This document shows positions 1 through 64,000 of a DNA stretch of 64,000 nucleotides, one piece after another. Made by a program: the position numbers and the translations under genes. This stretch comes from Agelas oroides (Eukaryota; Porifera; Demospongiae; Agelasida; Agelasidae). The DNA lies in the NCBI GenBank assembly GCA_949130485.1, contig OX422183.1, positions 23,295,702-23,359,701 on the forward strand. The letters run 5' to 3'. The notes beneath the pieces were generated by a model, which worked only from the letters and a program-made list of their open reading frames with translations, did no database searches and was not told the origin of the DNA. Numbering within the stretch: position 1 is the stretch's first letter; each line of letters begins with the position of its first letter.

Positions 1-587
1 AACCATTCATCCCTAGGGGCCAATCACTCCCAGTAATTCAACCCTAGGGATCAATGGCTCCCAGTCAATCTAAAAATGATTCCCAGTGGATCAATGAACC
101 CTAGTATACCCCTTGGATAATTTTATGAAAACAGAAATACTTGAAGTACAACAATTAAAATTAGTTACCTGTGTGTGAAGTAAGCAGAACAGTTCTCTAT
201 TTGCATAATGACATGCAGATTTTGCAGTTTTACATACTTAAATACAACCAACAGTGACAATGGGTGCACTTAGAACAGGCAGTTGTTGACATGCACAGGA
301 AACATACATAAATAAGTGCTTCACAGTTTCTGCATGGTTACTTTACCTATGGAAAGCAGAAAGCTGCCTAGAATTGTAGTTAATACTTCTTCGCAAATTT
401 ACCTTCTCGCCCTTTGTAATTGCATGGCCATAGCTTGCGTATTTCATAGCCTCAGCATTGATGGCTGCCCCTGACAACAAGTGTAAATCTTACAGAACAT
501 AATGCTGTGACAACCAGTTAACCAAATGACATGCAGTACAATGTATGTAGACATTCGTGGGGAGTCACTCTGTTCCCTGGGAAGTCG

Positions 588-618
<31 letters not shown>
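588..618. repeat. C31 homopolymer tract
   Basis: Thirty-one consecutive C residues. The paralogous site near 34081 reads only ACCCCCACTCAACCCC, so the tract expanded after duplication. The minus strand is a G31 run that could form G-quadruplex structure. Its length may also be unreliable in an assembly. Confidence 0.9.
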
Positions 619-620
<2 letters not shown>

Positions 621-2098
621 AACCCCCTTACAAACCAATGACTGGGGAGTCATTCATCCAAAGGAATCACTCAACCCTTTGACACCGGTTACACATTTAA
701 CAACTCTGCCCAAAAGTCAAAGGTCGTGCCTCTGCGAGACTATTCAAATCAGAGAAGCATGTGCAGAGCGTGAATGAAACAGGTGACAAGACAGACAGTC
801 AAAGACAGAAAAAAGCCACAACACAAAATTCAACTCAGAGTGAGTAAATTGTAAGATCCATATTTCTAATTCCCTGTACAACACCACTAAAGGTAAGTGA
901 AGTGAGAATCAGGTTGTTGATGAAGTTGTGACCATCAAAAAAAAACAAAGAAATAAGTACATCAGTCAGCAGAATCTAAACAGAACGAATGAAGGAGGAG
1001 CTATACTTTATGTGTATGTATACTACCATAATACACATATACTCTAGCAGAGCAGATATATCAAATAACAATAGGATTTCAACTCTAATGAAGTTACAAC
1101 TGTACACTAAACATGTACACTTAACAAAATCTTATCTTTATGTGCACATCTGGATCTTTATGTGCAATAGGGCTGCATGTGCTTTTGAATGAACGTCATT
1201 AATTTTTTGCTGCAGTAAGGATATACAAACATTGAAATTTCAGTGCTCATCATCGTGCAACTTAACAAAAAGTGTGCCATATCTAGGGTTCAAATAAGTT
1301 TAAACAGTGGATTTACACAAATCAAGACGCTAAAATACTTAGGAAGAGCAAGCATTAGAAAAATATACTGCCTGCTTTCTTATCTCCAATTTCTTCCTTT
1401 CTCACTACTTCCTTCTGGATTTCAGAGGGTAACTTCAGATCAATGGTGAGTTTAACACAACACACAATGGAAACTGACCAAATGCTTAGAGAAGCAAGCT
1501 CACGTTATTGCCTGACTAATTTTTGTTATTGAGTTTTGATACGTTATGTACTCACACGAACATGATTTGGGCTACATATCACATGGCTGCAGCAAGTGGT
1601 CTGGCAGGTTGGGTTTTGGCGCGGCCACATTTTCTCAGACCAAGCCATGTCCCAGCTTGCAAATAGCTGATCTGTACAAACTGATTCCTAGCAGAATTGT
1701 ATATCTTCATGATCACTAAACAATTGGAATCTAAGCATGCAGCAACTAGAATAATTATGCTGTTTTTTAAAGATTCTGATGACTGTTGTACTAATTTTTC
1801 TTGTGGCCACAACACTCTTACAAAAAAGCTTGTCTGTCACCATACTTTTACATACACCCTGCATGGTAGTACAGATGTTTCAAAATCTTATGATACATAC
1901 ACAATAAGACATCACCACTATTGAAGTACAACAATACACATAGGTACATACACATCTGAATGTGCAATAGGGCTGCATATGCCAGTGATGAAGATCATCT
2001 TATTGCTGCAATAAGAAGTGAGTTGATACAGGCATTACACTTTCAGCACTATCATCATGCAATCTATATATTTAACAAGAACTGTGCCATATTAAAAA

Positions 2099-2143
2099 AT
2101 ATCAACTCATTTCTTATTGCTGCAATAAGAAATGAGTTGATAT
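2099..2143. repeat. Perfect 22 bp hairpin with 1-base loop
   Basis: Bases 2099-2120 and 2122-2143 are exact reverse complements around a single T at 2121. The right arm belongs to a sequence also found near 2004 and 35272 (CTTATTGCTGCAATAAG core). The left arm therefore looks like a short inverted copy of resident sequence. Confidence 0.9.
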
Positions 2144-2158
2144 GGGCATACAGGCATT

Positions 2159-2779
2159 TAGCCTCGTACCCAGGCTCTCGGTGGGCGGGGGAAAAAGAGA
2201 GCCTGGTTTCCACTGTTTGCGCATGCGCTTAATTTCCCAGAAATCTTGGGAAATCGGAAACTATCGTGTTATATCCGTAAAACCGTGACCACATAACGTA
2301 TACTTACCGCTACATCGTCCGCAAAATTTCTGACCAACGATGGAAGTCTTTCGGTTGTTCGTTCTTCTTCGCCCTCCAGCTCCCTCCGACGGCTCGTTAC
2401 TTCTGATATGAGTCTCAAAGAAGTACAAGTAGCTTCCAGTTTGGACGTTTGCTAGGGGAAAGACGTGTTTATACGACTACTGCCTGGTAAGTCTGTGTGA
2501 TACGAAGTGTTGCAGTTTGTCATAGACTGTTAGTTAGCAACAACTTATAGCGAGTCAGGGCGGTGTAGCGCTAGCTGTATGTAGTTGTTTCGCTCTTCGC
2601 TGCACGCTACTATACTAGTATACTTGCTAAATTTCACACTATAAATCACGTGGATATGTATTACGCGTTCCCCTAGCTCCCACTATTGCCTGAACACGTG
2701 CTCAGCAGGGGATAATTACGCGCATGCGCGAATAGTGGATACCAGGCTCCCGCCTATCAAGAGCCTGGGTACGAGGCTA
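2159..2779. mobile_element. Mutator-like MITE with 9 bp target duplication
   Basis: The ends are inverted repeats: TAGCCTCGTACCCAGGCTC on the left and its complement ending GGGTACGAGGCTA on the right. The direct repeat ACAGGCATT flanks the element at 2150-2158 and 2780-2788. The paralogous locus near 35307 holds one uninterrupted copy, GGCATACAGGCATTATAC, which is the empty site. A 9 bp duplication is typical of Mutator-type elements. The 621 bp interior has no long reading frame, so it is non-autonomous. Confidence 0.85.
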
Positions 2780-3658
2780 ACAGGCATTATACTTTTAGTA
2801 CCCTCATCATGCAATCTATATATCTAACAAGAACTGTGCCATATATTAAACCAGTTTAAATAATTTCACACTGTAAATCACAAAAATGCTAAAAAGGCTC
2901 CGGAAAGCAAACAAGGTTTTTGTGGATTTCATTAGCATGGTATCCTATAAGCATCTCACCCTTTCTTCCATGATTATTGAATTTCTAGATCCCATTTACA
3001 TGTAACTGATCTATTGGAGTTCAACAATGCATCTGCAGTTGATGATCAGTAAAGTTCTTTGTCACTTGCATAACAACCGGCCTGTAAATGCTTACACAAG
3101 ACACTGGCAAAATATGCCAACAATAAGGCCCCAATTCGTTGATTTTTAGTTTCTCATCAGGTGCTTCCTCTGCACACAATGCGGGCGGGCGGGTATTACC
3201 ATTATGTATTTAGCAATAGCCAGCAGATATTTCTCACGGCAGAACCCAACAAACATGATGCCAGGAGGATCAGCGCTCATCATACGCCATTGTAGAAGGG
3301 TTCTTTTGGATGCTGTGCAGTATAAAAAACATCTTTGTCAGCGTTACGTTCATCGCTACGCTTATCCGGTTAGTTACTACGTCGCTAGTATACGAAATTA
3401 TGGCGATAAATTCTATCGTGCGGGCGGCTGATGAGAAGCTAATAATCAACGAATTGGGCCTAAAATAGGTTGTTGCTAATTACAAACGATGATTGTGATG
3501 CTGCACGAACTGTAGACTAAAGGCCATCGCACAGATCCAAAGACTCCAGGCCATCTGCATAAATGTAAACAATCGCTTTGTTTATTTTTAGGACGTGGCT
3601 CGGGACATCAGAAACAAAATCAAAACAAACACTCCCTTTAAAAATTCCAAGTTAGCTA

Positions 3659-4772
3659 GAGTAAGCGATCGGTACTCGGACACCACCATTAATCGGACGC
3701 TCGTACACGGAGAAATAAGCGACACAGATAATCGGTTATACCACGGAAACGAAGGCTGAGTCCACTGAATCTGACAATCGCAAGATGGAGCTCAAGCGTC
3801 AATTCTGGCTTGTACTAGAAGCGACTTATCGTAACAGTCCGAAACATTCGATAATCGGCTACGAATCATGTATTTTCGGACGTCGTTTCCTGTTCCTTCT
3901 CTGAAGTATCTTTCGGCAAGATTTTTGCACCATCGGGGAGCTACAAGACCCTGCTGCTGCACACCTGATATTTGTCACCATAGCTGCCTTGGGTACTGAA
4001 GGGTATCGCTGAAATGTTGAGGAGGTCGCTCCCTCAATGATCGGACAGTAAATTTTCGTAGTTTTTCGCTGTGGACACCCCAAACTACACATTTGACCTG
4101 CGATTTTGATTTCATTGGAATGTGCATGTCCTCGCTACAAGTCTCGTTTTTTTATAGGTTGCATGGTTCTCGAGATACAATTGTTCTTGATTCATGCATT
4201 TCAGAAAGTGGTAGCACCGTGTTTCCGTCAACTAGGCCCGCATAAAAGCAGGAAAAACAGCTGTAGCTCAATAACCACGCGACGTATAAAAACAAGACTT
4301 GTACCGTTACGTTGGCGAGGACCTGTACATTCCAGTGATACCGGTATCGTAAGCCTAATGTGTAGCTTGGGGTGTCCACAGCGAAAAAGTACGAAGTGTA
4401 CTGTCCGATCATTGAGGGAGCAACCCCTTAACATTTCTCTGACACCCTTCAGCACCCAAGGCAGCTATGTTAACAAATATCAGGCGTGCACCAGCAGGGT
4501 CTTGTAGCTCCCCGATAGTGCAAAAATCTTGCCGAAAGATACTTCAGAGAAGGAACAGGAAACGACGTCCGAAAATACACGAATATACTACGGACTGTTA
4601 CGATAAGTCGCTTCTAGTGCAAGCCGGAATTGACGCTTGAGCTCAATTTTAAGTTACCAGATTTGGTGGACCCAGCCTTCGTTTCCGTGGTATAACCGAA
4701 TATCTGCGTGGCTTGTTTCTCCGTGTACGAGTGTCCGATTATTGGTGGTGTCCGAGTACCGATCGCTTACTC
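3659..4772. mobile_element. Foldback element with ~400 bp inverted arms
   Basis: The left arm (3659 to about 4095) is repeated in reverse at about 4360-4772. The ends are GAGTAAGCGATCGG and its complement, flanked by TA at 3657-3658 and 4773-4774. The paralogous site near 38715 (TTAGCTAGCAACTACAG) lacks the element and has one TA, so the target duplication is TA, or CTAG if the ends are drawn four bases differently. TA would fit Tc1/mariner-type insertion. The open frames in the arms are shadows of the inverted repeat. Confidence 0.8.
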
Positions 4773-4960
4773 TAGCAACTACAGTTATACATATAGCTAC
4801 CAATCCTGGATCAACGTTCTATAGCAGCAAAAGTACCGTAGTTCAGCATCGGGACGCAGTCCTAGAATAGGGAGGTGGAGCTCCTCTCCAGGCGAACCGT
4901 CTGCAGATATCAAGGTCAAAGGTCAACTTACCATTCGCCGTTCGCTGTACCCTCACTATA

Positions 4961-7900
4961 ATGACTCAGCAGAAGATCAGCTGCCTTGCAGCAGTGCTGT
5001 GCATTGCGTTTGTGCCAAGAGGAACCAATGGGTGTACAGGTGAACCAATGTGCACGCTTTTGCTAGGATTTCTGATTATAAATGGTTATAGTGTTAAATG
5101 CTAATAGCATTATCTAAACGCGTATCTGTTCACTAATATCTTAGGTCAGATCAGATTGACTAGCAGTATCTCAGGAAGAAATGCTTGTCCCTCGGAGGAA
5201 GTCACCTTCACATGCATTGCTCAAGGAATTGTTCTTTTCTGGGGAAATGAAGAAATTGGGGAGAAGACCATGCACTACACAAGTTCCCCCTCCAGGGGAG
5301 AATTCAGAGCAGAAATTGTGAGCTATGACAGAAACCAAAGTTGCTTGGTTTCCTCTCTGAGCTTTCGTGCAACTGCCTCACGTAATGGAACCACAGTTAC
5401 ATGCACAAATAGAGACAGAAGTTCCAATCAATCACTTTCCCTGCACATTATATCAAGTGAGTCTCTTAGACACTTTACAGTTTTAGATAAGTCGTAAGTA
5501 CTTAGTAATAAATATATGTGTTTGAAAGTATCATGTGTTGCATGTATAGGCAATAGCTTTTTCTGGACATTTTTTGCAAAGCCTTTTCCAACAAATAGTG
5601 TAATGAAAGTTCAAGTATACTGGCTACATGCATTGATATATAGTTGTGTGGGGTTCAGATGTAGGTGGTAGCAACACATAGTGAATAAGATGATATTGTT
5701 GTATGTACATATCACATGCGAACTCACATTCTAAAATAATTCTAGACTCACTCTTGAATTTTGCATTACTTATGTTGAGCATATCAAACATGTATATATG
5801 GTCAGAGAAGTTACAGAATGCAACCTCAGATTACCTTTACACTGTAGATTACCTATACAAGTCCAGAGTGGTTACCCTGGTTGCATGGTTTACTTGGTAC
5901 AAGTGGCCAATTGTATAAGACAACCAGTTTCCTTGTTGTTTCCTCCTCTTTTCCTTCATTCTGAAATAATGAAAAGAGGAGGAAACAACAAGGAAACTAC
6001 CACTCTACTTGTTGTATACAATTAGCCTAAGAACCCATGCAACCAGGGTAATCTGAGGTTGCATTCTGTAACTTCTCTGACCAACAAACAATTGGTTATT
6101 ACAGTGATATAAATTTAGTTGACAGTTCTGATGAACATGCCCCAGAATGGGGGTAAACCTCTGGTCAGGACAAGCTAACTTTTTAACAACTTTCCTCCCT
6201 GTATGCAAGAAACCTTCCCCACCTCCCCACCTGTGTACGGCCTGAAATTAGTGCTCCAAAGATGAAGCAAATTTCCCACTAGCTGCCTAATTGTCAACTT
6301 TTTGTACTGCTTTGTTTAATTAGAGAATCCTAGTCTCATAGTTCTGATCAACAGTTGATGATGCTTAGGTGCTAAATAGATTGTGGACCATTCTGATGTG
6401 CTGTATATATGACTTATTACTTGTAAATTCTCCACCAGATATTGTTGTAGAAAACTTCACAGTAGTTCCTGACTCATTCTCATCTGTTCTACTGGAGTGG
6501 AAGGTTACCCCAACAGATGGACACCACTGCATCAGAAACTACAACATTCAGATTGTTGGCCAAAATGGATCACAGTGGGAAGAACAAATCCCTGGAGGGA
6601 ACCACTCATTTCATTTTACTAGATTGCAATTGGTACCTTCACAGAAAAAAAAAAGTGTGCTAATCTGACACATAAAGTGTGTCAAAAGTGATGTCTCCAG
6701 TTTTGACACACCTACACGCATGTCAAATTGTTAGGTGTGTCAAAACTACACATGTGCTAACTGGACAGTGTGCCAAATTAGTAGTGTGCTATTCAGCAAG
6801 TGTGCTAAATAACAAGTGTGTTATTCTACCAATGTGTCAAAATTGGTGTGCAAAATTAGCAGTGTGTCAACTGACATGCAGCTGACCCCTCACTTAGTGG
6901 GTGGAGCTTTTACATGGAATTTCCAGTGAAACACTCTTGACTGTAAGCAAAATATAATTGTGACATACACTGAGTTGAAAACATGAATATACTAAAACAA
7001 GCAAACAATAGTTATGCTATAACTTACGTTACAGCATTTTATACAAATATGTATGTGATTGAAGTACTACATTGTATAAAAATGTGTCAATATACTCTAT
7101 ACATACAAAAATGGCATTCAACTATGCATATAATATACATTTTATGTACCTATCAATCAGTTAGTTGAGTTCAATTGTTAACATCCATCTGTGAAAGAAT
7201 AGCACATGCAATAATTATTCATATACTAATCAGGTCATGCGATGGAGGAACTGCAATCATTCTATTATTCCATTATACAAGTCATGTGGGGCATCTTGGA
7301 GGACAAAACAGTAGTGATTATCATACTAGCGCATTGAACTTCCCGCCCTAGCAATGCTCCTACCAGTAGCATTCATTTCTCACAGAGGTGTGTTAAATGT
7401 CTTCACTAACCCTTTGCATAGTCTAAAGTTGAAGTTAAACGCCCGAAACAGGTCTGTAGAAATGTAATTTTTGTATAATTGCTTTCCTTCAATTGCCTTC
7501 CAACATGGCAGCATGTGTACTGAAAATATTTCGAAAGTGTGGCAGCTATCATTTCAAATGCAATTCCTCTACCGGGGTATGTGAAGAAATTACACAGTCA
7601 GCATCTCAGAAAGGCTCATCTTGTTTGTTGTTATTCATGCATACATGGAAATCCCTGAACGTAATCACCAGGGATAAGGCTAGATGTATTAAACATTGTA
7701 ACCACTCACTTGGCTATGAGCCTCTTCAAGCAGCTGGGGCCTCTGTAGTCAGTTGGTGTAGTGAGGAGAAGTAAACAGGCCTGGAAGGTATAGTGGAAGA
7801 TGGTCATGATACAAACTAGGTTTGCAAATTTAAGAGTACAAAAATGCAAACACTGGACAATTCCCAACCAGAAGAGTCATCCACTCAGCAGGTACATTTC

Positions 7901-10900
7901 AGAAAATACAAGGCCTTGTGTACAACTTATGTTCTCCGCACCTTATTAAGAAATGTACTATGGCTCCCCCCACCCCCAATCCAGTGCAGAACAAATTAAG
8001 GAGGAAGACCTAAATGCAAATTCAGACAACTGCAGTTGTAATAAGTATATAGTACAAGCTTACTTACCAGCAGTTTAAACCACTTGCAGGGCAGCGTGGA
8101 GATTGAACCTTGTGGCCTGGGTACTTCTGAACAATGAGGCATTAATAGCCTGGAGACAAAGGTCCTGTGTATGGATATACAAGTGATGTGAATTAATCAT
8201 CTGGGGCTTTTAAATAAAAGCTTTTGTTCTCCCTATCTCATACCTTTCCTCTCTGTGCATATACAGCCTCCAGAACCTCCCTTCAGAACATGTCTTTGGG
8301 AAGGCCGCAGACTCACTCTGTGTACCTATCACCACCACGATCTCTCAGACAAGATCAGTATAGAGGAAGACTAACTGGTCTAGCTAGTCTGGTAGTTGGT
8401 GGAAGGATGAGAAGGGAACAAGCAGGGAGGTATAAGGTAGAAAGAAAGAAATGACACATTCAACAATATTTCTTTAGCGACTTTACTACTGCAGTACAAC
8501 TCTATATGCTATATGTTTCCTTACGCGGAAATAGCTACTTTAGCTATTTTATATGTAGTAAAAAAAAAAGTACATTTATAAATTCATTGACTTTCAGCCA
8601 CTTCTTACCACGGTGGTGTGAAGTCTCAGCGATGTAACCGCTCCGCACTCCTTGTCACCGAAAGACATCGCTCCCGTGGGACATCGAACATGTAAGCCCT
8701 CTCCTCCACTAAGCTCAGGTACCATTTTGTTGCTGGCGGAATTTTCACGAACGGATCATATCAAAGAAGACGAACTTGAAGTGTACGATCGAAGTGAGAA
8801 AATGCGAAATGGCGCGTGCCATGTTGCGCACGCGTACAAGGACTGAGCCACGCCCCTGTCATTATTAGCCCCACCCTGTTTGCGAGGCTGGGTCCTGTAC
8901 TTCTAAGTATAAGTTTCTGTAACAAAACAGACTCTACATACATGCTACTACCTAACTGTCATGCTGGTTGTTCTCTCCAGACTAAAGCTACAGGAGTTGG
9001 AAAAGTTATTGCATGATCATGTATGTTCATATATGTAATATGAATCAGGCCTGAAACAGCTAATACTAGACCAAACTATACAAAATGGGTATCAAACAGT
9101 TCCATTTGATGTGTACCTTCATAATCTGATGTTTGTTTTCATTTTGGTATGAGTGGTTCAAAAACAGTCTAGGTACAGTTGTGATTTTACCACTTGTACA
9201 TATCGGTTAGTTGTAACTAACAATTTCAGGCCCGAAACAGACAATACTTGACCAAGCCAGACAAAATGGGTATTAAACAGTTCCATTTGGTGTGTACATT
9301 CATAATCTGGTGTTTGTTTTCATTTTCGAGTAAGTGTTCTGAAAATTGTGTGGGTACGGTTGTGGTTTTACCAACGTATCGGTTACTTGTAACTAACAAT
9401 TTCAGGCCCGAAACAGCTAATACTTGACTAAACTATACAAAATGGGTATCAAACAGTTCCATTTGATGTGTACATTCATAATCTGATGTTTGTTTTCATT
9501 TTGGTATGAGTAGTTCAAAAAGAGTCTAGGTACGGTTGTGATTTTACCACTTGTACGTATCGCTTACTTGTAACTAACAATTTCAGGCCCGAAACAGCTA
9601 ATACTTGACCAAACTATACCAAACGGGTATCAAACAGTTCCATTTGATGTGTACATTCATAATCTGATGTTTGTTTTCATTGTGGAGTAAGTGTTCTGAA
9701 AATTGTCTGGGTGCGGTTGTGGTTTTACCACTTGTACATATCTGTTACTTGTAACTAACAATATCATCCATGAAACAGCTAATACTTGACCAAACTATAC
9801 AAAATGGGTATCAAACAGTTCCATTTGATGTGTACATTCATAATCTGATGTTTGTTTTCATTTTGGAGTAAGTGTTCTGAAAATTGTCTGGGTGCGGTTG
9901 TGGTTTTACCACTTGTACATATCTGTTACTTGTAACTAACAATATCATCCATGAAACAGACAACACTTGACCAAACCAGACAAAATGGGTATCAAACAGT
10001 TCCATTTGGTGTGTACATTCATAATCTGATGTTTGTTTTCATTTTGGAGTAAGTGTTCTGAAAATTGTGTGGGTACGGTTGTGGTTTTACCAACGTATCG
10101 GTTACTTGTAACTAACAATTTCAGGCCCAAAACAACTAATACTTGATCAAACTATACAAAATGGGTATCAAACAGTTCCATTTGATGTGTACATTCATAA
10201 TCTGATGTTTGTTTTCATTTTGGTATGAGTGGTTCAAAAAGAGTCTAGGTACGGTTGTGATTTTACAACTTGTACATATCGGTTACTTGTAACTAACAAT
10301 TTCAGGTCCGAAACAGCTAATACTTGACCAAACTATACAAAATGGGTACCAAACACTTCCATTTGGTTTGTACATTCATAATCTGATATTTGTTTTCATT
10401 TTGGAGTAAGTGTTCTGAAAATTGTCTGGATGCGGTTGTAGTTTTACCAACGTATCGGTTACTTGTAACTAACAATTTCAGGCCCGAAACAGCTAATACT
10501 TGACTAAACTATACAAAATGGGTATCAAACAGTTCCATTTGATGTGTACATTCATAATCTGATGTTTGTTTTCATTTTGGTATGAGTAGTTCAAAAAGAG
10601 TCTAGGTACGGTTGTGATTTTACCACTTGTACGTATCGCTTACTTGTAACTAACAATTTCAGGCCCGAAACAGCTAATACTTGACCAAACTATACCAAAC
10701 GGATATCAAACAGTTCCATTTGATGTGTACATTCATAATCTGATGTTTGTTTTCATTTTGGAGTAAGTGTTCTGAAAATTGTCTGGGTGCGGTTGTGGTT
10801 TTACCACTTGTACATATCTGTTACTTGTAACTAACAATATCATCCATGAAACAGACAACACTTGACCAAACCAGACAAAATGGGTATCAAACAGTTCCAT

Positions 10901-13900
10901 TTGGTGTGTACATTCATAATCTGATGTTTGTTTTCATTTTGGAGTAAGTGTTCTGAAAATTGTGTGGGTACAGTTGTGGTTTTACCAAGGTATTGGTTAC
11001 TTGTAACTAACAATTTCAGGCCCAAAACAACTAATACTGGATCAAACTATACAAAATGGGTATCAAACAGTTCCATTTGATGTGTACATTCATAATCTGA
11101 TGTTTGTTTTCATTTTGGAGTAAGTGTTCTGAAAATTGTCTGGGCGCAGTTGTGGTTTTACCACTTGTACATATCGGTTACTTGTAACTAACAATATCAT
11201 CCATGAAACAGACAACACTTGACCAAACCAGACAAAATGGGTATCAAACAGTTCCATTTGGTGTGTACATTCATAATCTGATGTTTGTTTTCATTTTGGA
11301 GTAAGTGTTCTGAAAATTGTGTGTGTACGGTTGTGGTTTTACCAACGTATCGGTTAGTTGTAACTAACAATTTCAGGCCCGAAACAGCTAATACTTGACC
11401 AAACTATACAAAATGGGTATCAAACAGTTCCATTTGATGTGTACATTCATAATCTGATGTTTGTTTTCATTTTGGAGTAAGTGTTCTGAAAATTGTCTGG
11501 GTGCGGTTGTGGTTTTACCACTTGTACATATCTGTTACTTGTAACTAACAATATCATCCATGAAACAGACAATACTTGACCAAACCAGACAAAATGGGTA
11601 TCAAACAGTTCCATTTAGTGTGTACATTCATAATCTGATGTTTGTTTTCATTTTGGAGTAAGTGTTCTGAAAATTGTCTGGGTGCGGTTGTGGTTTAATT
11701 TACCACTTGTACATATCGGTTACTTGTAACTAACCATATCATCCATGAAACAGACAATACTTGACCAAACCAGACAAAATGGGTATCAAACAGTTCCATT
11801 TGGTGTGTACATTCATAATCTGATGTTTGTTTTCATTTTGGAGTAAGTGTTCTGAAAATTGTGTGTGTACGATTGTGGTTTTACCAACGTATCGGTTAGT
11901 TGTAACTAACAATTTCAGGCCCGAAACAGCTAATACTTGACCAAACTATACAAAATGGGTATCAAACAGTTCCATTTGATGTGTACATTCATAATCTGAT
12001 GTTTGTTTTCATTTTGGAGTAAGTGTTCTGAAAATTGTCTGGGTGCGGTTGTGGTTTTACCACTTGTACATATCTGTTACTTGTAACTAACAATATCATC
12101 CATGAAACAGACAATACTTGACCAAACCAGACAAAATGGGTATCAAACAGTTCCATTTGGTGTGTACATTCATAATCTGATGTTTGTTTTCATTTTGGAG
12201 TAAGTGTTCTGAAAATTGTCTGGGTGCGGTTGTGGTTTAATTTACCACTTGTACATATCGGTTACTTGTAACTAACAATATCATCCATGAAACAGACAAC
12301 ACTTGACCAAACTATACAAAATGGGTATCAAACAGTTCCATTTGATGTGTACATTCATAATCTGTTGTTTGTTTTCATTTTGGAGTAAGTGTTCTGAAAA
12401 TTGTGTGTGTACGGTTGTGGTTTTACCAACGTATCGGTTACTTACTTGTAACTAACAATTTCAGACCCGAAACAACTAATACTTGACCAAACTATACAAA
12501 ATGGGTATCAAACAGTTCCATTTGATGTGTACATTCATAATCTGTTGTTTGTTTTCATTTTGGAGTAAGTGTTCTGAAAATTGTGTGTGTACGGTTGTGG
12601 TTTTACCAACGTATCGGTTACTTACTTGTAACTAACAATTTCAGACCCGAAACAACTAATACTTGACCAAACTATACAAAATGGGTATCAAACAGTTCCA
12701 TTTGATGTGTACATTCATAATCTGATGTTTGTTTTCATTTTGGTATGAGTGGTTCAAAAAGAGTCTAGGTACGGTTGTGATTTTACCACTTGTACATATC
12801 GGTTACTTGTAACTAACAATTTCAGGTCCGAAACAGCTAATACTTGACCAAACTATACCAAATGGGTATCAAACAGTTCCATTTGGTGTGTACGTTCATA
12901 ATCTGATGTTTGTTTTCATTTTGGAGTAAGTATTCTGAAAATTGTCTGGGTACGGTTGTGGTTTTACCAACGTATTGGTTAGTTGTAACTAACAATTTCA
13001 GGCCCGAAACAGCTAATACTTGACCAAACTATACAAAATGGGTATCAAACAGTTCCATTTGATGTGTACATTCATAATCTGATGTTTGTTTTCATTTTGG
13101 TATGAGTGGTTCAAAAAGAGTCTAGGTACGGTTGTGATTTTACCACTTGTACATATCGGTCACTTGTAACTAACAATTTCAGGCTTGAAACAGCTAATAC
13201 TTGACCAAACTATACAAAATGGGTATCAAACAGTTCCATTTGATGTGTACATTCATAATGTGATGTTTGTTTTCATTTTGGTATGAGTGGTTCAAAAAGA
13301 GTGTAGGTGCGGTTGTGATTTTACCACTTGTACATATCGGTTACTTGTAACTAACAATTTCAGGCCCGAAACAGCTAATACTTGACCAAACTATACAAAA
13401 TGAGTATCAAACACTTCCATTTGGTGTGTACATTCAAAATCTGATGTTTGTTTTCATTTTGGAGTAAGTGTTCTGAAAATTGTGTGGGTACGGTTGTGGT
13501 TTTACCAACGTATCGGTTACTTGTAACTAACAATATCATCCCTGAAGCAGCTAATACTTGACCAAACTATACAAAATGGGTATCAAACAGTTCCATTTGA
13601 TGTGTACATTCATAATCTGATGTTTGTTTTCATTTTGGTATGAGTGGTTCAAAAATTGTCCAGGTGAGGTTGTGATTTTACCACTTGTACATATCGGTTA
13701 CTTGTAACTAACAATTTCAGGCCCGAAACAACTAATACTTGACCAAACTATACAAAATGGGTATCAAACAGTTCCATTTGATGTGTACATTCACAATCAA
13801 TCACATATTATACCACTATTTCCATTGCATGACAAGCATCCGAGTCTGATCATATACACAAAATATCACAAGTATGTCCCATGCAGTTGTTGTGTTAGTG

Positions 13901-16011
13901 TGCTGATCATGATGAGAAACTAGCACACGTGGTGTGTCATACAGTTTTGGTGATGAGGAACTAGCACATGTAGTGTGTCATACAGTTTTGGTGATGAGGA
14001 ACTAGCACATGTGGTGTGTCAAACCGAGGGTGCTAAAAAGGAAATTAGTGCTTGCATGTGCTAATATGTTATGTAGCACAGCAGAACATGCCATTTTAGC
14101 ACACTCCAGTGCTGGATTTGACCGTTTAGTGTGTTAAAGATATACAATAGCACACTCTGTGCTTATTTGGCACACCAGTTTTACCCAAATAGCACACCAG
14201 TTTTTTTCTGTGTTGGCAGAACTACACTTGTTGTGTCACTGCCAATCTTGATCATAATCAAATTGATCCCATCAAGCAAACAATAACTGTTGAACTGCTA
14301 GGTGAGTTGATGCACAATGTGCAAGTTTGTTGTAAGTCAGTCAGTGGCAGCAGGGATCTGAAGATATAGATCACAGACCCTGAATGAGAAAGCCTGATTT
14401 GAATCAGTAGTTCCTAAATAATTATGTTTGGAAATTACATTAACATAATTTTCTGAAAACAGGCCCGCCCTTGAAAATAAGCCCACTCCCTTTTTTAAAT
14501 GAAGTTGTTGCAAAAAGGTGCTTTTTCTCTCAAAAGTATGCCCACCTATTTATGCAGTACTTTTTTAAGAAGCACCCGAAAAGCTGTGCAAGAGGAGGGA
14601 CAAACAAAAGAAGGCAGTCACCATTTACTGCATAAGCAAGGGCATGACAAAAGAGGCATTGCAGAATCACTGCATGCATGCATAAATAGAACTAGACTAA
14701 CTATGTGTGAGGTGGGAATATTTTCAAGAGAAATATCACCACTCTCGAAAATACGCCCCCCTCCTTCTTTGAGGACCCACTTAAGTTCATTGCCCATATT
14801 TTTGAGAGATTACGGTACTAATGTGTTGTTGTTTTATTATTTATATGTATAGAACCTCATCCTCCAACAAATCTCAGTGCAGTGGTACAATGCAAGCAAG
14901 GGGGTGAAATCCAAATTGACTGGAAGGTAAACACATGACGGATAAATACTGTATTTGCATGGAGAAAACAATAGCAAACACTAACTATTAAGATGATACT
15001 TTTATGGTCACTGTATTGTTTACAGCTTTGAATTGTTTACAATAATATTGTAGGTATCAAAGAAGTGTTATCTAATATTGAAATTTTAAACCAAATTTGT
15101 TGTTATGGTAAACTGTAGTGTCCCAAGATGCTGTGCTAGCAAAAGGGTTTTATCCAACAGTGAAAAAATGCAAGACACAGCACTGGCCGCTTTCTATAAA
15201 CAAGACATTGCTTCACTGACTTTTCATTAATCTACAATTATGATTTCTTCTACAGGCTCCTCTTCTTGGCCCATTTGCTGCTCCACTGACTGGATACCTC
15301 CTGGAGTATAATGTTTATGACAATACCAGCACCATTGAGCTTCCACTGAACACCTCATACACTCTAGACAGTGCATCTTTAGGTGCAGTCTACAACATCA
15401 CAGTGTCAGCTTTGAGTGATGTTGGGCAAAGCGTGAACAATCCATCTGTTCAACTTGGTGAGACATTTGTACTGTGTGAGTGTGAATTTACCAACATACT
15501 GTGAGCCAGTATTGAATTTTGCTTAACTTGTTATTGTTTCTAATACCATGATTCCTTATCTTACTTGTACCAACATTACTTTCCTACTCTCTACATGCAG
15601 CCGTTTCATCATTAGCCTGTGAAGGTTCTCTGGCAACTCCTAAAAGTGAAGTGTATTTGTTCATGTATATATAGCGATCTATTTACTCTTTCCTAAGTGT
15701 ACTCAGCCCTCATTCTACCCCTCTTTCATACAGACACTTCAGAATCAGTGGATGATAAGTCAAGTCCCTTTAATAGTATTACCACTGTAATCACTGCCCT
15801 CATATTTGGAGTTGGTGCTTTTAGCTGTATCTTATTGCTAGCTGCTATCTGTTTCTGTGTCATCATGCTGAGGAAGAAGACACTCAAAAAGGAGAGTAAA
15901 GTTTCGCAACACATGACTGCTGTATCTCAACAAGAGGAGCAAGGTCCATGCTATGAGGAGGTTCCAATGCAGAACTACCCTATCTATCATACTTTAGAAC
16001 CGATGCCTTGA
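4961..16011 (+). CDS. Receptor A: Ig-Fn3-Fn3-TM protein with ITAM-like tail, split by a transposon
   Basis: Predicted exons are 4961-5039 (signal peptide, MTQQKISCLAAVLCIAFVPR...), 5145-5456 (Ig-like domain; TFTC, LFW and VTC mark the B, C and F strands), 6439-6639 joined to 14215-14301 (first Fn3, split by an element), 14853-14926 and 15256-15457 (second Fn3), and 15734-16011 (stalk, membrane segment, tail, stop). Splice phases are 1,1,1,0,1. Without the element the exons total 1233 nt, or 410 codons plus stop. The membrane segment is ITALIFGVGAFSCILLLAAI, followed by a basic RKK stop-transfer region and a 40-residue tail ending YEEVPMQNYPIYHTLEPMP. It is probably a surface recognition or adhesion receptor; the ligand is unknown. 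The gene is disrupted unless the insert is spliced out. Confidence 0.75.
5800..6082. mobile_element. Hairpin MITE in receptor A intron 2
   Basis: The outer arms 5800-5835 and 6047-6082 are perfect 36 bp inverted repeats. Inside, TTACCCTGGTTGCATGG pairs with CCATGCAACCAGGGTAA, and a pyrimidine-rich core (TTTCCTTGTTGTTTCCTCC) pairs with its complement around 5940-5995. Related hairpins lie at 39585-39775, in the same intron of receptor B, and at 59095-59290. Confidence 0.8.
6640..14212 (+). mobile_element. CACTA-like non-autonomous element, copy 1 (7.57 kb)
   Basis: It begins CACAGAAAAAAAAAAGTGTGC and ends with GCACACCAGTTTTTTTCTGTG, so the termini are inverted. It is flanked by TT at 6638-6639 and 14213-14214. 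Subterminal regions (6650-6900 and 13880-14205) are crowded with short GTGTGCTAA and GTGTGTCAA motifs, a layout known from CACTA/EnSpm elements. The left arm (to about 9040) is unique and the rest is an array of ~180 bp repeats. No transposase was found. An inverted second copy occupies 18376-26809. The superfamily call is inference from ends, short target duplication and subterminal repeats. Confidence 0.75.
9042..13800. repeat. ~180 bp tandem array inside CACTA-like copy 1
   Basis: About 26 units of 176-182 bp, recognisable by CAATTTCAGGCCCGAAACAG, GGGTATCAAACAGTTCC and GATGTTTGTTTTCATTTTGG. Two unit types alternate: one with GTATGAGTGGTTCAAAAAG and one with GAGTAAGTGTTCTGAAAATT. Longer periods occur: a six-unit step of 1076 bp (9505 to 10581) and a five-unit step of 895 bp (9945 to 10840). 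Two adjacent units at 12300-12660 are identical over most of their length. The small frames at 9945-10130 and 10840-11025 are array shadows. Confidence 0.9.
14452..14825. repeat. Possible decayed transposon in receptor A intron
   Basis: Sequence rich in CGCCC and GAAAATAAGCCC motifs on the left and CGAAAATACGCCCCC on the right, ending at ATTTTTGAGAGATTACGGTA. It lies between the Fn3-1 and Fn3-2 exons of receptor A. The similar motifs at both sides suggest a degraded repeat, but no clean ends or target duplication can be read. The open frame 14499-14852 shows nothing recognisable. Confidence 0.3.
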
Positions 16012-16860
16012 ATTTATGTATCAAAGACAAGCCCACATCATGTTACCATTTTCTTCAGAAGTTCAATAATAGCAGCTAGTGTATGTTACATTGTACAACA
16101 GTGTGTAATTTCTAACTGTACTGCACTCCTTGGTTTAGAATAGCCCTTTCTGATGTCATCACAAACCAACATCACACTATACATGTGAAGCCATGCAAAG
16201 AATGTACAAAAAATGGCCAAGCTAGTAGCAGTGCCAGTAATACTGGAGTTCACTTGAGGCTTGCCTACTGAAGTTCAAGTGCATAATTATTACCTCTGAG
16301 CAATTTTGTGAGTTAGTAAAGAGTAAGATTTCGCTGTTTCATGAAGACATGGAGTGAAGGGTTCACTGAAACTGTAAGTCATTTCATTGGTCATGGAGTT
16401 CTTGTAGCCAGGATACTGTGGGATTGCGGGGTAGAGCAGGAAGAAGACACTTGGAACTCTGTTTGTACCTGTCAATACAACAGTATCTTTCTTGTATGTG
16501 TGGCCATTAGAAGTGATCCATTTCGCCCTAAACAAATAGAGAGATAGCTGCAATGTAAATTGCTTCTGACTTTACCATATAATTCCCCAACCCATTTTTT
16601 TTTCTGAGTCTAAAGTGGAAAGGGGCATTTACTAAGTCCAGCAACAAATTTAGTTCCTTGCATGCTACACTTGTCAGTGTGCAGGTAACACTGTAGGAGC
16701 TGGTGTGTGTAGCTAGGGAAACTCAGTGTTGAGTAATTATAAGTTTTCCCATTGATTGCGCAAAGTATTTGAAGCATGAGTGCTTTGCCTCGTATTGTAT
16801 TGTCTAATGTCTCACCAATGGACCACATAGTAAAAATTTTTCCCGCCTTCATACGGGCCT
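16012..16860. other. 3' flank of receptor A, shared with receptor B
   Basis: Bases 16012-16615 match 43168-43780 downstream of receptor B. Both copies keep a minus-strand frame (16290-16553 here) containing AKWITSNGHTYKKDTVVLTG. The shared frame looks like a fragment of an older element gene that sat beside the ancestral receptor. I do not recognise the family and see no start, splice context or conserved end that would make it a live gene. Confidence 0.4.
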
Positions 16861-17434
16861 AGTTACAGGAAACTAAATTTCTGAAGTACATGAAGCAAGA
16901 ACAATTGTATCTCGAGAACCACACAACGCATAAAGACAAGACTTGCACCGTTACGTTGGTAAGGACCTGTAGATTCCAATGATACTAGTATTGTTTGCCT
17001 ATTGCGTAGCTGGGGGTGTCCACGGCGAGAAAATACGTAAATCCACTGTCCGATCATTGATGGAGCAACCCACTCAATTTTCGACAACACCCCTCAACGC
17101 CCAATGCAGCTATGGTGACGAATATCAGACGTGCAGCAGCAGGATCTTGCAGCTTTCCAACAGTGCAGAAATCTTGCCGAGGGTTGCTTCAGAAAGGGAA
17201 CAGGAAGCGGCGTCCGAAAATACATTATTTTAGCCGATTATCGAATGTTTCGAATTGTTACGCTAATCGCCCCTAGCGCAAGCGGGGATTGACGCTCGGG
17301 CTCCATTTTTCAGTCGCCGGATACGGTGGACTCCGCCTTCCTTTCCGTGGCATAACCGAGTATCTGCGTGGCTTAGTCTCCGTGTACGAGCGTCCGATTA
17401 TCGCTGGTGTCCGAGTATTGATAGTTTCCTCTAC
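16860..17434. mobile_element. Solo copy of one arm of the foldback element
   Basis: From the CTCGAGAACCAC region to GGTGTCCGAGTATTGATAG this stretch matches one arm and the centre of the 3659-4772 element, at clearly lower identity. Shared landmarks are CACTGTCCGATCATTGA and GAAATCTTGCCGA. The other arm is absent. It sits just upstream of the receptor relic at 17.4-18.1 kb, in the position the foldback element occupies upstream of receptor A, which may reflect an old shared insertion or independent insertions at similar promoters. Confidence 0.7.
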
Positions 17435-17439
17435 TTGTT

Positions 17440-18110
17440 TATTTTTAGAACGTGGCTGCGTGTTATCTGGAACAACATCAAAACAATTCCCCACGTTAGC
17501 AGCAGTTACAGTTACACACATAGCTACCTATCCTTCGCCTATGTCGGAAAACGGTGTAGTAATTATGTCGAACAGGTGGCGTAGCTCGGTGTCGGGCTGC
17601 AGTCCTAGAACGAGGTGGAGCTCGTCCGCCGTAGGTTCGTCGCAAAAGGTCAAAGGTCACTAACGACAACCGTATCGGTATTACGTTTGTGCCAAGAGGA
17701 GCCCATGACTGTACAGATGAACCCACGGTCAAGTTTTGTTCTTATTTTGTTCATGTGACCTTGTGTGTGAAAGAAAGAGAGGTACGAGTGAAAACTGTGA
17801 CAACAATCCAGTTAATTTCCTGATCACCTATTTATCTATACGACTAGCTTGCATCATATTGTATACTAGTGAAGTCCAGTCTTAGATTTAATAGGTTCTA
17901 ATAAACAACAGTAATGAGGTGATGGTGTGGGGTTCTTAGGTGCTACACAGATAGTAGTTAGCTACCACAGAACCTTAATTCAATGTGTATTTTGATGTGC
18001 TGCATGTGTATATTGGTGCAAACTTTTTAGCCACCATGTCTCATCTGTGTTACTGGTTACCCTCACAGATGGACACTGCTGCATCAGAAACAACAGCATT
18101 TATAAAGGAA
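17440..18110 (+). pseudogene. Receptor relic E1 (exon 1 and Fn3 fragments)
   Basis: The stretch TACGTTTGTGCCAAGAGGAG near 17681 matches receptor A exon 1, but the region lacks a usable ATG frame and the exon's donor has become AGATGAAC. No Ig exon follows. At about 18035-18105 a short match to the Fn3-1 exon is visible (GATGGACACTGCTGCATCAG) before a SINE interrupts it. The upstream part, TTGTTTATTTTTAGAACGTGGC, matches the promoter regions at 3575 and 38635. This is a dead family member. Its counterpart without the 8.4 kb element lies at 44260-45560. Confidence 0.75.
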
Positions 18111-18247
18111 TTTAGATGTTATGAGGCGAAAATAGAGGAAAGTGAAAAAGGCCGGTAGCCACCGGGAGTCGAACCCAGGACACCTGACTTGTGCCGCCAG
18201 TGCTCTGCCACTGAGCTACGGCAACCAGACAACCACCAGCCCCCACA
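18110..18247 (-). mobile_element. tRNA-derived SINE, copy 1
   Basis: Read on the minus strand, 18226-18154 folds like a tRNA. It has A box TAGCTCAGTGGCAGAGC, B box GGGTTCGACTCCC, a five-pair anticodon stem and six of seven acceptor pairs. The loop would give anticodon CAC (valine-like) but lacks U33. The tail runs ...CTTTCCTCTATTTTCGCCTCAT. Other copies are at 40736-40872, 51048-51186 and 52155-52290. Confidence 0.85.
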
Positions 18248-18375
18248 AGGGCCGCACTCGGAAGTCCTCACTAACAGATAATAATAAATACACACTGCGT
18301 AAAATTAAGCTTTTAAAAGTTCATCTCCTGTATTATTCCACTTCCTGTTTTGTGTACTTGCATGGTGCAATATTA

Positions 18376-21300
18376 CACAGAAAAAAACTGGTGTGCTATT
18401 TGGGTAAAACTGGTGTGCCAAATAAGCACAGAGTGTGCTATTGTATATCTTTAACACACTAAACGGTCAAATCCAGCACTGGAGTGTGCTAAAATGGCAT
18501 GTTCTGCTGTGCTACATAACATATTAGCACATGCAAGCACTAATTTCCCTATTAGCACCCTCGATTTGACACACCACATGTGCTAGTTCCTCATCACCAA
18601 AACTGTATGACACACTACATGTGCTAGTTCCTCATCACCAAAACTGTATGACACACCACGTGTGCTACTTTCTCATCATGATCAGCACACTAACACAACA
18701 ACTGCATGGGACACACTTGTGATAGTTTGTGTATATGATCAGACTCTGATGCTTGTCATGCAATGGAAATATTGGTATAATATGTGACTGATTGTGATTG
18801 TACACACCAAATGGAACTGTTTGATATCCATTTTGTATAGTTTAGTCAAGTATTAGCTGTTCCAGGCCTGAAATTGTTAGTTACAACTAACTGATACGTT
18901 GGTAAAACCACAACCGTACCCAGACTATTTTCAGAACACTTACTCCAAAATGAAAACAAACATCAGATATGAATGTACACACCAAATGGAACTGTTTGAT
19001 ACCCATTTTATATAGTTTGGTCAAGTATTAGCTGTTCCAGGCCTGAAATTGTTAGTTACAACTAACTGATACGTTGGTAAAACCACAACCGTGCCCAGAC
19101 TATTTTCAGAACACTTACTCCAAAATGAAAACAAACATCAGATTATGAATGTACACATCAAATGGAACTGTTTGATACCCATTTGGTATAGTTTGGTCAA
19201 GTACTGTCTGTTTCAGGGATGATATTGTTAGTTACAAGTAACCGATATGTACAAGTGGTAAAACCACAACCGTACCTAGACTCTTTTTGAACCACTCTTA
19301 CCAAAATGAAAACAAACATCAGATTATGAATGTACACATCAAATGGAACTGTTTGATACTCATTTTGTATAGTTTGGTCAAGTATTAGCTGTTCCAGGCC
19401 TGAAATTGTTAGTTACAAGTAACCGATATGTACAAGTGGTAAAATCACAACCGTACCTAGACTCTTTTTGAACCACTCATACCCAAATGAAAACAAACAT
19501 CAGATTATGAATGTAGACATCAAATGGAACTGTTTGATACCCATTTTATATAGTTTGGTCAAGTATTAGCTGTTTCGGGCCTGAAATTGTTAGTTACAAC
19601 TAACTGATACGTTGGTAAAACCACAACCGTACCCAGACTATTTTCAGAACACTTACTCCAAAATGAAAACAAACATCAGATTATGAATGTACACACCAAA
19701 TGGAACTGTTTGATACCCATTTGGTATAGTTTGGTCAAGTATTAGCTGTTCCAGGCCTGAAATTGTTAGTTACAAGTAACCGATATGTACAAGTGGTAAA
19801 ATCACAACCGTACCTAGACTCTTTTTGAATCACTCATACCCAAATGAAAACAAACATCAGATTATGAATGTAGACATCAAATGGAACTGTTTGATACCCA
19901 TTTTATATAGTTTGGTCAAGTATTAGCTGTTTCGGGCCTGAAATTGTTAGTTACAACTAACTGATACGTTGGTAAAACCACACCGTACCCAGACTATTTT
20001 CAGAACACTTACTCCAAAATGAAAACAAACATCAGATTATGAATGTACACACCAAATGGAACTGTTTGATACCCATTTGGTATAGTTTGGTCAAGTATTA
20101 GCTGTTCCAGGCCTGAAATTGTTAGTTACAAGTAACCGATATGTACAAGTGGTAAAATCACAACCGTACCTAGACTCTTTTTGAATCACTCATACCAAAA
20201 TGAAAACAAACATCAGATTATGAATGTACACACCAAATGGAACTGTTTCATACCCATTTGGTATAGTTTGGTCAAGTATTAGCTGTTTCAGGCCTGAAAT
20301 TGTTAGTTACAAGTAACCGATTAATGTACAAGTGGTAAAATCACAACCGTACCTAGACTCCTTTTGAACCACTCATACCAAAATGAAAACAAACATCAGA
20401 TTATGAATGTACACATCAAATGGAACTGTTTGATACCTGTTTTGTATAGTTTGGTCAAGTATTAGCTGTTTCGGGCCTGAAATTGTTAGTTACAACTAAC
20501 TGATACGTTGGCAAAACCACAATCGTACCCAGACAATTTTCAGAACACTTACTCCAAAATGAAAACAAACATCAGATTATGAATGTACACATCAAATGGA
20601 ACTGTTTGATACCCATTTGGTATAGTTTGGTCAAGTATTGTCTGTTTCAGGGATGATATTGTTAGTTACAAGTAACCGATATGTACAAGTGGTAAAACCA
20701 CAACCGTACCCAGACTATTTTCAGAACACTTACTCCAAAATGAAAACAAACATCAGATTATGAATGTACACATCAAATGGAACTGTTTGATACCCATTTT
20801 ATATAGTTTGGTCAAGTATTAGCTGTTTCGGGCCTGAAATTGTTAGTTACAAGTAACCGATATGTACAAGTGGTAAAATCACAACTGTACCTAGACTCCT
20901 TTTGAACCACTCATACCAAAGTGAAAACAAACATCAGATTATGAATGTACACATCAAATGGAACTGTTTGATACCTGTTTTGTATAGTTTGGTCAAGTAT
21001 TAGCTGTTTCGGGCCTGAAATTGTTAGTTACAAGTACCCGATATGTATAAGTGGTAAAATCAAAACCATACCTAGACTCTTTTTGAACCACTCATACCAA
21101 AATGAAAACAAACATCAGATTATGAATGTACACATCAAACGGAACTGTTTGATACCCATTTTGTATAGTTTGGTCAAGTATTAGCTGCTTCAGGGATGAT
21201 ATTGTTAGTTACAACTAACTGATACGTTGGTAAAACCACAACCGTACCCAGACTATTTTCAGAACACTTACTCCAAAATGAAAACAAACATCAGATATGA

Positions 21301-24300
21301 ATGTACACACCAAATGGAACTGTTTGATACCCATTTGGTATAGTTTGGTCAAGTATTAGCTGTTCCAGGCCTGAAATTGTTAGTTACAAGTAACAGATAT
21401 GTACAAGTGGTAAAATCACAACTGTACCTAGACTCTCTTTGAACCACTCATACCAAAATGAAAACAAACATCAGATTATGAATGTAGACATCAAATGGAA
21501 CTGTTTGATACCTGTTTTGTATAGTTTGGTCAAGTATTAGCTGTTTCAGGCCTGAAATTGTTAGTTACAACTAACCGATACGTTGGCAAAACCACAATCA
21601 TACCCAGACAATTTTCAGAACACTTACTCCAAAATGAAAACAAACATCAGATTATGAATGTACACATCAAATGGAACTGTTTGATACCCATTTGGTATAG
21701 TTTGGTCAAGTACTGTCTGTTTCAGGGATGATATTGTTAGTTACAAGTAACCGATATGTACAAGTGGTAAAACCACAACCGTACCTAGACTCTTTTTGAA
21801 CCACTCTTACCAAAATGAAAACAAACATCAGATTATGAATGTACACATCAAATGGAACTGTTTGATACTCATTTTGTATAGTTTGGTCAAGTATTAGCTG
21901 TTCCAGGCCTGAAATTGTTAGTTACAAGTAACCGATATGTACAAGTGGTAAAATCACAACCGTACCTAGACTCTTTTTGAACCACTCATACCCAAATGAA
22001 AACAAACATCAGATTATGAATGTAGACATCAAATGGAACTGTTTGATACCCATTTTATATAGTTTGGTCAAGTATTAGCTGTTTCGGGCCTGAAATTGTT
22101 AGTTACAACTAACTGATACGTTGGTAAAACCACAACCGTACCCAGACTATTTTCAGAACACTTACTCCAAAATGAAAACAAACATCAGATTATGAATGTA
22201 CACACCAAATGGAACTGTTTGATACCCATTTGGTATAGTTTGGTCAAGTATTAGCTGTTCCAGGCCTGAAATTGTTAGTTACAAGTAACCGATATGTACA
22301 AGTGGTAAAATCACAACCGTACCTAGACTCCTTTTGAACCACTCATACCAAAGTGAAAACAAACATCAGATTATGAATGTACACATCAAATGGAACTGTT
22401 TGATACCCATTTGGTATAGTTTGGTCAAGTACTGTCTGTTTCAGGGATGATATTGTTAGTTACAAGTAACCGATATGTACAAGTGGTAAAACCACAACCG
22501 TACCTAGACTCTTTTTGAACCACTCTTACCAAAATGAAAACAAACATCAGATTATGAATGTACACATCAAATGGAACTGTTTGATACTCATTTTGTATAG
22601 TTTGGTCAAGTATTAGCTGTTCCAGGCCTGAAATTGTTAGTTACAAGTAACCGATATGTACAAGTGGTAAAATCACAACCGTACCTAGACTCTTTTTGAA
22701 CCACTCATACCCAAATGAAAACAAACATCAGATTATGAATGTAGACATCAAATGGAACTGTTTGATACCCATTTTATATAGTTTGGTCAAGTATTAGCTG
22801 TTTCGGGCCTGAAATTGTTAGTTACAACTAACTGATACGTTGGTAAAACCACAACCGTACCCAGACTATTTTCAGAACACTTACTCCAAAATGAAAACAA
22901 ACATCAGATTATGAATGTACACACCAAATGGAACTGTTTGATACCCATTTGGTATAGTTTGGTCAAGTATTAGCTGTTCCAGGCCTGAAATTGTTAGTTA
23001 CAAGTAACCGATATGTACAAGTGGTAAAATCACAACCGTACCTAGACTCCTTTTGAACCACTCATACCAAAGTGAAAACAAACATCAGATTATGAATGTA
23101 CACATCAAATGGAACTGTTTGATACCTGTTTTGTATAGTTTGGTCAAGTATTAGCTGTTTCGGGCCTGAAATTGTTAGTTACAACTAACCGATACGTTGG
23201 CAAAACCACAATCGTACCCAGACAATTTTCAGAACACTTACTCCAAAATGAAAACAAACATCAGATTATGAATGTACACACCAAATGGAACTGTTTCATA
23301 CCCATTTGGTATAGTTTGGTCAAGTATTAGCTGTTTCGGGCCTGAAATTGTTAGTTACAATTAAGTAACCGATATGTACAAGTGGTAAAATCACAACCGT
23401 ACCTAGACTCCTTTTGAACCACTCATACCAAAGTGAAAACAAACATCAGATTATGAATGTACACATCAAATGGAACTGTTTGATACCTGTTTTGTATAGT
23501 TTGGTCAAGTATTAGCTGTTTCGGGCCTGAAATTGTTAGTTACAACTAACTGATACGTTGGCAAAACCACAATCGTACCCAGACAATTTTCAGAACACTT
23601 ACTCCAAAATGAAAACAAACATCAGATTATGAATGTACACACCAAATGGAACTGTTTCATACCCATTTGGTATAGTTTGGTCAAGTATTAGCTGTTTCGG
23701 GCCTGAAATTGTTAGTTACAAGTAACCGATATGTACAAGTGGTAAAATCACAACCGTACCTAGACTCCTTTTGAACCACTCATACCAAAGTGAAAACAAA
23801 CATCAGATTATGAATGTACACATCAAATGGAACTGTTTGATACCCATTTGGTATAGTTTGGTCAAGTACTGTCTGTTTCAGGGATGATATTGTTAGTTAC
23901 AAGTAACCGATATGTACAAGTGGTAAAACCACAACCGTACCTAGACTCTTTTTGAACCACTCTTACCAAAATGAAAACAAACATCAGATTATGAATGTAC
24001 ACATCAAATGGAACTGTTTGATACTCATTTTGTATAGTTTGGTCAAGTATTAGCTGTTCCAGGCCTGAAATTGTTAGTTACAAGTAACCGATATGTACAA
24101 GTGGTAAAATCACAACCGTACCTAGACTCTTTTTGAACCACTCATACCCAAATGAAAACAAACATCAGATTATGAATGTAGACATCAAATGGAACTGTTT
24201 GATACCCATTTTATATAGTTTGGTCAAGTATTAGCTGTTTCGGGCCTGAAATTGTTAGTTACAACTAACTGATTAATGTACAAGTGGTAAAATCACAACC

Positions 24301-26809
24301 GTAACTAGACTCTTTTTGAACCACTCATACCAAAGTGAAAACAAACATCAGATTATGAAGGTATACATCAAATGGAACTGTTTGATACCTGTTTTGTATA
24401 GTGCTGTTTCAGGCCTGATTCATATTACATATATGATCATGCAATAACTTTTCCAACTCCTGTAGCTTTAGTCTGGAGAGAACAACCATCATGACAGGTA
24501 GTAGCGTGTATGTAGAGTCTGTTTTGTTAAAGAAACTTATACTTAGAAGTACAGCAGCCAGCCTCGCAAACAGGGTGGTGCTAATAATGACAGGGGCGTG
24601 GCTCAGTCCTTGTACGCGTGCGCAACATGGCACGCGCGCCATTTCGCATTTTCTCACTTCGATCGTACACTTCAAGTTCGTCTTCTTTGATATGATCCGT
24701 TCGTGAAAATTCCGCCAGCAACAAAATGGTACCTGAGCTTAGTGGAGGAGAGGGCTTACATGTTCGATGTCCCACGGGAGCGAATGTCTTTCGGTGACAA
24801 GGAGTGCGGAGCGGTTACATCGCTGAGACTTCACACCACCGTGGTAAGAAGTGGCTGAAAGTCAATGAATTTATAAATGTACTTTTTTTTACTACATATA
24901 AAATAGCTGAAGTAGCTATTTCCGCGTAAGGAAACATATAGCTAGCTATAGAGTTGTACTGCAGTAGTAAAGTCGCTAAAGAAATATTGTTGAATGTGTC
25001 ATTTCTTTCTTTCTACCTTATACCTCCCTGCTTGTTCCCTTCTCATCCTTCCACCAACTACCAGACTAGCTAGACCAGTTAGTCTTCCTCTATACTGATC
25101 TTGTATGAGAGATCGTGGTGGTGATAGGTACACAGAGTGAGTCTGCAGCCTTCCCAAAGACATGTTCTGAATGGAGGTTCTGGAGGCTGTATATGCACAG
25201 AGAGGAAAGGTACGAGATAGGGAGAACAAAAGCTTTTATTTAAAAGCCCCAGATGATTAATTCACGTCACTTGTATATCCATACACAGGACCTTTGTCTC
25301 CAGGCTATCATTGTTCAGAAGTACCCAGGCCACAAGGTTCAATCTCCACGCTGCCCTGCAAGTGGTTTAAACTGCTGGTAAGTAAGCTTGTACTATATAC
25401 TTATTACAACTGCAGTTGTCTGAATTTGCATTTAGGTCTTCTTCCTTAATTTGTTCTGCACTGGATTGGGGGTGGGGGGAGCCATAGTACATTTCTTAAT
25501 GAGGTGCGGAGAACATAAGTTGTACACAAGGCCTTGTATTTTCTGAAATGTACCTGCTGAGTGGATGACTCTTCTGGTTGGGAATTGTCCAGTGCTTACG
25601 TTTTTGTACTCTTAAATTTGTAAACCTAGTTTGTATCATGACCATCTTCCACTATACCTTCCAGGCCTGTTTACTTCTCCTCACTACACCAACTGACTAC
25701 GGAGGCCCAAGCTGCTTGAAGAGGCTCATAGCCAAGTGAGTGGTTACAATGTTTAATACATCTAGCCTTATCCCTGGTGATTACGTTCAGGGATTTCCAT
25801 GTATGCATGAATAACAACAGACAAGATGAGCCTTTCTGAGATGCTGACTGTGTGATTTCTTCACATACCCCGGTAGAGGAATTGCATTTGAAATGATAGC
25901 TGCCACACTTTCGAAATATTTTCAGTACACATGCTGCCATGTTGGAAGGCAATTGAAGGAAAGCAATTATACAAAAATTACATTTCTACAGACCTGTTTC
26001 GGGCGTTTAACTTCAACTTTAGACTATGCAAAGAGTTAGTGAAGACATTTAACACACCTCTGTGAGAAATGAATGCTACTGGTAGAAGCATTGCTAGGGC
26101 GGGAAGTTCAATGCGCTAGTATGATAATCACTACTGTTTTGTCCTCCAAGATGCCCCACATGACTTGTATAATGGAATAATAGAATGATTGCAGTTCCTC
26201 TATCGCATGACCTGACTAGTATATGAATAATTACTGCATGTGCTATTCTTTCACAGATGGATGTGAACAATTGAACACAACTAACTGATTGATAGGTACA
26301 TAAAATGTATATTATATGCATAGTTGAATGCCATTTTTGTATGTATAGAGTATATTGACACATTTTTGTACAGTGTAGTACTTCAATCATGCACATACGT
26401 ATTTGTATTAAATGCTGTAACGTAAGTTATAGCATAACTATTGTTTGCTTGTTTTAATATATTCATGTTTTCAACTCAGTGTATGTCACAATTATATTTT
26501 GCTTACAGTCAAGAGTGTTTCATTGGAAATTCCATGTAAAAGTTCCACCCACCAAGTGAGGGTTCAGCTGCATGTCAGTTGACACACTGCTAATTTTGCA
26601 CACCAATTTTGACACATTGGTAGAATAACACACTTGTTATTTAGCACACTTGCTGAATAGCACACTACTAATTTGGCACACTGTCCAGTTAGCACATGTG
26701 TAGTTTTGACACACCTAACAATTTGACATGCGTGTAGGTGTGTCAAAACTGGAGACATCACTTTTGACACACTTTTTGTGTCAGATTAGCACACATTTTT
26801 TTTTCTGTG
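18376..26809 (-). mobile_element. CACTA-like non-autonomous element, copy 2 (8.43 kb)
   Basis: It is a reverse-oriented relative of 6640-14212, starting CACAGAAAAAAACTGGTGTGC and ending GCACACATTTTTTTTTCTGTG. TA flanks it at 18374-18375 and 26810-26811. The unique arm is 24420-26809, with the same GC-rich segment (24590-24840) and the same 93-codon frame (25671-25952) as copy 1. It is inserted in receptor-relic sequence whose uninterrupted relative is near 45215-45260. Confidence 0.75.
18790..24420. repeat. ~180 bp tandem array inside CACTA-like copy 2
   Basis: About 31 units of the same repeat as at 9042-13800, read on the other strand (GGAACTGTTTGATACCC, TAGTTTGGTCAAGTATTAGC, GAAATTGTTAGTTACAA). 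Four-unit blocks recur: the marker GTACTGTCTGTTTCAGGGAT appears at about 21711, 22430 and 23867, steps of 719 and 1437 bp. The expansion is therefore recent and modular. Confidence 0.9.
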
Positions 26810-26811
26810 TA

Positions 26812-28660
26812 CTAGTATATGATTCAGTGCTGCATATAATATATGCTAGAGTGCAAAGTGCATTCCCATTAGCTAAATGAATTCAAGCACTAGTAGTTAT
26901 TTCATAACTGATTGTTTACCTATAAGCACAACCTTTGATATTAATGTTGTGTAAAACATGGATATGAATTAACACGTTTATAATGTGTCCCCCCCACCCC
27001 CATGAACATACTAGGTGCAGTTTTTGTTATTATATCTCAGAATTTGAACCCATCACATCATATTATAATAACGTGCACATCCATCTATATATACCACGTG
27101 CAACTAATAATTTATTTAGTTGTACATATGTACACCCTTGTTCCCTTTTTGTAGTCCACCAAATTCAGTTGTATAATGTTATACACAGAATTAGTGGTCA
27201 CTGTTAGCTGCAAGACAAAATCCGGAACGGAAAGCCTGGGTTCGAGGCTAGGTCATTGTGCTAGGAACAGACACAATCATGTATATTAACTGTTAGTAAG
27301 GATACATATACCAAGGTAGGACAGATATTTCATGATATGACAATAAGATATCACTACTAACAAAGTACAAAAGTACACATTGGTACATACAAATCTTTAT
27401 GGTCAATAGGGCTGTATGTGCCATTGATGAAGATCATTAATTCTGATTTGTTGCTGCAATAAGGAATGAGATGACAGTATTACATTGCAATTTTATTACT
27501 CATCTCATCATGCAATGTATCTAAGAAGAATTGTCCAATATTAAATGGGTTCATACTGTAAACAACAAAAGTGCTTAAAAGGTAGCAAGCTTTTGAAAAA
27601 CCTACATTATTGCTTGCTCCTTTACCTCTAGTTTCTTCCTTTCTATCTTCTCCATCTTCTTTTCTACTCGCTTCTTGTTCCTGGAGGTATTACGTTTCAT
27701 AGGGTAATTTCATGGCAGGTTTAACACAACATGTATGCAATGAAAATTAACCAAATGTTCTTGTTTGGCTATTGCCACAAGCATATAAACTGTTATGCAA
27801 ATACGAGTGTTCAACTAGGTATCCTTTCTATGTCAGATGGTCCTTATATGGACTTATATTACTCATGTTTGTGCATTAAATTGCATTTGTTGAGGTCACT
27901 ACCATGACTACTATTGATTCTCAAGGAATGTGTCTATTAATTATACACCCCACTGTCCCCCTATCGGGCTATAGTGGGGTAAAGGTAGGGATTTGACTAA
28001 TTAAAACATGAATTGCCCTGATAGCATGGCAGATCATGTAATCCAATTCCCTCGAGAAGGTGGGGAATTACTGGTGATTTGACATGTATGCTGTAACTAT
28101 GCAGTATACAGAGAACATTGCTGTATTTGAGGCATCTTCAGAGGTAATCAAATTCCTGACTGTAGAGGCACCCTCTTCCCTCTATATTTTCCCATCGTCT
28201 GCCCAATAGGGGAAGAGTGGGACATAATATTGATAGGCACATAACAAGAGCCACCTGCTGCAAATTATACCACTTCCTTATGTGTTGTTTTTGCTATGAC
28301 ATATGACATATGTATGGTAGTTTCAAGCTCCTTCACCTTTGTATCCCTCATAAGCACCTGTTATGCCTGCATTATTAACTACAGTATGTAGTAACAGGTA
28401 CATGATTCTGGGCTACCTGTTCTGATCACTTAGTTCTATGTCTACACTTTCACCTCTTTCTTTTTTGGCTTATATTGTCTTTTATGGCCCACGCTGTCTG
28501 CAATTAAGGAAGAGCATGCTAGAATAATTAATCAATGCTGATATGCATAGTAGGTATTTATGTCTGTAAATTATACAGTAGGAAAAATCATGCATGGTCA
28601 TCATGGTAATGTAATTACAGTATATTTTTAAAGAACGTATCTTAATTGTTTGACTTACTC
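26812..28660. other. Gene-free flank, paralogous to 45.2-45.7 and 62.9-64.0 kb
   Basis: Bases 26830-27300 match 45230-45610, and 27290-28300 match 62990-63970, including the ATTGCCACAAGCATATAAACTG stretch and the CCCCACTGTCCCC hairpin near 27948. No confident gene is seen. On the minus strand 27680-27626 is a 55-nt purine-rich segment between an AG acceptor and a GTAAAG donor that could be an old cytoplasmic exon; the 63.3 kb copy has a stop in the same frame. Confidence 0.55.
27205..27250. mobile_element. 46 bp remnant of the Mutator-like MITE
   Basis: The right end AGCCTGGGTTCGAGGCTA matches the end of the 2159-2779 element. It is flanked by GGTCACTGT (27196-27204) and GGTCATTGT (27251-27259), a 9 bp direct repeat with one mismatch. 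The paralogous locus near 45560 reads GTGGTCATTGTGCT without the insert. Confidence 0.75.
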
Positions 28661-28662
28661 TG

Positions 28663-31600
28663 CTAGACTTTCATTTTATGACACTTACAACAGTAATAAC
28701 AGAGCCCGATGATTGAGATGATTAGTATCAATGCAGCAAAACCGCCAATGGAACCACCAATAATTGAACCAAGGGCTATAATGGAGAAAAGAACAAAACA
28801 AAAATGAGTCACCTTAGCAACTAAAGCCCACATGAGAAAATACACTCATACTAGTGACCACTAGCATGTGAATCACATACAAACTAACCTGTAGTTGGGG
28901 TTGAGGTGGTCTGTATGCCATTGCTAGTTGGAGTGGATGGGGTGGTTCCTGGTGTTGTGATCTCTGTCACACTACCAGTTGGGGGTGTTGTGTCATTACA
29001 GAAACTAGCAACTGTTGTATTTCCATACAGATGGGAAAGAGAAGAATGCTGGATATGTAAACAACATAGAATGTAGCATGTTTAATTTAGCCTATTTACA
29101 TGAGAACTTTCCAGTATACAACTCTATAAGGAGTGAACGACACAACAGCAGTCCGGATGGTCAATGTAACAAGTGGTTTTTATTTTAAATAGTGCATGGT
29201 TACACCTAGTTATGATTTGGTGTTTGTTCTCTGGCCTTCCCAATCTCCATATATACCGCAAGTGGTCAAAAACTAGAATAAGGCTTGTGAATGAGTTATG
29301 GTCTGTAATTACAGAAAGTACACAGTAACCACACAATAACTCATAATGGTCATGCAATGGTGTACTCATGTAATGGTGTAGTCACTGGGCTGTGTAACCA
29401 CCTAGTTAGTGTACCATGATAAACATCAGAAGTCATTACTAACCAGATATTGTGAAACAATTGCATTGCTACAAAGTACGAACACATAAAGTAAAATCCT
29501 TAGTCATGTTTTCATTTATTGTATTTCTTGTTATATCAAAATAAAACATGACATTTTTACTTGATGTGTCCATAAGAATATACAAGGTCCTGAACATACC
29601 AAAGTTGCAGTGTGGATTGTCCTGGCTTTCTCTGCCATTGCTCAGAGCAGACACAGTGATGTTGTACTGAACTCCAGCATCTACTGTAAGATCAAATGAT
29701 GTCATGCAAGATTGTAGCGTTTTATAGCAACTGTCCTCTTTATCGGCAGTATAGCTGAGATTGTAGTGGGTTACTTGGAGTTGTAATGCTCCCGGTTCTG
29801 GTGCCTGAAGATGTGGAAATGAGTTGGAGTCATGCAGAACACAAGTTTCAGTTGAAAGTCAGCCCAACATTTGATCTATAGTAGCTGCATGGTGCTTATG
29901 TCGCCATTCTGAACAGAGAATTGGTTAGTGTGAAATTGTAGGTTCTTGCCCTTTTTTTTTTTTTTTTTAAGAAGGAAATATCTGTAGTTCTTACTTGGGT
30001 GTTTGTATAGTATAGGTGTGCAGCACATTTTGTATTTGTAGTGTACTTGATTACACAGTGAATCACATTCATGTAAAAGTTAAAAGTACTATTCCATAAG
30101 GTTGAAAAACTCCATCTTTTTGAAGTTACCAAAAACGAATGAGAATCTGTTGCATACGGCTGTGTAGAGTTTTAGTGGTTCAGAATTCATAGTTATTATA
30201 GCTAAATAATCTGGTAGCTATGTAAACACTAAAGAAACATTGTCATTCTGTTGCTATGTTGTATGCCAAGGGAGCAGCTGCGTCTGTTTGATCAGATTGC
30301 TAAACTTATAAGTAATTGGTCAAGTTCATGCATGTTGCAGCACCTTCTTTTTTGCCTCTGCTAAGAATGTCATTTGGTGAGTGATTACTAAAGAGTCATG
30401 CTTAGAGACACATCTCTTGATCTTTTAATGAGCACCCCATGCCAAAGGTGAGAGGGTTTATGGCCATCACCTCTACATGCTTTATTGGGGCAGATGAAGA
30501 ACTCAGTCCCGAGATAGCCACCAACAGATTCATTTCAGCAAGCTTGCCCTATAGCTAGATTTACCTATCCACAAAGGATTGGAACTTTGTGTGATAAATG
30601 AACCATGCAGCTTGGCACTCCAATTGCAAAATTCCTTGTATTCCAAAATATAAACATCATTGTTATTGGCGCACTACCCATGCAAACAAGTGCCTGTTAC
30701 AGTAGCTATTGTTTGAATTGCAAGGTTTAGAAGTCACAACAAGTACTATATTCATGTATTGAGAGCTAGTCTGGTATGTGCACAGAAATAAACAAACAAT
30801 GCATAACAAGGAAATATGCTTGCTATTTTGTGAGACTATAGTGCTGTCAATGACTGTAATGATTGTAATGACATCATAATGTCGCATATTAGCACCATCA
30901 GTAATCCCTGCAGGTGCAATGAGTGATTCAGGCTGAAATTTTTTTTGATATGTTCCAAGTTTATGTATGCATGATGCAGCTGTGGCCTGTCTGGAGGGTA
31001 TAAGGAGATGCTCCTTGCTTCTTGACACACACTTCGAAACAAACGGGTTAGAGTTTACTATGTCCTCACTTCTACCAACCCAACAGAGCAGATAGCTTGT
31101 GGCATTCTCTGTCAGGTTTAAAAGTATGCTGGCAAACTCTTCTGTAGTTGTAGCTAGCTAGCTGCAATCTATACCGACCCAATCAAATCACACACACTTA
31201 CCATCCATGTTATTGTGACATTTGTCATGTTGTTTTTGCAGGGAGCATCTTGTGCTGGCACTAGACACAAGTTCCTGGGAGGGTTTGGTGCTGTGTGGAT
31301 TAAGAACAAGGAATGAGGATCAAGTTCAGTATATCAATCATGTATGTAGCTATAGTGCTAGCATTACTACAGCTAACTACAGGTAGCTACATTATATATC
31401 CACATCATGCAGTACAATGCATGTGAAGTAAGCCTGATATATTATTGTTTTATGCCAATGCCATTACCCTGGCAACTTGTTACAAGTAGTGTGAAGTTCC
31501 GATCTCTGCTGCATACACTTTGTGAGTGAGAGCATCCTATCTCACTGCCATTGAGTTCAGTGCTGACAGTTTGCCACACCAGCTTGGAGGTAAAACCATT

Positions 31601-32229
31601 TAAACTCCTGTTAACCACTTCTGCACTCACATTTTCAGATCGGTTTGTTGGCATCATTTGATTTTTGCCAATGGTAATGCAATCAAAGTTTTCTGCACCA
31701 CTAATATTAATACTGCTCCACCAAAGCACTGTAACATTGCTTTGAACTGAACAGTAGCAGGTAAGGTTTGTCCCAGGACACCCAGAAAAAGTACAGTTAA
31801 ACGTCTCATCACATTGGGCTGAAACACCTATAGAGAAATTAAATAAGAAGATACTTGGATCAGCTTACTATAATACTATGCACACACAATTGGCTACATG
31901 AACTTGTTTGGAAGGCTACATTCAAATATCTACAACCTCTACATATATAGATTAGGCTTTCTCAACATTTATTGACATATCAAACCAGTAATTCCTGTGT
32001 GACCACTGTCTCCTGCAAACTGATTTCATCTATCATTTGCGCAACAGTTGCACAAATGTTGGGAGGATGACTTAGATTTCTGCTGCTACAATCCATTAAG
32101 TAAAATCCCACCTAGAAGGCCCTAGTAAGTTCTAAATATTTACTAGGCAATATTTTGCATGATGTGTACAATGTATATAGCACCTGAAAGTGTCACAAGA
32201 AGCATCAGAATGCAGTTTTGAATCCCCAT
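28663..32229 (-). CDS. Receptor C: Ig-Fn3-stalk-TM protein with very short tail
   Basis: Exons on the minus strand are 32229-32184 (signal peptide MGIQNCILMLLVTLSG), 31827-31468 (120-codon Ig-like exon, cysteine-rich, several N-x-S/T sites), 31290-31202 and 29804-29600 (two halves of one Fn3 domain; NPPRNL start, YNITVSALSNG near the end), 29011-28889 (Ser/Thr/Pro-rich stalk) and 28775-28663 (membrane exon). Phases 1,1,0,1,1 all agree, and the exons sum to 936 nt, 311 codons plus stop. The membrane segment has a GGSIGGF glycine motif, no charged residue, and is followed only by CYYCCKCHKMKV. With no signalling motif it may be an adhesion partner, decoy or adaptor-dependent receptor. It is the only family member here without visible damage. 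Confidence 0.75.
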
Positions 32230-32754
32230 CTGCAGGAAGGTACAACACAACTGACAAATGTCCAGTATGGACAACAAGTTAACACATCGCGTTTCAAGTA
32301 GCCAATTTCATTAAAATGAAATTTGGATATTACTACGGTCAGAAGGTGGAGCTCGTCTCGCGAAACTGGTTTCCTGTCCATTCGCAAACCTCCAGTCCGT
32401 GTGTGGGTAAATTCTGCAACTGCGCGTCAGCGAGTATTTCGATCAGTTAGACAGAACTTCTGTGAATCAAAAGGCTGACTTTACAAACAATAAAAAGGCG
32501 TACAGTGATTGCGATTACACGCACAGCGATTCATAGTATACTAGTCATGTGATCATGTGTCTGTCAGTCGACCCCCTACCGCAGTATACGTGTGCAGACT
32601 CCATGAATATAACTAGCGCTGTTACTGATAGCGCTAGCCTCTGGTTATAGTCGAGGAAGTTTGTAACAGTGAATGTATCTGTCAAGAGAATTTGTTGACA
32701 TAATTATGAAAACAAGTCATGCAGCTACCAAAATTGAGTGGTGGGGTTTTTCTG

Positions 32755-32965
32755 TCATTGCTTAGAGCAGACCAAACTCCAGCTACTATACTTAGACTCT
32801 TTTAGTCATCTAGTAGTAGCTGGAGTTTGGTCTGCTCTATTGTTGGCATTATCTCACAGCAACTGTCTCCTTCATTAGTAGGAGAATTAGTAGATCTAGT
32901 ACAGCTGACGTTGTTGTAGTGGGTTATATTGCATTACTGGGAGCTGTGGCAGCCCAGGCTCTAAA
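32755..32965 (-). pseudogene. Relic Fn3 exon with internal inverted duplication
   Basis: Read on the minus strand, the segment around 32965-32850 (GTAGTGGGTTATATTGCA complement; CAGCAACTGTCTCCTTCATT) resembles the Fn3 second-half exons of C and D. A 25 bp piece, 32764-32788, is repeated in inverted orientation near 32817-32841, making a hairpin of AGAGCAGACCAAACTCCAGC. No open frame survives. Confidence 0.65.
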
Positions 32966-33366
32966 GGCTGAAGTGTGGGGGGATACGTTATTTAATTGTG
33001 CTGATGCTTGCAAAATTTGCTTCAGACAGAAATACATTATAGAAATAGTACATATGTACTGTACTTGGAAATTTCAGACACCGGCATGCAATGCAACATG
33101 CACAGCCAGCACAACTGCATGCGGCTAGCAGTTCACAGTGACAGAGATTCAAGACTATATTGTGGCTGACTCTATACAGAGAAAAATGTCCAGAAATATA
33201 GCTATAGAAATTTAGGCAATGTACAGACAACAGCTGAATTAATTGTATTTGGTGGTGGTGTAATAGTCTCTTCCAATATGGCTGCATATTTGTCTGACTT
33301 CAACATTGTAGCTGGAATATATTATACGAGGCCTAGCGTCATGGACTCACCTTCCATTGACCCCCA

Positions 33367-34638
33367 GCCATTCATCCCTAGGGACCCATCACTCCCAGTA
33401 ATTCAACCTTAGGGATCAATGGCTCCCAGTCAATCTATCCCAGCGCTCAGTGACTCCCCAGCCATCCTACCCTAGTGCTAGATGACTCCTCCCTGCGTAA
33501 AATGACTCCCCAGGGGATTAATGAACCGTATAGGATCTAGTGACTCCCTATCTTACTGCTCATTCTGAGCTGCCAGTGTACCCCATAATTTTATGAAAAC
33601 AGAATACTTCAAGTACAACAACTGAAATTAGTTACCTGTGTGTGAAGTAAGCTGAACGGTTCTCTATTTGCATAATGACACTTTGCCAGATTTCACAGTT
33701 TTACACACTTAAATACAACCAACAGTGACAATGGGTGCACTTAGAACAGGCAGTTGTTGACATGCACAGGAAACATGCATAAATAAGTGCTTCACAGTTT
33801 CTGCATGGTTACTTTACCTATGGAAAGCAGAAAGCTGCCTAGAATTGTAGTTAATACTTCTTCGCAAATTTACCTTCTCGCCCTTTGTAATTCCAAGTGA
33901 TTAATGTTGGCTAATTGCATGGCTGTAGCTTGCATATTCATAGGCTCAGCATTAATGGCTGCCGCTGACAACAAGTGTAAATCTCACAGAACACCATGCT
34001 GTGACAACCAGTTAGCCAAAGGACATGCAGTACACTGTATGTAGACATTCGTGGGGAGTCACTCTGTTCCCTGGGAAGTCACCCCCACTCAACCCCCTTA
34101 GAAACCAATGACTGAGGAGTCATTCATCCAAAGGAATCACTCAACCCTTTGACACCGGTTACACATTTCACAACTCTGCCCAAAAGTCGAAGGTTGTGCC
34201 TCTGCGAGACTGTTCAAATCAGAGAAGCACATGCAGAGCGAGAATAAAACAGGTGACAAGACAGATAAGATAGTCAAAGACAGAAAAAAGCCACAACTCA
34301 AAATACAACACCATGCACTAAAGATAAGTGAAGTGAGAATCAGGGTGGTTGTTGATGAAGTTGTGACCATAAAAAAACAAAGAAATAAGTACATCGGTCA
34401 GCAGAATCTAAACAGAATGAATGAAGGAAGGGCTAGACTTTATGTGTATGAATAACACCATAATACACAATGTCATATACTCTAGCGGAGCAGATATATA
34501 TATCAAAATCTGATGATACACAATAGGATTTCAACTCTAATGAAGTTACAACTGTACACTAAACATGTACACATCTGGATCTTTATGTGCAATAGGGCTG
34601 CAAGTGCTTTTGGATGAACATCATCAATTTTTGCTGCA

Positions 34639-34677
<39 letters not shown>

Positions 34678-35478
34678 AGCATTGAAATTTCAGTGCTCAT
34701 CATCGTGCAACCTAACAAAAAGTGTGCCATTGGGTTTCAGAGGGTAACTCCAGATCAATGGTGAGTTTAACAACTGACCAAATGCTTAGAGAAGTAAGCT
34801 CATCTTATTGCCTGACTAATTTTGTTATTGAGTTAGGATACATTATGTACTCACAAGAACATGATTTGACCTACATATCACGTGGCTGCAGCAAGTGGTC
34901 TGGCAGGTTGGGATTTTGTGCGGCCACATTTTCTCAGACCAAGCCATTTCTGGATCCCAGCTTGAAAAAGCTGATCTTTACAAACTGATTCCTAGCAGAG
35001 TTGTATATCTTCATGATCAGAATCTAAGCATGCAGCAATTAAAATTATGCTGTTTTTGTAAAGATTCTGATGACTGTTGTACTATTTTCTCTTGTGGTCA
35101 CAACACTCTTACTAAAAAGCTTGTCTATCACCATACTTTTACATACACCCTGGTAGTACAGATTTGTATGGTACGTACAATAAGATATCACCACTATTGA
35201 AGTACAACAATACACATAGGTACATGTGGATGTGCAAGAGGACTGCATGTGCCAGTGATGAAGATCATCTTATTGCTGCAATAAGGAGAGAGTTGATATG
35301 GGCATACAGGCATTATACTTTTAGTACCCCCATCATGCAATCTATACATGTAACATGAACTGTGCCATATTAAACCAGTTTAGATAATTTCACGCTGTAA
35401 ATCACAAAAATGCTAAAAGTGCTTCGGAAATTAAACAAAGGTTTCTGTGTATTTCATTAGCATCTCACCCTTTCTTTT
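33367..35478. repeat. Segmental duplication, copy 2, first part
   Basis: This is the counterpart of 1-2967 and ends directly at the stop-codon side of receptor D. Clusters of TGACTCCCCAG near 33400-33560 are mirrored by GGGGAGTCA motifs at 34050-34115, so a ~780 bp sub-block has inverted terminal motifs and may itself be an old transposon. No gene is seen in the block. Confidence 0.8.
34640..34672. repeat. TA dinucleotide microsatellite
   Basis: About 16 TA repeats. The paralogous site near 1205-1215 (TTTTTTGCTGCAGTAAGGATATAC) lacks the expansion. Alternating Ile-Tyr frames across it are artefacts. Confidence 0.95.
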
Positions 35479-38337
35479 TGCAGTATGGCAATGACAAGGA
35501 TAAATATTAAAACAGCACCAAAGATGAGACCATTTAGGACCGCACTGACAGTTGCATTATTCAGCTCATCTACAAGGGCAAGACAAACAAAAGTTCAGGA
35601 GGTTGTGGATAAATTGAAAAGTGGTGAGACTACAAAGGAATGTGCAACTGCAGTTCTATCTAAGTTACCTGTCATATTTCTGCCACCTGATTTTTTGTAC
35701 GTGTGGATATACAGTCATGTTAAACTGTGGTTTTAGAGTCCAGATCTGGATTACTATACACACATTGCTATTTTACTGTGCCATCCAAGGAATCTACTTA
35801 TTTGTGTTAAGGGGGGGGGGGGGGGGACCAGGATTTCACAGACTTTTAAGCCATTTCACTATTACTTTCAGCCATTCATTTAGCACTGCATGCTGCTGCA
35901 GCTAATTCAAAGAGTATAGAGAGTGTAATTTCACTATATCATGGAATGCATGGTTTTTCTGTGTTGCTTGTGTATAAAGTAGTTGAACTTCATGTTGATC
36001 AGCTCTATGTTCATGCTGACTTAAATATAACATGTATTTGTACCTGTTGTTGGGGGTGTTTTGGTTGTGGTATCTGCTGTTGTGTAGAAAGTCCCATTAC
36101 AGGAACCAGCAACTTGTGTTGCACTACTACCATTGGAAGTTATTGAATAACAATACATGATATCTGCAGTCAGGTTTACAAGGTGCACTACTGGTGCCCT
36201 GAACTGTATTTTGGAAGGATCTCCAGAACATGGTTTATAGGTGATTGTGAGGTTGGATGTAAAGTTGCCACTTCGCAGTTGGATGGTAGCATTGCTCTCT
36301 GCTGCAGTCTCAGTCATAACTTTAATGGTCGCTGCAAAGAGTTTTAGAAACACATGAACACTTGGTCCCAGCATATTTGTATCTACCTGTCTGAAACCTT
36401 TTGTTAGCTGTATAGTTAGTTTATAAAATGTGCATGTGCAGCTAAGTGAATCTCACCAAAATATCAAAAATGTAGATAAAGCAACATACTAAAGTTGAGC
36501 TGTGGATTGCCCTGGCTTTCTCTGCCATTGCTCAGAGCAGACACAGTGATGGTGTACTGAACTCCAGCTACTACTGTAAGATTATATGATGTTATGTCAG
36601 CTGGTAGTGTCTCACTGCAACTGTCTCCTCCACTATGTGTACAGCTGAAGTTGTAATGGGTTACTTGCAGTCTTGATGCCCTGGGCTGTGGTGCCTGAAG
36701 TGCGAGAAAATAAATGTCAGTCGGTTACTTGGAAATGCCCAAGCCCTTTATCAGGCTCTTGCAGAGTCCACTGGAGTGCAATGGCCTGGATATGAAACTC
36801 TGCAATTCCAAATGTTGACAATACATGCAAGTCCCTGCTCAAAGTCTGATTGAAGTAACTCAGCTGATTAAAAAAAAAAAACAGAATTGCTCTTTTATGT
36901 AGATTGAAACTCAATGTGCAGAAATGTGCATTTTATGGAAGCCCATAATGTAATCATTTAGCCTGAATCTGTACAGTTTTATCTTACTGAAGACAGAATT
37001 TGCTGCTGTACGTATGTAAAATGTGCCAAGAAATACAAGACTGGTGTTTTACATGGCAAGGAAGCCCAGTATATCTATTTGATGAAACTGAGCTGGGAGT
37101 CTTTGCTATCATCTCAGGTTAGACTGACGGGCAGTGACAGTGATTTATTAAAATGTCCTACAGCTATAGCAGAAACATTACAACAATAAAATAATAAATT
37201 ATAGTAATAATTTATTGCTGTAACTTTATGTGTCACAGATGTAGATATACATATCAATTTCAAGTGCATAAAAGATCACATGACAGGTATAGCTACATCA
37301 TTCATTAATGCTTGGTGATATTCACTGCACTGTGGGCTCTAAGGAGTATGAATTTTAATTCAAACATCAATTGGGCAAATATGAATCATCTTGTTTTCAT
37401 GGATTGTATACTTAGTTTATTTGTATCTTGGTTATTTGTGAAGGATGCAAAACTGTTTCAAATTCCAGTGCACATTATTGCTATGAAGCACTCTGTCTGG
37501 CTTGTATGAAGTTGCAATATGCTGCATGTCTGAGACAGTTGCACTTATGTAATCAAGTGTAGAAGAGAGACATTTTATGCAGCTCATTGAAGAGAAATGT
37601 GTTGCACACAATGACATGCAGACATTTCTTTTAGAACCAGATAGTGCAAGCATACAGAGTTGTTTAGCATACTTTTGTAGGAAGCACCAGGTCACAATCT
37701 TACAGCATGTTTCAGACTAAAACATTGTCGACAGAAAGTGCAGCCCACTGAAACCATAAGCTTACCATCCATGTCAGAGTGACTATCCTCATAGCGCTGT
37801 TGCACTGAGCATCTTGTGCTGTTACCAGACTCAAGTTCCAGGGAGGATTTGGTGCTGTGTGGATTAAGAACAAGATCACATTAATTCATGATACAGTGCT
37901 CTCATAGTACAGGTAGCTAATGATTGTAAACTTCATTGCTACCACTGTTTCATCATACTAACATGCTTTACCCTGACAGCTTTGTACAATCAATGTGAAG
38001 CTGGAATTCTGAACTGTGCTTGATGGTCTGCATATGACTGAATCAATTGGTGACCGAGAACACCCTATTTCAGTGCCATTGAGTTCATTGCTGATATTTC
38101 TCCTTGTCAACCTGGAGGTAAAGCCACCAGAGGGATTGTTGGCAACCACTTCCACAACCATAATGGACTCATCTCTTGTTGGATTGCTGTCATGTAGAAT
38201 GGTAATGCTGCAAAATCCACTGTTGCCGTCCCACCAGAAGAGTGGATCATTTGGAACTGAACAGTTGCAGATCATGTCCTCCCCAGCACATCCAGAAAAT
38301 GTGCAGTTGAAGTTCTCAACTTCTTGAGCTTTGACAG
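35457..38337 (-). CDS. Receptor D: Ig-Fn3-Fn3-like-TM protein, signal exon not found
   Basis: Minus-strand exons are 38337-37972 (Ig-like, 122 codons, starting with a TTCTAG acceptor), 37854-37766 and 36694-36490 (Fn3 halves), 36331-36044 (a second beta-sandwich or Fn3-like domain ending in a Thr/Pro-rich stalk) and 35569-35457 (membrane exon ending VLIFILVIAILQKERVRC, stop). Phases are 1,1,0,1,1 as in C, and the last exon is also 113 nt. The 36044-36331 domain is extra compared with C, where only its last stretch (VASFCNDTTPP) survives as the stalk. No ATG with a hydrophobic signal is visible between 38338 and 38890. Either exon 1 lies elsewhere or D is a 5'-incomplete pseudogene. A GTGAGA donor-like site just before the stop allows an alternative longer tail. 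Confidence 0.65.
35811..35826. repeat. G16 homopolymer in receptor D last intron
   Basis: A run of sixteen G residues on the plus strand (C on the transcribed sense of D), within the intron before the membrane exon. Confidence 0.9.
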
Positions 38338-38894
38338 CTAGAAGGGTTCGAAGAATGCTTCCATGATTATTGAATTTCTAGATCCCTTTTACATGTAACT
38401 GATCTATTGGAGTTCAACAATGCATCTGCAGTTGATGATCAGTAAAGTTCTTTGTCACTTGCATAACAGCTGGCCTGTAAATGCTTACACAAGACACTGG
38501 CAAAATATGCCAACAATAAAATAGGTTGTTGTTAATTACAAACCATGATTGTGATGCTGTACAAACTGTAGACTAAAGGCCATCGCACAGATCCAAAGAC
38601 TCCAGGCCATCTGCATAAATGTAAACAATCGCTTTGTTTATTTTTATTTTTGGGGCGTGGCTCGGACTTCAGAAACAAAATCAAAACAAACCCTCCCTCT
38701 AAAAATTCCAAGTTAGTTAGCTAGCAACTACAGTTATACATATAGCTACCAATCCTTCCTGGATCTGTAGCAGCAAAAGTACCGTAGTTCAGCGTCGGGC
38801 AGTCCTAAAATAGGGGGGTGGAGCTCGTCTCCATCTGCAGATATCAAGGTCAAAGGTCAACTTGCCATTCGCCGTTCGCTGTACCCTCACGATA
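38338..38894. promoter_or_regulatory. Intergenic region between divergent receptors D and B
   Basis: The 557 bp between the first known exon of D and the ATG of B matches 2966-3656 plus 4773-4960 upstream of receptor A, and parts recur at 17440-17660 and 44285-44480. Conserved pieces include TTGTTTATTTTTA, GCGTGGCTCGG, TACAGTTATACATATAGCTACC and CAAGGTCAAAGGTCA, the last resembling a nuclear-receptor AGGTCA half-site pair. Conservation across four copies suggests promoter function, but no start site is shown. Confidence 0.45.
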
Positions 38895-39480
38895 ATGACT
38901 CAGCAGAAGATCAGTTGCCTTGCTGGTGTCACTCTGCATTGCGTTTGTGCCAAGAGGAACCAATGGGTGTACAGGTGAACCAATGTGCACGCTTTTTCTA
39001 GGATTTCTGTTGATGCGGATTATAAATGGTTATAGTGTTAAATGCTAATGGCATACTCTAAACGCAGGAATGACGAATGCTACATTGATATTCTTAAAAT
39101 AATATATCATACCCCCCGTAGATGTATACTTGTATTATCTGTTCACTAAATGTAATATCTTAGGTCAAATCAGATTGACTAGCAGTATCTCTGGAAGAAA
39201 TGCTTGTCTCTTGGAGGAAGTCACCTTCACACGTACTGCTCCAGGACCTGCTCTTTTCTGGAGAAATGAAGAATTTTGGAGAGAGGACCATGCACTACAC
39301 GAGTTCCCCCTCCAGGGGAGACTTCAGAGCAGAAATTGTGAGCTATGACAGAAACCAAAGTTGCTTGGTTTCCTCTCTGAGCTTTCATGCAACTGCCTCA
39401 CGCAAAGGAACCACAGTTACATGCACAAGTAGGAACAGGACTTCAAATCAATCACTATCACTATACATTATGTCAAGTGA
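38355..39480. repeat. Segmental duplication, copy 2, second part
   Basis: Matches 2966-5460 once the 1.1 kb foldback insertion at 3659-4772 is set aside. It carries the promoter, signal exon and Ig exon of receptor B. Confidence 0.85.
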
Positions 39481-39584
39481 GTCTGTTAGACACATTTCAG
39501 CTGTGACGGTTGTAGCTAAATTGTAAAGAATAAACATTGCAAAGAAGCATCTTGTATAAAAACAGATTGGTTGTTCAAACCACA

Positions 39585-39775
39585 GAGCAGTTACCCTGGC
39601 TTTTTTGGTATCAGAGGCTAACTGTATAAAACAACAGAGGTACAGAGGTAGTTTCAGCGTTGTTTCCTCTTTTCCCTGTTTCAGAATGAGGAAAAGAGGA
39701 TGAAATAACAAGGAAACTGGTTGTCTTATACAATTAGTGCAAACCATGCAGCCCTGTAACCAGGGTAAGCACAAT
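39585..39775. mobile_element. Hairpin MITE in receptor B intron 2
   Basis: GTTACCCTGG...GTTTCCTCTTTTCCC pairs with GAGGAAAAGAGGATG...AACCAGGGTAA. It occupies the intron corresponding to the hairpin at 5800-6082 in receptor A, so the insertion probably predates the A/B duplication. The outer 36 bp arms of the A copy are absent here. Confidence 0.7.
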
Positions 39776-40153
39776 GCAGTTATTACATATATAGCCAGCA
39801 TCTTTTTCTGGACGTTTTTGGGCAGAACCTCTCTTCTAAATTTTATCCCAGAATAGTGTAATGAATGTTGAAGTATATTGGCCACATGCTTTGTTGTGTA
39901 GGGTTTCAGAAGCCACCAAATAATATTATACTGAGGTAATTCTCCACTGACAGGATACAGTATCGTGTTTATGACAATACCAGCACCATTGAGCTGCCGG
40001 CAATGAACACTTCATACACTCTGGACAGTGTACCTTCAGGTGCAGTTTACTGCAACATCACAGTGTCAGGTTTGAGTGAGCCAAACAAGAACAATCCATC
40101 AGTTCAACTTGGTGAGACATTTATACTGTATGAGTATGAATTTACCAACATAC

Positions 40154-42183
40154 CAGCCATTAGGCCAGCGGTCCATTTCATTCAGATACAGGAAGTGCAC
40201 GTAGAGCTACATTCCAGTGTGTAATTAACGCAATGAATGTTTCCTGACTTTTCTACAAGCTAGCTCCAGCCAGCAATGGCAGAAATGAACCGGACTTGGG
40301 TCAGTGTGCGTAGAAACACCTCTCTGCTGTTCACAAGTCCACTTAGTGTCCTGGTTTGAGAATGCCTTCCAGCGTTGTGGCCGTTTTTCGCAACCTCATT
40401 GCAGAGTGACACTTGCGATATGTTGCCGCATATTTTTTTTTGACTACCCGAACCCTGGCGATATATATATGTACGGATAGCTCATGGATAGCTCTACAAA
40501 ATATATAAAAATCAAAAGGTTCCACTCGGGCAGTTAGCGGCTACGCAGGCTCAAGTTTGAGCTGAAATATTATGCTGCGGTTTACATAATTGGCATGTTT
40601 ACTGGTGCGTTCTAACTGGGAATGCTGCATATGCTGAGCCACTGTGAAGTGATTTGAGTACCAAAAGTAAAGTAACTGACTTGGCTTGTATGCATTCAGG
40701 ACTCCCAAGTTGAAAGACAGACTGATATAAAGAGAGTTAAGATGTTTTTGAGGTGAAATAGAGGAAAGTGAAAAGGCTGCCACTTGCTGAGAATCAAACC
40801 CAGGCCACCCGGCTTTTGCAACCGGTGCTCTGCTAGTAAGCTATGACAACCGGACAACCACCAGCCCCCATAATCCTCAATATGTACTGTACTGAAATGC
40901 CTCAGTCGCTCACCCGGTTCGTCTCAAAAAAAAATCTAAACTCTATTCAAGCATGAGGCAAGAGTTCTAAGCAGCTGATGTTAATCTCAGCTAGCACCCA
41001 TCAATGTGTCACATGTGCTGGCATCTGCTGTGCCTTAGGAAATGATACTACAGGTCTTGGGCTGGGGCAAGTGGAGCCGTTGCTAGTTGGGGTATGAATG
41101 GAAACTAAATGGAGATACACTGGAAATTGTCTGGGATTCGAATGAAACCATGAAGCAAATTAGAGATCGTGTTCACTGTTTACTCAAAGGGTAACAAAGA
41201 AGGTTGCAATAACAAGCGCTGCTCCTGTGTTAGGACGGAAGGCACTGTGGTCCAAGATGCTCATGTTGTAATTGCAAGAACATCCAGTATATGGCAACTA
41301 GTTCTGAGATGGATGTTGAAGAAGAGAGGATAACACTGTCAGGGAAGAGTATAAAGAGGAGGATTTTAGTGCTATAGAAGAGCAAGAGGAGGACACCAGT
41401 GACAGAGGAAAGATGACAAGGAGAGTGTCTATGACAGTGATAATGATGACTTGTGTTAGTGCCTTAGCATCTTTAGGTGGAGTCAAATCCCAGAATGTCC
41501 CAGGGCCAGCAGGTGAACAGCCACTGAAGAGAACTTCAAAGAATTTCTCCACGTCAAGTACCAGTGCCCACTCTCATCTAACCAATCACAATGTGCCTTT
41601 GACATTGGTTGCACCCAAAGGAGGAACAGTCCAATATGAATGCTGGCCCTGGTCTCCAACATCTGCAATAGGCAACCTGGATAATGCACTCTGCCTAACT
41701 TTTTTGAGTTCACTCTGATACTGCACTGCTGCTTGCTGGGTTAGATTGAAATGCAAAATTGCTATTCCTGAACTTACTTATCTTTGAAAAGGGGGGGTGT
41801 GGAAGACTGCAAGTTGCAACGGCTCCGCATGCCCCAGCCCAGGATCTGCAGTACCATTTCTTATGACACAGCAGATATCGCTAGGGTTCAGGTAGCAAAA
41901 AAAATGTACTAAAATATGCGGCAGCATATCACAAGTCTTGCCCCGCGATGAGGTTGCGAAAAACAGCCACAACGCTGGAAGGCATTCTCAAACCGAGATA
42001 CTATGAAGAGCAGAGAGGTGTTTCTACGCACACTGACCCAAGTCCGGTTCGTTTCTGCCATTCTGGCTGGAGCTATATAGGTTGTAGAAAAGTCAGGAAG
42101 TATTCATTGCATACTGGAATGGAGCTCTACATGCACTTCCTGTATCTGAATGATTTCTATTCTTCTTGGACCGCTGGTAGGCC
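40154..42183. mobile_element. Element with ~300 bp terminal inverted repeats
   Basis: Bases about 40165-40465 and 41897-42183 are long inverted repeats (AGCGGTCC, GATACAGGAAGTGCA, CCGGACTTGGGTCAGTGTGCG, GAATGCCTTCCAGCGTTGTGG). The interior holds a SINE (40736-40872) and acidic-looking fragments near 41310-41460, but no gene I can name. Receptor A has no such insert in the corresponding intron. Confidence 0.75.
40736..40872 (-). mobile_element. tRNA-derived SINE, copy 2
   Basis: Minus-strand A box TAGCTTACTAGCAGAGC and B box GGGTTTGATTCTC, preceded by GGTTGTCCGGTTGTCA. Same family as 18110-18247, nested in the long-inverted-repeat element. Confidence 0.8.
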
Positions 42184-42654
42184 TAGATAAATTTTGCTGG
42201 CAGAATTTTGAGAAAATAGGCACTGAAAAGAAATGAGAATTATGCTGGAAAAATGGGCAAGTTTTGAGCTAAAAAGGGGAGAAATAGGTGCTGAGTTTCG
42301 GCTGTAGCAATACTCTGAAGAACCAAGGGTACTTTTAAATGCTATTACTTGTTAGTACTGCTACTCATAACATTGAGCATGCGTGATGGGATCTATAACC
42401 ACGTGTAGCGTGCATTAATAATTAGTGTACGTTATTGCAACGTTGGGGCCGAGTTAATATTCTGTGTTTCCCTTGTAGTTTAATTTTTCTTGTTTGTATA
42501 AGTGCTCCAGAAGTTTGTAAATTTATCAATTTTGTGTATGATTGTGAAAGCGAAAAAAATAAGCATAAGTAAAAGTAGTGAAAAGAAAAATACGCAGATT
42601 TCTTGGGAACTAAAGAAAAGAAAAATAGGCAAAAATTATCAAGGCCTAACCACT
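42172..42654. mobile_element. hAT-like MITE
   Basis: The left end CTGGTAGGCCTAGATAAATTTTGC and the reverse complement of the right end, CAGTGGTTAGGCCTTGATAA..., are related inverted repeats. CAGTGG-type ends are usual for hAT elements. No clean 8 bp target duplication is visible because the left side abuts the long-inverted-repeat element. Confidence 0.5.
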
Positions 42655-43474
42655 GGCAGTACTGTGGGCCAGTATTGAATTTTGCTTAGCTTTTATGGTT
42701 TCTGAGTCCATGGTTCCTTATCTTACTTGTACCAACATTACTTCCCTACTCTCTACACGAAGCTGTTGTATCATCACCCTGTGAAGGTTCTCTGGCAACT
42801 CAAAGTTCAGTAGCAACTCAAAGTGAGTTTCATTTGCTAGTGTATAACACTCTATTTATTCATTAATATGTGCCCTCAGCACTCATTCTACCCCTCTTTC
42901 ATACAGACAGTGGATGATGAGTCTAGTCCCTTCAATAGTATTACTACTGTTATCACTGCCCTCCTATCTGTAGTTGGTGGCTTTAGTTGTATCTTATTGC
43001 TTGCTGCTATCTGTTTCTGTGTTATTATGCCGAAGAAGAAGAAGACTCACAAAAAGGAGAGTCAAGTTTCAGACCACTTGGCTACTGTTTCTAAGCAAGA
43101 GGAGCAAGGTCCACGCTATGAGGAAGTTCAAATGCAGAACTACCCAATCTATTATACTATTCCTTAAATTTATGTATCAATAAGCCCACATCATGTTACC
43201 ATTTTCTTCAGAAACTCAATACTAGCAGCTAGTGTATGTTACATTGCACAAGAGTGTGTAATTTCTAACTATACTGCACCCCTTTGTTTAGAATACCCCT
43301 TTCTGATGTCATCACAAACCAACATCACACTAAGCCATGCAAAGAATGTACAAAAAATGGCCAAGCTAGTAGCAATGCCAGTAGTACTGGAGTTCACTTG
43401 AGGCTTGCCTACTGAGGTTCAAGTGCATAATTATTACCTCTGAGCAATTTTGTGAGTTAGTAAAGAGTAAGATT

Positions 43475-43723
43475 TCACTGTTTCATAAAGATATGGAGTG
43501 AAGAGTTTGCTGAAACTGGGATTTCATTGGTCATGTAGCTGGAGCCATGCAGTTCTTGTAGCCAGGATACTGTGGGATCGAGGGTAGAGCAGGAAGAAGA
43601 CATTGTGATCTTGCAGAAACTTGAAATTCTGCTTGTACCTGTGAATACGACAGCATCTTCCTTGTATGTGTAGCCATTAGAAGTGATCCATTTTGCCTTA
43701 AACAAGTAGAGAGATAGCTGCAA
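43475..43723 (-). pseudogene. Unknown relic coding fragment shared with 16290-16553
   Basis: The minus-strand frame AKWITSNGYTYKEDAVVFTG continues into FCKI and YMTNEIPVSANSSLHIFMKQ. It is recognisable between the two receptor 3' flanks, with indels between them. The composition suggests a remnant of an element-encoded protein, but I do not recognise the family. Confidence 0.4.
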
Positions 43724-43798
43724 TGTAAATTGCTTCTGACTTTACCATATAATTCCCCAATTGTTTTTTCCTGAGTCTAAAGTGGAAAGTGAGTGCAT

Positions 43799-44044
43799 TT
43801 ACTCAAGTCCAGCATCATTGCATTGTACAAACAATGTGAGGCTGGAATTCTGATCTGTGCTTGATGTTCTACATGTGGCCGAATCAATATGTGACTGAGA
43901 GTACCCTATTTCACTGCCATTGAGTTCAGTGCTGACATTTTTTCTTGTCAGCTTGGAGGTAAAGCCACCAGAGGGACTGTTGGCAACCACTTCTGCAACA
44001 ACATTGGGTTCACCTCTTGTTGGATTGCTGTGCATTACTTCCAA
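43799..44044 (-). pseudogene. Relic Ig exon of a minus-strand receptor
   Basis: The frame contains NPTRGEPNVVAEVV, PSGGFTSKLTRKNVSTELNG and CRTSSTDQNSSLTLFVQ, closely matching the second half of the Ig exon of receptor D. The first half, including the first Ig cysteine region, is missing and no other D-type exons are nearby. It marks a former minus-strand receptor behind B, repeating the D/B arrangement. Confidence 0.8.
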
Positions 44045-44279
44045 AACATAGAAATGAAATAATATTTATTCCACTAGTAAAGTATTGTCAATGTCAGAAT
44101 GAAACAAAACTTGATAATAATATTGCATGAACAGCATTATTAGATTGATCACCAGAATACATTCGAGCCCTCATGGCAATGGGTGGAGTAGTTACGGCTA
44201 AATAAAGCTTTCCATTATGTGCAGACATTGCTAGCATCCAGATTTACATTCGAACCCTCATGGCAACCTGCACAAATGT

Positions 44280-45115
44280 AAGTTCATTTTAGGGCATGGC
44301 TGTGGGTGCAAAGTCCCCAAGTTAACCAGCAGTTACAGTTACACACATAGTTATCTATCCTCCACCTAGTCGTAAAATGCTGTAGTAATGTCAAACAGGT
44401 GCTGTAGTTCAACAACTGGCCACAGTCCTAGAACAAGCTTGTCCAACCAGTTTGTCACAACAATCAAGGTCAAGGGTCACTAATGACAAAGGTATCATTA
44501 TGTTTTTACCAAGAGGAGCACTATATGGTGAATGAATGTGACCTTGTTCTTAATTAATACAATGGCTATACAGGTGAACCAATGTAAAGACTAGGTTTTG
44601 TCCTTATTTTGTTCATGTGATCTCGTGCCATCCAGTGTGAAAGAAAGGGAGGGAAGATTGAAAACTGTACAACAATCCACTTAATTTCCTACTGGAATGG
44701 TCACTTATGCCTTGCATCATATTGTACTGATAAAGTCCAGTCTTGATTTATTGTGCTAATCAACAACAGTAATGAGGTGATGGTGTGGGGTCCGCATTAC
44801 ACAGCTAGTAAAAGAGAAACTTAAATTCTAAGTGTATTTGATGTGCCATCTACATTATATTTGTGCAAATGCAGATGTTGTTCTAGAAATTGTCACTGCA
44901 GTTCCAGTTTGCTCTCATCTATGCTACTGGTTACTCTCACAGATGGACACTGCTGCATCAGGAACAGCACCATTCATAACTTGGGTCTAAATGAATGCAG
45001 ATTCCTGGATCAATTTGGATTACAACTAATACCACTTCAGGAGTACACATATTTATTAAAAAATTGTGCTTTGATTGCATGTATATGTATTTGCAAAGAA
45101 TACAGTACTTGAAGT
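44280..45115 (+). pseudogene. Receptor relic E2
   Basis: Promoter-like sequence (CAGTTACAGTTACACACATAG), a decayed signal exon (TTTTTACCAAGAGGAGC near 44504) and an Fn3-1 exon relic at 44868-45112 are visible. The Fn3 part reads DGHCCIRNSTIHNLG and LQLIPLQEYTY but needs frameshifts. The Ig exon is missing. It parallels relic E1 at 17.4-18.1 kb and provides its empty-site reference. Confidence 0.75.
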
Positions 45116-45119
45116 GAAC

Positions 45120-45895
45120 TATTCCATGTCTTCTAGACCAAGAACTCCACATGGAGGTCCTCACTAACAGGCAATAGTAGCTAAATACACACTACATAAA
45201 ATTAAGCTTTTAAATCAGTCTGCATAATATAATGTTGCTACAGTGCAAAGTGCATTCCCATTAACAAACAGAAATGAAGCACTAATAGAATGATGTAGCT
45301 GTTTCACAACTGATTGTTTACCTGTATGCATGACTTTTGACAATGTGTATTACATCACGTATATGAATACATTAATAATGTGCTCTCCCATGAGCGTGCT
45401 AGGTGCAGTTTTTGTGCATTATATATCCAGCCATCATATGTATCCTACTGTGCACATCTATACCACCAACTAATTAATGTATTTAGTTTGTACATATGTC
45501 CAATCTTGTTCCATATTTCTTTGTCCAACAAATTCAGTTAATGTTATCCACAGAATTAGTGGTCATTGTGCTCAGAACAGACACACTTATAAAAACTGTT
45601 AATAAGGATTTGAGCCGCTTTTAACATCTCAGCAAGGATTATCATGGTTGAATTACACCTACACAGGACTGACACAAAATATTAAGTTAAAAATCATTAC
45701 AAAGTTTCAATCATGCAGCCATTATAAAAATTTCATGATTGTATGCCTGATAATACAAAACACAACAAAATGCTATATCATATATATCATCATATCTCTC
45801 ATTGAATTCAGTTCAAAGCTGTAAGTAAAAATGAGTTATCATGAAACTTACAAGTTACCCTATGAGTGTTTAGACTATCTTGCCTCATGCAGGAA
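45120..45895. other. Flank without recognised gene
   Basis: Bases 45150-45610 are paralogous to 18260-18330 plus 26830-27300. From about 45610 to the satellite I see AT-rich unique sequence only. Confidence 0.5.
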
Positions 45896-47476
45896 TCAGC
45901 ACCTATGAGTCACCTTGAGAAATCATGAGACATCATGAGTCACCTTGAGAAATCACGAGACATCATGAGACATCATGAAATATCATGAGACATTATGAGA
46001 CATCATGAGACATTGAGACACCATGAGACATAAGACATTATGAGACATCATGAGACACCATGAGACATCATGAGACATTATGAGACATTATGAGAAATCA
46101 TGAGACACCATGAGACATCATGAGATATCATGAGACACCATGAGACATTATGAGACATCATGAGATATCATGAGACATGAGACATTATGAGACATCATGA
46201 GACACCATGAGACACCACCAGACATCATGAGACACCATGAGACATCATGAGACATTATGAGACATTATGAGACATCATGAGACATCACGAGACATTATGA
46301 AACATCATGAGACACTACGAGACATCATGAGACATGAGACATCATGAGACACCATGAGACATCATGAGACATTATGAGACATAAGGAGAAATCATGAGCC
46401 ATCATGAGACATCATTAGACATCATGAGACATCGTGAGACATCATGAGACATCATAAAACACCATGAGACATAATGAGACATCATGAGACACCATGAGAC
46501 AGCATGAGACATTATGAGACATCACGAGACATTATGAAACATCATGAGACACTACGAGACATCATGAGACATGAGACATCATGAGACACCATGAGACATC
46601 ATGAGACATTATGAGACATAAGGAGAAATCATGAGCCATCATGAGACATCATTAGACATCATGAGACATCGTGAGACATCATGAGACATCATAAAACACC
46701 ATGAGACATAATGAGACATCATGAGACACCATGAGACAGCATGAGACATTATGAGACAGCATGAGACATTATGAAACATTATGAGACATCACGAGACATT
46801 ATGAAACACCATCAGACATCATGAGACATTATGAGAAATCATGAGACATCATGAGACATTATTAGACATCATGAGAAATCATGAGATATCATGAGACATT
46901 ATGAGATATTAGGAGAAATCATGAGACACCATGAGACTTCATGAGACATTCTGAGACATTGTGAGACATCATGAGACATCATGAGACTTCATGAGACATC
47001 ATGAGACATCATGAGACATTATCAGACATCATGAGACATTATGAGAAATCATGAGACATCATGAGACATTATGAGACATTAGGAGAAATCATAAGACACC
47101 ATGACACATTATGAGACATCATGAGAAATCATGAGACATCATGAGACACCATGAGACATCATGAGACATGAGACATCATGAGGCACCATGAGACATTATG
47201 AGACATCATGAGCCATCATGAGACATTATGAGACATTATGAGACATCATGAGGCATCATGAGATATTATGAGACATTATGAGACAACATGAGACATCATG
47301 AGACACCATGAGACATTCTGAGACATCATGAGACACCATGAGACTGCATGAGAAATCGTGAGACATGATGAGACATTATGAGACATCATGAGACACCATG
47401 ACACATCATGAGACATCATGAGATATTATGAGACATTAGGAGACATCATGAGACATTATGAGACATCATGAGACAC
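45896..47476. repeat. Decamer satellite (ATGAGACATC)n, first block
   Basis: About 1.6 kb of tandem 10-mers of the form ATGAGACAYY, with CATC, CATT and CACC variants and occasional 6-base insertions (ATGAGA). A 237 bp higher-order copy is visible: the block from 46281 to 46517 is repeated from 46518. Every frame meets a stop within a few units, so the array is non-coding. Confidence 0.95.
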
Positions 47477-48564
47477 TATTATTATTATTATTATTATTAT
47501 TATGTGCTTTACAGCCAAGATTGGTAGTGAGAAACATAACGGTGACGAAATAGATGGCAGGATGTAGGCTGACAGACTACTCTTGTAGTTCAAGAGTAGC
47601 TGGAAGTACACAGAAATAAATAAGGATAGCAGACTAACATAACAACAAAAAAAATGGTCAGAAAAGAGAGTACTGAGTTACATTAGGTAACCAACACAGG
47701 CAATAGAACATAAATGACATAACACAGTCACAATACATAATAGATGAAATATTAAAACATGGAGTTAGTAAGCAATGCGGATCTACCGGTGGCATGGCAG
47801 TTGCTACAAGGACAGACCAAATGATAAGTACAAGTGTCTAGTGGATTGAAATGGTTTGTGAAATGAGACCATAGAAGTTTATAAGTTTATACCTAACGAC
47901 TTTGAAAGAATCATTTAGGTTTATTGCTGGTTGAACTGAGTTCCAGAGTAAGACAATACGATTGAAGTAGAAGTGTCTTGCAGCTGAGGTCCTAGTGTAG
48001 TTAATGTTAAGCATATGACCTGTTGATCCTGTTCTAGTGCAGGTAGTGCGGAATGTGATATAACGGTGAATCTCAAGATTGTTTTCTTGATCTTGTAGGC
48101 ACTTCACAAGAAACAAGAGATCATGCAGATCAAGCCAAAGGGCTATCGGAAGAAGATGGAGTGTTTGGAGCCGTGACTTGTAGTCGGTAGAGTAGTCGTT
48201 TAAAATGTATTTAGTTGATCTTCTTTGAATTCTTTCTAGGCATGAGATGTCTTTGACGTATCGAGGTTTCCAGATTTGTGGGCAATAAGAGAGGTGGGAG
48301 CGGACAAGGGAAATATACAATTGTTTTTTTAGGTAAACTGGGGCTGATTCAGGGAGTGATCTCTTAATGAAATGGACAGCATTGTAGGCCTTCTGGCAAA
48401 GTTTACCGTAGTGCAGACTCCGAGACAAATTGTTTGTCACTATAACCCCCAGATCCCTTTGACTTGTTACTGACTCGAGCATAGTCCCACAGACTTTGTA
48501 TGCAACTGTTTGGGGCGAGTTGGCTTGGTTTGAAAGTGATAATCTCAGATGAGTACATTTAGAT
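47477..48564 (-). mobile_element. 5'-truncated non-LTR retrotransposon inserted in the satellite
   Basis: The minus-strand frame 48482-47838 encodes the C-terminal end of a retrotransposon reverse-transcriptase protein. Diagnostic stretches are DLGVIVTNNLS, LVRSHLSYCPQIWKP, LERIQRRSTKYIL and RHFYFNRIVLLWNS, typical of L2/CR1/Jockey-like elements. The polymerase core is absent, so this is a 5' truncation. The 3' end is a run of ATT repeats at 47477-47503 ((AAT)n in element sense), usual for such elements. Confidence 0.85.
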
Positions 48565-51015
48565 ATGAGATATCATGAGACATCATGAGACATTATGAGA
48601 AATTAGGAGAAATGATGAGACATGATGAGACATTAGGAGAAATAATGAGACACCATGAGCCATTATGAGACATTATGAGACATTATGACACACAATGAGA
48701 GAGCATGTGAAATCATCAGACATCATGAGACACCATGAGACAGCATGTGAAATCATGAGACATCATGAGACACCATGAGACATCATGAGAGATCATGAGA
48801 CATTAGGAGACATTAGGAGACATCATGAGACATTATGAGACATTAGGAGGCATTATGAGACATTATGAGACATCATGAGAGAGCATGTGAAATCATGAGA
48901 CATCATGAGACACGAGACATCATGAGACATCATGAGACATTATGAAACATGAGACATTATGAGACATCATGAGACACCATGAGACATCATATGAGACATT
49001 TGGAGACATCATGAGACATCATGAGACATTATGAGATACCATGAGACATCATGAGACATCATGAGAAACCATGAGACATCATGAGACATTATGAGAATTC
49101 ATGAGACATTTAGACATAATGAGACACTAAGAGACATCATGAGAAATCATGAGACATCATGAGACACCATGAGATATCATGAGACATTAGACATCATGAG
49201 ACATCATGAGACACCATGAGACATTACCAAACATCATGAGAAATCATGACACATTATGAGACATCATGAGACACCATATGAGACACCATGAGACATCATG
49301 AGACACCATGAGATATCTTGAGACATCATGAGACATCATGAGACATTATGAGACATCATGAGACACTACAAGACATCATGAGACATGAGACATCATGAGA
49401 CAATATGAGACATTAGGAGAAATCATGAGACATCATGAGACATTATGAGACATTACGAGACATTATGAGACATCATGAGACATCATGAGACATCATGAGA
49501 AACCATGTGACATCATGAGACATTATGAGACATCATGAGACATTGAAAAATCATGAGACACTATGAGACATCATGAGAAATCATGAGACATCATGAGACA
49601 CCATGAGATATCATGAGACATCATGAGACATCATGAGACATCATGAGACATTATGAGACGTTATGAGACATCATGAGACATCATGAGACATCATGAGACA
49701 TTATGAGACATCATGAGACACTACGAAACATCATGAGACATCATGAGACATGAGACATCATGAGACACCATGAGATAACATGAGACAATATGAGACATTA
49801 GGAGAAATCATGAGACATCATTAGACATCATGAGACATTGTGAGACACCATGAGACATCATGAAACACCATGAGACATCATGAGACATCATTGACATCAT
49901 GAGGCACCATGAGAAAGCATGATACATTATGAGACATTATGTGACATCACGAGACATTATGAAACACCATCAGACATCATGAGACATTCTGAGAAATTAC
50001 GAGACATCATGAGACAGCATGAGACATCATGAGATATCATGAGACACCATGAGACATCATGAGACACCATGACTCATCATGAGACAATATGAGACATTAG
50101 GAGACATCATGAGATATTATGAGACATCATGAAACATTGAGACATCATGAGACACTATTAGACATCATGAGAAATCATGATACATCATGAGACACCATGA
50201 GATATCATGAGACATGAGACATCATGAGACATCATGAGAAATCATGAGACATCATGAGACATTATGAGACATCATGAGACACCATATGAGACACCATGAG
50301 ACATCATGAGACACCATGAGACATCTTTAGACATCATGAGACATCATGAGACATCATGAAACATTATGAGACGTTGTGAGACATGAGAAATCATGAGACA
50401 CCATGAGACTTCATGAGAAATTCTGAGACATCATGAGACATTATGAGACAACATGAGACATTATGGGACATCATGAGACATCATGAGACACCATGACACA
50501 TCATGAGACATTATGAGACATTATGAGAAATCATGAGACTTCATGAGACATCATGAGACATTATGAGACATTATGAGACGTCATGAGACACCATGAGACA
50601 TCATGAGACATCATGAGACACCATGAGACATTATGAGACATCATGAGACATTATGAGACATTATGAGACATCATGAGACATTATGAGACATTATGAGACG
50701 TCATGAGACATCATGAGACATCATGAGACACCATGAGACATTATTGTACATCATGAAACACCATGAGACAGCATGAGAAATCATGATACATCATGAGACA
50801 TTATGAGACATTATGAGACATCATGAGACACCATGAGACATCATGAGACACCATGACACATCATGAGACATCATGAGACATCATGAGACATTAGGAGACA
50901 TCATGAGACATTATGAGACATCATGAGACACTATGCGACATCATGAGACATCATGAGACATTCTGAGACATTAGGAGACATCATGAGACACCATGAGACA
51001 TTATGAGACACAATT
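48565..51015. repeat. Decamer satellite, second block
   Basis: Continues the ATGAGACATC array for about 2.45 kb after the retrotransposon, more diverged at the left edge (ATTAGGAGAAAT, CACAATGAGAGAGC). Confidence 0.95.
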
Positions 51016-51047
51016 AGACACATGAAACATTTTAGGACACATTAAGA

Positions 51048-51186
51048 ATTTTAGATGTGATGAGGTGAAATAGAGGAAAGTAAAAAGGCTGGCAGTCACC
51101 AGAAATTGAGCTAAGGACACCTGGCTATGCAGCCACTGCTCTGCTACTGAGCTATGACAACTGGACTAGCTACCACCAGCCATAAC
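51048..51186 (-). mobile_element. tRNA-derived SINE, copy 3
   Basis: Minus-strand A box TAGCTCAGTAGCAGAGC; the B box region is decayed (GAGCTAAGGACACC on the plus strand). The tail GGTGAAATAGAGGAAAG is shared with the other copies. Confidence 0.75.
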
Positions 51187-51197
51187 ATTCCTCTTAA

Positions 51198-52144
51198 GGT
51201 GGCGGGGAAGTCTTTCGGCGGAGGTTAACGAAAACATAAACTTGGGTTACAGTCAGGACCAGGGTTACTCCTAGTTTCAGGGTTAGGGTTTGCTTTAGGG
51301 CAATCTTGCTTCGCCTAATTTTGAAAAGGGTTTTAGTGTCTCATTAATATATTCATGAACCCCAAATTGCCACTTGATAGACGCAGGTAGCGTCCTAACC
51401 ACCAATGTATCTCAAATCAATCTGTGCCAGCTTTTGTTGAGAGCTACTCTCAAAGTCAGGCTAGACTCATGCTTGTCACTACTCTTGGAATGGACAACTT
51501 TGACTGCATCAAAATGAATGCACATTTCAAAAAATTCACAGCTTGTCTACAGGAGGGGCTCATTCACGAGTGGAAGCAAGCATTACTAGCCCCACCTCTC
51601 CCCCTTATGTAACTCACAGTTCTGTTCCACACACAACTCCTCTGGAGCTTTCATCTCTACGACAGCATGGTACCAACGATACATTGCGCATTCTAGTTAA
51701 AGCCCTGTCCAGCACTCGGAGCACCAGACCATGGTCACCTACTTGGCTTGGCATACGATCGCATGGCCACTGTAGCCTTTCTGCTGCTTCTAGATACAAG
51801 CTAGCTTTCACAAGCAGGCATTACGCACTACTCACAGCAACTGACACTACAGCACGCTAATAAAACTACTCTGTTTTTTTTTTAAAGTCGATCTAAGCTT
51901 ATCTTCAAAGTTCTGACCACCACAAGAGGGGTTCTGCCAGGCCACATCTTAACTAACTTAATTATAAACTGATTATTGGATGTCAATGCCGACAGGAAAT
52001 GGGGGAAAATCCCCAATTTTACGGACAGTGAACGGATGAAGACTCCCAAAACGGACTGTGCGCTAAAAGTTTACAAAGACAAAGATTTCTATCAGCTTGG
52101 ATTCCAGGTTTGTTGACCTTGAAAATGCAGGGTTCCCTGCCACC
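51198..52144. mobile_element. TTAA-flanked inverted-repeat element
   Basis: Left end GGTGGCGGGGAA and right end TTCCCTGCCACC are inverted, each bordered by TTAA (51194-51197, 52145-52148). TTAA target duplication is the rule for piggyBac-type elements. The 947 bp interior has small frames (51424-51612, 51543-51860) with no recognised homology. Classification is tentative. Confidence 0.55.
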
Positions 52145-52154
52145 TTAATACGAT

Positions 52155-52290
52155 ACAGGTGGCACTGAAATGCCTCGGTTGCTGAGGGCTGGTGGTTGTC
52201 TGGTTGTCATAGCTTAGTGGCAGAGCCTGGGTTCAATTTCTGGTGACTGCTGGCCTTTCTCTATTTTGCCTCATAACATCTCAAATTGTA
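52155..52290 (+). mobile_element. tRNA-derived SINE, copy 4
   Basis: Plus-strand copy with A box TAGCTTAGTGGCAGAGC joined directly to a B-box remnant GGGTTCAATTTC, so the stretch between the two boxes is deleted. The tail reads CTTTCTCTATTTTGCCTCATAAC. Confidence 0.8.
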
Positions 52291-52434
52291 TATTTTATTC
52301 CACAAGTGTTTGCAGAGACACTCCCATTAAAATTTATGTGTGAATAAAGTTATCATAATTATGTTAATTACACCCCAAGATGCAACTTAAAGGACCCGCG
52401 TAATATAAATAATATAATATAAATAATATAATAT

Positions 52435-52562
52435 TGTAGCGGAGGAGATTTACGGACTACACATAGATACTGAGAACCTCATGACCTTTGTGTAAATTAA
52501 TGTATCAGTGCTAATTAGAGAGCACCACTTGTTGTGATATAAGAAAGTTGTCATTTGCCACA
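52435..52562 (+). repeat. 5' LTR
   Basis: 128 bp, TGTAGCGGAGGAG ... TCATTTGCCACA. It differs from the 3' LTR by small indels (the 5' copy has AAATTAATGTATCAGTG where the 3' copy is shorter; the 3' copy has an extra ATAATT). Confidence 0.95.
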
Positions 52563-52563
52563 T

Positions 52564-52579
52564 TGGTGACCCCGACGCC
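52564..52579 (+). promoter_or_regulatory. Primer binding site
   Basis: TGGTGACCCCGACGCC follows the 5' LTR by one base. The TGGTGACCCCGACG core is the tRNA-Trp-type site described for CsRn1 elements. Confidence 0.7.
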
Positions 52580-52593
52580 AGGAACGTGATATC

Positions 52594-53256
52594 ATGGCGG
52601 TAGAACACGCAGTCTCACTCAAGCTCCCGACCTTCTGGACTTCCCAGCCTGAGGTCTGGTTCGCACAAGCTGAAGCCCAGTTCAACCTTCGAGGAATCAC
52701 AGCTGATGACACCAAATACTTCTACGTCCTCGCAGCCCTCGACCAGCAGACAGCGACGCGCCTACTAGACCTTATTAGCCGACCTCCAGTCGACGGCAAA
52801 TACAAGAAGCTGAAGGATCGACTTATCGACACTTTCGGTCTCAGCAAGCGTGAGCGAGCTTCCCGTCTACTCCATTCTCGCCCCCTGGGAGACTCCAAAC
52901 CCTCTACCTTGATGGACGAAATGTTGGGACTTCTCGGTGACCACCCTCCCTGTCTACTCTTCGAACAGCTCTTCCTCGAGAGGCTCCCCGAGGACATCCG
53001 CATCCAGCTAGCAGACTCCAAGATCGAGGACCACCGTCAGCTAGCCAAACGTGCCGACGCTCTCTGGTCAAGCCGAGAAATGGAGTGTAACACCAACGCC
53101 GTACAGCGTAGACCACATAGACAGAAGACCAAACCCAAGACTCGCTCTTCCTCTCCAGATAAACTGTGCTATTACCATCGCACATTTGGAGAAGCAGCTC
53201 GGCAATGCAGACAACCCTGTGCCTGGTCGGGAAACGAGCAGGCCGGCCGCCAGTAG
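52594..53256 (+). pseudogene. gag with CHCC zinc finger
   Basis: A 220-codon frame. The N-terminal half has the capsid-type sequence FWTSQPEVWFAQAEAQF, common to CsRn1-like gag proteins. Near the C-terminus, C-x2-H-x9-C-x3-C (LCYYH ... C ... C) replaces the usual CCHC knuckle; this CHCC form is a mark of the CsRn1 clade. A stop follows shortly after, before the protease. Confidence 0.85.
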
Positions 53257-53280
53257 TGGCCTCGGCGGCCGGCCACAACA

Positions 53281-53561
53281 GTGGCCTCCTTTTTCTCTGT
53301 GACACAGTTCCTTGTAGACACCGGGGCAGAGGTCATCGTCCTACCCGCCACTGGACTGGACAGACGCACAAGGCAAACAGGACCACCGCTGCTGGCAGCC
53401 GCTGAGGACATCCCCAAAACTGCCATTATCACCCCTTTTGGGCTGTACGAATTCCTCAGAATGCCGTTTGGTCTAAAGAATGCTGCTCAAGCTTTCCAGC
53501 GCCTGATGGACACTGTCTGTCACGGTTTGGATTTCACTTTTGTCTACATCGATGACATTTT
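53281..53561 (+). pseudogene. Protease fragment joined to reverse-transcriptase fragment
   Basis: The frame opens with the aspartic protease active-site motif LVDTGAEV, runs about 20 residues further and then jumps to RT sequence (IITPFGLYEFLRMPFGL) ending at the catalytic YIDD box. The rest of the protease and the N-terminal RT are missing here. Part of the missing sequence is found inverted immediately downstream. Confidence 0.85.
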
Positions 53562-53945
53562 GCGTATAATACCCATAGACTCCATACTGTCGAACTCAGC
53601 TTTAGCTGCTGCTAACTTGTCTGGAGGTAAGCGGCGGGCACGAGCATGGACAGGTGGTCCTTTGGTGGTGATGAAGTGCTCTATGCCATGCTTGGTGTGT
53701 GATTGGACGAAGTTGGGTGTTGTGATGTCTGGGAACTCTGCAAGCAGCAAGTCATACTGGTCGGTAGAATTGGAAATGGCGTCGAGGTGAGGCGCGGTAA
53801 CTCTGGTTGAGCTCAGTGGAACAGAGTGGTAGGTTGCTGCGTCCACGAGTCGTTTGCCTTTGACATCGACCAACAGGGAATTGGAGCGCAGGAAATCAGC
53901 TCCAAGCAAGGGGCGTGACACCTGGATGTCAAGACACACAAAGAA
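53562..53945 (-). pseudogene. Inverted internal segment: protease end to RT start
   Basis: On the minus strand this segment reads SRPLLGADFLRSN, then a linker, then HFITTKGPPVHARARRLPP and FDSMESMGIIR. That is the protease C-terminal part through the start of the RT, lying backwards between the YIDD box and the next RT segment. Roughly 70 codons of RT between GIIR and the ITPFGL region are absent from the element altogether. Confidence 0.85.
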
Positions 53946-54770
53946 CATCTTCACCTGCTGTTCCAGCGACTTCAAGAGTATGGCCTGGTCATCAACGTCT
54001 CCAAGAGCCAGTTTGGTCGTGACACCATTGAGTTCCTTGGTCATCGCATCACCCATGCTGGTATCATGCCATTGCCCGACAAAGTGGATGCCATCACACA
54101 CTTCAAGCAGCCAGTAACCGTCAAGGGCTTACAAGAATTTGTGGGCCAACTTCTACCGCAGGTTCATCCCAGCTGCTGCACGGATGATGTTGCCACTCTT
54201 TGAGGCATTAACAGGCAAGCCCAAGACACTGGTTTGGGATGAGGCAATGGTGAAAGCCTTTCAAGACACCAAGGAGGCATTGGCAGAGGCAACACTGCTC
54301 ACACACCCTCGTCATGATGCACTGACCTCGCTCACTACAGATGCTTCAGACCAGGCAGTAGGTGCTGTTCTCCAACAGTTTGTGAATGGCAGCTGGGAAC
54401 CTCTAGCCTTCTTCAGCAAGAAGCTACGACCACCAGAGAAGAAGTACAGTGCTTTCGATCGAGAATTGCTCGCTCTCTACCTAGGGGTACGGCACTTCCG
54501 TTATTTCCTATAGAGGGTCGATAGTTCACCGCCTATACCGACCACAAACCCCTCACATTCTGTATGTCCAAAACAGCCGAACCATGGTCAAGTCGTCAGC
54601 AACGCCAACTCTCATATATCTCTGAGTAGCTACACAACAGACATCCGACACGTGCAAGGGAAGGACAACTCCGTTGCCGACACATTGTCAAGAGCTACCA
54701 TTGACGATGTGCAACTGGGTATTGACTATGGTGCCATGGCTGCGGCCAAACAATAGGATGCTGAGGTACA
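53946..54770 (+). pseudogene. RT connection and RNase H region
   Basis: Resumes after the inversion with LFQRLQEYGLVINVSKSQF and FLGHRI. A frame change near 54130 precedes NFYRRFIPAAARMM. RNase H motifs TDASDQAVGAVL and FDRELLALYLGVRHFRYFL follow, then a stop at 54511-54513 and degraded sequence to HVQGKDNSVADTLSR. Confidence 0.8.
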
Positions 54771-54837
54771 AGCCTATCGTACTTCTACCTCGAGCTTTCA
54801 ACTAGAAGACATCCCCTTTGGAACACAAGGTGTTACA

Positions 54838-55632
54838 CTTCTCTGTGATGTGTCTACTGGCCACGCTAGACCAATTGTACCTGCTGGTTGGAGACGTCGA
54901 GTTTTCGACATGATCCACGGCCTCTCTCATCCCTCAGTACGCACTACACGAAAGCTCATCGCCTCGAGGTTTGTGTGGAGTGGTCTGCAAAAACAAGTAG
55001 GTATTTGGGCCAAACGGTGTATCCCATGCCAATCTTCCAAAATCCAGACACACATCAAAGCCCCACTCGAGAAGTTCAGCGTCCCTCAACGCCGATTCGA
55101 CCATATTCATGTGGACCTTGTAGGACCACTGCCACCTTCTAACGGTTTCACCCACCTCCTCACAGTGGTAGATCGATTCTCTCGCTGGCCAGAGGCCATA
55201 CCTCTCAACGACACAACCGCTACCAGCTGTGCGCAAGCTCTGGTCTTCCATTGGATTGCTCGTTTTGGCATCCTAATCGACATGTCTTCTGACAGGGGAC
55301 CCCAGTTCACTTCACAACTATGGAAATCAATCGCCCAGTTGTTAGGTACTCAGTTCCACCACACCACAGCCTACCACCCCCAATGTAATGGCCTGGTGGA
55401 GAGGTTTCACCATCATCTTAAGTCTGCCCTAAGAGCACGTCTCACAGGTCCCAATTGGACACGAGAGTTACCTTGGGTGCTGTTAGGTATTCGGACAGCA
55501 CCTAAGGAGGATTTGGAATGCTCCTCAGCAGAACTGGTATATGGCACCCCTCTTACAGTGCCTGGGGATTTTATATACAGCCACAGCATGCGCTCTGACT
55601 GCAAATTCCAACTTCAACGTCCGCGTGATTAA
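54838..55632 (+). pseudogene. Integrase
   Basis: The zinc-binding H-x3-H-x29-C-x2-C motif lies at about 54913-55030. The DDE triad is visible as HVDLVG (near 55109), SDRGPQFTS (near 55286) and NGLVERF (near 55390), with D-x35-E spacing. The core is uninterrupted, so the domain itself is well preserved, but the frame ends early at 55632. Confidence 0.85.
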
Positions 55633-55639
55633 GTCCGCT

Positions 55640-56062
55640 CACTGGCACCCATCCCCACGTCTCAACATGGTGCAGTACCAGTCTCTCTTCCTCGTGATTT
55701 GCAGCAAGCTAAGTTTGTCTTCATCCGTCGAGATGCTCACCGTACACCCTTCCAACGTCCCTATGAAGGTCCCTACAAAGTATTACAACCAGGCCCAAAG
55801 ACTTTCAAAATTGACAGAGGAGGAAGGCCCGAAACAATCACAGTCGACAGACTTAAACCTACACACATGGACCTGGAACCCCCTGTCCTGCCCTTGGTGC
55901 CACAAGCTCGTGGACGACCTCTAAAGAATCCCCAACCTCCACCTGCAGATACGACCCAACACCACAACCCAGACACCCCCAAAAGCTTGCAGCAACAACA
56001 CACCCGTTCAGGACGTCGCATCAAGCTTCCACAACGTTACATCTCGGTTCTGGGGGGAGCGG
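55640..56062 (+). pseudogene. Integrase C-terminal region and 3' end of pol
   Basis: After a frameshift near 55625 the frame gives FVFIRRDAHRTPFQRPYEGP and a proline-rich end, the usual Ty3 integrase C-terminus without a chromodomain. A purine run, TGGGGGGAGCGG, just before the 3' LTR is the likely polypurine tract. Confidence 0.75.
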
Positions 56063-56189
56063 TGCAGCGGAGGAGATTTACGGACTACACATAGATACTG
56101 AGAACCTCATGACCTTTGTGTAATGTATGCTAATTAGAGAGCACCACTTGTTGTGATATATAATTATAAGAAAGTTGTCATTTGCCACA
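56063..56189 (+). repeat. 3' LTR
   Basis: 127 bp, TGCAGCGGAGGAG ... TCATTTGCCACA. Differs from the 5' LTR by a handful of changes and indels, so the insertion is not brand new. Confidence 0.95.
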
Positions 56190-56298
56190 ATATAATACGC
56201 AGGCCAGAGGAAGCGTTGGACATCCAATCTGAGTTGATATTCGTTAATGGCATGGTGCAGTTACCCCATGAATGAAACTTTGGTACACCAACAACTCT

Positions 56299-56477
56299 CC
56301 CTTCACCAGCTACACCGCTGTCAGCCCTCACAGCGACTCCCGAAGCGATTTTTTTCGCGTACGTGACGTCACACGTTCAATATACTACGTATAAAATCAT
56401 TGCGTGTATTGAGCGCGCGCTACCGTGCTTCGGGCTGATATTACGCGCGTAATGCGCGAGTATAGCAGGTGAAGGGG
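56299..56477. mobile_element. Possible short inverted-repeat element, GC-rich
   Basis: CCCTTCACCAGC at the left and GCAGGTGAAGGG at the right are inverted. The interior is unusually CpG-rich for this window (GAGCGCGCGCTACC, ATTACGCGCGTAATGCGCG). No clear target duplication. Confidence 0.4.
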
Positions 56478-57917
56478 TGGCTCGCTATTCACGATTGATA
56501 AACTGATGTCTGGCTCCTCCCTTGAGGGTAAAGCTTTTTTTAAGAAACCACAAATCTAAGGGTTTCTACTTCAGGCCTTGTACCTAAATAGCAGTGAACT
56601 TTGTTTTCCTAAAGCCTACTAACAAAGATTTCACCTATGTATAGCACTGAATTCAATTCTGTTTGAGCCAAGGAAAACCTGCAGCACTATTGCTTATGAG
56701 CATCTTGGGGTCCGGTTACTTTGCTCGTGTACAAGGAAAAGATAATGCCATAAATCTGTTGGCCATAATTCAAGCATGCAGGTATCTTCTTACATGTTTG
56801 TGATGATTCCTGCTGTGTGTAGCTGATACATAAAGCAGCCTTTTGTTATACTTTGAAACAAATAAGAAATCAACTTTGTAAGATCCAACAGCTAGGCGCC
56901 AGCATAAAATCTGATCTAACATTGTTCAGATGCACAGGCATGTATGGTATGAGAGTACAGTTCTGCACATAATATTTATAGGTAGTGAGTTATTGCCCTA
57001 CAAACTCATGTGCATCAGCAAAAAGTAGCATGCAATCCTACGTGTAGGAGTGTCCTTATAGTGTTAATTGCACCATGCCACCAGCATTTTCTCTCACCTT
57101 ATACACAAGAAAATACCACTGGAGATTGCACACTTATATATATATATTTTGTCTAGGGTGTACAGAGCCTTGAAGTTTGTATCCTCCTCCAACTAGTTAG
57201 GGCTCTCATCAACCACTTCCAGTATAATGAGGACATCTCCCAGTTACTCTGGATGGTATCAATAGCCTCTTTACTACACATCAGTTCAAAGTCGGTGTAA
57301 ACCTAATGCAATGGAAGCGACAATTTTGTTATATTATGCTTGATGACATTGTGGGACCAGGTAATAGGTGCAGAAGGTAATTGAAGGATTACAGAGGTAT
57401 GAACACTGATTATCTACTCACACAACATGCTCTGTGGGTCGATAGGCTTCTTGTATCTGACAGACACAATTCTCAATAGAATGTAGCAGTCTGCCTTAGC
57501 CAATGAATCTCTATGATCCCATTCAGCTGGTCATTTTTTGGTGGCATTTAAAACCTGTTTTGGTGGGGAGAGGACGTGGGACAGGTAGCTACTTTCAGTT
57601 GTTTGTCTATCACATACAAACTCACTCTCTTGAATTCTGTAATGTTGTTTTCTCGCAGCAATTTGCTCACATCTTCCATTGTCATACTCTCCATTTTTGA
57701 CAAGTTCACGTGGAGTGGTTTAATTTGTAGCCGCAGTACGACTTTAAACTGGCTGCATTTTTAAAACTGTAGTTTTCAGCCATCGAACTTCCTAAAATGT
57801 TTGAAATTGAGAAGGACTAAATGCAGCTGCAGCAAGACATATAATACAGGAACCGTGCTATATTATGGTTTGCAAAATTGCAGTCTAGGCAATCTAGATG
57901 AGTTGGCTTTGATGATC
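56478..57917. other. No gene recognised
   Basis: About 1.4 kb of AT-rich sequence with only short unconvincing frames and a small TA microsatellite near 57137. I see no domain, RNA gene or clear repeat boundary. Confidence 0.5.
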
Positions 57918-58395
57918 CAGGGCCGTAGCCATCAAATTTGGAGTGGTCAGGTTAGAGCTAGGGGGGTCTGGGGGCATGTCCCCCCAGAAAATTTTTGGAA
58001 TTTAAAGGCTATGAGGTTGCTTCTGAGACCATTTTTGGGCCAAAACGATGCTTCTCGGAGGCCAGACGACAGAGTTTTACATGCATGAACATCTACCCTT
58101 TCTGCCCGTTGCGCCATATAGCACTGCATGGTTTCGACTTTCCGATCGTTCGCTAATCTCACAAGCCACACCCTTCGCAGATCGTTCGGTTGGAAGAACG
58201 GAAAATTGTTGGAAGACTCGGTCTTTCGCACTGTTCGCAGCCATCTCGTATTATGTTGCAACATGTCACCACGCTGTGTGCGTGCCATGGGCGTTTGCCG
58301 AGCATTGGCCTATTTGGCGACGCCAAGCAAGCCATGGGTGAGGGAAAAAGTGGTCCGGTTGAAACCGGACTAACTGGACCGGTGGCTACGGCCTG
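57918..58395. mobile_element. hAT-like MITE with GGCCGTAGCCA ends
   Basis: Left end CAGGGCCGTAGCCA and right end TGGCTACGGCCTG are inverted. TGATGATC on the left and TGATGACA on the right are an imperfect 8 bp flank, as hAT elements leave. Inside is the G/C-rich palindrome GGGGGCATGTCCCCCC near 57970. Overlapping small frames on both strands are not convincing genes. Confidence 0.55.
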
Positions 58396-59181
58396 ATGAC
58401 AGTAAGTCCTGCCAAGGTATGTACCTTCAAATAGCACAGTGTATTAAGTTGTTACTTGTAGATAATAAGCATATTCCATTTGGCCCATCAGTCTGATATG
58501 TTAGGCTTTATGGTCACATGACGACGTAAGACCTAATTTTACGTAAGAAATTCAGATTCACGAATTTATGATGAATTCAATCTAAAGTAAGGTTGCAACC
58601 TAATTATTTTTTAAGCTTACATAGTATTCGAATAATTACGGTCTTCACAATTACTTGGGCATCTTTGTATGCATAACAGATTGGTTGTTTTAAGAACAGA
58701 GTGGTTTTACCCTGGTTGCATGGCTTATTTTGGTATCGGAGCCTGACAAACAGAGAGATAGTTTCCTTGTTGCTTCCTCCTCTTCTCCTGATGACAGTAA
58801 GTCCTGCCAAGGTATGTACCTTCAAATAGCACAGTGTATTAAGTTGTTACTTGTAGATAATAAGCATATTCCATTTGGCCCATCAGTCTGATATGTTAGG
58901 CTTTATGGTCACATGACGACGTAAGACCTAATTTTACGTAAGAAATTCAGATTCACGAATTTATGATGAATTCAATCTAAAGTAAGGTTGCAACCTAATT
59001 ATTTTTTAAGCTTACATAGTATTCGAATAATTACGGTCTTCACAATTACTTGGGCATCTTTGTATGCATAACAGATTGGTTGTTTTAAGAACAGAGTGGT
59101 TTTACCCTGGTTGCATGGCTTATTTTGGTATCGGAGCCTGACAAACAGAGAGATAGTTTCCTTGTTGCTTCCTCCTCTTCT
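58392..59181. repeat. Recent 395 bp tandem duplication
   Basis: Two nearly identical 395 bp units start at 58392 and 58787 (GTAAGTCCTGCCAAGGTATG, GGTCACATGACGACGTAAG). Each contains the left arm of the hairpin MITE that is complete at 59095-59290. The paired 69- to 89-codon minus-strand frames are products of the duplication. Confidence 0.9.
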
Positions 59182-59290
59182 CCTTACTTCAGTATGAAGG
59201 GAAAGAGGAGGAAATAACAAGGAAACTAGTTGTCTCATACAAATAGCCTCTAGTACCAAGTAAACCATGCAACCATGGTAACCACTCTGC
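59095..59290. mobile_element. Hairpin MITE, third copy
   Basis: TTTTACCCTGGTTGCATGG...CTTCCTCCTCTTCTCC pairs with GGAAAGAGGAGGAAATAAC...CCATGCAACCATGGTAA. Same family as 5800-6082. Confidence 0.75.
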
Positions 59291-59299
59291 AGGTAAAGT

Positions 59300-59960
59300 A
59301 ATCAATCTGTTTCTAGAGTGGTTACCAGGCAGATTGTTGCAACCCTCTGTTTTATCTCAATCAATGGGTCTTGAGTGAAAGCAATATAGTCAGAGCAATA
59401 GTATATAATGTCCTTTTGAAAAGGTGCTTCGTTTAAATCATGTCCGTGGGTGTAGTTTAAATTGCTATGCTTAGAGTCGGTGAGTTAAGGTAATAGGTGC
59501 TCTTCTATATCATTTAACTGGATCATATGACAGCAGATTACCTACTTTGTCAATATAGGAAAGGGGATCAATCTGTTGTCCCTGAGGGCCCTCAACCCAG
59601 AAATGTAAGCACTCTCACTGATGGACGTTCTGTTTGGGGATGAAGAGATGGCAAACTGTTGTTTCAATGAGAGCAAGAGGTCAACAAAGCCACCTTTGCC
59701 CCACGAAAAAACTTCTTGCTTGATGGTAAATAAGCGAGTGTAAATGGTCACTGATTTTGTATGGTCATTTAAAGCATTCGTGTCTATACATGCATAGACC
59801 AGAGGTGTAGGAGGGGGACGTTTGGCAGATATGCAGGGGTGATATTAAAGAAGTGCAACCAGAAATGCCTGGATGTGAACAAAAGACTGAAAAGTGAAAA
59901 GAGGATGGCTGAGAGCAAAGAACTAGAGGATAAGGAGAATTAATTTAATCTACTAATTAC
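59300..59960. other. No gene recognised
   Basis: The minus-strand frame 59751-59542 (69 codons) has no family I recognise. It lies beyond the reverse-transcriptase-derived array and may be the far end of the same old element. Confidence 0.3.
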
Positions 59961-61085
59961 TTTAAGTAAGGGGAGGGGGGAAGGGGGGAGGGGGGGAAGG
60001 GGGGAGGGGGGAAGGGGGGAGGGGGGAAGGGGGGAGGGGGGGAAGGGGGGAGGGGGGAAGGGGGGGGGGAGGTGTAATCCGATAATGGGAGCAAGATCCG
60101 CATGATATTTACTGAGTTTCAGAATACGTTTACCAATTTCTGACTGTAGTTTCTCCAACTTGGATAGCAGGGCAGGAGTCAATATCCAGGGGGGGGAGGT
60201 GTAATCCGATAATGGGAGCAAGATCCGCATGATATTTACTGAGTTTCAGAATACGTTTACCAATTTCTGACTGTAGTTTCTCCAACTTGGATAGCAGGGC
60301 AGGAGTCCATATCCAGGGGGGGAGGGGGGGGAAGGGGGGGGGGGAGGTGTAATCCGATAATGGGAGCAAGATCTGCATGATATTTACTGAGTTTCAGAAT
60401 ACTTTTACCAATTTCTGACTGTAGTTTCTCCAACTTGGATAGCAGGGCAGGAGTCAATATCCAGGGGGGGAGGGGGGGGGGAAGGGGGGGGGGAGGTGTA
60501 ATCCGATAATGGGAGCAAGATCCGCATGATATTTACTGAGTTTCAGAATACTTTTACCAATTTCTGACTGTAGTTTCTCCAACTTGGATAGCAGGGCAGG
60601 AGTCAATATCCAGGGGGGGAGGGGGGGAAGGGGGGGGGGGAGGTGTAATCCGATAATGGGAGCAAGATCCGCATGATATTTACTGAGTTTCAGAATACTT
60701 TTACCAATTTCTGACAGTAGTTTCTCCAACTTGGATAGCAGGGCAGGAGTCAATATCCAGGGGAGGAGGGGGGGGGGGGGGGGGGGGGGAGGGGGGGGGG
60801 GAGGGGGGGGGGAGGGAGGTGTAATCCGATAATGGGAGCAAGATCCGCATGATATTTACTGAGTTTCAGGATACTTTTACCAATTTCTGACTGTAGTTTC
60901 TCCAACTTGGATAGCAGGGCAGGAGTCAATATCCAGGGGGGGAGGGGGGGGAAGGGGGGGGGAGGTGTAATCTGATAATGGGAGCAAGATCCGCATGATA
61001 TTTACTGAGTTTCAGAATACTTTTACCAATTTCTGACTGTAGTTTCTCCAACTTCGATAGCAGGGCAGGAGTCAATATCCAGGTT
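59960..61085 (-). repeat. Array of seven RT-derived units with G-rich spacers
   Basis: Units start (plus strand, AGGTGTAATCCGATAATGGG) at about 60070, 60197, 60345, 60494, 60641, 60817 and 60963. Read on the minus strand each ~126 bp core encodes WILTPALLSKLEKLQSEIGK and then ILKLSKYHADLAPIIGLHL, a C-terminal segment of a non-LTR retrotransposon protein. Spacers are runs such as GGGGAGGGGGGAAGGGGGG, very G-rich on the plus strand. The frames with LPPPFPPP are readings through the spacers. Confidence 0.85.
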
Positions 61086-61395
61086 TCACACCTAAAAGAG
61101 TAAAATGGGAATGACGAAGACTTCAAATGCACTTAGTCCAGTCAGTGGATTTAAGGCGCGGCGTGCTTTGAGATGTTTTCTTCAACCGACCGACAGGGGC
61201 TCAGGTCGTGCTGCCACCACATACCTAGGCATTTAGCTTGTGATTGTGTATTAATGGCAGTGCCAGTAACTTCAATGGTGCTGGGGGTGAAAGGGCCAAA
61301 AGAAATGTAATGGCTTCTGTTTTACTGGCATTCAGTGTGAGAGAGTTGGAAGCACAATGTTATGCAATTGCGCAATGCACTATCTGGACTCAATC
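61086..61395 (-). pseudogene. Reverse-transcriptase C-terminal relic
   Basis: Minus strand reads NSLTLNASKTEAITF, FGPFTPSTIEVTGTA, CLGMWWQHDLSPCRSVEENI and then, after stops and shifts, leads to the CETWILTPALLSKLE unit at the array edge. This is the upstream neighbour of the amplified segment and shows where the array came from. Confidence 0.75.
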
Positions 61396-61424
61396 TGCAT
61401 GGCTTGTATATGCAGTTGCTATAA

Positions 61425-61790
61425 TTATGCTGAATGTCTGAGACAGTTGCACTATGTAATCAAAAGACATTGAGAATGTGTTGCATCATATAATGAACTT
61501 CATTAGGGTTTATGGAAAAACATGCAAACATTACTTTTCTTTTTGAAACATTGCAAGCATACACAGTGTATTTTCGTAGTGTCATTAAACCTGTTATAAT
61601 AAGCCTCTGGTCAATGCAGCAATGATTTAGTTTACATATATTCTGCAACAGAAAATACAGCCATACACTTACTATCCATTTCAGAGTGACTATACTCATA
61701 GTGCTGTTGCACTGGGCATTTTGTGCCATCACTAGACTCAAGTTCCTGGGAGGGTTTGGATTAAGAGCAAGGTAATATAGTGCTCTTGTG
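61425..61790 (-). pseudogene. Relic of receptor Fn3 first-half exon
   Basis: Bases 61430-61790 match 37520-37880 around the Fn3 first-half exon of receptor D. The exon relic (61755-61672, minus strand) reads NPPRNLSLVMAQNAQCNS. Its acceptor (CACACAG in C and D) is deleted and the donor changed to ATAGTAAG, so it is dead. Confidence 0.75.
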
Positions 61791-61919
61791 ATAGAGGTAA
61801 TGAATGACTGTTATGTAAATCATTACTACCACTGTTCATGCTATACACTAAAACAACTCTATTTCTAAAAGAAAAATAATGTCTGCATGTTGTTATATTC
61901 TTCTTCATATACAATAGGG

Positions 61920-62175
61920 GTATGCCTACTGTTAACATCAGTAATGAGGCAATGGTGTGGGGTCGTTAGGTGCTATACACAGATAGTAATTGAAACTGAA
62001 GTTTAAATTCAATTTGTATTTTGATGTGCTGTGTATATTTGTGCAATCTCTTTACCATGTAAATCTTGTTGTAGAAAATGGAGGGGTGATTCCTGAGTAT
62101 GAGAAAATTCTCACACGACATAGTGATTCCTAAGATCTGTCTGATATATTTGTGACATTGGTGGTTTTGCATGCA
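61920..62175 (+). pseudogene. Relic of receptor A-type intron and Fn3 start
   Basis: AATGAGGCAATGGTGTGGGGTCGTTAGGTGCTA and the following 130 bases resemble 17900-18020 and 44770-44880, the sequence before the Fn3-1 exon, ending near TTGTTGTAGAAAATGG. No coding frame follows. Confidence 0.6.
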
Positions 62176-64000
62176 TATGAAGATGTTTGTAATGTGTATG
62201 CAGTACAGTACATCCTCACTATAATCTGAATCCCTCTAATTTGAACCAACACCAATCTAAACACCCCAAATATTGATATACTCATGGCTATTTTGCTGTG
62301 CATTAATTAAAAATTGCAACTGCTTTCAAAATGTATACATATAATTATCACTACACTATACACACTGAACAAATTCAATAATCTGAACAATTTTTTTCAA
62401 CTATTGCCATTCTCATAACTATATTGGCATAATTTTCTAAGCCTGCTTCATATGATGAGTCGCACCACAGTTTGTGAACCTACCATAACCTTCTGTGCCT
62501 ATGAATTATTCTCACATGTCAACAATCAATATTCAGAGTCACTACTTCACACTTACTAGTATATAGCGCGGGGACAGCATAACAAAAAACTTACGCTATC
62601 AACATCAACATGGCAGTTCAGGTGAAGGATTAGGACCTCGAGGTTCGTATCGTACAACTCTGCTGGGAATTAGCTTGTAAAGATCAGTTGTTTCTAACCT
62701 TAGAACTGTGCTAAAAGGTTATCCTTTCATCTATACACACACACTGAGCTGTAAAGAATACTTGTATCGTTGATAACATCAATATAATATACAAATTAAA
62801 TTCGGTCTATAGCTACTGTAAACTAAAAAAATTAACTAGGAACTGTAAAATCTTAAATCTCTAGTACAATATTACTAAAAAGCTAATCTAGGAACTATAA
62901 ATCTATACTTCTATTAAACCTGTAGTACAACATCACTAAAAGCAGAAAAAGTGTCAGGGAAGTGTTATGACTACAAGGATCTTGAATGATGGAATGTGAG
63001 TTTTATGTGCATGTACAAATGGATAGTCTGTACTATACATAAGCCCAGGTGGTACAGATGTTTCTAAATCTCTATATAGCAATAGTGCTGGATGTACCAT
63101 TGATGATGATCATTAATTCTCATTTTTGTTGCTGAAATAAGAAATGAGTTAATAGTATTACATTGCAATTCATTGCTCATCTCATCACGCAATGTATATA
63201 ACAAGAATTGTCCCATACTAAATGGGTTCATGCTAAATACAACAAAAGTGCAAAAAAGGCTTTGGGAAAGCAAGCATTAATTTGAAAAACGTACATTATT
63301 GCTTGCTCCTTTGCCTCAAGTTTCTTCCTTCCCATATTCTTCACCTTCTTCACACTCCCTTTCTTCTTCCTTGAGATATTAGGTTTCACAAGGTAACTTC
63401 ATAGCAGGTTTAACACAACATGCATGAATCAACAAAATGGGTAAATGTTCTTGTTTATGCTATTGCCACAAGCATATAAACTGCTACACTAATAGGAGTG
63501 TTCAACTACCATACCCATTCTATGTCGGATGCTCCTTATATGGATTTATATTACTCGTGTTTGTGCATTATTTCTCTACCATGACTACCATTGATTCTCA
63601 AGGATTATGTAGTAATGCATCTATCAATTATACACCCCACTGTCCCCTTGTTGAGCTATAGTGGGGCAAGGTGGGAATATGACTAATTAAAATGTCAATT
63701 GCCCCTAGAGCATGACAGGTCCTGTAGAGATTTGACACAGGGAGGAGGTTTAGCTATGCAGTATACGGAGAACATCGCCGTATTCAAGGCGTCTTCAGAG
63801 GTAATCAAATTCCTTACTATAGAGGCACCCTCTTCCGTCAACCCCCACTATAATTCCCATCATCTGCCCAATAGAGGAGTAGTGGGGCATAATATTGATA
63901 GGCGCAGAACAATTAAGAGTGACCTGCAGCAAATTATACATTTCTTATGCATGTGGTGTTTTTGCTAGGTAAGACACAAAAGCACCTGTTATGCATGCTC
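62176..64000. other. Gene-free flank, paralogous to 27.2-28.3 kb
   Basis: Bases about 62990-63970 match 27290-28300. The portion 62200-62980 is AT-rich with no recognised gene; CACTATAATCTGAATCCCTC near 62217 looks like an old repeat. CCCCACTGTCCCC...CTATAGTGGGG near 63635-63666 is a small hairpin present in both copies. Confidence 0.5.

Follow-up and report, generated by a model that had tools for sequence, protein, structure and literature searches.

We find that the DNA analysed here, a 64-kb stretch from the sponge Agelas oroides (hereafter the window), is the middle of a receptor array of about 232 kb (C1:~23.240-23.472 Mb) that holds 15 genes with near-complete exon sets, together with many relics. 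Eleven of these genes are A-type, with the architecture SP-Ig-Fn3-Fn3-TM-tail, and four are B/C-type, with the architecture SP-Ig-Fn3-stalk-TM. To judge from its sequence, the array makes a good candidate for a locus of immune or self/non-self recognition, with putative roles in recognition, signalling and immunity, and the best explanation overall, which we consider probable if not strongly so, is a germline-encoded array of contact-recognition receptors in flux.

The first-pass annotation, made from the window, had proposed a cluster of fast-duplicating Ig-Fn3 receptors. The members placed within the window stand, but the array reaches far past it on both sides, and the case for clustering and duplication is stronger there, where the length of the array and its gene count are joined by recurrent head-to-head starts and by homogenisation of exons among paralogues. 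The left edge is followed by 24 kb containing no family exons, and the right edge by 8 kb with only three weak, repeat-like matches to them. Moreover, A, B and C do share, as had been claimed, an Ig exon and split Fn3 exons with matching splice phases (phase 1 on entering Fn3, phase 0 at the split and phase 1 on leaving it), and they have the TM exon in common too. Among the 11 A-types, the splice sites of Fn3b-1 and Fn3b-2 lie at the expected place in all 11, those of the Ig exon lie no more than 3 nt from it (11/11), and the signal-exon donors lie at it in each of the nine found; a GT donor after Fn3a is absent in three (A1, A4, A5), and the TM acceptor was left unplaced in six. Reading frames are open to the stop in A1, A2 and C, as well as in A once its insertion is bridged, and those of B and B2 are open over their modelled extent.

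Table 1 Receptor exons, relics, promoter motifs and transposon copies, with positions in the window
Feature	Position	Strand	Remarks
Shared box 5' of A	4874..4883	+	GGTGGAGCTC
DR1 element 5' of A	4913..4925	+	AGGTCAAAGGTCA, exact
A exon 1, signal peptide	4961..5039	+	donor CAG/GTGAAC, phase 1
A exon 2, Ig-like	5145..5456	+	
A exon 3, first part of Fn3a	6439..6639	+	interrupted by transposon
DNA transposon	6640..14212	.	7,573 bp; ends CACAG..CTGTG; TT target duplication; 181/357-bp satellite within
A exon 3, remainder of Fn3a	14220..14301	+	frame continuous with part before insertion
A Fn3b first half	14853..14926	+	
A Fn3b second half	15256..15457	+	
A stalk exon	15601..15645	+	
A transmembrane and tail	15734..16011	+	YEEV-x7-YHTL
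Second transposon copy, inverted	18376..26809	.	8,434 bp; TA target duplication
C transmembrane and short tail	28663..28775	-	end is TAG
C Thr/Pro-rich stalk	28889..29011	-	
C Fn3 second half	29600..29804	-	
C Fn3 first half	31202..31290	-	
C Ig-like exon	31468..31827	-	
C signal peptide exon	32184..32229	-	same exon present in C2
Shared box 5' of C	32345..32354	+	
B transmembrane exon	35469..35569	-	very short tail
B membrane-proximal domain and stalk	36044..36331	-	missing from C, C2 and B2 models
B Fn3 second half	36490..36694	-	
B Fn3 first half	37766..37854	-	
B Ig-like exon	37972..38337	-	
B signal peptide exon	38544..38610	-	ATG 38610 or 38616; donor CATG/GTTTGT as in paralogue B2
Shared box and DR1, B/D spacer	38817..38859	+	
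D, pseudogene of A-type receptor	38895..43167	+	TM/tail exon still open
Relic, short remnant	2.97-3.13 kb		98% identity to B's 5' flank
Relic, A-type 5' end	17614..18100	+	box, DR1 at 17647, signal and Fn3a remnants
Relic, B-type Ig exon	43823..44053	-	
Relic, A-type Fn3a exon	44915..45049	+	
Relic, B-type Fn3 first-half exon	61673..61759	-	

The four structures described in the window (A and D on the plus strand, B and C on the minus strand) lie at the positions given, but D is not a working receptor. Its signal exon is 1 nt too long, its Ig exon carries a 1-nt insertion, Fn3b-2 is short by 7 nt, the first Ig Cys has become Arg, and no match was found for its Fn3a and Fn3b-1 exons. With three frame lesions and two exons missing D is dead, and consequently there is no working head-to-head pair of signalling (D) and tail-less (B) receptors, as had been suggested; only B survives. 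The gap of about 560 bp reported between the two is in fact the span from the Ig exon of B to the signal exon of D, and the ATG-ATG distance is 284 bp, given the location of B's own signal exon at 38610-38544. Head-to-head starts are recurrent in the array, with both members near-complete only in A8/A9. The presence of at least five relics in the window is confirmed (Table 1), with D as a further relic. Promoter motifs accompany receptors and relics alike: within 264 kb, each of the six GGYGGAGCTC boxes and seven of the eight exact DR1 sites are located at the 5' end of a receptor or relic, and the window contains three exact DR1 versus none in 100 shuffles. Exact DR1 is present at only seven of the 15 known A-type first exons.

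The transposon in the first Fn3 exon of A is a recent insertion, and the unique parts of the two transposon copies (6640-14212, 18376-26809) are 97-98% identical. We rejected the idea that this inverted 7-8 kb repeat reflects a segmental inversion of the A intron, because each copy has CACAG..CTGTG ends with a 2-bp target duplication, and because the left copy lies inside an exon. It is possible, albeit doubtful, that A still yields protein by using the 7.6-kb transposon as a new intron, from TTG/GTACCT to the T-rich end plus flank CTGTGTTGGCAG/AAC, with the loss of four residues. The frame is open to the end under both this splice and the insertion-free reading, but the putative donor has no strong consensus (judged by eye), and a satellite-rich insertion of this size may well silence the gene. 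Regarding the minus-strand genes, the label ‘tail-less’ is loose: B has fewer than 10 tail residues, and C has a tail ending at TAG; the paralogues C2 and B2 read on past this position into a Lys-rich stretch without a settled end. A multi-exon cytoplasmic tail for C (28.5-27.6 kb) is unsupported, its frames being unconserved in B2 and C2.

The Fn3 assignment holds for A, with a Pfam fn3 score of 54 bits over two stretches (cut-off 25), while B (20.9) and C (24.1) fall just below the cut-off, and consequently only A belongs to Fn3 at the Pfam standard. A profile of three A-type sequences matches RPTP-delta (2.5e-7) and Dscam (1.5e-6) in their Fn3 regions, and the solved structures closest to the Fn3 part belong mostly to adhesion receptors (RPTP-delta, Dscam, neogenin). 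The Ig assignment, in contrast, found no convincing Pfam match: V-set, I-set and C-set gave none at E<=1 in seven proteins, and the best Ig-named models in these proteins each match one member (Ig_Rha78A_N 0.0071, Ig_RIMBP2 0.017, Ig_J 0.051), that of A falling on Fn3b. As a positive control, Pfam detects an ordinary Ig elsewhere in the genome (Ig_3, 108 bits in L001). PDB profile matches of the Ig exons were non-significant (best E 0.47, 0.071 and 0.03), with Ig domains making up 2/2, 12/17 and 6/10 of the rows. A 12-sequence A-type Ig profile reached E 0.0019 for the best ORF, and 0.3 for the best single domain, in 12 foreign loci; this ORF and two further weak matches, the three tested of seven listed, are true Ig by Pfam. 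AlphaFold (AF2) models are poor (pLDDT 50 and 44), and Foldseek with the low-confidence B model gave no match at E<=0.001 among the 50 listed, about 43 of which we take to be Ig-bearing proteins. The Ig core is characterised by Cys-Trp-Cys with D-x-G-x-Y-x-C; in our alignment of 12 A-type Ig exons C23, W32 and C86 are invariant, but no D-x-G-x-Y-x-C motif is present. We regard the first domain as Ig-like, while recognising that no convincing Ig sequence model recovers it. No protein-database relatives of A were found at E<=0.001 among 3249 candidates.

Exons of the array differ sharply in their divergence. In the pairs A1/A2 and A/A1, dS is 0.12-0.15 in the second half of Ig versus 0.95-0.98 in Fn3b (Fisher p 1.6e-5, 5.2e-5), and such jumps between exons of one gene pair indicate that exons have been homogenised or shuffled between paralogues whose tails differ. 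Furthermore, B2 consists of a B-like Ig joined to a C-like stalk/TM (p 2.3e-6), the nearest paralogue switches between exons in 12 of 12 genes (in some by small margins), and the values for Ig versus TM are 0.94 and 0.67 in A12/A8, and 0.89 and 0.57 in A1/A10. Several run tests gave no exchange signal (e.g. B-C 2960/10000, B2-C2 3803/10000). Like ectodomains are thus carried on unlike tails, homogenised by either conversion or unequal crossing-over. A-type Ig exons appear constrained between paralogues (pN < pS in 16/16 windows, 12 exons), and A shares 80-86% identity with nine of its 11 A-type paralogues in Ig. In the middle third of the B/C-type Ig, pN exceeds pS in five of six pairs, none significantly (p 0.3-0.65), and the four B-type versus C-type pairs show a higher density of replacements there than elsewhere in the exon (p 4.7e-5 to 0.0043), with p 0.064 for C-C2 and a reversed pattern for B-B2. 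This middle third is a replacement hotspot that leans toward recognition, without significant positive selection. In A/A2, dN is 0.139 (Fn3b) and 0.132 (tail) versus a dS of 0.11 (tail p=0.82). Positive selection on the receptors is unsupported, the A-type Ig having pN < pS throughout and the B/C-type excess being non-significant.

YEEI is a Src-family SH2 motif, and ITAMs take the form YxxI/L-x(6-8)-YxxI/L. YEE[IV] or YDDI is found in 13 of 15 A-type TM exons, in up to three copies, and a second YxxI/V/L lies outside the helix in 10 of the 15. A2 (YEEI-x7-YHTI) fits the ITAM-like form, as does the final motif pair of A6, of A10 and of the 108-kb copy; the first tail site is YEEV in A and D, and the remaining A-types have wider spacing or a single motif.

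Under the explanation that we favour, duplication, in part of units whose starts lie head to head, would have built up the array, and transposon insertion together with exon exchange, through gene conversion or unequal crossing-over, would keep it in flux. A-type receptors carry an Ig-like domain, putatively for recognition, at the N-terminus, followed by two Fn3 domains, a TM helix and a tail with tyrosines (YEE[IV], to which a second YxxI/V/L is often added). B/C-types have another kind of Ig-like domain, a single Fn3 domain and a stalk, and their signalling tail is slight or missing. We take contact recognition to be the most likely mechanism: the Ig-like tip would bind a ligand borne by an adjacent cell or a microbe, phosphorylation of A-type tail tyrosines might recruit SH2 proteins, B/C-types could serve as partners, decoys or ligands, and exon exchange would spread Ig-domain variants among genes with different tails. 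A more elaborate version, which we put forward as distinctly improbable, treats the array as the locus for germline recognition in an early-branching animal. Gene conversion would move Ig-tip variants around among its receptor genes, some of which stand head to head, tyrosine tails of variable motif number would be interchangeable, and about half of A-type promoters would be under one nuclear-receptor-type (DR1) switch, making these genes candidates for the missing allorecognition receptors of the sponge.

A point against recognition receptors in flux is that Fn3 arrays are ordinary in this genome, with 17 clusters of at least three among the best 150 fn3 matches, at least one other of which has Ig domains too; no convincing match to the present family was found in the other clusters (12 loci sampled). 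Those arrays hold multi-Fn3 genes, one with true Ig domains, which together with the adhesion receptors closest to the Fn3 part and the constraint on the A-type Ig exon would suit constitutive receptors for adhesion or morphogenesis (Dscam/RPTP/neogenin-like), expanded by drift and recognising neither self nor microbes. We consider this fairly unlikely, however, as the diversity of tail classes, the many relics and the homogenisation of exons across tails better fit multigene recognition families. Very unlikely, in our view, is a mostly decaying array, in which the window genes are pseudogenes or broken by TEs and of no further consequence: D has several lesions, a transposon splits A, A7 and A11 are damaged and exon relics are many, but 12 genes (B, C, B2, C2, A1, A2, A6, A8-A10, A12, A13) retain open exons and most splice sites, and pN/pS is below 1 in the A-type Ig.

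It is also unlikely that the array is a germline allorecognition locus, in which matching Ig variants would decide between fusion and rejection as in Hydractinia Alr. Alleles in loci of this type are expected to be more variable than 80-86% identity, and most A-type Ig paralogues fall below that expectation. Nevertheless, the tyrosine tails, the exon exchange and the replacement hotspot in the B/C-type Ig would suit such a locus, as would the resemblance to the Alr complex, which is described as clusters of single-pass IgSF-like surface receptors with many pseudogenes (PMC11067881). The array likewise combines, in an early-branching animal, clustered single-pass receptors with pseudogenes; however, it has one Ig-like domain on Fn3 domains with split exons, and the likeness is one of organisation.

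Like ectodomains on unlike tails are also known from the vertebrate paired receptors KIR/LILR. In CEACAM and Siglec-11/16, ectodomains are reported to be alike across unlike signalling tails, and in the case of Siglec-11/16 this likeness is kept by gene conversion (PMC5701461, PMC5112662, PMC2832619). Ectodomains of the array, too, appear to be exchanged among genes with different tails, but the array has an Ig plus Fn3 architecture, any opposing functions of its tails are hypothetical, and we infer that the two systems are likely of independent origin. In sponges, RTK/SAM Ig receptors and the aggregation factor are candidates for self-recognition or adhesion, with polymorphic Ig-like or secreted parts; Pfam scans of seven array proteins, however, gave no kinase or aggregation-factor domain. 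Dscam, RPTP and neogenin resemble the array in Fn3 domains that match by profile, whereas the array genes have one Ig-like and one or two Fn3 domains and short tyrosine tails, and are densely arrayed. Among titles and the openings of abstracts, with most subscription journals outside the search and absence therefore unproven, no sponge Ig-Fn3 array of this kind was found.

To our knowledge, few of the receptors that decide self/non-self contact have been identified for the earliest animal branches. With an array mapped, and its intact-looking members, promoter motifs and tail classes in hand, the question of recognition becomes directly testable. Moreover, the array would suggest that evolution in the manner of paired receptors, with ectodomains exchanged among tails, is no vertebrate invention.

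The Ig-like/Fn3 receptors with tyrosine tails form a large, recombining array. Mapping by tblastn with 17, later 19, exon queries across 264 kb places the outermost family exons at -55.8 kb and +175.9 kb in window coordinates (values below zero or above 64000 lie in the flanks), with none in the 24 kb to the left and just three matches, weak and repeat-like (E 0.018-0.041), in the 8 kb to the right. Eleven near-complete A-type genes (signal peptide, Ig-like domain, Fn3a, Fn3b, TM segment and tail) were found, namely A4, A5 (signal exon not found), A1, A (split), A2, A6, A8, A9, A10, A12 and A13, while damaged A-types include A7 (stop at the Ig exon start), A11 (Fn3a broken, a piece inverted), D and others. 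The B/C-type, with one Fn3 domain and a stalk, comprises four genes: B, C, B2 (66.8 kb) and C2 (-2.95 kb). Whole chains were translated for A, B (without its signal exon), C, A1, A2 and B2 (short of the tail end), the remainder being assessed exon by exon.

Features of the receptor array, by position in the window or by spacing of divergent starts
Feature	Position or spacing	Strand or remark
Window	C1:23295702-23359701	genome 259 Mb, 141 contigs
A signal exon	4961-5039	+
A Ig-like exon	5145-5456	+
A Fn3b, split	14853-14926, 15256-15457	+
Transposon copy 2, inverted	18376-26809	TA duplication
B additional membrane-proximal domain	36044-36331	-
A8/A9 head-to-head	449 bp	only such pair with two near-complete members
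A11/A12 head-to-head	602 bp	
B/D head-to-head	284 bp	
B2 head-to-head with A-type first-exon relic		

Among the 11 near-complete A-types, acceptors and donors of both halves of the split Fn3b exon (Fn3b-1 and Fn3b-2) occupy the expected position in every gene, those of the Ig exon are at most 3 nt off in all 11, and donors are present in 9/9 signal exons found. The Fn3a acceptor is in place in 10 (the exception being A4, displaced by 15 nt) and its donor in eight (A1, A4 and A5 lack GT, the A1 site being AG|GC), while the TM acceptor could be placed in five, the remaining TM matches being partial. B and C, both on the minus strand, have complete exon chains with identical phases, the signal exon of B having been located through its hydrophobicity and a donor that B2 shares; the stalk donor of C2 is GC. 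D (plus strand) is a pseudogene: its signal exon has 80 nt vs 79 and splicing would meet an early Ig-exon stop (TAG, 39180-39182, by eye), its Ig exon carries a 1-nt insertion and Arg for the first Ig Cys, 7 nt are lost from Fn3b-2 (by eye), and exon-query tblastn gave no match for Fn3a or Fn3b-1.

The exons of A run signal, Ig-like, Fn3a, split Fn3b, stalk and TM/tail, with a 7,573-bp transposon (ends CACAG..CTGTG, TT target duplication) interrupting Fn3a at 6639/6640, the exon continuing past 14212. A is a single open frame of 421-425 aa with the insertion either bridged or spliced as an intron, and it is possible that a DNA transposon is here turning into an intron. The unique parts of the two copies (the first at 6640-14212) are 97-98% identical, so the insertions are fairly young. 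The T-rich terminal repeat of the element, with its flank, gives an acceptor-like end. The window also holds a frame-broken LTR-type retrotransposon (52570-56091, plus strand; DUF7041 gag, RNaseH, integrase and, slightly below cut-off, RVT_1), a 5.1-kb satellite of 10-bp unit ATGAGACATC (45905-51030), an exact tandem duplication of 395 bp (58392-59184), and a tRNA-Val(CAC)-like element (18153-18226, minus strand), which with diverged copies at 40727-40866 and 51041-51181 is probably a tRNA-derived SINE.

'Ig-like' is a fair term for the first domain, whose Ig identity is only suggested by profiles and models. The best Ig-named Pfam matches in seven proteins had E 0.0071, 0.017 and 0.051 (that at 0.017 falling on the Fn3b of A), and B/C-types also matched, weakly, models with unrelated names: a plant Cys-rich domain (0.0012) and rifin (0.018). 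PDB profile matches of the Ig exons were Ig domains in 2/2, 12/17 and 6/10 rows, none significant; the AF2 models, low in confidence, were all-beta; among the rows listed by Foldseek, on the B model only, most are Ig-bearing proteins (E>=0.014). The canonical D-x-G-x-Y-x-C is absent from this domain. In foreign loci the A-type Ig profile found weak matches (best E 0.0019), and 3/3 of the matched ORFs tested are true Ig by Pfam.

Homogenisation of exons among paralogues is best seen in synonymous divergence. For A1/A2 and A/A1, respectively, dS goes from 0.12 and 0.15 (second half of Ig) through 0.53 and 0.38 (Fn3a) to 0.95 and 0.98 (Fn3b), and in TM/tail it is too high to correct (Ig second half vs Fn3b, Fisher p 1.6e-5 and 5.2e-5). 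B2 joins a B-like Ig (protein 83.6% identical) to a C-like stalk and TM (dS 0.14 and 0.04 vs 0.74 in Ig; p 2.3e-6). This contrast is better evidence than a match-run permutation test, since the latter ignores rate differences along the gene. Per 10000 permutations (third positions in brackets), the run test gave 4 (105) for A-A1, 0 (0) for B2-C, 0 (197) for B-B2, 284 (59) for A1-A2 and, in Fn3b/TM, 0 (0) for A-A2; no signal came from B-C (2960), B-C2 (2920) and B2-C2 (3803) in the four-gene set, nor from C-C2, with 32-34 on all sites vs 3320-6433 on third positions. The nearest paralogue differs from exon to exon in 12/12 A-types, some margins being small, and Ig exons are common across several tail classes (A12 vs A8: Ig 0.94, TM 0.67 identical).

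Head-to-head starts recur in both A-A and B-A kinds, so the ancestral divergent pair proposed in the first-pass annotation is plausible as a duplicating unit, yet unproven. Large direct repeats, in which 103-5480 resembles 33575-39500 and the body of B is absent from the former, show that a unit of this kind was copied and eroded.

YEE[IV] or YDDI occurs in 13/15 TM exons (exceptions: A9 and a truncated 146-kb copy), YEE[IV] being present once in A and A2, twice in A10 and a 108-kb copy and three times in A6, and in 10/15 a further YxxI/V/L motif lies clear of the membrane helix. YEEI is a Src-family SH2 site. A 10-residue YEEISLKGPH-like unit is tandemly duplicated in A-type tails (108230-111174, 151443-151739). 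Upstream, AGGTCAAAGGTCA, a DR1 nuclear-receptor site, occurs eight times in 264 kb, seven of them at A-type 5' ends. It starts 40-48 bp upstream of 5/13 measured A-type ATGs and is lacking at 8/13 (in A10, 7 nt of the site are gone); relics carry two further sites, which makes 7/15 A-type first exons, and the eighth, at 146724, lies within a damaged gene. Exact DR1 stands at 4913, 17647 and 38847 in the window, at A-type 5' ends. GGYGGAGCTC is found six times in 264 kb, 6/6 at receptor or relic 5' ends, in A-, B- and C-types alike; window counts against expectation are 3 vs 0.00 for DR1 and 4 vs 0.13 for GGYGGAGCTC. Common descent explains part of the conservation of both motifs, and DR1 may possibly act as a nuclear-receptor switch common to part of the array.

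Among the best 150 of 1900 fn3 candidates in the genome there are 17 clusters of three or more, and none of these 150 lies inside the receptor array; the largest cluster among them has 24 matches (C12:7.24-7.79 Mb). Twelve stretches around fn3 matches were inspected, 11 inside those clusters: the four that span 10 kb hold multi-Fn3 genes, and in the C12:7.7-Mb cluster Pfam recognises true Ig domains beside Fn3. Fn3 arrays, even Ig-bearing, are thus ordinary in this genome, and the family of the receptor array looks distinct from them. No protein-database relatives of A were found at E<=0.001 among 3249 candidates. In the literature, passages of PMC11067881 describe clusters of Alr genes, and sections of PMC12723187 list 20 Ig-like and 7 Fn3 domains in an Antarctic sponge transcriptome; the main text of the Amphimedon grafting study (PMC5450542) reports adhesion, apoptosis and aggregation-factor genes without significant enrichment and contains neither 'immunoglobulin' nor 'fibronectin'.

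Judged from substitutions among paralogues, A-type Ig exons (n=12) appear to be under constraint, with mean pN/pS of 0.151/0.291 in the first part and 0.090/0.307 in the second, and pN above pS in 0/16 windows. In the four B/C-type Ig exons (those of B and C within 31469-38335, minus strand, plus B2 and C2), the middle third is a replacement hotspot between B- and C-types. There, pN in four B-type vs C-type pairs is 0.48-0.51, compared with 0.25-0.30 over the remaining exon (p 4.7e-5 to 0.0043), without a rise in pS, and pN exceeds pS in 5/6 pairs, none significantly (p 0.3-0.65). Such a hotspot, at the presumed tip, is consistent with recognition; it falls short of proving positive selection and is silent on alleles. 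The array is a good though unproven candidate for a locus of immune or self/non-self recognition.
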